Positions 1 through 39,612 of a DNA stretch of 39,612 bases are shown here, piece after piece; the first letter of the stretch is position 1, and every line of letters starts with the position of its first letter. Origin of the DNA: an uncultured Algibacter sp. (lineage in GTDB: Bacteria > Bacteroidota > Bacteroidia > Flavobacteriales > Flavobacteriaceae). The position numbers and the translations under genes were made by a program. The stretch spans positions 1 to 39,612 of the forward strand of contig CANMZT010000023.1 in NCBI GenBank assembly GCA_947502405.1, written 5' to 3'. The notes under the pieces were generated by a model, which worked only from the letters and a program-made list of their open reading frames with translations, made no database searches and was not told where the DNA came from.

Positions 1-869
1 TTGGCAATACTTAAATCTGCCTGCGCTGGGGCTATGGTAAGTTCATCCTCGTCATCATCATCGCCGTTGCCATCGCCATCTTCATCTACTGTATTGTCTG
101 TAGTTGGATCACTATCTGGATCAAATTGATCGCTTGCTGTGATCTGTGCTACATTGGTGTACTCGCCTACTGCTCCTGTTGGTGCGTTTACCGTAGCTTC
201 ATAGGTGACTACCGTAGTACCGTTGTTGTCTGCTACCGTTAAGCCTGTCCATGTTGCTGTGTTGCCTGCTCCTGTACCGCCATCATTTACTGTGGTTAGC
301 GTGTAACCCGTTGGTAAGATATCTTCTAATGCTACGCCTGTAGCTATATCTGGTCCTGCGTTGGTTACCGTTAATGTGAAGGTTACCGTATCACCTACAT
401 TTGGACTGCTGTTGCTGATGGTTTTAGCAATGCTTAAATCTGCCTGTTGAATGGTAACACCTACGGTTGCTTCATCATCGTCATCTATTCCATCGCCATT
501 ATCATCGGTATCCGCTCCACTTGTTGGATCACTATCTGGATCAAACTGATCCGCAGCTGTAATCTCTACACCGTTGATATATTCGTTCGCTGCTCCCGTT
601 GGGGCTTCTACCGTAGCATCAAAGGTTAAAGTCACCGTATCTGTACCTACTGGTACTGTTAGTCCTGTCCAATCTACTTGGTTGGTTGCTGTTTCTGTGC
701 CTGTACCGCTGATCGCTGCTATATTACTGTAGCCTACTGGTACGACATCTTGTACTGATACCCCAGTAGCAACTACCGTTCCCGCATTGCTTAACGTTAT
801 GGTAAACGTTACTACATCACCTACATTTGGTGTGCCGTTGCTTACCGCCTTGGCAATGCTAAGGTCTGA
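1..869. repeat. Long direct repeat, copy B (partner 2125-2993)
   Basis: This stretch aligns without a gap to 2125-2993 at a fixed offset of 2,124 bp (708 codons), with only about twenty substitutions counted by eye. It covers two DUF11-like modules and starts a third at the window edge. The match ends abruptly at 869/2993, inside the DLSIAK start of a module. The copy may continue to the left of the window. Confidence 0.9.
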
Positions 870-3800
870 TGTTTGTGGCGTGATGGTAAAGGTATCTTCA
901 TCATCTTCACTCTGGTCGCCATCATCATTATCTGGCGTACTGGTTGGATCAAACTGATCGCTGCCCGTGATTTCTGCGACATTGCTGTACTCGCCTGCTG
1001 CTCCGGTTGGGGCATTTACCGTAACATCATAACTCAACGTTACCGATGCGCCGTTAGCTATACTGGCTATAGTCCAATCGATCTGGTTGCCTGTGGCTAT
1101 ACCGCCATTGTCTATATTGGTGATAGCACTATATCCTGATGGTACTATATCGCTTGCGCTTACATTGGTAGCAGTATCTGGACCGTTGTTAGTTATTGTC
1201 ACCTCAAAGGTAACCGTATCCCCTACATTTGGTGTCGCACTACTTGTCGCTGATATCCCTTTGGCTAATACTAAATCAGCTTGCGCTGGTACTACCGTTT
1301 CGCCATCTTCATCATCTTCACTTTGGTCGCCATCATCATTATCTGGTGTACTGTCTGGATCAAATTGATCGCTTCCTGTAACTTCGGCTACGTTGTTATA
1401 CTCGCCTGCTGCCCCTGTTGGTGCGTTTACGGTTACTTGGTAGCTTACCGTTGTACCTGCTAATGGTACGTTTAAGTTATTCCAAGTTATAGTTGTATCG
1501 CCCGCGTTAAATATACCGCCGTTATCAATACTGCCTGCAACTAGACTATAACCGATTGGTAAAATATCATCAATGCTTACTCCTGTACCTGCTGTTGTAC
1601 CTCCATTTGATATCGCTATGCTAAAGGTTAGTACATCACCTACATTTACTGGGGCGCCGTTAACATCAGCCACTGTTTTATCTAAAGATAGATCTGCTGT
1701 TTGTGGTACGATGTTGAATGTATCTTCATCATCGTCGTCGCCTCCTGTTGTTGGATCGTTATCTCCATCTGCATTGTCTTCATCTACAGTATTGTCTGTA
1801 GTTGGGTCACTGTCTGGATCGAACTGGTCGCTTCCTGTGATCTGTACTACATTTAAATACTCGTCTGCTGCGCCTGTTGGGGCATTTACTGTTGCCTCAT
1901 AGGTTACTGTAATACTACCGTTTGATGGTACACTTAACCCTGTCCATGTGGCTGTATTACCTGAGGCTATACCCGCATTGTTTACTGTTCCTAAGGTGTA
2001 ACCTAGTGGTAAAATATCTTCTACGGATACACCTGTTGCTGCGTCTGGTCCGTCATTGGTAATTACCAATTCGAACACTAACGTATCGCCTACGTTTGGT
2101 GTGGCGCTGCCTGAGGCTAAGCCTTTGGCAATACTTAAATCTGCTTGCGCTGGGGCTATCGTTAATTCATCCTCGTCATCATCATCGCCGTTGCCATCGC
2201 CATCTTCATCTACCGTATTGTCTGTAGTTGGATCACTATCTGGATCAAACTGATCGCTTGCTGTGATCTGTGCTACATTGGTGTACTCGCCTACTGCTCC
2301 TGTTGGTGCGTTTACCGTAGCTTCATAGGTGACTACCGTAGTACCATTGTTGGCGGCTACCGTTAAGCCTGTCCATGTTGCTGTGTTGCCTGCTCCTGTA
2401 CCGCCATCATTTACTGTGGTTAGCGTGTAACCCGTTGGTAAGATATCTTCTAATGCTACGCCTGTAGCTATATCTGGTCCTGCGTTGGTTACCGTTAATG
2501 TGAAGGTTACCGTATCACCTACATTTGGACTGCTGTTGCTGATGGTTTTAGCAATGCTTAAATCTGCCTGTTGAATGGTAACACCTACGGTTGCTTCATC
2601 ATCGTCATCTATTCCATCGCCATTATCGTCTGTATCCGCTCCACTTGTTGGATCACTATCTGGATCAAACTGATCCGCAGCTGTAATCTCTACACCGTTG
2701 ATATATTCGTTCGCTGCTCCCGTTGGGGCTTCTACCGTAGCTTCAAAGGTTAAAGTCACCGTATCTGTACCTACTGGTACTGTTAGTCCTGTCCAATCTA
2801 CTTGGTTGGTTGCTGTTTCTGTACCCGTACCGCTGATCGCTGCTATATTACTGTAGCCTACTGGTACGACATCTTGTACCGATACCCCAGTAGCATCAAC
2901 TGTTCCCGCATTGCTCAACGTTATGGTAAACGTTACTACATCACCTACATTTGGTGTGCCGTTGCTTACCGCCTTGGCAATGCTAAGGTCTGAAGTATCA
3001 AGTGTAAGTACTGCATTATCTTCATCATCTTCACTTTGGTCGCCATTATCGTTAGCAGGTGTACTATCAGGATCAGCTTGATCAGTTGCTGTAATTTCTG
3101 CAATGTTATTATATTCTCCTGTTGTTCCTGTAGGAGCATTTACTGTAGCTACTATATTTAATGTTTCTGAACTACCATTAGAAATAGAAGGTATAGTCCA
3201 AAGCCCTGTAGTTGAGTCATAATCACCCGCAGCATCATCACTAACGTAAGTAAAACCAGCTGGTAATTGATCTACAACTTCTACATTTGTGGCATCATTA
3301 ACACCATCATTATCTACTATTATTGTAAACGTTACTGTATCTCCAACAGTTGCATTTGCTGGTGCTACAGTTTTCACTAAATTCAAATCAGCTTCTTCAA
3401 TTATAAAAGTTACCGTGTCTTCATCATCATCATCACCGCCTGTTGTTGGATCGTTATCGCCATCGGCATTATCTTCGTCAACTGTAGCATCCGTATCAGG
3501 GTTACTGTCTGGATCATCTAAATCACTTGCTGTAATTTGAACGCTATTAGTATAATTTCCTGTGCCATTTACTATGGCATCGTAAGTTAATGTTCTTGAT
3601 AGCCCATTTCCTAAAGCTAAATCACTCCAAACTATAGAATTATTTCCAACAACAAATACTCCTGAGTTAGAAATTGTACCTGGTACTAAATCAAAACCAG
3701 ATGGCAATAAATCTTCAATAGCTACACCTGTGGCATCTCCAGGACCAAAATTTTCTAAAAAGATGGAAAATGTTACCGTATCGCCAACTGAACCTGAAAG

Positions 3801-6800
3801 AGGTAAAACTGATTTTGTAATTTGTAAATCTGCAAGTTCTAATATAATTTCAGCATTATCCTCATCATCTTCACTTTGATCGCCATCGTCATTATTTGGT
3901 GTACTGTTCGGATCTGCTTGATCGCTATTTGTTACCTCAGCTATATTTACATATTCGTTTGAAGCTCCTGTTGGCGCATTAACTACTGCTGTAATATTCA
4001 ATACTCGATCTAAAGCAGTGGTTACAGAGCCTACAGTCCAAACACCAGTTGCTGGGTTATAATTACCTCCCGAATCATCACTTTGATAGGTATATCCGCT
4101 AGGTAACTGGTCTGTTATTTCAACATTTGTTGCGGTGTCTAATCCTGCATTTGATGCTGTAATTGTAAAAATTACTGTATCACCAATACTAACATTTGTT
4201 GGTGCTACTATTTTTTGAAGTGCTAAATCTGCTGATTGTATGGTTATTGCTGCATTATCTTCATCATCTTCACTTTGGTCTCCATCATCATTATTAGCAT
4301 CACTGTCGGGATCAATATTATCACTATCGATTAATTGCGCTGTATTTGAATATGATCCTGATGTATTGACTGTAGCATCAAAGGTTAAGCTTAGTGTAGA
4401 TCCGTTAGAAATACTGAGATTTGTCCATGTAATAGTTTGGGAACCAGCATCAAAACCACCTCCATTTGAAACTGTTCCTGAAACCAAGCTATATCCTGTT
4501 GGCAATACATCTTCAATGGAAATACCTGTAGCATCCATATTAAGAGGATCTTCATCATTATTAAAAATATCTATCTGAAATGTTACCGTATCTCCAACAT
4601 TTACAGATGTAGGTGTTACCGTTTTTGTTAGTTCTAAATCTGAAATACCAACAATTTCTAAAATCATGGTATCTGCTACATCGGTACACTGCCCGTTAGA
4701 AAGTGTCCATTGTAATTCGTAAGTTCCAATAGCTAAACCTGTAACTTGAGACGTTTCGGAATTTTCATCTACAAAATTAACGGTAGAGGGTCCTGAAATT
4801 TGACTCCAAGTTCCTGTAACCCCTGAGCCTGCAGCAACCGCATTCATACTTACAGGGCTAGATACAGCAACTTGCTGATCTGGACCAGCATTAGCTGCTG
4901 TTAATTGTTCATTAACAACCACTCTTACTTGATCTGTTAGTGTACAACCACCGTTTGTTACCGTCCATTGAAACACATAAGCTCCCATGATTAAATTGGT
5001 AATTGTAGTTCCTTCAAAACTCGGTGTCAATATCGTGGCAGCACTTGGTCCTGAAACCTGACTCCAAGTTCCTGTACCTTCAGCTAAAGGTGTTGCATTC
5101 ATGGTAGTATTGCTGGCGCAAATATCTTGATCAAATCCAGCTTCTGCAGCCGAAGGTCTTGCGTCTGGAAATGTAATGTCGACTGTATCAGATTTTGGGT
5201 CACACAATGAACCGGGAGACAGAGGAAAAGGTCCTCCGTTAGAAACCGTCCATACTAAGGTATAAGGTGTATTTATATTATCTGGCACATTAGAAAGCGT
5301 TGTTGTAGGTGAATTTGGACTGTCTATAACGACTGTACCATTAGATGGATCGCCATCCACACCATTTGCTGGATTATCATCAGAATCGAAGAATGTCCAC
5401 GTTCCAATACCTACAGCAGGTGGTGTTGCATTTAATTGTGCGTCAAACTGACACGCGTTAGGTTGATCTGGACCCGCTATAGCATCACTAGGAGGCTCAA
5501 AAGCTTCAATTCTAACAACATCAGCTAATTTAATACAAGCACCTCTTGTATACGTCCATTCTAATATATAAAGTCCAGGATTTACAATATTCATAGTAGT
5601 ATCAAACTGGGTATCGTCAGCTAAACTAGCACCACCGCCACCAACTGGAAAAACGATTTCCCATTGCCCTGTAACAGCTGGAGTTCCTGGTATTATTGAA
5701 GGATCAGAACCTGCTAAAGTTACTTCATTAACTACAGGATCATCCAAACATTTTTGCTGATCTGGACCTGCGCTAGGTTCTGGTGGCTGCGGAATAGTTC
5801 CTATAGTTACTGTAGCTACACCGGGATCACAGCTTGCTGGACCAGAACCTGTATTGGTATTAAATGTAACATCATCTGGCTCGTATTGAAATATATATTC
5901 TGTGCCTGGAACAATGGTTGCATTCGCAGTATTTGGTCCTGTTGTGGTAATTGTAGAGGCGTTTCCTGGGCCTACAGTATTTGAGACTTCCGTCCAAGTT
6001 CCTGCAGAACCTGTTGTCCCTTCTAATAAAACACTAGTTGCTGCACATAATTGTTGATCTCCTCCAGCTGTAGCAGGTGCAGAAACTTCTACCTCAACAT
6101 CTGCTGACATTGGAGGGGTACATAATGCACTACCAACAATATTCCATTTAAAGTTATAAGTACCTGTAACCAGATTAGAAACTGTTACTGTAGGACTGTT
6201 TACATCAGAAAATGTTGGTAAACTAGGAGATCCAGATTCTATGGTCCAGTATCCAATTTCTTCGGCTGGGTTACCAACAGGATTTGCTTCGAGAACTGTT
6301 GATGTAGCATTACAAACATTAATATCATCTTCTAAAACAGTAGGTGTACTTGTTGGAATTCCTACATTTAAAGTTACGCTACTAGTGGCTGCTCCTGAAG
6401 GGCAATTTCCACTTCCTCTTGTTACCACCCAATCAAAAACGTAGGTGCCTGAAAATGTAAATGTCACATTACTATTAGGATCAGTATCATCTACAAATGT
6501 GAAACCACCTGGACCTTGATTTAAAACCCATTGTCCTGTTGTTCCCGCCGGTAATGGATTGTTTGCATCCATAGTAAATGTAGTTTGACAACCTGTTTGA
6601 TCTCCACCAGCGTTAGACACTGGATCATCGGCTATCGTGATTTCAACAGTATCTGAGACTGATTGACAGCCTGAAACGTTATTTGTAACCGTCCATGTTA
6701 AAATGTAAGATCCTGGGGAAGGAAACGTAACGGTTGTTCCATTATCAGAAGCTACCGCGAAACTTACGCCAGCATCAGGACTGGACCATAAACCAGTTTC

Positions 6801-9074
6801 ATCAGGAGCAACTGGAGCGCTTCCAGCCAAAACATAAGATAGACTACTCGCATCTTGGCAATCATCAGGACCCGCTGATACATTTTGAGGCCCTTGTGTA
6901 TTATTTGTATTTATTGTTAAGGTTGTACTTTCAGGTGTAGGACACGTAGCTCCTACCGCATTTTCTAAAGCAATTGTCCATGTAACCGTATAGGTTTCAT
7001 TGGCTGCCAGGTTTTCTATTTGGGTACTAGGGCTATTTACATCTTGAAAAGTAGGACCCGCTGGACTGATAGACCATGTTCCTATCTGTCCTGCAGAAGG
7101 GGTATTTGCATCTACTTGAAAATTAGAACCAAAACAAATATTTGCAGGTGATGGTGTGCTTATCGCAGGGGTATCTATTGATGTTGGGTTCAATGTTATT
7201 GTAACATCATCAGGATCTGCTTGACAACCCGCTGATGGTCCACCAGTTACATTATATCTAAATGTATATAATCCAGGAGTTGTAATACCAGTAATGTTAA
7301 TACTCTCTGCAAATGGATCATCGATAGTTACTGTAGCTGGCCCACCTATTTGAGACCAGATTGATGTACCCACAGTAATAGGATTACCTGATAAGTTTGC
7401 TCCTAAGGTATCATCGTAATTACAATCCAAAACAACATCTCCTCCAGCAGATGGAGCTGTTGCACTTCTTGTTATGGTAATATTAATTGTACTTGTAGCA
7501 TCTGTACATTCTGTTAACAAATCCCCTCTTGTTTCTCTTCTAAACGCAATGGTGTAAGTACCTGTAGGAAGTTGCGCTAAGCTTGTTAATCCAAAATGAT
7601 CTAAAAAATCTAGTGTAAACACACCACCAGAAAAATTACCAGCTCCAAAACCTCTAAATGAAGTAGGATAAGTTACTTCTTGGGGAGTATTCAAATTATC
7701 AACAGGACCACTAACTATACTATATACAGAATTTGTCCCTGCGGTTGTTTGTATTGGTATTGGTATTTCAAAAACATTACATTCACCTATAATATCGTTG
7801 CCCATATTAGCAACTATAGATGGAGTAGCATTTCTATATCTCACACTAACCGTTCCAACCGAATTACACGCAGGCATACCCCCAGAGACTGTATTTGGGT
7901 TAGTGATTGTATATGTAAAAGTATAAGGATCGTTACCATTATCTAAACCAGAAACCAAAGTTGTGGGATTAGTTGGATCATCTAAGACAATATCTGGATC
8001 AGAACCCATATATTCCCATAATACCTCTTCCCCTGCAAAGGTTGGCTCTGGGCCAACCAATGTTGTTTGAGTGATGGTTTGATCACAAAAAACAATATTA
8101 TTATTATCTATATTTGTTGGACTAATATCTTGAGTAGGTTCTGGAACTGTGATTGTTACAGTATCACTCCCATTAACACATGGGCCACTTACACTCCACC
8201 TAAAAACATAGGTTCCAGCTTGTAATGGAGACACCGATGTATTCGAATTATTTGGTGATGCTATACTTGGAGTAGTCGGGCCACTAACAAAAGACCACGT
8301 TCCTTCTTGTCCATCAATACCACATCCTGCAAAACTACCTGAAAGATTTGTTGATTGGGTAGCGGTGTAACACTGATTTAAATTTTGGTCAGGTCCTGCA
8401 TCTACATTTTGCTCACCGCCTCTATTAGTAACAGTTATTTCTGCAAAAGATACACAATCTAAATTAGGTCCTAAGGCATCCTCATTGGTAATAGTATATC
8501 TTACTGTTGAAACACCACAACTAGTTTCTGGCAAAGTAATAGAAGTTATATTTTGATCATCAACACTAAATATCACTCCCGCACCTCCAGATGAAGTCCA
8601 ACTAACAGTTTCGCCAAACTGTGGTGCACTACCATTTAAAACTATAGTACCATTAGCAGGACATGAAACAATATCACCATTACTTATAACAGCCTCTGTT
8701 AATGCACGTACTGATACGACCATATCATCCTGATTATCTCCACCTATAGCACAATTACCTATTAATCTAAAACCATAAATTTCTCCACCCACATAACCTG
8801 TTACTGTAGTAGTAAGACTATTAGGATTATCAATAATAACAGATGGCCCACTAATTTGCACCCATTGAGAGCCCGTGAAAGGACTTCCGCCTGGACTTGA
8901 TACTGAACCTGATAATGTTAATACATCATTAATACAGATAATTTGGTCTGGTCCTGCATTAGGCGAACAGTTTTGCGCTTCTACCGATAGGCATTGAAAA
9001 AGAATTCCAATTATAGTTAGAAACCTTAAAATGTTTGTGTTAATAAGCTTTTGAGAAATGTATAAATTCTTCAT
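1..9074 (-). CDS. Giant secreted adhesin-like protein: PKD/Ig-like repeats followed by DUF11-like repeats (C-terminus beyond window)
   Basis: An uninterrupted frame runs from the ATG at 9072-9074 to the left edge (at least 3,024 codons, no stop seen). A signal peptide is visible (residues about 1-34, ending SVEAQ). Residues about 35-1477 hold roughly a dozen 85-130-residue PKD/Ig-like units, most beginning with a variant of NAGPDQ plus a Cys (for example [30 protein letters not shown]) and containing GTWS or GxW strands. From residue about 1478 there are at least eleven DUF11-like units of about 140 residues, starting DLxLxK, then NVGDTVTF, then LPxGY, and ending in an Asp-rich linker. Such proteins in Flavobacteriaceae are usually cell-surface adhesins exported by the type IX system, with a C-terminal sorting domain. 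That end lies outside the window, so the export route is inferred. DUF11 units have also been proposed as wall or matrix domains. No catalytic domain is visible. Confidence 0.9.
2125..2993. repeat. Long direct repeat, copy A (partner 1-869)
   Basis: This is the counterpart of 1-869, in the same orientation and reading frame inside the giant adhesin gene. The offset is a whole number of codons and equals five DUF11-like modules, so the duplicated unit is most simply a five-module block. To the right of 2993 the coding sequence becomes visibly more AT-rich and the modules diverge. Confidence 0.9.
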
Positions 9075-9739
9075 TTAGAATTTTTTATAATTGATAAATA
9101 TTTAACAAAATAATACTTGATTTTTTTTTGAAATAATCAAAAAAAAATATTTAAATTTTATCGATAATAAACCAATAAAATAGATAAAAAATAAATTTTG
9201 AGAGTAATTAAATACAGATATTGTATTCTTAAAGCAATTATAATTCAAATATAAATAGAAATATCTATTCTTTTCGCTAAATTAATTAACATTTTTTGTT
9301 AATAATTTTCCTACCTTTTGATACCATTTTAACTATTTGATTGAAATGGCACTAATAGCTTTCGTTTTAAGAATTATCTAAATTATATTTTATCACCTAC
9401 AAAATGATGCCTTATGATTTGATAGCGCAGCACTAACAAAGACTAATATCCATTAATTAAAATGAAACATATATTCTAATTATAAAACTAAAGATTGAGA
9501 AAGAGTAACTATTTGGACAGATTTTTAAATAAAAAAAACGGTGAACTTGTTATTAAAATAGTTCAATTAAGTTAAACTTAATTTTATTGATTATGAGATT
9601 CACTAGATAAACTATTTTAGAAATTGGTAAAATATCAAACTAAATAATTTGAAATAACATTAAAATCTATGAAAATGTGATTAAAACTAATTTTTGTACC
9701 CATATTGTACTTGGATAAATAATAGTTGCAATTTCAAAC
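9075..9739. other. AT-rich intergenic spacer upstream of the giant adhesin gene
   Basis: I see no credible gene here. It is very AT-rich with many homopolymer runs. On the minus strand there is one match to the Bacteroidetes -7 box TAnnTTTG (9246-9253 read in reverse), but I see no convincing -33 TTTG at the right distance. A perfect inverted repeat with 9-bp arms, AATTAAGTT and AACTTAATT around a single A, lies at 9565-9583. The long leader suggests the adhesin may have distant or complex regulation, but nothing more specific can be supported. Confidence 0.5.
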
Positions 9740-9766
9740 AAAAAAGCCTCTTGTTACCAAGAAGCT
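9740..9766 (-). terminator. Rho-independent terminator of tRNA-Leu
   Basis: On the minus strand a 9-bp stem (AGCTTCTTG / CAAGAGGCT, one G-U pair) with a GTAA loop is followed by a run of T. It lies 9 bp beyond the 3' end of the tRNA. Confidence 0.75.
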
Positions 9767-9775
9767 CTTTCTCTG

Positions 9776-9857
9776 TGCGGGCGGAGAGACTCGAACTCTC
9801 ACACCTCGCGGCACTAGATCCTAAGTCTAGCGTGTCTACCAATTCCACCACGCCCGC
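9776..9857 (-). tRNA. tRNA-Leu (anticodon UAG)
   Basis: Minus-strand cloverleaf. The acceptor is GCGGGCG/CGCCCGC with discriminator A, and T8 is in place. The D arm contains GGTAGA. The anticodon stem CTAGA/TCTAG holds loop CTTAGGA, giving anticodon TAG. A class II variable arm is present (TGCCGCGAGGTG region), and the T arm is GAGAG-TTCGAGT-CTCTC. CCA is not encoded. The long variable arm and the anticodon both fit leucine. Confidence 0.96.
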
Positions 9858-9959
9858 AAAAGGATTGCAAATATAAACAACATTTTTAAATTGCAAACCT
9901 CTAATCCTTAAAAAACGTTCTTTTTTCATACTTTTGAATACTTACTCACAGAAACCTAT

Positions 9960-11348
9960 ATGAATCAGATTCAATCCTATATTTCAGAGCATAAAAACCG
10001 ATTTTTAAACGAACTTATCGAACTACTTAAAATCCCTTCAATAAGTGCCGATTCTGCTTATAAAAATGATGTTTTAAAAACTGCCGAGGCAATAAAAATA
10101 AGTTTAAAAAAAGCAGGATGTGATTATGTAGAAATATGCAAAACTGACGGTTACCCTATTGTTTATGGCGAAAAAATAATTGATAGCAACTTACCAACTG
10201 TTTTGGTTTACGGACATTACGATGTGCAGCCACCAGATCCCTTAAATTTATGGGATTCCCCTCCTTTTGAGCCCGTTATAAAAAGTACAGAAAAGCACCC
10301 CGATGGTGCTATTTTTGCTCGTGGAGCATGTGATGACAAAGGACAAATGTACATGCATGTTAAGGCTTTAGAATTTATGACGGCAACCAATCAACTGCCC
10401 TGTAATGTTAAGTTTATGATTGAAGGCGAAGAAGAAGTAGGAAGTGCTAATTTGGCAACCTTTGTTAAAAACAACCAAGAGAAACTAAAAAATGATGTTA
10501 TCCTTATTTCGGATACAGGAATGATAGCAAACGATGTACCATCTATCACTACGGGGCTTCGTGGTTTAAGCTATGTAGAAGTTGAAGTTACAGGGCCAAA
10601 TCGCGACTTACATTCTGGACTTTACGGTGGCGCCGTTGCAAACCCAATCAATGTCCTTACAAAAATGATTGCATCGCTTCACGATGCAAACAATCACATA
10701 ACTATACCAGGGTTTTATGATAACGTTGAAGAACTCTCCAAAGAAGAACGTGCAGAAATGGCAAAAGCCCCTTTCAGTCTAGAAAACTATAAAAAAGCTT
10801 TAGATATAGATGCTGTATACGGAGAAGCTGGTTACACAACAAACGAGCGCAATTCTATACGCCCAACACTGGATGTTAATGGCATTTGGGGTGGTTACAC
10901 CGGTGAAGGCGCTAAAACCGTTATTGCAAGTAAAGCGTACGCCAAAATATCCATGCGATTGGTACCACATCAAAACTGGGAAGAAATAACGCAACTTTTT
11001 AAAACTCATTTTGAAAACATAGCTCCAAAGGGCGTAAAAGTAAACGTTAAACCACACCATGGCGGGCAAGGTTATGTAACGCCAATTGACAATATTGGTT
11101 ATCAAGCAGCATCAAAAGCATATCAAGACACATTTGGAAAAACACCTATTCCGCAACGTGGCGGTGGCAGCATCCCAATTGTAGCTCTTTTTGAAGAGGA
11201 ATTAAAAAGTAAAACCATCTTAATGGGCTTTGGTTTAGATAGCGACGCTATTCATTCACCCAACGAACATTTTGGAATTTGGAATTATTTAAAAGGCATA
11301 GAAACCATACCATATTTCTATAAATATTTTACAGAATTATCTAAATAA
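9960..11348 (+). CDS. M20 family dipeptidase (CNDP-like metallopeptidase)
   Basis: A 462-residue cytosolic zinc peptidase of the M20 family, CNDP/dipeptidase branch, likely cleaving dipeptides or small N-acyl peptides. The full active-site set is visible: YGHYDVQPPDP (metal ligand H86, D88), RGACDDKGQ (bridging D125), EGEEEVGS (catalytic E158, ligand E159), SDT (D185) and HSPNEHFG (H432). A lid/dimerisation domain occupies the middle, with the typical DLHSGLYGG motif. Length is normal for the family. No signal peptide is seen. A dispersed intergenic repeat separates it from the following transporter gene. Precise substrate is unknown; assignment to the family is secure. Confidence 0.93.
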   Translation: MNQIQSYISEHKNRFLNELIELLKIPSISADSAYKNDVLKTAEAIKISLKKAGCDYVEICKTDGYPIVYGEKIIDSNLPTVLVYGHYDVQPPDPLNLWDSPPFEPVIKSTEKHPDGAIFARGACDDKGQMYMHVKALEFMTATNQLPCNVKFMIEGEEEVGSANLATFVKNNQEKLKNDVILISDTGMIANDVPSITTGLRGLSYVEVEVTGPNRDLHSGLYGGAVANPINVLTKMIASLHDANNHITIPGFYDNVEELSKEERAEMAKAPFSLENYKKALDIDAVYGEAGYTTNERNSIRPTLDVNGIWGGYTGEGAKTVIASKAYAKISMRLVPHQNWEEITQLFKTHFENIAPKGVKVNVKPHHGGQGYVTPIDNIGYQAASKAYQDTFGKTPIPQRGGGSIPIVALFEEELKSKTILMGFGLDSDAIHSPNEHFGIWNYLKGIETIPYFYKYFTELSK

Positions 11349-11354
11349 TAATAT

Positions 11355-11439
11355 GGGCGTTACCCCGAAAAGGGGTCGGGCTTTCACTAGTCGCTCCTCC
11401 TGCGTCGGGAGCTTCAACATGCCGTTCAATCCCTAACGC
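11355..11439 (+). repeat. Dispersed intergenic repeat, copy 1
   Basis: Starts GGGCGTTACC and ends AATCCCTAACGC, with GCGTTA/TAACGC as terminal inverted repeats. It shares the left block (GGGTCGGGCTTTC) with four other copies in this window (17553, 19759, 26514, 39524). The interior holds its own small inverted repeat (GCTCC...GGGAGC). It sits between two same-strand genes. No target-site duplication is obvious and there is no ORF. Confidence 0.85.
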
Positions 11440-11463
11440 AAGCCTAGGCTTCACATTACACCA

Positions 11464-12324
11464 ATGAAAAACCAACACACCAATCATCTTCTATTACTAG
11501 GTTTAGCAACACTATTTATAAGCACATCTGGTGTCTTAGGAAAATACATAGACCTCCCTACACCACTAATTATATGGTTTAGAAGTGCTCTAGCAGCATT
11601 TTTTTTATTCCTATTCTGTAAATTCAAAAAGCTCAATATAACACTAAAATCTAAAAAAGATATGCCAACTATTATTCTTGGAGGCATATTATTAGGTGTA
11701 CATTGGGTCGCCTATTTTTTAGCTTTAAAATTAAGCAACGTAGCTATTGGTATGCTCTCCATGTTTACATTTCCTGTAATAACAGCCTTATTAGAACCTT
11801 TTTTTACAAAGTCTAAATTAAACCCAATACATGTGGTGTTAGGATTAATGGTGTTATTAGGCATTTACATTCTAGCACCAGAAATAAATTTTGAAAGCAC
11901 TTATTTAAGAGGTATACTCTTGGGTGTGTTTTCCGCATTTTGCTATTCACTCCGCAATCTCATTTTAAAAAGGCACGTGTCTCAATATGATGGTACCGTA
12001 TTAATGATGCAACAATGCATCATAGTAGCTGTTTTATTAATACCAATTTTATTTAATATAAATATAGAGCAAGTACAAACGCAACTACCATTTCTTTTAA
12101 TCCTAGGCTTAGTCACTACAGCTTTAGGGCACTCATTATTCATTAGCAGCCTTAAACATTTTTCAGTAAGCACTGCAAGTATCATTGGTAGCGCACAACC
12201 CATTTTTGGTATTATAATGGCATATTGCTTCTTAAACGAAATCCCTACTCTAAACACTTTTATAGGCGGAAGTTTAATTTTAGCTACCGTTATTATAGAG
12301 AGTATTCGGTCTAAAAAAGCATAG
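11464..12324 (+). CDS. EamA/DMT-superfamily transporter
   Basis: A 286-residue inner-membrane protein that is almost wholly hydrophobic, with about ten predicted membrane helices in two five-helix halves. This is the layout of EamA (drug/metabolite transporter superfamily) permeases. Features include an early SGVLGKY segment, an internal WVAYFLALKLS helix and a second-half SLRNLILKRH loop. The C-terminus ends in positive residues (RSKKA). These proteins export or exchange amino acids, nucleobases or other metabolites; the substrate cannot be told from sequence. The following BlaI gene begins 82 bp later behind its own operators, so they are probably separate units. Confidence 0.9.
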   Translation: MKNQHTNHLLLLGLATLFISTSGVLGKYIDLPTPLIIWFRSALAAFFLFLFCKFKKLNITLKSKKDMPTIILGGILLGVHWVAYFLALKLSNVAIGMLSMFTFPVITALLEPFFTKSKLNPIHVVLGLMVLLGIYILAPEINFESTYLRGILLGVFSAFCYSLRNLILKRHVSQYDGTVLMMQQCIIVAVLLIPILFNINIEQVQTQLPFLLILGLVTTALGHSLFISSLKHFSVSTASIIGSAQPIFGIIMAYCFLNEIPTLNTFIGGSLILATVIIESIRSKKA

Positions 12325-12342
12325 TCTTTTTACTTTTTTACC

Positions 12343-12405
12343 TCTACACTTGTAGAATATAAATTTTTGTTCTACATTTGTAGAAAACACTCTAACATTG
12401 TAGAA
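12343..12405 (+). promoter_or_regulatory. Three BlaI-type operators in front of the repressor gene
   Basis: Three related palindromes lie in 63 bp: TCTACACTTGTAGA at 12343-12356, TTCTACATTTGTAGAA at 12370-12385 (perfect 7-bp arms) and the imperfect TCTAACATTGTAGAA at 12391-12405, which abuts the start codon. TACA-N2-TGTA cores are the known operator style of BlaI/MecI repressors. Their position just upstream of the BlaI-like gene indicates autorepression. Confidence 0.85.
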
Positions 12406-12406
12406 C

Positions 12407-12772
12407 ATGCAACTATCAAAAACAGAAGAAGAATTAATGAATCACCTTTGGAAGCTTGAAAAAGCTTTCATGAAAGAGTTATTAGACGTTTACCCAGAAC
12501 CAAAACCAGCAAATACAACCATTGCCACACTACTAAAACGTATGACAGATAAAGGTTTTATAGACTATAAGCTTTTTGGAAAATCAAGACAATATTACCC
12601 TTTAGTAAAAAAGAAAGATTATTTCTCAAAACATGTAAACGGATTGATTAAAAACTTTTTTAATGACAGTGCATCACAATTTGCATCCTTTTTTACCAAA
12701 GAAACCAACCTAACCAAAGAAGAGTTAGAAGACTTAAAAACCTTAATTGATAGCGAAATTAAAAACAAATAG
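12407..12772 (+). CDS. BlaI/MecI/CopY-family transcriptional repressor
   Basis: A 121-residue winged-helix repressor. The N-terminal domain (residues about 1-70) starts QLSKTEEELMNHLWKLEKA and has the family-typical EPKPANTTIATLLKRM recognition helix followed by KGFIDY and a wing ending RQYYPLV. The C-terminal helices (SKHVNGLIKNFF) dimerise. In known systems the membrane peptidase BlaR1 triggers cleavage of this repressor in response to an envelope signal. Here the M56 peptidase gene follows after 2 bp, and three matching operators lie directly upstream, so the pair is probably autoregulated. No beta-lactamase gene is nearby, so the inducer and targets are unknown. Confidence 0.93.
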   Translation: MQLSKTEEELMNHLWKLEKAFMKELLDVYPEPKPANTTIATLLKRMTDKGFIDYKLFGKSRQYYPLVKKKDYFSKHVNGLIKNFFNDSASQFASFFTKETNLTKEELEDLKTLIDSEIKNK

Positions 12773-12774
12773 TT

Positions 12775-14958
12775 ATGCTTCTACTCCTTTTAAAATCTAG
12801 TGCTTGTTTAGCTATTTTTATGTTGTTTTATAAATTTTGTTTAGAACAAACAAGTGCGCATACCTTTAAACGATTCTATTTAATTATTGCAATTTTAATT
12901 TCAATTGGCATTCCGTTTATTACGTTTACTGAGTATATTTTGGTGCAACCAGTAAATAATATTCCAACTCTAGAATTTATAAATCAACCTGTTTTTGAAG
13001 CTACCAAAACCAAGCAACAACAAAACTACACCCCAATAATTTTGTGGAGTATCTACACCATTGGTGTAATAATATTTTCTTTCAGGTTCTTTAAGAATCT
13101 ATATAAGATTATTCATAAAATAAAAACCAACCCGAAGTTTAAAAATGAAAAGTTTATTAACGTTTTATTACATGATTTAATCCATCCACACACCTTTTTC
13201 AATTACATTTTTCTCAATAAAAATAAATACGAAAACAGGCTAATCCCAAAAGAGGTCCTTTTACATGAGCAAGTTCATGCTAAACAAAAGCACGCTTTAG
13301 ACATCTTGTTTATTGAAATACTTCAGATAGTTTTCTGGTTTAATCCACTATTACATTTCATAAAAAAAGACATTAAACTTAATCACGAATTTTTAGCTGA
13401 CCAAGCTGTTATTAATAGTGGAACAAACACAAAGCAATACCAACAATTACTATTAGCATTCTCATCAAATGCTTCTCACAATCAATTGGCAAACGCCATC
13501 AATTATTCATTAATCAAAAAACGATTCACAGTCATGAAAACAAAAACATCAAAAACAAAAATATGGAGCAGGAGTATTGCACTTCTACCATTATTAGCTG
13601 TCCTAGTCTACAGTTTTAGTGCTCACAAAAAAGTAGAAAAACACATGGCTACAGAAGATCCAGAAATGCATCATACCGCCAGAAGTATTGAAGTTGAAGT
13701 ACTAGAAAACGGCACATATAAAATAGACGGTATTGCTACTACCAAAGCAACATTTGTATCAACTATTAATAAATTACATCAAGACATTACCCCTGAAATT
13801 CGTAATCGCATAATAAATATTCATGTTAACGACCAAAAACTGGTTTCTGACGAAGAAGTATGGTTTATTTATAATTCGGTTCTCGATTATGGCTTTCATC
13901 GTATTGTAACTTATAACCAAGAAATAATTCGTTCAAAAGGAAATAAACCTTTTGCTATTGAAAGTTCAGATAAACAAAATGGTGCTACTAAAAAGCAAAT
14001 GGATGAATACAACGTTCTAGCCAAAAAATATAATAAACAACCTGCAAACAAACGTATCATCAAATTAAAAGATGTAAAACGTCTGGAGTATTTATATAGT
14101 TTAATGAATGAAAGTCAAAAAAATAATGCACAGCCATTACCTAATTACCCTCCACCACCTCCTAAATCTCCAAAAGTAAAAAAAGTAGAGCCATTAGATA
14201 TTCCGCCTCCACCATCTCAAGATAAAGAAACCTTTAGTGATGCTAAAATAAAAGAAAACCTATATCTATATATTTCAGAAAAAAGAAAACAACTAGATGA
14301 ACAATTGAAATCTTCTAAAACTGAAAAAGAAAAAGCAGGATTCTTAAAACTGAAAAAGTTTTTTGATGAGCGTCTTAAATTACTTGAGAAAAATTTAGAA
14401 AAAGGAGGGCCATCAGATATTGCTAATCCTCCAGCACCAGCACCTAATATAGATGAAAGTGAACCCTCAGAAACTCTAACACCTGCCAATCCAAAATCAC
14501 AATTAGACCATACAAAGCAAAATAACATTAAAGAATCAAACTCTTCACAAAAACATTACATAAATGTTCTTGTAAATGAGAATGGAGATATATTCGTAGA
14601 CACTCAAAAAGTTAATTTAAATACTCTTTCCCAAAAAATTATTGAAGTAAAGAATCAATTTATAAATAAAAAAGTCATAGACAAGGGATACAATTTTAAA
14701 TATCAAGATAAATTATCTGTAAAAGTTAAAATTGTAGGACATACTACTGGACAATATTTAGTTAATCTTAAGAAAGAAATCAAAAAGTCTAAACTTTTAA
14801 TTTCTTCTATTGAGGCTGATTCTGCTTCTCAGATTCAAAATTTTATGAATAAAAAACATGGTACTACTCCTAGTCAAGATACAATCTATGAATACAGACA
14901 AACTACTAAAATCAGTATAGATACAATAAAAAGGAATACAAAAAAGAAAAAAACTTAA
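12775..14958 (+). CDS. M56 (BlaR1-like) membrane metallopeptidase with long C-terminal extension
   Basis: A 727-residue inner-membrane protein. Membrane helices lie near residues 2-22, 33-53 and 87-104. The zinc site is HEQVH (H164, E165, H168), with NHEFLAD (E205) as third ligand. A fourth helix lies near 268-284. The roughly 440-residue extension after it contains a stretch resembling ExbD-type domains (IEVEVLENGTYKIDG, from about 305), a Pro-rich segment (near 455-480), a charged coiled-coil-like segment and a second ExbD-like stretch (INVLVNENGDIFVDTQ, near 595). It is expected to sense an envelope signal and relay it to the BlaI partner encoded 2 bp upstream. The extension is much longer than in BlaR1 and replaces the penicillin-binding sensor. 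The domain names for the extension are inferred by eye. Confidence 0.88.
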   Translation: MLLLLLKSSACLAIFMLFYKFCLEQTSAHTFKRFYLIIAILISIGIPFITFTEYILVQPVNNIPTLEFINQPVFEATKTKQQQNYTPIILWSIYTIGVIIFSFRFFKNLYKIIHKIKTNPKFKNEKFINVLLHDLIHPHTFFNYIFLNKNKYENRLIPKEVLLHEQVHAKQKHALDILFIEILQIVFWFNPLLHFIKKDIKLNHEFLADQAVINSGTNTKQYQQLLLAFSSNASHNQLANAINYSLIKKRFTVMKTKTSKTKIWSRSIALLPLLAVLVYSFSAHKKVEKHMATEDPEMHHTARSIEVEVLENGTYKIDGIATTKATFVSTINKLHQDITPEIRNRIINIHVNDQKLVSDEEVWFIYNSVLDYGFHRIVTYNQEIIRSKGNKPFAIESSDKQNGATKKQMDEYNVLAKKYNKQPANKRIIKLKDVKRLEYLYSLMNESQKNNAQPLPNYPPPPPKSPKVKKVEPLDIPPPPSQDKETFSDAKIKENLYLYISEKRKQLDEQLKSSKTEKEKAGFLKLKKFFDERLKLLEKNLEKGGPSDIANPPAPAPNIDESEPSETLTPANPKSQLDHTKQNNIKESNSSQKHYINVLVNENGDIFVDTQKVNLNTLSQKIIEVKNQFINKKVIDKGYNFKYQDKLSVKVKIVGHTTGQYLVNLKKEIKKSKLLISSIEADSASQIQNFMNKKHGTTPSQDTIYEYRQTTKISIDTIKRNTKKKKT

Positions 14959-14997
14959 AACACAACTTATTTAACAAATCATAATGATGTTATTACA

Positions 14998-15037
14998 TGA
15001 CCTGTTAGTTCTTAAAAACTAGACAGGTCATTTTTTT
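14998..15037 (+). terminator. Rho-independent terminator after the BlaI-M56 operon
   Basis: TGACCTGT...ACAGGTCA is extended by TAGTT/AACTA (one bulge), with a short loop and then seven T. It lies 40 bp past the M56 stop codon. Confidence 0.85.
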
Positions 15038-15105
15038 ACTTCAAAGTGTAACAAATCAATAGCTTTAACGTTCTAATAGTCAATCAATCAAAAAACAATC
15101 AAATC

Positions 15106-16206
15106 ATGTTAAAGCGCTTTTTTATTATCTGCTCTGGAGCGGATACCGATATTTTAAAAGAATGCTCTGTAGGAGAGCAAAACAAATACGCAGGTATTGG
15201 AGCTACCGTTTTCTTTACTGCTGTTATGGCTTTTATAGCTGCAAGTTATGCGCTATATACCGTTTTTGATAACCTCTATTCTTCCATTTTCTTTGGTCTT
15301 ATCTGGGGGCTTCTCATTTTTAACTTAGACCGCTACATTGTTTCAACAATAAAAAAAACAGGACACGTTATTGACGAATTAATTCAGGCTTCTCCTAGAA
15401 TTATTTTAGCTATTATCATAGCAATGGTGATTTCAAAACCTTTAGAGTTAAAAATTTTTGAAAAAGAAATTAATCAAGTTTTATTAGAACAAAAAAATGA
15501 AATGACCTTAGCTAATAAAACGCAAATAGCTGAACAATTTACACCTAGTATAGAAGGGTTAAACAATGATATTTTAACCTTGCAACAAGAAATTGATACT
15601 AAAGAAGCTGAAGTTAATCAACTATATGACACCTATATCGCTGAAGCTGAAGGTACAGCAGGAACTAAACTATTAGGTAAAGGACCCGTTTACAAAGAAA
15701 AACGAGAAAAACACGACGCTCTTCTTGCAGAATTACAACAGTTAAAAGCAGACAATAAAGTAAAAATTGCTTCTATTGAAAGCGAAATAGTTAAACTAAA
15801 AGGCGATTACAACACACAAGTTACAACAACACAACCCATCATTAATAATTTTGATGGTTTAATGGCAAGAGTTGATGCTTTAGGAAAACTACCTTGGCTA
15901 CCATCTTTCTTTATTTTTATGTTGTTTTTGGCTATTGAAACATCACCAATTTTCGCGAAACTGTTATCTCCAAAAGGCGCTTACGATTTTAAATTGGATG
16001 ACCAAGAAACAGCGTTAAAAACCAATGTGCTTCAAAACAAAAACCAACGTGAGGCCATGCTAAAAACGGATTACGCCATTAACGATCGTATATATAGTGA
16101 TATTGAAAAAGAGGACGAATTATATAACTACAAGCGCAAAAAAGCGAGGGAACTTATGCAATTGCAGGCCGATGCCTTTTATAAAAAACAAAAAAATATA
16201 CTATAA
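15106..16206 (+). CDS. DUF4407 domain membrane protein
   Basis: A 366-residue inner-membrane protein of the DUF4407 family. It starts with the family hallmark FFIICSGAD, followed by two close helices (about 29-50 and 57-75), the conserved FNLDRYIVS motif and a third helix (about 94-107). A long charged central segment (about 120-245) is rich in Gln, Glu and Lys and is likely coiled coil. A last helix (WLPSFFIFMLFLAIETSPIF, about 263-283) and a basic tail follow. Function of the family is unknown. The gene is monocistronic and converges with the STAS gene, the two stop codons being directly adjacent. Confidence 0.92.
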   Translation: MLKRFFIICSGADTDILKECSVGEQNKYAGIGATVFFTAVMAFIAASYALYTVFDNLYSSIFFGLIWGLLIFNLDRYIVSTIKKTGHVIDELIQASPRIILAIIIAMVISKPLELKIFEKEINQVLLEQKNEMTLANKTQIAEQFTPSIEGLNNDILTLQQEIDTKEAEVNQLYDTYIAEAEGTAGTKLLGKGPVYKEKREKHDALLAELQQLKADNKVKIASIESEIVKLKGDYNTQVTTTQPIINNFDGLMARVDALGKLPWLPSFFIFMLFLAIETSPIFAKLLSPKGAYDFKLDDQETALKTNVLQNKNQREAMLKTDYAINDRIYSDIEKEDELYNYKRKKARELMQLQADAFYKKQKNIL

Positions 16207-16488
16207 TTATGCTGCTGCTGATTCTGTTTTAAAATGATCGTATAATTCTTTACAACCTAAACCAACAATTGATAATTTTTTGTTTTTATTTAAAGCTTCT
16301 TCATGAAGTTTTGCAATAGCATCAACACCATATTTATCCATACTAATGATATCTTGAATACTTATAGTAAGATTGTTTACTCTTTCAAAAATATTGTTGA
16401 ACTCGTTGTTAAATACACCAACACTATTTTTGTTAAGAATTCCTTTTACCTTGAAGAAATTGTTGCAATTCGTAATTTGAAAATCCAT
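16207..16488 (-). CDS. STAS-domain protein (anti-sigma-factor-antagonist-like)
   Basis: A 93-residue cytosolic protein with the beta-alpha layout of STAS domains: KGILNKNSVGVFNNEF, NLTISIQDIISMDKYGVDAIAKLHEEA and KKLSIVGLGCKELYDHF. The position corresponding to the phosphorylatable Ser of SpoIIAA appears to be the DIISMDKYG motif (Ser at about residue 49). No anti-sigma kinase or sigma gene is adjacent, so the partner is unknown. Similar orphan STAS proteins occur in Flavobacteriaceae. The fold call rests on pattern only. Confidence 0.75.
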   Translation of the reverse strand: MDFQITNCNNFFKVKGILNKNSVGVFNNEFNNIFERVNNLTISIQDIISMDKYGVDAIAKLHEEALNKNKKLSIVGLGCKELYDHFKTESAAA

Positions 16489-16670
16489 AATAAAGTGATT
16501 TTTTAAGGGTTATAAAATAAACTTGAGGGAGATAATCATCTGATTACAAGGTAAAAGTATTAAAGTACAAAGCTAAGAACATAATTTAATCGATAAATAG
16601 ATTTTAACTTTAGATGAAAAAATACTTTCTGTAAATTTCATCGGTGAGTAACCTTTTTTAGTTGCGATAT

Positions 16671-16699
16671 TTTGTTACATTTACTTTAGCTTATCTTTC
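16671..16699 (+). promoter_or_regulatory. Possible Bacteroidetes-type promoter for the NTF2-like gene
   Basis: TTTG at 16671-16674 and TATCTTTC at 16692-16699 (one mismatch to TAnnTTTG) are separated by 17 bp, upstream of the gene starting at 16765. Such boxes are short and can arise by chance in AT-rich DNA. Confidence 0.35.
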
Positions 16700-16764
16700 C
16701 AAATATGAATATTGGTATAAGTTTTGCTCTAAACAACGTGAACTTAATGTAAACATTTTAAAAA

Positions 16765-17196
16765 ATGAAAAAACTACTTGTATTACTTTTTATGGTATGT
16801 TTCTTTAATGGATTTTCGCAATCAAATGAAGAAGCTGATATTAAAGCCATCAACAAAGTTTTAAAAAAGCAACGTATTGCTTGGTCCAACAACGATATTG
16901 AAGGCTACATGAAAGGCTACTGGAAAAGTGACTCTCTTAAGTTTTATGGAACTAATGGTGTAACCTACGGTTGGGAGAATACCTTGGAGCGCTACCAAAA
17001 AGCTTACCCAACAAAAAAACATACTGGGAAATTAAGCTTTAGAATTAATGATGTTTCAAAAATAAGCGAAGGTGCTTATTTTGTTTTAGGAGAGTACCAT
17101 ATTAAGCGCGATATGGGAAATGCCGATGGTATTTTTATGCTTGTATTTAAACAGATTAATGGAGAATGGAAAATTATTGCAGACACCTCAACTTGA
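16765..17196 (+). CDS. Secreted NTF2-like (DUF4440/SnoaL-type) protein
   Basis: A 143-residue protein with a clear signal peptide (MKKLLVLLFMVCFFNGFSQ). The mature part looks like the NTF2-like/DUF4440 cone fold: a long N-terminal helix (IKAINKVLKKQRIAWSNNDIE), GYMKGYWKSDSLKFYG, GWENTLERYQKAYP, then strands ending in FMLVFKQINGEWKIIADTST, the family-typical closing motif. Members bind small hydrophobic ligands or act as isomerases, and many have no known activity. It is a single gene likely located in the periplasm. Confidence 0.85.
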   Translation: MKKLLVLLFMVCFFNGFSQSNEEADIKAINKVLKKQRIAWSNNDIEGYMKGYWKSDSLKFYGTNGVTYGWENTLERYQKAYPTKKHTGKLSFRINDVSKISEGAYFVLGEYHIKRDMGNADGIFMLVFKQINGEWKIIADTST

Positions 17197-17207
17197 TAAA
17201 ACTACTT

Positions 17208-17480
17208 TTACTGCTTTAATTTCTTGATGGTCTCTTGATGCTTTTCCAAATCTACTGGGTTATAAATAACCTTTTTTGATACTGGATATTTTTCTAGAAG
17301 ATGTTTTGGGCGTATTGGTCTGTTATGAAAATTACCACCACAGTTTGGACAGACTTTTTGAAGTAAATTTTCCACACAATCTTTACAAAAAGTACATTCA
17401 AAAGTACAAATCATTGCGTCTTTAGAATCGTACGGTAAAGATTTATTACAGTTTTCGCAAGTTGGTCTTATTTCTAACAT
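17208..17480 (-). CDS. DUF1272 zinc-binding small protein
   Basis: A 90-residue protein starting LEIRPTCENCNKSLP, the signature of DUF1272. Four Cys pairs are visible: CENC, CTFECTFC, CKDC-like (FCKDCVENLL) and CPNCGG, enough to bind zinc in a treble-clef or ribbon arrangement. The C-terminal tail ends HQETIKKLKQ. The function is unknown; small cytosolic zinc proteins of this family are widespread in Proteobacteria and Bacteroidetes. It converges with the NTF2-like gene. Confidence 0.9.
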   Translation of the reverse strand: MLEIRPTCENCNKSLPYDSKDAMICTFECTFCKDCVENLLQKVCPNCGGNFHNRPIRPKHLLEKYPVSKKVIYNPVDLEKHQETIKKLKQ

Positions 17481-17552
17481 TTTATTTTATGTTGCAATAT
17501 TTTTAGCAAACCATCTAATACTTGAGATTATAACTGTTATACACAGACATGT

Positions 17553-17706
17553 GCGTTAGGGATTGCAGAGACATCCTTTTTTCTACTTATCTATAAAAAG
17601 CTTAACAGCTTAAATTTACTAAGGTTTTAATATACTTTATGAAATACTGAAACAAGTTGAGAACAAAAAAGATATAACGGAAAGCCCGACCCTTGTGGTA
17701 ACGCCC
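17553..17706 (-). repeat. Dispersed intergenic repeat, copy 2 (reverse orientation, long interior)
   Basis: Read on the minus strand it begins GGGCGTTACCACAAGGGTCG and ends GCAATCCCTAACGC, matching the ends of the other copies. The interior is about 60 bp longer than in copies 1 and 4, is AT-rich, and is flanked by a potential stem (ATCTTTTTT / AAAAAAGGAT). It lies between the DUF1272 and PhnA genes. Confidence 0.85.
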
Positions 17707-17711
17707 GCAAC

Positions 17712-18290
17712 CTATAATTTTTTTACGTAATCCGTTATAATTACAATTTGTTGTGCGCCAACTTTACCTTCTATATACTTATCATTATCTCGATCTAACC
17801 TTATATTTCTAAGTGCTGTACCTTGCTTAGCTACCATACTTGAGCCTTTTACCTTTAAGTCTTTTATCAAAACTACGGAGTCTCCATTTTGAAGTATAAC
17901 CCCATTACTATCTCTGTGGATGATTTTTTCACTTTCATCTTTATCTTCTCCTGTTGCTCTGGCAAGTGCTAAAGGATCATCATCTAGATACATCATATCT
18001 AGCAAATCTTTTGGCCAACCTTCATTTCTAAGTCGTTGTAGCATTCTCCAAGCCATAATTTGAACCGCCACATGCTCGCTCCACATACTATCGTTTAAAC
18101 AACGCCAATGATTGGGATCCATATCCTCGTCACCGTTTATTTGATTTAAACAGATTTTACAAACTAGAACATCATTTGCTACATTTTCGTTTAACGATGG
18201 TGGAATTGTATATTGCTTTAAATCTTCTTTAGAAGCACATAATTCGCAAGAGTTATTGCTACGTTCTTGTAATGTTTGTAATACGCTCAT
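17712..18290 (-). CDS. PhnA/YjdM-type zinc-ribbon protein
   Basis: I chose the ATG at 18288-18290 (product 192 residues, MSVLQTLQERSNN). An upstream in-frame ATG at 18368 would add 26 residues that overlap terminator sequence and do not resemble the family. An N-terminal zinc site (CELC ... CKIC) is followed by a middle helical segment (HVAVQIMAWRMLQRL, GWPKDLLDMMYLDDD). The C-terminal PhnA domain contains the typical DSNGVILQNGDSVVLIKDLKVKG and TDYVKK end. PhnA proteins were named from the E. coli phosphonate locus, but their biochemical role is unsettled. No phosphonate genes are nearby. Confidence 0.92.
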   Translation of the reverse strand: MSVLQTLQERSNNSCELCASKEDLKQYTIPPSLNENVANDVLVCKICLNQINGDEDMDPNHWRCLNDSMWSEHVAVQIMAWRMLQRLRNEGWPKDLLDMMYLDDDPLALARATGEDKDESEKIIHRDSNGVILQNGDSVVLIKDLKVKGSSMVAKQGTALRNIRLDRDNDKYIEGKVGAQQIVIITDYVKKL

Positions 18291-18354
18291 TAAATATTTG
18301 TTTAATGCAATATTACATCTAAATTTAAGCGTGAACAAGTTATTGCTTAAACAA

Positions 18355-18383
18355 AAAAAAGACTGCACTAAGCAGCCTTTTTT
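18355..18383 (-). terminator. Rho-independent terminator of the duplicated secreted-protein gene
   Basis: A12-class stem (AAAAAAGGCTGC / GCAGTCTTTTTT read on the minus strand, one mismatch) with a five-base loop and a T run, just past the stop of the gene at 18401-19228. The symmetrical A/T flanks could let it work in both directions. Confidence 0.8.
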
Positions 18384-18400
18384 ATTATTTTATTAAAAAA

Positions 18401-19228
18401 TTACTTTCGTAATTCTGGAACCACAGAGTATATGGCATCACTATGAAAACCAGTAAAATATTTCCCTCCTAGTTCTCCCATTTTCTTTTTAGCGGCTTCA
18501 TCACTCCAGTGGGCATCAAATAATTCGCCGTCTTTATCAAACATATCATTTATATCATCAATTGAACTTAAAAATGTTGCTTCCACAAATTGTCTTTTAT
18601 CCGAACCATAAGCATGCGCCATTGGGTAATAAGCCTTTATATAATCGTTCTTCATGGTTACATGCTCATGATACTCTGTGAATGTTTTCATAAACTCTTC
18701 CTCTGATCCATCTTCAGGATAAGCAAAATGACTTACTCTTAAATGTACAATCATATCTTTGGCAGCAGGTATCGCAAGTGATTTTGCAAAAGGCATAGTA
18801 GCATAAATCTCATCTGAATGCCTAACTTCGTAAAAATTAGTTTGCTTTTTGAAAAAGGCCTCTCGTTTTGCTTCATCTGGCCAACCTGCTTTTATCAATT
18901 CATCTGCTTTTTTAGCAGCTAAATCAATGGCATTCCAATTTGGGTAAGCTTGAACATAAATGAGTTCTGAATTATCTGCAGAAATATTATGAAGATAGAA
19001 CCCTGCAGCCATAACATAATCGTTCTTCATGGTTACCTTGTTCATAAATTCCTTTTCTACGGATTTCCAATCATCCATATCAAAGTCATCATTGTCCATA
19101 TTCCAATGCATCGTTGTCATGGTAACATACTCTGGTGCTTGAGAAGCATCTTGAGCATAAATAAATTGTACAGGAAAAAGCAATAGCATCATAGCAATTG
19201 CCAAAAATAATTGGTTGATTGTTTTCAT
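18401..19228 (-). CDS. Secreted protein of unknown function with internal tandem duplication
   Basis: A 275-residue protein with a signal peptide (residues 1-25, ending FIYAQ). The rest consists of two related halves, about 35-145 and 160-270. Both contain VTMKNDY (66 and 191), then a W/H-x-DEA helix (WPDEAKREAFF versus WSDEAAKKKMG) and RHSDEIYATMP versus FHSDAIYSVVP. The alternating strand/helix pattern would suit a duplicated alpha-beta barrel of the antibiotic-monooxygenase (dimeric ferredoxin-like) type, but I cannot identify a family. It is likely periplasmic or exported. The gene stands alone with its own terminator. Confidence 0.8.
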   Translation of the reverse strand: MKTINQLFLAIAMMLLLFPVQFIYAQDASQAPEYVTMTTMHWNMDNDDFDMDDWKSVEKEFMNKVTMKNDYVMAAGFYLHNISADNSELIYVQAYPNWNAIDLAAKKADELIKAGWPDEAKREAFFKKQTNFYEVRHSDEIYATMPFAKSLAIPAAKDMIVHLRVSHFAYPEDGSEEEFMKTFTEYHEHVTMKNDYIKAYYPMAHAYGSDKRQFVEATFLSSIDDINDMFDKDGELFDAHWSDEAAKKKMGELGGKYFTGFHSDAIYSVVPELRK

Positions 19229-19351
19229 AATCTGTTAAAAAATTAAAGTTAATATATTGGGTTAATTAAATACTACTTTAAGATTTTAGGGCTTTTGATT
19301 ATGCTATAAAATGTATTAGGGAAATAGAGAGATTATAAATATAACTAAAAA

Positions 19352-19735
19352 CTATTGATTATCAGTATTTTGCTCATTTAAAGTTGTTCGCATCTTTTTT
19401 GTCATGCCTTTTACAACCATATCGTATGAATGGTCTATCAATTCTTTTATAAATTTGGGTGGTAATTCTCCTTCATAAATTTTTATGGTATTCCAGTGCT
19501 TATTACTCACATAAGGCCCTGCATAAATACTAGAATATTGCTCGCGCAATTCTTCTGTATATTTCGGATTACACTTTAGGGTTATTGTCGCTTCACCTTT
19601 ATCCCACAATTGTAAAGGTGCTAGTAAAAACATTTTGGTAAGCACTTTAAAAACAAGTGTATGCTCATCAAAAGGAAAACTTTCTGAAGTCCCTTTTTTA
19701 CTCAAACAATACGCTCGAATTTGTTCAATATCCAT
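19352..19735 (-). CDS. MmcQ/YjbR family DNA-binding-like protein
   Basis: A 127-residue cytosolic protein with the MmcQ/YjbR pattern: MDIEQIRAYCLSKKGTSESFPF at the start, TLVFKVLTKMFLLAPL, ITLKCNPKYTEELREQY, PGPY-like AGPYVSNKHWNTI (here YAGPYVSNKHW) and a C-terminal helix (FIKELIDHSYDMVVKGM). YjbR of E. coli has a CyaY-like double-wing fold; physiological role is unknown. Length and motifs are normal. A dispersed repeat lies immediately upstream. Confidence 0.92.
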   Translation of the reverse strand: MDIEQIRAYCLSKKGTSESFPFDEHTLVFKVLTKMFLLAPLQLWDKGEATITLKCNPKYTEELREQYSSIYAGPYVSNKHWNTIKIYEGELPPKFIKELIDHSYDMVVKGMTKKMRTTLNEQNTDNQ

Positions 19736-19758
19736 ACTATTTTCAACTGTATAATTTG

Positions 19759-19870
19759 GGCGTTACCACAAGGGGCGGGCTTTCCGTTGCAAGTCCTCGC
19801 AACTCTCCCGACCCCGATAGCTATCGGGGTCGGGATCGGGCTGTGGGCTTTCCACTGCAATCCCTAACGC
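19759..19870 (+). repeat. Dispersed intergenic repeat, copy 3, with nested palindrome
   Basis: Ends match the family (GGGCGTTACCACAAGGG... and ...GCAATCCCTAACGC). Inside, between the shared AAGTCCTCGC and GCTGTGGGCT blocks, sits a perfect 30-bp palindrome at 19806-19835 centred on GATAGCTATC. Copies 4 and 5 have unrelated short interiors at the same place. Confidence 0.9.
19806..19835. repeat. Perfect 30-bp palindrome inside repeat copy 3
   Basis: TCCCGACCCCGATAG and its exact reverse complement are joined with no spacer. GC-rich in an AT-rich chromosome, it could form a cruciform or a strong RNA hairpin. I recall similar GATAGCTATC palindromes between genes in other Flavobacteriaceae, but cannot check this here. 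Confidence 0.9.
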
Positions 19871-19895
19871 GGGTCTATCCGCCAAAATCAGTATT

Positions 19896-20504
19896 CTAAT
19901 CCAGTAGCTTTTTATCCTCAACGCCTATTTCCAATGCCGAATAATCCAGCTTCCAACCAATAGTTTCAACAATAGTTTCAATAAGCAAAATAGTTTCTAA
20001 AGCTTCTTTTTGGGCTACTTGTATCAGTCCACTCTCAGGTATTTTATCTTGAATATGCTGTTTGGCTTCATTGTGTAACCCCGTTAAATCATTAGCTTCA
20101 AACTTGTTAAAATACCCATCAGACTTATCATAATAATTCAAGTTTGTCTCTATTGAAAGTACTTCAGGCTGCGGAAAATGCTTTAAAACAATCTTCTTGT
20201 TATCAGTATCTGCCTGTAAATCAATTTTAGATAAATCATAACCCACATGCGCTTTAGCATTTATAACCACCAAAGCTTTCTTTTTACTAGAAATAAGTTT
20301 TAAAAAGCGTTGTTTTACATCTTCGTAATGATAAATTTCAGCAAAATCACCTTCAACAGTTATAAACTTACATACTTTTTTAATCTTATCTAAAAGTATG
20401 GTTGATTGCGAGTTCACAAGCTGCTTTTTCTTAATAGATTTTAAAACTGTAACCACACCTAAGGTTACTAAAATTCCAATAATTGCTGCAAAAAAAACTT
20501 CCAT
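19896..20504 (-). CDS. DUF4230 domain protein (single membrane anchor)
   Basis: A 202-residue protein. An N-terminal membrane helix (about 3-21) is followed by a basic stretch and a DUF4230 domain: KVCKFITVEGDFAEIYHYED, KALVVINAKAHVGYDLSKID, KKIVLKHFPQPEVLSIETN and the C-terminal helix with KEALETILLIETIVETIGW. The family is of unknown function. It is the last gene of a five-gene minus-strand operon and begins directly after the stop of the cyclase-family gene. The large domain is probably on the outer face of the inner membrane. Confidence 0.9.
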   Translation of the reverse strand: MEVFFAAIIGILVTLGVVTVLKSIKKKQLVNSQSTILLDKIKKVCKFITVEGDFAEIYHYEDVKQRFLKLISSKKKALVVINAKAHVGYDLSKIDLQADTDNKKIVLKHFPQPEVLSIETNLNYYDKSDGYFNKFEANDLTGLHNEAKQHIQDKIPESGLIQVAQKEALETILLIETIVETIGWKLDYSALEIGVEDKKLLD

Positions 20505-21254
20505 TTAACTTATAACTTTATATAAAACAGGTTTACTTGGTGAGGCATCATTCTCAAATGGTGCAATTTGTAAATTTAAAAAATACTCGCCGTCTTCAAT
20601 TTTATTAGACACATAAATAAACTCAGTTATAGTAGCATCCAATCGTAGTTTACCTTTAGTATTCCAAAATATATTATGCCCTAGCAACTCACCGCCATCT
20701 TTTTCCCTATCAATACTAGGCAAGTCTACTAACAAATGTTTTATGCCTTTATCAACTAAAAACTTAACAGCATCTGCTTTTAAGTATGGCCAATTGGTAT
20801 TAGAATATTGCCTCGAAAATTTATCTCTGGTATTAGGTATAGTTCTTAAAATAATAGCATCTCGTTTTTTATTCCCTAAAGCAAATTGGATTTGCTTTTT
20901 TGAAATAACTTGATCTTCACCATCCTTTTCTGGTGCAACAGTAATCACTTCAGCCAAAAAAAAGAACGTCTTCAAATTTTTATTTATAGAATATACTTTT
21001 TCTGTAATATGGCCCACACATTCGGTATGTGTGCCATGAGCATGCGGATTAAATTCTATATTATTAAAATTAATGTCTGCGCCCTCGCTTACAGCAGCTA
21101 CCCAATCACCGTCTTTTACAGGTTCTATTTTAGGCTCATCAACATACCATGCATTTACATTTTTTTTTGATGACATTAATGGCATTGAAATATCAAGTGG
21201 TTCTGATAGATTTATTTGAAGTTTTCTAGAGTTATATTGTATGGTTGCAATCAA
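20505..21254 (-). CDS. Cyclase-family metal-dependent hydrolase (kynurenine formamidase-like), TTG start
   Basis: A 249-residue protein of the cyclase family (PF04199 type). The metal-binding signature appears as NPHAHGTHTECVGH, close to the usual HxGTHxD, with a Glu where Asp is common. A later ELLGHNIFWN segment and KGIKHLLVDLPSID support the fold. The start is TTG (21252-21254), which overlaps the hemW stop in a TTGA arrangement. The next in-frame ATG would remove the first strand (IATIQYNSRKLQINLSEP). Family members hydrolyse amides or lactones, for example N-formylkynurenine, but the substrate here is unknown and no tryptophan-catabolism genes adjoin. Confidence 0.88.
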   Translation of the reverse strand: MIATIQYNSRKLQINLSEPLDISMPLMSSKKNVNAWYVDEPKIEPVKDGDWVAAVSEGADINFNNIEFNPHAHGTHTECVGHITEKVYSINKNLKTFFFLAEVITVAPEKDGEDQVISKKQIQFALGNKKRDAIILRTIPNTRDKFSRQYSNTNWPYLKADAVKFLVDKGIKHLLVDLPSIDREKDGGELLGHNIFWNTKGKLRLDATITEFIYVSNKIEDGEYFLNLQIAPFENDASPSKPVLYKVIS

Positions 21255-22429
21255 GATAAATTAATTTTAAAAAGGTCTGAGGCTATACCATCACTTAAAA
21301 ATTTTCCTTTTTTGGTGGTTAGTAATTTGTCATCATCAAGATACAATAAATGTTGATTAATATAAATATCTGCTTGCTTTAAAAGGTACTTTTTATAGTT
21401 TTCACCAAAATCGCTTTCCACTTTTTTTAAAGATACGCCCCAAATAGTTCTTAAACCAGTCATAATGTATTCATTAAACTTGTCTGTTACAGAAAGGGTT
21501 TCTACTTCTAAAGGCAACTTATTTTCCAGAATGTGCTTTATGTACTTTGTATTATTAGACACGTTCCAACTGCGTTGGTCACCATTAAACGAATGTGCCG
21601 ATGGTCCGATACCTAAATAAGATTTCCCTAACCAATAGGAAGAATTATTTTTACTAAAATAGTTGGGCTTACCAAAGTTTGAAAGTTCGTAATTAACAAA
21701 ACCTGAGTTTTCTAATTTGTCTACAAGGATATTAAATTGCTCTTGTGCTAAATCGTCATCAACATTTTCAATAACCCCTTTTTTAATAAACGTCTCTAAA
21801 GCTGTTTTAGACTCAACCGTTAAAGCATAACAAGATATATGCGGGACGTTAAATGACAAAGCTGTTTCTATATTTTGAATCCATGCCATATTGCTTAACC
21901 CTGGAATGCCGTAGATTAAATCGATAGAAATATTATCGAAATAACGTATAGCTTCAGACAAACATGCTTTTGCTTCGGTTTCATTATGTGCGCGATTCAT
22001 TAACTTTAAATCTCGCTCAAAAAACGATTGAATCCCGATTGAAAGTCGATTTATTCCAATTTGCCTATAGTTTTCAAAAATTGAGTTTTTTGTAAGACCT
22101 CCCGACTGCGCTCGAGGTGACAGATTAGCTTCAGCCAAATCATCTGGATTGGCTTCTAAAGTTATTTCTGGGTTTTCAATAACATTGAAATTCTCATAAA
22201 CAGCTTGAATTAAAAATTGTAATTCTTCAGTCGCTAATAAACTTGGAGTACCACCACCAAAATAGATGGTTTCAATTGTTTCGTTTTTTAGCTCATTTTT
22301 TCTTAGTTGTAATTCTTTAACTAAACATTGAATGAGGTTATCTTTCTTTTTTAAAGATGTCGAAAAATGAAAATCGCAATAGTAGCAGGCTTGTTTGCAG
22401 AATGGTATGTGGATGTATATACCAGCCAT
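21251..22429 (-). CDS. hemW: HemW, radical-SAM heme chaperone (coproporphyrinogen oxidase-like)
   Basis: A 392-residue radical-SAM protein. The iron-sulfur motif is CKQACYYC (C11, C15, C18), and SAM-binding features are YFGGGTPS (56-63), EANPDD (92-97) and INRLSIGIQSF (126-136). The C-terminal HemW domain has the GLGxSAHS-like LGIGPSAHSFNG. HemW transfers heme to apoproteins and is often misnamed HemN. It starts by a one-base TAATG overlap with ruvC and overlaps the next gene. Anomaly: between EANPDDL and GINRLS there are about 27 residues where relatives normally have about 12. The extra SPRAQSGG region is encoded by a GC-rich imperfect palindrome (about 22097-22118), suggesting an in-frame repeat insertion. 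Confidence 0.93.
   Translation of the reverse strand: MAGIYIHIPFCKQACYYCDFHFSTSLKKKDNLIQCLVKELQLRKNELKNETIETIYFGGGTPSLLATEELQFLIQAVYENFNVIENPEITLEANPDDLAEANLSPRAQSGGLTKNSIFENYRQIGINRLSIGIQSFFERDLKLMNRAHNETEAKACLSEAIRYFDNISIDLIYGIPGLSNMAWIQNIETALSFNVPHISCYALTVESKTALETFIKKGVIENVDDDLAQEQFNILVDKLENSGFVNYELSNFGKPNYFSKNNSSYWLGKSYLGIGPSAHSFNGDQRSWNVSNNTKYIKHILENKLPLEVETLSVTDKFNEYIMTGLRTIWGVSLKKVESDFGENYKKYLLKQADIYINQHLLYLDDDKLLTTKKGKFLSDGIASDLFKINLS
22090..22125. repeat. Palindromic unit inserted in frame within hemW
   Basis: On the minus strand CTGTCACCTCGAGCGCAGTC runs into GGGAGGTCTTAC. Arms ACCTC/GAGGT at 22097-22118 enclose GCGCAG. The composition is GC-rich against AT-rich surroundings, and it encodes extra residues (SPRAQSGG) not expected in HemW. 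The exact insertion borders cannot be fixed without homologues. Confidence 0.65.
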
Positions 22430-22983
22430 TATTTTTTAACTCTACCTTCATTCTGCTTAACAAAAGCACTCCACCCAGAGTAACTCTTACCAACCTCGAT
22501 TCTACCAGAATTATAAAAATGACAAACCGCTGCCGCTAAACCATCGGTAGCATCTAAATTTTTGGGTAAGGTTTTTAAACCCAATAAACTTTGAAGCATT
22601 TTGGCCACTTGCTCTTTACTGGCATTTCCGTTACCCGTAATAGCCATTTTTATTTTCTTTGGAAGATATTCTGTTATGGGAATTTCTCGACTTAATCCGG
22701 CAGCCATAGCAACTCCTTGTGCTCTACCTAATTTTAGCATACTCTGCACATTTTTACCAAAAAACGGCGCTTCAATAGCAATTTCATCAGGATTGTGAGT
22801 ATCAATCAATTCAATAGTCCGTTCAAAAATGAGTTTTAATTTCAAATAATGGTCACTATACTTTTTTAAATCGAGTTCGTTAAGTTGAACAAACTGCATC
22901 TTTTTGCCAACCACTTTTATAAGCCCGAAACCCATAATGGTTGTACCTGGGTCAATCCCTAAAATAATTCTTTCCTTTTGCAT
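22429..22983 (-). CDS. ruvC: RuvC Holliday junction resolvase
   Basis: I chose the ATG at 22981-22983 (184 residues, [14 protein letters not shown]). The upstream in-frame ATG at 23004 lies inside the preceding coding sequence. The catalytic acidic set is visible: D11 (GIDPGT), E71 ([11 protein letters not shown]), D144 and D147 ([14 protein letters not shown]). RuvC resolves four-way junctions with RuvAB in recombination repair. It overlaps the upstream gene and hemW by single bases (TAATG), so translation is probably coupled. Pairing of ruvC with hemW is seen in other Flavobacteriaceae as far as I recall. Length is normal. Confidence 0.96.
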
Positions 22984-23621
22984 TAATCTCCACAATAATA
23001 ACAACCACTTAGCGAAATAGATGCGCCAAACGTTACAGTTAATAAATCTCCGTTAAACGATCCAATACCATTAGAAACAGGATTAAAATCTTTACCAAAG
23101 CCAAAAATATAAGACGTATCTATATAAATAGAGAGTTTATCTGAAATACCATAATGAAGTTCTATACCTCCCATGGCATTTAAATACGATATTTTATTAT
23201 CTCCATAATTTCCGAGGGGTTTAATCATAGAATACCCAGGACCTGCATGAATAAAAGTTCCCATTTTATTAGAAAAACTTGTAATTATTGAAACATCGTA
23301 AACCGCTTGTAAATTAATCCGCGTGTAATTTACTTTAAATTCAGAGGTGTTATCAGCATTAGAAAATCTATTAAAACCAAAATCTAGTTTTGCACCTAAT
23401 TGCCGCTTAAACATATATTGCACACCTAAGTTAATTGTTGGAAAATTAATTGAATTTGCTTCAAAATCATTTACAAATCCATTTGAAGATGGACTATTTA
23501 CCCCCAAAGCAAATTGGGCTTTAACAGTACTTGTATCACCTTGAGAAAAGCTTGAAAAACCACAAATTAAAAAAGCTAATGCTAACCAAAATTGTGTATT
23601 ACATTTAAAACTTAAGGTCAT
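22983..23621 (-). CDS. Outer-membrane beta-barrel protein
   Basis: A 212-residue protein with a signal peptide (about 1-27, ending SSFSQ). Alternating strands end in aromatic residues ([91 protein letters not shown]), matching small eight-stranded OmpW/OmpX-like barrels. It ends CYYCGD, where two Cys could form a disulfide. There is no OmpA peptidoglycan-binding domain. It is the first gene of a five-gene operon with ruvC and hemW, the stop overlapping ruvC by one base, and is divergent from 23651 with only 29 bp between, so promoters must lie within coding sequence. Confidence 0.85.
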
Positions 23622-23650
23622 GTGGTAATATTAATTTAATTTGCAGCTCA

Positions 23651-24625
23651 ATGTATTATGCGCTACCATACAAAACTAAACAATTCTTTTTTGTACTTAT
23701 TAAATTAAGTATTGTTGTTGGCGCATGTTATTTTATCTATCAAAAATTAGCTAATAATAATGCGCTAAGCTTTTTTGATTTTACTCAAGTTTTAGTAAAA
23801 AACAACGTTTTTTTATCAAAAACCATCATTTTTTTATTCGTTTTAAGCTTTTTTAATTGGTTTTTGGAAATTTTAAAATGGAAGACTTTAGTGCATCCCG
23901 TAAAAAAAATCACTTTTAAAAATGCCTTAGAGCAAAGTTTAGGCGCATTAACCGCATCCTTATTTACACCAAACCGTATTGGTGAATACGGAGCCAAAGC
24001 CATTTACTACGCAACAAATTTGAGAAAACGCATTATGCTTATTAATCTCATGAGTAATATTTTACAAATGAGTATTACTACTATTCTGGGTATTATCGGT
24101 TTTAGTATTTATATCACTAAGTACAATCCAGAAATAAACCATTTCAAAATCGCTCGGTTTTTTGTTTTTGTAGTTGTAGCTATTGTTTTATTAGGCTTTG
24201 GAATCAGCAAAAGTAAATTTACTATCAAGGGATTTTCAATTAATAAAATAAAGGATTTCATTACTAAATATCCAAAAAACAAACTGGTTTTAGGATTTAT
24301 ATTCTCATTAGTTCGATACGCTATTTTTTCTTTTCAGTTTTATGTATTACTCTACATCTTCAAAATAAATTTAAGTTATTTAGATGCTATGGTCATTATA
24401 ATTTCCATGTATTTATTAGCTTCCATAGTACCATCTATTTTTATTTTTGATGTTGTTATAAAAGGTAGTATTGCTGTATATTTATTCTCGCTGGCAGGTG
24501 TAAATGAAGTAATTATTTTATCTATTATTACTGTTATGTGGTTACTAAATTTTGTAATTCCTAGTGTATTTGGCAGCTATTATGTACTTAATTTTAACTT
24601 CCCAAAAAGTGATGATGAGATATGA
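23651..24625 (+). CDS. LPG-synthase-TM-like (UPF0104/AglD type) membrane protein
   Basis: A 324-residue inner-membrane protein with about eight hydrophobic helices and the family signature around residues 92-115 (ALGALTASLFTPNRIGEYGAKAIYY). This resembles the flippase-like lysylphosphatidylglycerol-synthase transmembrane region. Such proteins are thought to flip or modify lipids and often accompany glycosyltransferases. Its stop overlaps the next ATG as ATGA, and that gene is a GT2 glycosyltransferase, supporting a joint role in lipid-linked glycan or glycolipid synthesis. The substrate is unknown. Confidence 0.85.
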   Translation: MYYALPYKTKQFFFVLIKLSIVVGACYFIYQKLANNNALSFFDFTQVLVKNNVFLSKTIIFLFVLSFFNWFLEILKWKTLVHPVKKITFKNALEQSLGALTASLFTPNRIGEYGAKAIYYATNLRKRIMLINLMSNILQMSITTILGIIGFSIYITKYNPEINHFKIARFFVFVVVAIVLLGFGISKSKFTIKGFSINKIKDFITKYPKNKLVLGFIFSLVRYAIFSFQFYVLLYIFKINLSYLDAMVIIISMYLLASIVPSIFIFDVVIKGSIAVYLFSLAGVNEVIILSIITVMWLLNFVIPSVFGSYYVLNFNFPKSDDEI

Positions 24626-25749
24626 TATTAACTAGCCTTGTCATCACAATAATTTACTTGTTTTTAATAGGACAATTCATTTTAGGTTTTGGAAAAATAT
24701 CACTTTTCAGATTAGAGGCAAAACCAGCTCAAACAAAATTTTCAATAATCATTCCTTTTAGAGATGAAGCAGAATATTTACCTGCTCTTTTAAAATCCAT
24801 TGAGGCTTTAAACTACCCAAAACAATATTTTGAAATTATTTTTGTTGATGATGATTCTCAAGACAACTCCCTTGAATTAATTGCAAGACACTTTGACGAT
24901 GACACACAGAGCAACATTAAGGTTATTCCAAACCATAGACTCACAAAATCTCCAAAAAAAGACGCCATCACCTCGGCGATAAAAAAAGCAAAACACGAAT
25001 GGATTATAACCACAGATGCCGATTGCGAATTACCTAAATACTGGCTGGATAGTTTTGACCAGTATATCCAAAAAAACAATGTCGTATCCATAGCTGCCCC
25101 TGTAACTTATAAAGAAGAACAATCATTTCTAGAACAGTTTCAAATTCTAGATATATTAAGTTTACAAGGAGCAACTATTGGCGGTTTTGGTATCAATAAA
25201 CCCTTTTTATGTAACGGAGCAAATTTCGCTTACAAGAAATCTATTTTTGAAAAACTAAACGGTTTTAAAGGCAATACTACTATTGCTAGTGGCGATGATA
25301 TTTTCCTGCTCGAAAAAATAGTAAAAGCACACCCTAAACAGCTACATTATTTAAAATGCCAACACGCTATTGTTAAAACAAAATCGCAACCCACTTGGAA
25401 TGCTTTATTCTCACAAAGAGTACGTTGGAGTGCTAAAACTAGCCAATATAATAACTGGTTTGGAAAAGTTACTGGACTTGTTGTTTTACTTATGAACTTG
25501 CTTGTCATTATAAACCTTATACTCATCTGTTTTGGTGTTATAAATATTAAAATCCTATTTTATATACTGGTTATAAAATTTAGCATCGATTTCCTTTTAA
25601 TCTATAAATCCGCCGTATTCTTTAACCAAAAACACATCTTAAAAAGTTACGCACTAGGTTTTATTTTATATCTGTTTTTTAGTGTTTATATTGCCATTGC
25701 CTCTCTTTTTTTAGGATACACATGGAAAGGGAGATCCTTTAAAAAATAA
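24622..25749 (+). CDS. Family 2 glycosyltransferase (membrane-bound, processive type)
   Basis: A 375-residue protein. After an N-terminal helix, a GT-A fold follows: FSIIIPFRDEAEYLP (about 41-55), IIFVDDDSQD (73-82, nucleotide-sugar Asp), TTDADCELP (the DxD-like site), GANFAYKKS, ASGDDIFLLEK (catalytic Asp pair) and SQRVRWSAKT (QxxRW motif). Three C-terminal helices span about 285-370. The QxxRW motif links it to GT2 enzymes acting on lipid or polymer acceptors at the cytoplasmic face. It overlaps the upstream flippase-like gene by 4 bp. The product sugar and acceptor are not deducible. Confidence 0.93.
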   Translation: MILTSLVITIIYLFLIGQFILGFGKISLFRLEAKPAQTKFSIIIPFRDEAEYLPALLKSIEALNYPKQYFEIIFVDDDSQDNSLELIARHFDDDTQSNIKVIPNHRLTKSPKKDAITSAIKKAKHEWIITTDADCELPKYWLDSFDQYIQKNNVVSIAAPVTYKEEQSFLEQFQILDILSLQGATIGGFGINKPFLCNGANFAYKKSIFEKLNGFKGNTTIASGDDIFLLEKIVKAHPKQLHYLKCQHAIVKTKSQPTWNALFSQRVRWSAKTSQYNNWFGKVTGLVVLLMNLLVIINLILICFGVINIKILFYILVIKFSIDFLLIYKSAVFFNQKHILKSYALGFILYLFFSVYIAIASLFLGYTWKGRSFKK

Positions 25750-25769
25750 TTTTAGTAGTTTTATCACCC

Positions 25770-26504
25770 ATGGATTTATTCAAAAAAACGTCAAACCCAG
25801 CCTTTAACAATTACTTTTTTGGTGAAAGAAATGCATCACCTAAAACCATGTCTGTAACGGGCATTTTTATAAAATCCATGTTATCTATCGCCATAATTGT
25901 TATTATATCCATAGGTATGTGGCGGCTTCATGAGCAAGGTGTGAAAATTAAATGGTACTCGTTAGGTGGTATGCTAGCCGCAATAATTATAAGTATTGTA
26001 ATTTCCGTTCGTCAGCATTGGGCACATATTTTAGTGCCGCTTTACGCCATAGCAAAAGGATTCTTTTTGGGAGCTATGACGGTTTATGCACATGCACAAT
26101 TCCCTAATTTACCTTATCAAGCCATTGGCATTACTATAGTTACATTTATCGTAATGCTTTTACTCTACCAAACCCGAGTTATAGTTGTAACAAAAAAATT
26201 ACGCAGTGTAATTATCACTGCAGCAGCAAGCATATTTGTTATCTATATCATCTCATGGATTTTAAGCTTTTTCGGAATACAAGTTTTTATTTGGGGTACC
26301 TCATGGCCAGCCATTATATTTAATATTCTGGCAGCTATTTTCGCTTCATTATCCCTACTTCTCGATTTTGATTACATTGAGCGTCACAAAAACAAATCAC
26401 CAAAATATAAAGAGTGGATTGCTACCTGGGGGCTTTTAGTTACCCTAGTATGGCTGTACATGGAAGTTTTAAGACTCATGCGAAAATTAGCCATACGTTT
26501 TTAA
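25770..26504 (+). CDS. Bax inhibitor-1/YccA family membrane protein
   Basis: A 244-residue protein starting with the SNPAFNNYFF motif typical of bacterial YccA-like Bax inhibitor-1 proteins. Seven hydrophobic helices follow from about residue 30 to 235, with LLLDFDYIE (late Asp-containing helix) and a positively charged end. Family members act as pH-sensitive calcium leak channels or as modulators of FtsH. It is the last gene in the plus-strand set, 20 bp after the glycosyltransferase, and is followed by a dispersed repeat. Confidence 0.92.
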   Translation: MDLFKKTSNPAFNNYFFGERNASPKTMSVTGIFIKSMLSIAIIVIISIGMWRLHEQGVKIKWYSLGGMLAAIIISIVISVRQHWAHILVPLYAIAKGFFLGAMTVYAHAQFPNLPYQAIGITIVTFIVMLLLYQTRVIVVTKKLRSVIITAAASIFVIYIISWILSFFGIQVFIWGTSWPAIIFNILAAIFASLSLLLDFDYIERHKNKSPKYKEWIATWGLLVTLVWLYMEVLRLMRKLAIRF

Positions 26505-26513
26505 ATTTTTTAT

Positions 26514-26600
26514 GGCGTTACCCACAAGGGGTCGGGCTTTCTGTTACAAGTCCTCGCTTCGTTGCACTCGCTGTGGGCTTTCCTCTATAATCCCTAACGC
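26514..26600 (+). repeat. Dispersed intergenic repeat, copy 4
   Basis: Starts GGCGTTACCCACAAGGGGTC and ends AATCCCTAACGC. The interior has AAGTCCTCGC and GCTGTGGGCT blocks, identical to copies 3 and 5, around a short CTTCGTTGCACTC segment. It lies between convergent genes, so it might be transcribed from both sides. Confidence 0.9.
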
Positions 26601-26652
26601 ACCATCTGCCAACACTGTTGCATCAATCCAACCTATTTATTATCAGCCAAAA

Positions 26653-27129
26653 TTAGTCAACACTAATAATTATTGGTAAATCAAACTCCGTGGTAACCTG
26701 TTGCCCGCGTTTTATGGCTGAATAAATCTTAGGTAAAGCCTCTAAACTTTTATCAAGTAAACTTTTAATATTAGGAATTTCTTTAAGCGTTAACGAGTCT
26801 ATTTTAGCGTTAGTTAACATGAGTTCCCCCATTTTAGAAACCTGAAACGCTAATTGGATAGTATCCTCAATATCTTGCGTTACTACAATCTTTTCATCTT
26901 GTAAAAAACCAGTAATATTACTAGTTATGGTTTCTTGAAAACACCGTGTTTTTTCATCTTTGCCTATTACCGAATCACAAACAGAAAAACTGGGATATTC
27001 ATCAACATCATTCCAATTAAAGGTTTCCAATTCTTCTTTTAAAATAGCTTCAGAAGACGTTTTTTTAACCTTAAAATAGTCACAAGATGTGAGTAATAAA
27101 ACAAATAAAAAAACAAAAGAATACCTCAT
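26653..27129 (-). CDS. Lipoprotein with degenerate TonB-C-like domain
   Basis: A 158-residue protein with signal sequence and lipobox LLLTSC (Cys at about 16). The remainder mirrors the C-terminal domain of the M56 peptidase encoded just upstream. YPSFSVCDSVIGKDEKTRCFQETI lines up with the peptidase's YPGCESLPVSEQKNCMAMNV, and ALPKIYSAIKRGQQVTTEFDLPIII with its TLPKFIPGEHKGKKVNVPYTLPIIF. The central segment is shorter and less conserved. It likely sits in the outer membrane or outer leaflet facing the periplasm and may compete with or assist the peptidase domain. Relation by eye only; no function can be claimed. The gene is 112 bp downstream of the peptidase gene, after a terminator. Confidence 0.75.
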   Translation of the reverse strand: MRYSFVFLFVLLLTSCDYFKVKKTSSEAILKEELETFNWNDVDEYPSFSVCDSVIGKDEKTRCFQETITSNITGFLQDEKIVVTQDIEDTIQLAFQVSKMGELMLTNAKIDSLTLKEIPNIKSLLDKSLEALPKIYSAIKRGQQVTTEFDLPIIISVD

Positions 27130-27190
27130 GAATTACAACTGAAACCGAAAAGTACAATTTTTTTGTGTTCTATAAAATCTAAAAAACAAA

Positions 27191-27212
27191 AACCGAAGTT
27201 AAAACTTCGGTT
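27191..27212 (-). terminator. Rho-independent terminator of the second M56 gene
   Basis: A perfect 10-bp stem AACCGAAGTT/AACTTCGGTT with a two-base loop (possibly longer in practice) followed by T-rich sequence on the minus strand, 29 bp past the stop codon. Confidence 0.8.
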
Positions 27213-27241
27213 CTATTTAATATTTAGTAAAAGTGCTGTAT

Positions 27242-28861
27242 TTAATCTTTAGCTTTTTCTTCGGCTATTGCAAAAATAATTGGCAATGTATAAGGCACGT
27301 TAACCTTTTTACCTTTATGCTCACCTGGTATAAACTTTGGTAATGTTTTTATAACACGTATCGCCTCTTTTTCTAGTTCTGGATGAGGCGCTCTAGAACG
27401 AACACCAACCACATTACCTTCTGTATTTATTTTAAAAATCACGCTAATACGTTGTCTTCCACTTAACTTCAATTCATTAGCAAGTTTCACATTGAAATTA
27501 GAATTAACATGCTTTGAAACATTCATAGCCATACAATTCTTTTGCTCGCTTACTGGTAAACTTTCACAACCAGGATATAGAGGTACTTGATCAACAACGC
27601 TAAAAGGTATATCAACATATTTTATAATATCTGTAAAAAATGGATTTTCAAAACCATCATCACTAGTTAATACAAGTAACTTTTTTAATTCTTTTTCTTC
27701 CTCATCACTTATATTACCTTGAATTTGAATTTGCTCAAAAACATCAGATATTCTTCTACTCAATTCAGATTTACCAGTCTGAGATGTGTAATTCTTTACT
27801 TCATCAACTAATTCTTGACTAAACTTTTCTCCTTTAACAACACTTAAAAGTAAGGCTAACCCTTTTTCTTCATAATCACTGACATTGCCCTGTTTTTGAA
27901 TTTGTTTTTTTACTAATTTAATCTTTTTTGTTAATGGTGTTTCTCCTATCGTTTGCTTCTCTATATTATATGAAGCTTCTTTATTATTTGCCTCAATAGA
28001 AGATGTATAAATCAGCATACCAAATACCATTGGGAATAACAAAGTGTATTTCAATAATTTAATTTGTTTTGATTTCGTTTTTTGTAACATAATAATTCGT
28101 TTTTTGATTAATGATTTTTTATAAAATGGATTGATGAATGAAATAGTATTAGTCTCGAAAACCCGAGCTAATAAATTTTGATAATATTGATTCTTATTTT
28201 GATGTTTTGAAGCTAAATCATCAGCAATAAACTCATGTAGCGACATAATTCTATTTTGATAGATATAGATTAATGGATTAAACCAAAACACAATTTTTAA
28301 GCATTCAAAAAATAATAAATCCAAAGTATGCTTTTGCTTAACATGAATAGTTTCATGTTTTAACACTGATGCTTTTTCTTCAGGCTTTAAATTGGTTCCA
28401 AGAAAAATAAAGTTAAGAAAAGAAAATGCAGCTGTACTCTCTTTTAAATCTACAATACATAATTTTCCAACTTTTTGCTTTGGATTTTTAAGAAGTAAGC
28501 TTATAATTTTAACAAGTTTAACTATGAAAAACAACAATGCTAAACCGGCACCCAGATAAAGTACAAGTTCCCATGACCATATAGAATTTTGATTTGTAAT
28601 AACCGTATTTTGTTCACTAAATCCATCTGTAATTGTTGGTTCTTGCCCAATAAAAACCTCAGGTAAATTGATGATATATTCTTTAGAAATAACATCTTTA
28701 AAACGCTCTATTTTAATAAATGGTAACACTAAGGATAGCACTGAAGTTGTTAATAGATAGGTTCTATTCCAGTTAAAAAATGTTTCTTTTTTTAATAACA
28801 AATCAAAAACAACTAAAAAGAACAACTGAAACCCAATAGTTTGTATTATGTAGTGCAGCAT
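27242..28861 (-). CDS. M56 (BlaR1-like) membrane peptidase with TonB-C domain
   Basis: A 539-residue inner-membrane protein. Helices lie near 2-22, 35-50 and 97-122. The zinc site is HETIH (H169, E170, H173), with LHEFIAD (E210) as third ligand, and a fourth helix lies at about 270-286. Residues about 310-395 contain a repeated IQxQGNxSDxEEKxLxxLL element (twice). Residues about 430-535 form a TonB C-terminal-like domain: VPLYPGCE, SVIFKINTEGNVVGV, and ALPKF-like TLPKFIPGEHKGKKVNVPYTLPIIF. It follows the BlaI gene after 2 bp. Cleavage of the repressor in response to envelope stress is the expected mode, with the TonB-like domain as sensor or effector; the signal is unknown. Confidence 0.9.
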   Translation of the reverse strand: MLHYIIQTIGFQLFFLVVFDLLLKKETFFNWNRTYLLTTSVLSLVLPFIKIERFKDVISKEYIINLPEVFIGQEPTITDGFSEQNTVITNQNSIWSWELVLYLGAGLALLFFIVKLVKIISLLLKNPKQKVGKLCIVDLKESTAAFSFLNFIFLGTNLKPEEKASVLKHETIHVKQKHTLDLLFFECLKIVFWFNPLIYIYQNRIMSLHEFIADDLASKHQNKNQYYQNLLARVFETNTISFINPFYKKSLIKKRIIMLQKTKSKQIKLLKYTLLFPMVFGMLIYTSSIEANNKEASYNIEKQTIGETPLTKKIKLVKKQIQKQGNVSDYEEKGLALLLSVVKGEKFSQELVDEVKNYTSQTGKSELSRRISDVFEQIQIQGNISDEEEKELKKLLVLTSDDGFENPFFTDIIKYVDIPFSVVDQVPLYPGCESLPVSEQKNCMAMNVSKHVNSNFNVKLANELKLSGRQRISVIFKINTEGNVVGVRSRAPHPELEKEAIRVIKTLPKFIPGEHKGKKVNVPYTLPIIFAIAEEKAKD

Positions 28862-28863
28862 GA

Positions 28864-29226
28864 CTAGGATTCTTTTTTATTAATTTCTTTCAACACAGAT
28901 TCTAAATCTTTAATATCCATATCATTTTTCTTTACAAAAAAAGATACCATACTTTTAAACGATCCTTGAAAATAGTTATCTACTAATTTATTTATGGATT
29001 GATTACTGTAATCCTGTTTTTTCATTAATGGAAAATACACATGCCCTTTACCTGCTTTTTCATAATCTACAAAACCTTTATTCTCTAAAATTCTAACAAT
29101 TGTAGATACCGTATTATAAGCAGGTTTTGGTTCTGGAAGTTGCTCTATTATAGCTTTTACGTTCGCTTTTTCTAACTGCCATAATATTTGCATAATATCC
29201 TCTTCTGCCTTGGTAAGTTGCTTCAT
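28864..29226 (-). CDS. BlaI/MecI/CopY-family transcriptional repressor (second)
   Basis: I chose the ATG at 29224-29226 (MKQLTKAEEDIMQILW, 120 residues). An upstream in-frame ATG at 29250 would place the start inside the operator palindrome. The winged-helix region includes EPKPAYNTVSTIVRILENKGFV (recognition helix near 35-55) and a wing ending HVYFPLM, followed by C-terminal dimerisation helices. It is about the same length as the other BlaI in this window, but the recognition helix differs (YNTVSTIVRILENK versus NTTIATLLKRMTDK), consistent with the different operator sequence upstream. It is in an operon with an M56 peptidase, 2 bp apart. Confidence 0.92.
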   Translation of the reverse strand: MKQLTKAEEDIMQILWQLEKANVKAIIEQLPEPKPAYNTVSTIVRILENKGFVDYEKAGKGHVYFPLMKKQDYSNQSINKLVDNYFQGSFKSMVSFFVKKNDMDIKDLESVLKEINKKES

Positions 29227-29248
29227 AATTATTGTAAATTTATTATTC

Positions 29249-29347
29249 AACTAAATATTTAGTTCAACAAATATAACTAAAAAATTAGTTTAAACTAATT
29301 TTTTAGTTTAAAAATGTAACATTTGGCATGATTTTTAGTCTAAACTA
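29249..29347. promoter_or_regulatory. Operator array between BlaI gene and DUF456 gene
   Basis: A perfect 16-bp palindrome AACTAAATATTTAGTT lies at 29249-29264. A perfect 34-bp palindrome at 29275-29308 has two AACTAA...TTAGTT half-units around a TAGTTTAAACTA centre (29286-29297). A one-mismatch copy of that centre (TAGTCTAAACTA) lies at 29336-29347. The array lies between the divergent BlaI and DUF456 genes, so the repressor may control both. Confidence 0.8.
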
Positions 29348-29368
29348 TTAGATAACTTAAACTTTTTT

Positions 29369-29872
29369 ATGGATATTATTTTAATTATTATCGCCGCCTT
29401 TATTATGTTTTTAGGTATTATAGGCAGTTTTTTACCTGTATTACCAGGTCCACTTACTAGCTGGATTGGTCTTTTAGTAATGCATTTTACAGATGCCATT
29501 CCTATGGATAAATCCTTTTTAATTATAACTTTTGCAGTTGCCATATTTATTTGGATACTCGATTACATCATTCCAGCTATTGGAACAAAACGCTTCGGAG
29601 GTTCAAAATACGGCATGATAGGAACTACTATTGGACTTATTGTTGGATTATTAGCTCCAATTCCGGGAGGGATTATTATTGGCCCGTTTATAGGTGCTTT
29701 AATTGGAGAGCTTATCAACAAGAACGATACTAAAACTGCTACAAAAGCTGCTTTTGGATCTTTTATTGGCTTTTTAACCTCTACGTTTATCAAATTTGTA
29801 GTAGCTATAATCTACCTTGGTCTATACATTGGAATTCTCTGGGACTATAGAGAAGCTATATTTCAATTTTAA
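29369..29872 (+). CDS. DUF456 domain membrane protein
   Basis: A 167-residue hydrophobic protein matching DUF456. The start is IILIIIAAFIMFLGIIGSFLPVLPGPLTSWIGLL, the middle has DYIIPAIGTKRFGGSKYGMIGTTIGLIVGLL, then the Gly-rich PGGIIIGPFIGALIGEL and a final helix. Five or so membrane spans are likely. Function is unknown; Gly-rich helices suggest tight helix packing or pores. It is divergent from the BlaI gene and shares an operator array with it, which suggests it belongs to the same envelope-response regulon. A terminator follows. Confidence 0.93.
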   Translation: MDIILIIIAAFIMFLGIIGSFLPVLPGPLTSWIGLLVMHFTDAIPMDKSFLIITFAVAIFIWILDYIIPAIGTKRFGGSKYGMIGTTIGLIVGLLAPIPGGIIIGPFIGALIGELINKNDTKTATKAAFGSFIGFLTSTFIKFVVAIIYLGLYIGILWDYREAIFQF

Positions 29873-29883
29873 ATAAAAAGAAG

Positions 29884-29914
29884 AACCCTGTGGGTCTCTC
29901 ACCTCCACAGGGTT
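29884..29914 (+). terminator. Terminator hairpin after the DUF456 gene
   Basis: A perfect 10-bp stem AACCCTGTGG/CCACAGGGTT with an 11-base loop, 11 bp past the stop codon. Its T tract is weak (TTTG), so efficiency is uncertain. Confidence 0.75.
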
Positions 29915-30080
29915 TGTAAATTGCTATTATCAACAAAAAAATTGAGGGATTAATTAATTTTTGAAGTGTTGATGGTGTAAAGATAGCTATAAGGATTCTT
30001 TTTAAACTGCGGGAAACCCGTAACAAGTTTACGGTGTAATTGTAGTATTCAATTATAACAGGGGTTTTAAGAGATAAAAA

Positions 30081-30109
30081 AAGATGATTTTTATTTAAAA
30101 AATCATCTT
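30081..30109 (-). terminator. Rho-independent terminator of the response regulator gene
   Basis: A 12-bp perfect stem (AAGATGATTTTT / AAAAATCATCTT) with a five-base loop and A/T-rich flanks, about 25 bp beyond the stop at 30135. It has weak symmetry for both strands. Confidence 0.8.
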
Positions 30110-30134
30110 CTCTTATTTTAAGTATATGTTTTGG

Positions 30135-30809
30135 TTAAATAAAACCTTCTTTTCTAGCTTTATTAAGCAAGGTCTCATCTTGTCCGTCAGTAACATCAAA
30201 AATCTCCCTGAGTTGCTTTTTTCGTTTCTCTACGGCACTCAAAGAAATGTCTAAGTGAGACGCTAAATTCTTTGTTTTCACACCTTGTGATAGTAAATGT
30301 AAAATTTTTCTATTCTTATCATCTATAACAATATCGCTTGTAATAGCTTTTCTGATATGACTATTTACAGTGCCACTATAAAAAGGAGGATTATTTAGTA
30401 CCGCTTGAAAAGCACTCGCCAATTCACTAGATGTTAAATCGCTCTTAATCATAAAACCTTCTGGATTAATAGTTTTTATAATGTTATGAATCCTGAAAGA
30501 CTCATTAAACATGGTTAAAATAACAATTTTAGCCTCTGGTAAAATCTTTCTTGCATATTCAGCTAAATCCTCTCCAGAGGTCATAGATCCATCTGTTGAA
30601 GGCGGCAAACTTATATCAACAAACAATACATTATACGGACTTTCAGCCTGCACAGAATTATTCATATAAACCACAGCTTCATCACAGTTATTGGCAATAT
30701 CAATTTCTAACTCTTGGTTATCTTTTTTCGTAAATAGTAATGTGTTTTGATAACCCTCAATAATCATTGGGTGGTCATCAATCATAAGTATTTTTATTTT
30801 TTCAGTCAT
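30135..30809 (-). CDS. NarL/LuxR-type response regulator
   Basis: A 224-residue response regulator. The receiver domain (about 5-130) has MIDDHPMI (acidic pocket D11-D12), phospho-acceptor D65 in LFVDISLPP, ILTMF, and FMIKSD (conserved Lys). The C-terminal LuxR-like HTH lies at about 160-215 (NRKILHLLSQGVKTKNLASHLDISLSAVEKRKKQLREIF). It is preceded 9 bp upstream by a sensor kinase gene, so the two are a cotranscribed pair. Output is DNA binding after phosphorylation. The targets are unknown, but the HTH is intact. Confidence 0.95.
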   Translation of the reverse strand: MTEKIKILMIDDHPMIIEGYQNTLLFTKKDNQELEIDIANNCDEAVVYMNNSVQAESPYNVLFVDISLPPSTDGSMTSGEDLAEYARKILPEAKIVILTMFNESFRIHNIIKTINPEGFMIKSDLTSSELASAFQAVLNNPPFYSGTVNSHIRKAITSDIVIDDKNRKILHLLSQGVKTKNLASHLDISLSAVEKRKKQLREIFDVTDGQDETLLNKARKEGFI

Positions 30810-30818
30810 AATTTGGAG

Positions 30819-32657
30819 TTAGGGTAATGGTGCCTCAATAGTTACTTTAGTTCCTATATCTTTCTCTGAATTTATAACTAGGGTGCCGTTAATTTCTTTA
30901 ATTCTAGAATTCATGTTTTTTAAGCCTATACCAGACTTTGCTTTATTGACATCAAAACCAGAACCGTCATCCTCAATCGTTAAGCAAATTACATTATTTT
31001 TTAATTTAAAACTAATCTTTACATGTTTAGCATTAGCATGTTTGTATATATTATGCAGATTTTCCTGAATGATTCTGTAAATATGGATTTTCTTTTTGTT
31101 GGTTACTGAATCCCAATTTATATCATCATCATGATCTAGCTCATAGCTTAGTCCGTAAGCTAAAGTTTGAGTTTCTAATAGTGTTTTTATAATATCAACA
31201 AACCCAGAGCCAGAAACAAAATCTGTATTCAGTTCATGCGATACCTTCCTTATATCTTCTTCAATAGTTTTAAGTTCGTCAATATACTGGCTTCTTGTTT
31301 TAATCGCTTCAGTAGTATTGTTCATATTTAAACTATCTAAACTTAAACGGGTCCCAAAAAGTCGTCCTAGAACACCGTCGTGTAATTCTTCAGAAATTCT
31401 TTTTTTCTCTAAGGTTCTTGCTTCTTCAATACTTTCATTTTGAGATAGCATCAGGTTATAAATCTCTTCATTAGTTTCCTGTTGCTTTTGGATAAATTGT
31501 AACTCCTTATTTTTATTTCTTTGAGTAATTACCAAATACAATAAAAAAGATGCTAATACAATAACAACTGAAATTATTAAAAGCCACATTCGTTCTTTAG
31601 CTATACGTATATTTTCTTGTTCTATTTGTTTAGTCTCAAATCGGATTCTAGCAAATTTATTTCTTATGGATCTTTCAGCCTTTTGTAAGCTATCGCTAAG
31701 TTGAACATAAGCATTTAAATGTTCCACAGCTTTTTCGCCTTCTTCTATTTTAGATAATAATAACAATGAAGTTAAATATTCATCATTATGATATAATTCG
31801 GCAATATTTTTTGCTTTGTAGGCATAATACATTGCAGAATCGATATTTTTTCTATCAAAATAGAATTGAGCTAAATGTTGATTTATTATTATAGAATTGT
31901 AACCTCCATTTGGATTTATGCTATCTGTTATTCGTAAGGCCTTCAAATATAGCTGGGGAAGTTTTTTAATGCTATTAGAAAGGTATAGCGTATGTGCATA
32001 ATTATCTAAGACTAGAGCATAAAAATCAGGTCGCGTTTTTATTAAATTTTTATCTGATAAAATTTCATCATAGTACTTTATCGCAAGTTTATAATCTTTA
32101 GACTTTTTATACGAAAGAGCTAAATTATTTTTAGAAACGTTTATATTATATGAGTTTAAGGAATCATACTCCTCTTTTATTTTTATTGCTGTTTTATGAT
32201 AGGAAATAGACTCCTCAAATTGTCCTAATTCACCAAAAAGCAACCCTAAGTTATTATAAATATATGATTTGCTTCTTTTAACATCATTAGTTTGTTTTAA
32301 GTTATCCAATAATGAAAGAGCCTCAATAGATGTAACTTCGCTACCCGTAAAATCCTTTTCATTTTTTTGAACAACTGCAATCCCATAAAGAGTCTGAGCC
32401 AATTCAAAATCATTTTCTAACTTCTTAAAGATTTTTTCGGATTTCAAATAATGATAATATGCACTATCACCTAAAAAATTAAATCTGTATAATTGAGCAA
32501 TACTAAAATGAACTTTGGCTATCGATAAAGAATCATTAGTTTTATTAAACAGCACATTCTTCTTTAAAGAATCTATAGTATTCAAACTTGTTTTCTGTTG
32601 CGCTAAAGCATTTACACATAAAAACAATATTAATATATGAGATACTAGAAGTTTCAA
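30819..32657 (-). CDS. TPR-containing sensor histidine kinase (HisKA_3 type)
   Basis: A 612-residue sensor. Signal peptide 1-20 (ending ALAQ); residues about 45-320 contain several tetratricopeptide-like helical repeats (for example LGLLFGELGQFEESISYHKTAI, KKSKDYKLAIKYYDEIL). One membrane helix lies at about 357-378. The dimerisation domain has EKKRISEELHDGVLGRL with phospho-His H426, and the HATPase has the N box (NLHNIYKHANA), GSGFD and GIGLKNM motifs. The TPR part is expected to face the periplasm and sense a peptide or protein. The partner response regulator follows by 9 bp. A small lipoprotein gene lies just upstream. Confidence 0.94.
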   Translation of the reverse strand: MKLLVSHILILFLCVNALAQQKTSLNTIDSLKKNVLFNKTNDSLSIAKVHFSIAQLYRFNFLGDSAYYHYLKSEKIFKKLENDFELAQTLYGIAVVQKNEKDFTGSEVTSIEALSLLDNLKQTNDVKRSKSYIYNNLGLLFGELGQFEESISYHKTAIKIKEEYDSLNSYNINVSKNNLALSYKKSKDYKLAIKYYDEILSDKNLIKTRPDFYALVLDNYAHTLYLSNSIKKLPQLYLKALRITDSINPNGGYNSIIINQHLAQFYFDRKNIDSAMYYAYKAKNIAELYHNDEYLTSLLLLSKIEEGEKAVEHLNAYVQLSDSLQKAERSIRNKFARIRFETKQIEQENIRIAKERMWLLIISVVIVLASFLLYLVITQRNKNKELQFIQKQQETNEEIYNLMLSQNESIEEARTLEKKRISEELHDGVLGRLFGTRLSLDSLNMNNTTEAIKTRSQYIDELKTIEEDIRKVSHELNTDFVSGSGFVDIIKTLLETQTLAYGLSYELDHDDDINWDSVTNKKKIHIYRIIQENLHNIYKHANAKHVKISFKLKNNVICLTIEDDGSGFDVNKAKSGIGLKNMNSRIKEINGTLVINSEKDIGTKVTIEAPLP

Positions 32658-32719
32658 ATGAAGAGACTTATTTGCAGTTTCCTCAAATGTATTTATAATT
32701 TTTCAATTTAGTTAATAAA

Positions 32720-32749
32720 AAAACTCATTACATTTATGTAATGAGTTTT
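32720..32749 (-). terminator. Hairpin terminator between mini-lipoprotein and kinase gene
   Basis: A 14-bp perfect stem (AAAACTCATTACAT/ATGTAATGAGTTTT) with a two-base loop. It lies 27 bp past the lipoprotein stop and 62 bp before the kinase start, and would either end the short transcript or attenuate readthrough into the kinase gene. Confidence 0.8.
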
Positions 32750-32775
32750 AGGTTAATTTTTAACAAATTAATTTA

Positions 32776-32925
32776 TTATTGGTCTACACCACCACCTGTA
32801 TAAGGGGTCACTTCTGTATTTTCTTCAGCTTTCTGAATATCACCTTCATTTAAATCTTGTTTAGTACAAGAGGTTAAAGCAGCTAAAAACAATGTAGCAA
32901 TTAAAGTAATTTTTAAGGTTTTCAT
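32776..32925 (-). CDS. Mini-lipoprotein (49 residues)
   Basis: I chose the ATG at 32923-32925 (MKTLKITLIATLFLAALTSC...). An upstream in-frame ATG at 32964 would add a charged stretch before the signal peptide. The lipobox LTSC places the lipidated Cys at about 20, leaving a mature peptide of about 30 residues: acidic (EGDIQKAEENTEV) and ending TGGGVDQ. Short lipopeptides of this kind with a Gly-rich tail occur in Flavobacteriaceae, but I know no function. Its place directly upstream of a TPR kinase and regulator makes it a possible ligand or regulated target; this is inference. Confidence 0.65.
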   Translation of the reverse strand: MKTLKITLIATLFLAALTSCTKQDLNEGDIQKAEENTEVTPYTGGGVDQ

Positions 32926-33095
32926 ATTAATTCGAATTTTAAGGTTTAAACATATTTTCTCCATTCCTAGGAATAGATTTTTTGACTAAAACTTTGAAAA
33001 CAAAATTCTAGTAAGGGAAAAATGGATAATTAACTTAAAATCGAATACACAAAATCATGTAGAACGATTCTATAATTTTATTTTTTGAGGGGTGT

Positions 33096-33109
33096 GACCT
33101 ATATAGGTC
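33096..33109. promoter_or_regulatory. Perfect palindrome GACCTATATAGGTC upstream of the mini-lipoprotein
   Basis: A perfect 14-bp inverted repeat in the 367-bp spacer between the lipoprotein and LacI genes, about 170 bp upstream of the lipoprotein start. Another perfect palindrome, ATTCCTAGGAAT, lies at 32963-32974. Either could be an operator; no binding protein can be assigned. Confidence 0.4.
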
Positions 33110-33210
33110 TAAATGGATTAATTTTCTTAAAATGAACTTAGGGAATAATATGAGTCGCTCAATTAAGGAGTGCTAAAATATAAGCCAGAGTTGATATTCA
33201 AATGTTTTTT

Positions 33211-33261
33211 TCGACAAAACGTAAAATATTCGACGAAATACATGTTTTTTTATCGACGAAA
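33211..33261. promoter_or_regulatory. Three spaced TCGACRAAA motifs
   Basis: TCGACAAAA at 33211-33219, TCGACGAAA at 33230-33238 and TCGACGAAA at 33253-33261, each in a similar T-tract context. Spacings are 19 and 23 bp. They lie at the LacI-gene 3' side and upstream of the lipoprotein on the minus strand, the position expected for activator sites of that gene. Confidence 0.45.
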
Positions 33262-33292
33262 TGCAAAATACCCCTGTTTTGTGTGTGATAGA

Positions 33293-34294
33293 TTACAAGG
33301 TAGATTTATTTCTTATAACACTCGTCTTAACTATTTTAGTTTTTACATCTCCAACTGATGGATTTTGAATCCTTTCGATAAGTAATTTTGCAGCATTGGC
33401 TCCTATAACTTTGGCATGCTGTCTAATAGTTGTCAACTTAGGTAAGGTATGATTGGAATCAGATTTACTAGCAAAAGCAATTACTGAAATATCCTTAGGA
33501 ACTTTTAATCCAAAACTAACAGCTGTATTAAGAGAAATGATACCCGAAGAACTATCTGCAGCAACAACCGCATCAATAGATCTGTTTTTCTTAAAAAGTG
33601 ATTTTATTTTCTTTTGATGGTCGTCTTTTTTCTTAATTTTTAAAACTTTAGGCTCTAAAGTCCCTGTTTCTAATATGGCCTTGTTATAACCACGCTCTCG
33701 TAATTTCCCAACGCTTAGATCATTGATATTGCTAATAAAAACAATGTGCTTTCGTCCTTCTTCTATAAGACCCTTTGTAGCATTATAAGTAGCATCAAAA
33801 TCGTCAACAATAACCTTATCGCACATAACATCATGCGCTACTCTATCAAACATAACTATAGGTAAACCTTGTTGAATGGTGCGCTTAAAATGTTCTACTT
33901 CATTATTTATTTGCGACTCTTCAGCAACGGATAGAATAAAACCATCTACACTTCCACTGGCTAACAATTGCAAACTTTCCTTTTCCTTTTCTAGAGATTC
34001 GTTTGAAATACATGTTATAATATTATACCCTTGTTTTGTTGCCTCTCTTTCTATACCAAAAAGCACTTTAGCTAAAAATCTATTAAGTATGTTAGGGATT
34101 ATAACACCAATGGTTTTTGTCTTATTATTTTTTAAACTAAGTGCTACTTTATTAGGTTTATAATTATACAATTCAGCAAGCTCTTTAACGCGTCTCACTG
34201 TATCTTCCCCTATTTCTTCGCTATTATTTAAAGCTTTTGAAACTGTTGATATTGATACGTTTAACTCCCTTGCTAACTGTTTTAGTGTAACCAT
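33293..34294 (-). CDS. LacI-family transcriptional regulator
   Basis: A 333-residue regulator. The N-terminal HTH has TLKQLARELNVSISTVSKALNNSEEIGEDT (about 3-32), the hinge helix KPNKVALSLKNNKTKTIGVIIPNILN follows, and the periplasmic-binding-like sensor domain extends to the end (FDRVAHDVMCDKVIVDDFDATYNAT, SIDAVVAADSSSGIISLNTA, KVPKDISVIAFASKSD, TIRQHAKVIGANAAKLLIERI). Such regulators usually bind a sugar and control nearby uptake genes. It is divergent from a TonB-dependent receptor, 186 bp away, which is the likely target. No catabolic enzyme is nearby. Confidence 0.95.
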   Translation of the reverse strand: MVTLKQLARELNVSISTVSKALNNSEEIGEDTVRRVKELAELYNYKPNKVALSLKNNKTKTIGVIIPNILNRFLAKVLFGIEREATKQGYNIITCISNESLEKEKESLQLLASGSVDGFILSVAEESQINNEVEHFKRTIQQGLPIVMFDRVAHDVMCDKVIVDDFDATYNATKGLIEEGRKHIVFISNINDLSVGKLRERGYNKAILETGTLEPKVLKIKKKDDHQKKIKSLFKKNRSIDAVVAADSSSGIISLNTAVSFGLKVPKDISVIAFASKSDSNHTLPKLTTIRQHAKVIGANAAKLLIERIQNPSVGDVKTKIVKTSVIRNKSTL

Positions 34295-34442
34295 TCTTCT
34301 AACACATAAATTTTATGACTACGCAATTTACAAAAATACTATCATCCATTAAGGATTATTTAATAAATACCAATGTTTTACTATTAAACTTTAATCCATA
34401 AAATTTGTCTGATAAAAAGAAAAATTAAACACTTTTTATAAA

Positions 34443-34450
34443 TAACTTTG
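34443..34450 (+). promoter_or_regulatory. Possible -7 element of the TonB receptor gene
   Basis: TAACTTTG matches TAnnTTTG about 30 bp before the start codon at 34481. A TTTG at 34404-34407 is too far for the usual -33 spacing. Within the same spacer GGATTA near 34355 and TAATCC near 34391 could be halves of an operator. Confidence 0.35.
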
Positions 34451-34480
34451 GCCTTTATTTTACATAACTAGCTTTCAGAC

Positions 34481-36988
34481 ATGAAATACATTAAATCAAC
34501 TATTTTTTTTCTTCTTGTAGGAACTCAATTTATTTATAGTCAGATTTCAGGAAAAGTAATTGATGCTAACTCAAACACCCCTCTAGAATATGCTACAGCT
34601 GCACTATATTCAAAACTCAATAAAGAGTTAATTACAGGAGTAATTACAAATGAAAATGGCACTTTTTCTATTGAAAACATAAAAAAAGGAACTTACTATC
34701 TAGAAGTTTCTTTTATTGGTTATGAAATAAAAACTATTGATGATATAGAAGTAGCTAATAAAAATAGTACTGTTCCTCTGGGTAATATAGCTTTAATTAT
34801 TGGCAAAAATCAGTTAGATGCTGTTGTTGTAAAAGGCGAAAACGCAACTGTAATCAATAAAATTGACAGACAAGTATTTAACACCAAAACCTTCCAAAAC
34901 ACAAAAGGTGGTTCTGCTACAGATGTTATTAAAAACTTACCTTCAGTTAGTGTAAATGGTTTAGGTGAGATTAGTGTTCGCGGGAGTAGTGGTTTCGTTG
35001 TGCTTCTCGATGGAAAACCCGTTCAAGGCAATGCATCTACCCTTTTAAATCAATTGCCTGCAAATGCACTTGAGCGTGTAGAGGTGATTACAGCACCATC
35101 AGCTAAATACGACCCTGAAGGGAAAGCTGGAATTTTAAACATTATTACTAAACGCGGTGGCGTTAGTGGTAATTTTGCTCAAATAAACGTTAGTGCGGGT
35201 TTGCCTTCTATTGAAGATTATAACAATAAAGAAAACACACAGCGTTACGGCATTGATGGTACTTACAATATAAGAAGAGAAAAATGGAATATCTCTATTG
35301 GTGCTAATTACCAAAGAAAAGATATTAGCGGTAGACGTGAAGGCGATGTTTGGACTATTGTAGATGATGTGTTTACTAGTTTTCCATCGGACGGAGAACG
35401 TAGTTTTGATGAAGAAAATTTTTCAGGAAGATTTACTGTTGATTTTACACCTAATACTAATGATGAATTTTCTTTAGGATTTTACGCTGGAAAGCGAGAA
35501 AAAGCTCGAACTGCAGATATCCTTTACAATAATGAAGCGTATCCTGTTGATGATGAGGATAACAAGATTTTTGAGCTTTCATATTTCAATGAAAACCTAA
35601 GAATTAGAAAAGGAGATTTTGTTTTAGGAAGTTTTGATTATGCACATACGTTTAATAACAAGTCGAAATTATCTTCTTCTTTTTTATATGAATACACATT
35701 ATTAGGAGGACCAACAACTAATAGAAACTTAAACTTCCCGAATACTGAAAGTTTAATTCAAGATGAGTTTAATACTAACGACAATCCGCTAAATGGTTTC
35801 AGAGCGCAGTTAGATTACTTATGGAAACCACTTTCATTTGGAACTTTAGAAACAGGTTATCAATTTAGAACTTTAGATAATAGAGGAGATTTTTTCTACG
35901 GAAGACGAACTAATTTTAATGACGATTTTGAAAGAGTTGATTTATTCTCAAGTGATATTGATTTAATAAGAACCATCCATTCTACTTATGCGCAATTAAG
36001 TGGTAAAAAAGACAAATGGGAATATGCTGCAGGTTTACGTTTAGAAATTCTTGATCGAGAGCTAATTCTAGCCGATAAAGCAGGCACTTTTCAAGAAAAT
36101 TTAGATTACAACTACGAAAAACTATTCCCTTCTGCTTCTGTACAATATAGCGTTAATGAGAAAACTAATTTAAAATTAGCTTACAGTAAGCGTGTTGACA
36201 GACCTTCTGCATTTAAACTAAATCCGTTTAGAGAGCGGGAGCATTCTGAAACTTTAGAGCAGGGTGATAAAAATTTACTACCTGAGTTTATTGATTTAGT
36301 AGAACTTGGTATCACAAAAAAATTCAATAAAGGCAATTCTATTTTTGCCACAGCCTATTTTAGAAATGTTGAAAATTTAGTAAATCGTGTAAACCAGATT
36401 TATAGCGGCCCTCCTATTGATCCTGACGATTCTCGTTTTGATAATGTGGTATTAGACCGTATATACTCTAATGTAGGCACAGGACGTTCTCTTGGTTTAG
36501 AATTAGGTACACAATTAAAACCAACTGAGAAATGGAGTAATTTTATAGGATTTAATATTTACAACTTTCAAATTGATGGTGCTTATAATGGCGAAAAAAT
36601 TGATAACAATGCTACTCAGTATTCTATTAATGCAAATAGCACCTTTGATTTCTCTGATACAGCAACACTTCAATTTACTTTAAATTATTTATCTAAAAGA
36701 CAAACTGCTCAAGGAGAAGATTCAAGATTCTACTCGCCTAATTTAAGTTTCAAAAAGAGTTTCTTAAACAATCAATTAGTCGCTACCCTACAATGGCAAA
36801 ACATTGATATGGGTTTACTTGACACTAATGAGCAACGTATAACGACCTCAAGACCTAGTGAATTTTTTACCACAACAAACTATGTTTACGAAGTTGATGT
36901 AGTAATGCTAAACCTATCCTATTCGTTTAATAAAACTAAAAGTAAAGCGAAGTTTATTGATAGTGAGTTTGGTAAGCGGGAGTTTTAA
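34481..36988 (+). CDS. TonB-dependent receptor-like outer-membrane protein (PF14905-type beta barrel)
   Basis: An 835-residue protein. Signal peptide about 1-20 (ending IYSQ); a carboxypeptidase-regulatory-like domain lies at about 22-100 (ISGKVIDANSNTPLEYATAAL, ENIKKGTYYLEVSFIGYE). The plug domain at about 120-225 has SVRGSSGFVVLLDGKPVQG and ERVEVITAPSAKYDPEGKAGILNIITKR, the hallmark of this subgroup. A long beta-barrel runs to the end (FGKREF, with a terminal Phe typical of outer-membrane proteins). These import or bind glycans, siderophores or peptides with TonB. No SusD-like partner is encoded next to it; regulation is probably by the divergent LacI protein. Confidence 0.93.
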   Translation: MKYIKSTIFFLLVGTQFIYSQISGKVIDANSNTPLEYATAALYSKLNKELITGVITNENGTFSIENIKKGTYYLEVSFIGYEIKTIDDIEVANKNSTVPLGNIALIIGKNQLDAVVVKGENATVINKIDRQVFNTKTFQNTKGGSATDVIKNLPSVSVNGLGEISVRGSSGFVVLLDGKPVQGNASTLLNQLPANALERVEVITAPSAKYDPEGKAGILNIITKRGGVSGNFAQINVSAGLPSIEDYNNKENTQRYGIDGTYNIRREKWNISIGANYQRKDISGRREGDVWTIVDDVFTSFPSDGERSFDEENFSGRFTVDFTPNTNDEFSLGFYAGKREKARTADILYNNEAYPVDDEDNKIFELSYFNENLRIRKGDFVLGSFDYAHTFNNKSKLSSSFLYEYTLLGGPTTNRNLNFPNTESLIQDEFNTNDNPLNGFRAQLDYLWKPLSFGTLETGYQFRTLDNRGDFFYGRRTNFNDDFERVDLFSSDIDLIRTIHSTYAQLSGKKDKWEYAAGLRLEILDRELILADKAGTFQENLDYNYEKLFPSASVQYSVNEKTNLKLAYSKRVDRPSAFKLNPFREREHSETLEQGDKNLLPEFIDLVELGITKKFNKGNSIFATAYFRNVENLVNRVNQIYSGPPIDPDDSRFDNVVLDRIYSNVGTGRSLGLELGTQLKPTEKWSNFIGFNIYNFQIDGAYNGEKIDNNATQYSINANSTFDFSDTATLQFTLNYLSKRQTAQGEDSRFYSPNLSFKKSFLNNQLVATLQWQNIDMGLLDTNEQRITTSRPSEFFTTTNYVYEVDVVMLNLSYSFNKTKSKAKFIDSEFGKREF

Positions 36989-37227
36989 ATAAAAAAGAGC
37001 TACAATTTTTTGTAACCCCTTTTAATTTATTCACTAATAGCATTTATAAGACACACTTATTTCTAAAAAGTCACATAGCACTAAACAGTTATAATCTATA
37101 AAACAAAAAAGCTTCACAATTTCGATAACTCGAAAAAGGAAAGCTTTCCATTGGATTACCAAATTGCTTTGGCAAACTACATCCTAGACACCTCTAGGAC
37201 AACACAACATCTTTTAATTACCCAAAA

Positions 37228-37249
37228 AAGCTCTAATTTCTCAGAGCTT
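37228..37249 (-). terminator. Rho-independent terminator of tRNA-Asp
   Basis: AAGCTCT/AGAGCTT stem with an eight-base loop, followed by a run of T on the minus strand. It lies 17 bp beyond the tRNA 3' end. Confidence 0.75.
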
Positions 37250-37265
37250 CTTTTGCAATTTTTTG

Positions 37266-37339
37266 CGGTCTGGACGGGACTCGAACCCGCGACCTTCGCC
37301 GTGACAGGGCGACATTCTAACCAACTGAACTACCAGACC
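37266..37339 (-). tRNA. tRNA-Asp (anticodon GUC)
   Basis: A 74-nt minus-strand cloverleaf. Acceptor GGTCTGG/CCAGACC, T8-A9, D loop AGTTGGTTA. The anticodon stem TCGCC/GGCGA has loop CTGTCAC, giving anticodon GTC. The T arm is GCGGG-TTCGAGT-CCCGT and the discriminator is G. CCA is not encoded. Confidence 0.96.
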
Positions 37340-37419
37340 GTTGCATTATTGCGGTTGCAAATATACACGCCTTTTTTTATATCTCAAATCTTTTTTCTCT
37401 TTTTTATAGAAAAAAATTA

Positions 37420-38349
37420 TCAAGAGAACTTTTGACGTTCTATCATATAGGTTGTGAGGATGTTATTAAAATCTTTATTAATATCAGCCTCAACATATTT
37501 TATTTTGTACTGCGCACATTTTAATCGCAAGGCTTCAAAATAAGTATCTACTGTTTTACTATAACTCTCTTTTATAGAATCGGCGTATAAATTAATATAC
37601 TCACCTGTTTCAACATCAATAAAACGCTTTGGTTTGTTATCAAAATCAAAGTTTAATTCTTTGGCTTTGTCAAATACATGAAACAAAACCACCTCATGCT
37701 TATTATACTTTAAATGACGTAAAGCTTCAAATAACCTTAACTCATCTTCAGAGGTTTGAAACATATCTGTAAATAAAAATATCATAGAACGCCTATGAAT
37801 CTTTTCGGCTATTTCATGAAGATACTTATACGTTTCTGTTTGTTTATTCTGCGGTTTAGAAACTACAGCTTCACTTAAATGATTCAACAACATTTGATGA
37901 TGACGCTCACTACCCTTTTCAGGTGCGTAATAATCATAATCATCACTATAAATACTTAAACCAACAGCATCACGTTGCTTTTTTAAAATCTGCATTAACG
38001 AAGCCGCTGCTAATGCCGAAAAGCCAACTTTATTCAAACTATCAATAGAAAATGCATCTAGTTTAGGATAATGCATCGAACTACTATTATCTAGTATAAT
38101 ATGGCACCGTAAATTTGTTTCATCATCATAGCGTTTGGTGTAAAGCTTATCTGTTTTAGCAAATAATTTCCAATCTATATGCCGTGTACTTTCACCTTGA
38201 TTATAAATTTTATGCTCAGCGAATTCTGCAGAAAACCCATGAAACGGACTCTTGTGCATCCCAGCAATAAAACCCTCAACCACCTGTTTTGCAAGTAATT
38301 CAAGATTTTTAAAACCCTCTGCTTTATTAAGTTCGTTTTGTAAATTCAT
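37420..38349 (-). CDS. DUF58 domain protein (BatA-neighbour type)
   Basis: I prefer the ATG at 38347-38349 (MNLQNELNKAEG, 309 residues); an ATG three codons earlier is equally possible. The DUF58 signature appears as GESTRHIDWKLFAKTDKLYTKRYDDE (about 53-77), followed by a von Willebrand-A-like domain with DNSSSM (MIDAS-like DxSxS, about 87-92) and FLFTDMFQTSEDE. These proteins usually act with a MoxR AAA ATPase in metal-dependent complex maturation or stress resistance. Neither a MoxR nor a BatA gene is adjacent within the window. It is cytosolic with no membrane helix. Confidence 0.9.
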   Translation of the reverse strand: MNLQNELNKAEGFKNLELLAKQVVEGFIAGMHKSPFHGFSAEFAEHKIYNQGESTRHIDWKLFAKTDKLYTKRYDDETNLRCHIILDNSSSMHYPKLDAFSIDSLNKVGFSALAAASLMQILKKQRDAVGLSIYSDDYDYYAPEKGSERHHQMLLNHLSEAVVSKPQNKQTETYKYLHEIAEKIHRRSMIFLFTDMFQTSEDELRLFEALRHLKYNKHEVVLFHVFDKAKELNFDFDNKPKRFIDVETGEYINLYADSIKESYSKTVDTYFEALRLKCAQYKIKYVEADINKDFNNILTTYMIERQKFS

Positions 38350-38457
38350 TTTTATCAAAAGATACTAGACCATTTCATTCCTAGAATCAAGAAACAAGAC
38401 ATCAAAAAAATTCAAAACTCATCTCTTTTCTTGCTTCTCTTCTCTCTTTTCTAATCT

Positions 38458-38997
38458 CTATATCACAGCATCAACAATCCCATAAGCCACAGACTCCTCT
38501 GCTCCCATCCAATGGTCACGATTAAAATCTTTCATCACTTTTTCAAAAGTTTGCCCACAATTATCCGCTAAAATTTTAGCACTTAATTCTTTCGTCTTTA
38601 AAATTTCTTGCGCTGTAATCTCAATATCGCTAGCTTGCCCACGAGCACCACCACTTGGTTGATGAATCATTACACGAGCATGCGGCTGAATAAAACGCTT
38701 ACCTTTTGCACCAACTGATAACAAAATAGAACCCATAGAAGCGGCTAAACCAGTACAAATAGTTGACACATCACTTTTTAAAGACTTTATACAATCGTAC
38801 ATGGCGAATCCTGAGGTTACATAACCGCCTGGGCTGTTTATATATAATTGAATATCGGCGGTTTCTAATGCATCCAAATAGAGTAATCTATCAATCACAT
38901 GTTTAGCAGACTCATCATCTACCTGTCCCCATAAAAACACCTTACGTTGTTCTAGTAATTTACTATCAATTGTATCTTGAACTTTATTTTCACTCAT
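38458..38997 (-). CDS. clpP: ClpP-family serine peptidase (non-canonical paralogue)
   Basis: A 179-residue ClpP fold. The triad is S87 (AASMGS), H112 (MIHQPSGG) and D161 (FNRDHWMGAEE). The oxyanion segment INSPGGYVTSG is intact. Compared with housekeeping ClpP it is short at the N-terminus and has RKVFLWGQVDDESAKHVIDRL in place of the usual RIIFLG. The helix GGxYxAGLGIYD is altered to GGYVTSGFAMYD. This suggests the second ClpP paralogue often seen in Flavobacteriaceae, which would act with or without ClpX/ClpC. The neighbour is trxA, and both are on the minus strand with a terminator between. Confidence 0.9.
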   Translation of the reverse strand: MSENKVQDTIDSKLLEQRKVFLWGQVDDESAKHVIDRLLYLDALETADIQLYINSPGGYVTSGFAMYDCIKSLKSDVSTICTGLAASMGSILLSVGAKGKRFIQPHARVMIHQPSGGARGQASDIEITAQEILKTKELSAKILADNCGQTFEKVMKDFNRDHWMGAEESVAYGIVDAVI

Positions 38998-39023
38998 CTT
39001 ATTTTAATTTTTATCTAAAATAA

Positions 39024-39054
39024 AAAAAGGTTTACCATTACGGCAAACCTTTTT
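39024..39054 (-). terminator. Rho-independent terminator of the thioredoxin gene
   Basis: Stem AAAAAGGTTTGCC / GGTAAACCTTTTT (minus strand, one mismatch) with a five-base loop and T tail, 22 bp past the stop codon. Confidence 0.85.
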
Positions 39055-39075
39055 AACTTTCTTTTTATTTGTGTC

Positions 39076-39393
39076 TTATAAAAGACCATCAATTGCATCT
39101 GTATATGCATTTTTAGGTGCTACACCAACTTGACGTCCAACAACCTCTCCGTTCTGAAAAACCAAAACAGTAGGTATGTTACGTACACCATATTTAGCAG
39201 CAAACTCTTGGTTAGCATCAACATCAACCTTTCCTACAACAGCTTTTCCATCGTATTCATCACTAATTTGCTCAATAATTGGTCCAACCATTCTACAAGG
39301 CCCACACCAAGCAGCCCAAAAATCAACCAATACTGGTTTGTCGCTATTCAAAACTGTTTCTTCAAAAGTCGCATCTGTTATCTCTAATGCCAT
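39076..39393 (-). CDS. trxA: Thioredoxin
   Basis: A 105-residue thioredoxin with FWAAWCGPCRMVGPII (redox Cys C30 and C33), GKVDVDANQEFAAKYGVRNIPTVLVFQNGE (cis-Pro motif IPT) and a C-terminal helix. No signal peptide, so cytosolic. It reduces disulfides of ribonucleotide reductase, peroxiredoxins and similar partners. The length matches the family. It is transcribed alone from a putative promoter at 39436-39470, with a terminator before clpP. Confidence 0.97.
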   Translation of the reverse strand: MALEITDATFEETVLNSDKPVLVDFWAAWCGPCRMVGPIIEQISDEYDGKAVVGKVDVDANQEFAAKYGVRNIPTVLVFQNGEVVGRQVGVAPKNAYTDAIDGLL

Positions 39394-39435
39394 AATATTT
39401 ATATTTTAATAAGTTCTTAAATCATTTTAATCACA

Positions 39436-39470
39436 CAAAATTAGTCAAAAAATATTCCAAAGCTTACAAA
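39436..39470 (-). promoter_or_regulatory. Possible promoter of trxA
   Basis: On the minus strand TTTG (39467-39470) lies 23 bp before TAATTTTG (39436-39443), a full match to TAnnTTTG. This spacing is at the long end of the reported range. It would give a leader of about 35 nt. Confidence 0.4.
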
Positions 39471-39523
39471 CTGGCAATTTGTTTTCCCTATAATAGCATT
39501 GGTTAGTTTTATTTATACGGTTT

Positions 39524-39612
39524 GGGCGCAACCACAAGGGTCGGGCTATCCGTTCCAAGTCCTCGCTTCTGCGCTAAGGCGCAAAAGCTGTGGGCTATCC
39601 ACTACTATCCCT
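39524..39612 (+). repeat. Dispersed intergenic repeat, copy 5 (cut by window end)
   Basis: Begins GGGCGCAACCACAAGGGTCG and ends at the window edge with ACTATCCCT, just before the expected AACGC. It contains the AAGTCCTCGC and GCTGTGGGCT blocks around a hairpin-forming interior (TGCGC...GCGCA). The first terminal repeat is GCGCAA rather than GCGTTA, so its ends may have drifted. Confidence 0.85.

Follow-up and report, generated by a model that had tools for sequence, protein, structure and literature searches.

Dispersed Flavo-1-family hairpin repeats with exchangeable interiors in an Algibacter genome and other Bacteroidota

We describe a family of dispersed hairpin elements, five of which lie in a 39,612-nucleotide stretch of Algibacter sp. 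DNA (hereafter the window) and roughly 165 of which are present in the Algibacter sp. genome as a whole. The family is not a previously unknown one: the reverse strand of chiefly one of its interior types (type b) is the Rfam family RF01705, Flavo-1. What is new is that a shell, with P1 as its terminal stem and P2 as a side hairpin, around an exchangeable hairpin (P5), and three further interior types (a, c, and d) belong to the Flavo-1 family as well. Where the outer stem can be followed, at a few marked sites, it is inherited and the interior is exchanged. Our tentative reading, which we hold to be plausible if somewhat short of probable, is that the elements are single-strand hairpin repeats acting as DNA, the tips of which are overwritten by copying between members of the family.

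Results

Size and anatomy of the family

The Algibacter sp. genome (3.79 Mb in 81 contigs; placed near Algibacter by the relatives of its HemW) was scanned with three patterns. The string GGGCGTTACCNCAAGGGTCG gave 39 matches (none for the reversed pattern), the core GGGTCGGGCTTTCC with at most two mismatches gave 168 (two for the reversed pattern), and AATCCCTAACGC with at most one mismatch gave 141 (48 for the control). The first two counts are far above what chance would give. Copies were then read in 40 fetched stretches around matches and in the window, 552,836 bases in all, where fixed ends do surround unlike interiors and palindromic inserts, as the first-pass annotation had described for the window (76 left ends, 65 of them with a recognizable right end). 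On the strand on which the elements were first described (the top strand), the order of parts is TTT, the left arm of P1 (GCGTTA), the P2 hairpin (ranging from ACC-ACAA-GGGT to long palindromes), the left arm of P3 (GGG), CTTTC with P4 (RY), the P5 interior, P4 (RY) with TNCAAT, the right arm of P3 (CCC), the right arm of P1 (TAACGC), and a tail. The conserved P3/P4 core is GGTCGGGCTTTCCRYT...RYTNCAATCCC. By reading, a tail like GGGYNNATCCGCCAA is common to many copies, and TTTGG/CCAAA is a candidate for a further outer stem.

The interiors fall into a few standard types that are common to different sites and genera: type a (AAGTCCTCGC...GCTGTGGGCTT), type b (ATCTTTT...AAAAGGAT), type c (GTTTTGGC...GCCAAAAGC), and type d (CAATCCC or GTCGCT ... 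GGGATTT or GAGCT). Hybrid interiors, with proximal arms like those of type a and distal arms like those of type b, indicate that exchange is not confined to a single level of the stem. A nested palindrome, CCCGATAGCTATCGGG, falls inside elements in nine of its 11 exact occurrences in the stretches from this genome. Shells with no interior were found at locus L101 only, where one is regular and a second is less so.

The five copies first described in the window are all present, at places that were right to within one or two bases (Table 1). The claim that their ends are uniform holds for the right end, AATCCCTAACGC, which is exact in four of the five (the fifth is truncated), and was overstated for the left end: the string GGGCGTTACCACAAGGGTCG is exact in copy 2 only, and the left ends otherwise have longer side hairpins (copies 1 and 4), GGGGCG (copy 3), or GGGCGCAACC (copy 5). 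Copy 1 starts 6 nucleotides past the stop codon of an open reading frame (ORF; 9960-11348) that, by reading, encodes an M20-like peptidase. With a crude ORF caller, no ORF of 70 or more amino acids lies over the five window copies, in agreement with the first description, and such ORFs overlap nine of the 76 copies in the fetched stretches of the genome.

Table 1. Positions of the element copies and their parts in the window
Feature	Positions	Strand	Remarks
Copy 1	11355-11439	+	interior type d
Copy 1, P1	left arm 11357-11362; right arm 11434-11439	+	GCGTTA; TAACGC
Copy 2	17553-17706	-	interior type b, long form
Copy 2, P1	right arm 17553-17558; left arm 17699-17704	-	
Copy 3	19758-19870	+	interior type a with nested palindrome
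Copy 3, P1	left arm 19760-19765; right arm 19865-19870	+	
Copy 3, right tail	19871-19895	+	begins GGGTCTATCCGCCAAA; kind common to many copies
Copy 4	26514-26600	+	interior type a
Copy 4, P1	left arm 26515-26520; right arm 26595-26600	+	
Copy 5	39524-39612	+	interior judged by eye as type a; variant terminal stem (GCGCAA); truncated by window end

Genomic position and insertion

Copies are found immediately 3' of a run of T (T at positions -3, -2, and -1 in 75, 73, and 66 of the 76 copies, respectively). The top strand lies downstream of a gene on the same strand in 45 of 76 copies, 19 of these 45 being within 10 nucleotides of the stop codon. For the bottom strand, 41 of 75 copies lie downstream of a gene that runs in the same direction. 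The absence of a target duplication, already remarked on in the first-pass annotation, is confirmed at the one clean empty site, L039 in genome G265, where the left flank is intact up to TTTATTT and the element plus 42 nucleotides are missing (either an insertion in the Algibacter sp. genome or a precise loss in G265; other empty sites are too diverged for the junction to be placed). A target-site duplication, together with a parent transposon having the same ends, would mark a miniature inverted-repeat transposable element (MITE) of a DDE transposon; the duplication is absent at this single site. Bias with respect to the replication strand is weak: in genome G209, 18 of 500 permutations reach the observed value (91 of the 96 matches listed, five having been removed by eye as unlikely elements, with the length taken as 3.9 Mb). 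Local GC skew was discarded as a test of the replication strand, because it follows gene direction and is therefore uninformative.

Covariation and the folding strand

Covariation, the lack of which the first-pass annotation had itself listed among its refuting conditions, is strong in P1, P3, and P4. It was evaluated in 157 copies chosen without the use of pairing (reversed control, zero; loci L001 and L122 to L141 excluded). One P1 pair is G-C in 141 copies and A-T in 13, with one G.T, and one P3 pair is T-A in 135 and A-T in 19. Over the 155 distinct copies among these 157 rows, Watson-Crick cells other than the commonest number 32 in P1, 32 in P3, and 48 in P4, or 112 in total. Half-way cells in the same 155 copies are distributed asymmetrically, with three G.T versus 21 A.C on the top strand (P = 0.0003, uncorrected for kinship and with the P1 end pair outside this pooled figure), or eight versus 24 if the P1 end pair is included (P = 0.007). 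In other genera the top-strand counts are zero G.T versus nine A.C (P = 0.004; 56 copies, kept from 174 anchor matches after a quality filter). Because A.C on the top strand is G.U or G.T on the opposite one, we conclude that it is the bottom strand, the strand of Flavo-1, that folds. One wobble is contrary to this, with type a keeping a wobble that favors the top strand in 20 of 20 cases. Folding of a single strand fits an RNA equally well.

Covariation in the core helices was also found on the strand of the Flavo-1 model. Within interior type b, an alignment of 21 rows, drawn from 34 listed sequences, has 97.2% of its cells paired and 31 cells changed on both sides; none of 500 shuffles reaches either figure, and slid versions reach at most 53.1% paired. 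An initial reading of symmetric pairing on both strands, based on the scant wobble in P1, was reversed by P4 and the pooled wobble test. Folding energy was likewise dropped as evidence after copies 1 and 4 proved unremarkable (z-scores between -0.07 and -1.07); copy 3 has z-scores of -3.1 to -5.6, owing to its palindrome. A first finder that demanded pairing returned 35 unclassified matches versus 33 in its reversed control, and these were kept out of the statistics.

Identity with Flavo-1

Matches to RF01705 were sought with its covariance model (cmscan; cut-off 42 bits). In the window, copy 2 matches on the opposite strand (17550-17695, +) with 37.7 bits and copy 3 on its reverse strand (19769-19880) with 27.8 bits, both under the cut-off; copies 1 and 4 have no match up to an E value of 0.5, and copy 5 has none at the gathering threshold, the sole threshold applied to it. 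Four type b copies elsewhere in the genome exceed the cut-off (47.5 to 60.1 bits). Genome-wide there are at least 74 matches at E values up to 0.001 and at least 37 above the cut-off, lower bounds that come from scoring 150 of 917 candidates, and at least one copy above the cut-off (C4:231054) carries an interior of type c. In 14 control genomes no Flavo-1 match was found. The model has the same P3/P4/P5 core and the same pairs on the opposite strand; it differs in that its 76 positions span P3 to P5, without P1 and P2.

The first-pass annotation named no described function for these repeats and did not make the link to Flavo-1, a candidate RNA already in Rfam to which no function has been assigned. 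A search of the literature on repeats and MITEs of this group, and for the strings of the repeat, turned up nothing recognized as this element, and Flavo-1 was reached by way of Rfam. Flavo-1 is tabulated by Weinberg et al. (2010, PMC2864571) as 'probably' an RNA, with a cis-regulatory role held to be improbable, and a review from 2022 includes it with no function assigned.

The Rfam view would have the bottom strand transcribed into a structured RNA, whose core binds either a ligand or a protein and whose variable stem can change freely. Membership of RF01705, a wobble asymmetry that points to a single strand, and conserved unpaired positions in the core all speak for such an RNA. We nonetheless consider it unlikely, although a serious contender, given that the elements have no orientation preference relative to genes (the top and bottom strand counts given above), that they are dispersed in about 165 copies, and that their interior types are common to different sites. 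In addition, the passages on Flavo-1 in a published Flavobacterium psychrophilum transcriptome place hits in sense and antisense alike, without strand preference, and many of them outside transcribed regions (PMC9723704).

Exchange of interiors at orthologous sites

The interior had been said to vary like a cassette, and this is borne out by the comparison of orthologous sites in five congeners (80% to 86% identical to the Algibacter sp. genome), at which interiors differ. The interior is of the same type as in our genome in eight of 38 pairs at 16 sites (a count that leaves out L043, L047, and L050), with 28% expected from the type frequencies; when every species pair at these sites is counted, the types agree in 30 of 79. 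Some species pairs do keep their interiors (five of seven for G044 and G304, and five of six for G304 and G265). Identical rare P1 stems occur with different interiors in four pairs, as compared with a permuted mean of 0.40 and a maximum of three (none of 2,000 permutations reaches four), and these four pairs rest on two sites. At L002:16332, GCGCAA/TTGCG with CCCACAAGGGG is found in our genome, where the interior is of type d, and in G044 and G304, where it is of type c. At L004:11591, GCATTA or GCATTC with TAATGC is found in four species with interiors a, d, d, and b; our own copy, the right end of which is damaged, has GCGTTA. Agreement of interiors at the level of chance, together with the persistence of rare P1 stems at a few sites, indicates that the shell is inherited and the interior within it replaced.

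The sites of the window copies were followed in the same way. Downstream of the ORF that copy 1 follows, other genera also carry an element at this site, with other interiors; by reading, loci L052, L059, L062, and L066 have GTGTTA/TAACAC and the core GCG/CGC in common and carry interiors b, b, a, and b. At the site of copy 3 our genome has interior a and G044 has interior d, with right tails that are 84% identical, and the site orthologous to that of copy 4 is empty or variously filled in relatives. The shell is not strictly fixed, P2 being altered at some sites and P1 too differing between our copy and those of relatives at L041. Because most copies carry the common P1, so that the shell marks few sites, whole-element replacement could have taken place at most sites.

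A comparison with paralogs placed interiors closer to the best paralog in our own genome in 36 of 38 cases and tails closer to the ortholog in five of 38; it does not discriminate, tails giving the same picture as interiors, because the best of about 80 paralogs is set against one ortholog. The closest pair of genomes compared is 86% identical, and no exchange between near-identical strains was caught. In the literature searched, including the passages on Flavo-1, we found no description of the exchange of interiors in place.

Distribution across Bacteroidota

The first-pass annotation placed similar repeats in other Flavobacteriaceae, correctly so: among 299 genomes from this family, 104 match a stricter pattern, with 0 to 102 matches per genome. 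A looser pattern matches 192 of 395 genomes of the phylum, mostly with single matches near the level of the control, and in other families it gives 48 matches in G425 and 13 in G584. The spread across Bacteroidota is patchy. The core is kept in copies fetched from G425, G443, G033, G163, G153, and G259, and 23 copies from these six genomes that passed a filter have interiors of type a (12), b (six), and c (one), with four unclassified. The P1 sequence GCGTTA/TAACGC is mostly kept in G425; by reading, P1 is GCTT/AAGC in G033 and G259 and AGTT/AACT in G153, and four copies read in G163 have a palindromic hairpin inside the P1 arm.

Search for a partner gene

A RAYT-type transposase, suggested at the outset as a possible partner, was not detected in a number of copy-rich genomes. 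No match to PF01797 turned up in G265, G163, G209, G259, G017, G173, or G049, each with between 11 and 66 element matches, and a profile built from four RAYT ORFs has none in G265, G303, G163, G259, G017, G061, G173, G049, G006, or G584 (the sensitivity of detection is that of PF01797 and this four-sequence profile). In G044 the profile did recover a gene, interrupted by one internal stop, and in G033 and G209 it picked up fragments. The sole Y1_Tnp match in the Algibacter sp. genome lies inside a long frame read as a methylase. Genes flanked in the manner of a REPtron were also considered and rejected, ten of the genes between close pairs of copies belonging to housekeeping or unknown families, or to none, with no transposase among them.

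That a RAYT (Y1/HuH) transposase, perhaps one of Bacteroidetes subclass 2.6, moves the elements as REP sequences is in our estimation very improbable. They resemble REP sequences and REPINs in being many dispersed intergenic hairpins, here often right after stop codons, and their position on the 3' side of a short motif, with no duplication, the damaged RAYT genes just mentioned, and one copy about 1.4 kb from a 491-amino-acid Y1-containing frame (L207 in G260) would all fit a RAYT. They differ in having no GT[AG]G foot at the hairpin base (76 copies read), in their multi-part form with an exchangeable interior, and in the missing RAYT in copy-rich genomes. The account of subclass 2.6 that we consulted mentions 'atypical secondary structures' without the GT[AG]G foot rule (PMC6006769). 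Further against a RAYT are an intact RAYT frame in G056, a genome with no element matches, and four RAYT loci (L199, L200, L202, and L203) with no recognizable copy within about 1.5 kb on each side. A RAYT as a present requirement is largely refuted.

Discussion

The reading that we favor, as the plausible one named at the outset, is that the element acts as DNA, somewhat in the manner of a REP, and not as a regulatory RNA. It would settle directly 3' of TTT, in many cases immediately past a stop codon, and the shell, once placed, would pass down with the site, while the hairpin tips would be overwritten by tip copies from elsewhere in the family. The host machinery that normally replicates or repairs the hairpin may be the likeliest means: a tip that breaks, or at which synthesis stalls, would then be copied from another element via the common core and short flanking matches. 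The hybrid interiors suggest that copying may enter at several levels of the stem and not at one fixed cut.

Exchange could instead depend on a dedicated recombinase or nuclease that cuts the folded strand at the core and swaps hairpin cassettes, somewhat as integrases act on attC sites. The limitation of exchange to the interior at marked sites, the retention of the core even in other families, and the patchy spread through the phylum are what such an enzyme might produce; however, no candidate gene was found in a search covering the Y1/RAYT families, hybrid interiors point to several levels of exchange, and interior-less shells occur at one locus only. We regard a dedicated enzyme as improbable. 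A broader proposal, which we put forward as rather doubtful, is that of a Bacteroidota hairpin-tip exchange system, in which an activity on the folded strand swaps interiors a to d among hundreds of shells with site-fixed outer stems; the 'Flavo-1 RNA' of Rfam would then be chiefly one cassette type and not an RNA gene.

Integron attC sites fold on the bottom strand and have a conserved core and a variable terminal structure, in all of which the present elements are like them. The polarity of attC, with AAC on the 5' side and GTT on the 3' side, is the opposite of that seen here, with GTT 5' and AAC 3' (GCGTTA...TAACGC). Identity with attC is rejected on this polarity, and the stem also differs in G033, G259, and G153. 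Fixed flanks with variable interiors, or fast-changing hairpins, are known from the neisserial intergenic mosaic elements (dRS3/RS) and from mitochondrial double-hairpin elements, and the likeness to both is one of description.

A widespread orphan RNA motif of Rfam hereby gains a testable alternative identity as a folded DNA repeat. The family is also a natural record of the replacement of hairpin interiors in place with the outer stem kept, a record that can be used in studying the breakage, copying, and spread of bacterial hairpins. Should the exchange turn out to require its own enzyme, it would represent a new mode of DNA cassette movement.

Variant shells and interiors of the element

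All four copies read in G163, a genome of another genus (loci L224-L226), carry a CCTGCCTGCCGGTAGGCAGG-like extra palindrome within one arm of the terminal stem. Some long type-b copies, among them ones in loci L023, L250 and L256, contain a further repeat in their loop, of the kind GTCATTGCGAGG...GGCAATCTG. The 42-nt versions in locus L101 are possibly empty shells of the element.

Element variants, RAYT-like sequences and a riboswitch
Feature	Location	Strand	Remarks
SAM riboswitch	L002:17848-17972		RF00162, 74 bits
Element version, 42 nt	L101:2724	+	MAG DT_37; short loop replacing interior
Element version, 42 nt	L101, about 8278	+	MAG DT_37; short loop replacing interior
Y1_Tnp/RAYT-like domain	L001, own genome C22:30159-30461	-	In frame within long ORF
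RAYT gene, own genus	L235, G044:C2:332472-333020		One internal stop codon

RAYT-like domains and possible RAYT remnants

The open frame around the Y1_Tnp/RAYT-like domain of the own genome is 1274 amino acids long, and we read it as a putative restriction-modification methylase; Y1_Tnp/RAYT-like matches in other genomes (G299, G300, G303 and G153) also fall within open frames of 1074-1307 amino acids. RAYT-like domains are contained, too, in open frames of approximately 490-550 amino acids (G300, G304, G305, G260, G153, G132, G125, G134 and G036), apparently a distinct fused form. The interrupted gene in the congener G044, together with the fragments as which RAYTs are present in G033 (another genus) and G209 (a comparison genome with many copies), suggests that decay of these REP-moving transposases may be under way in this group.
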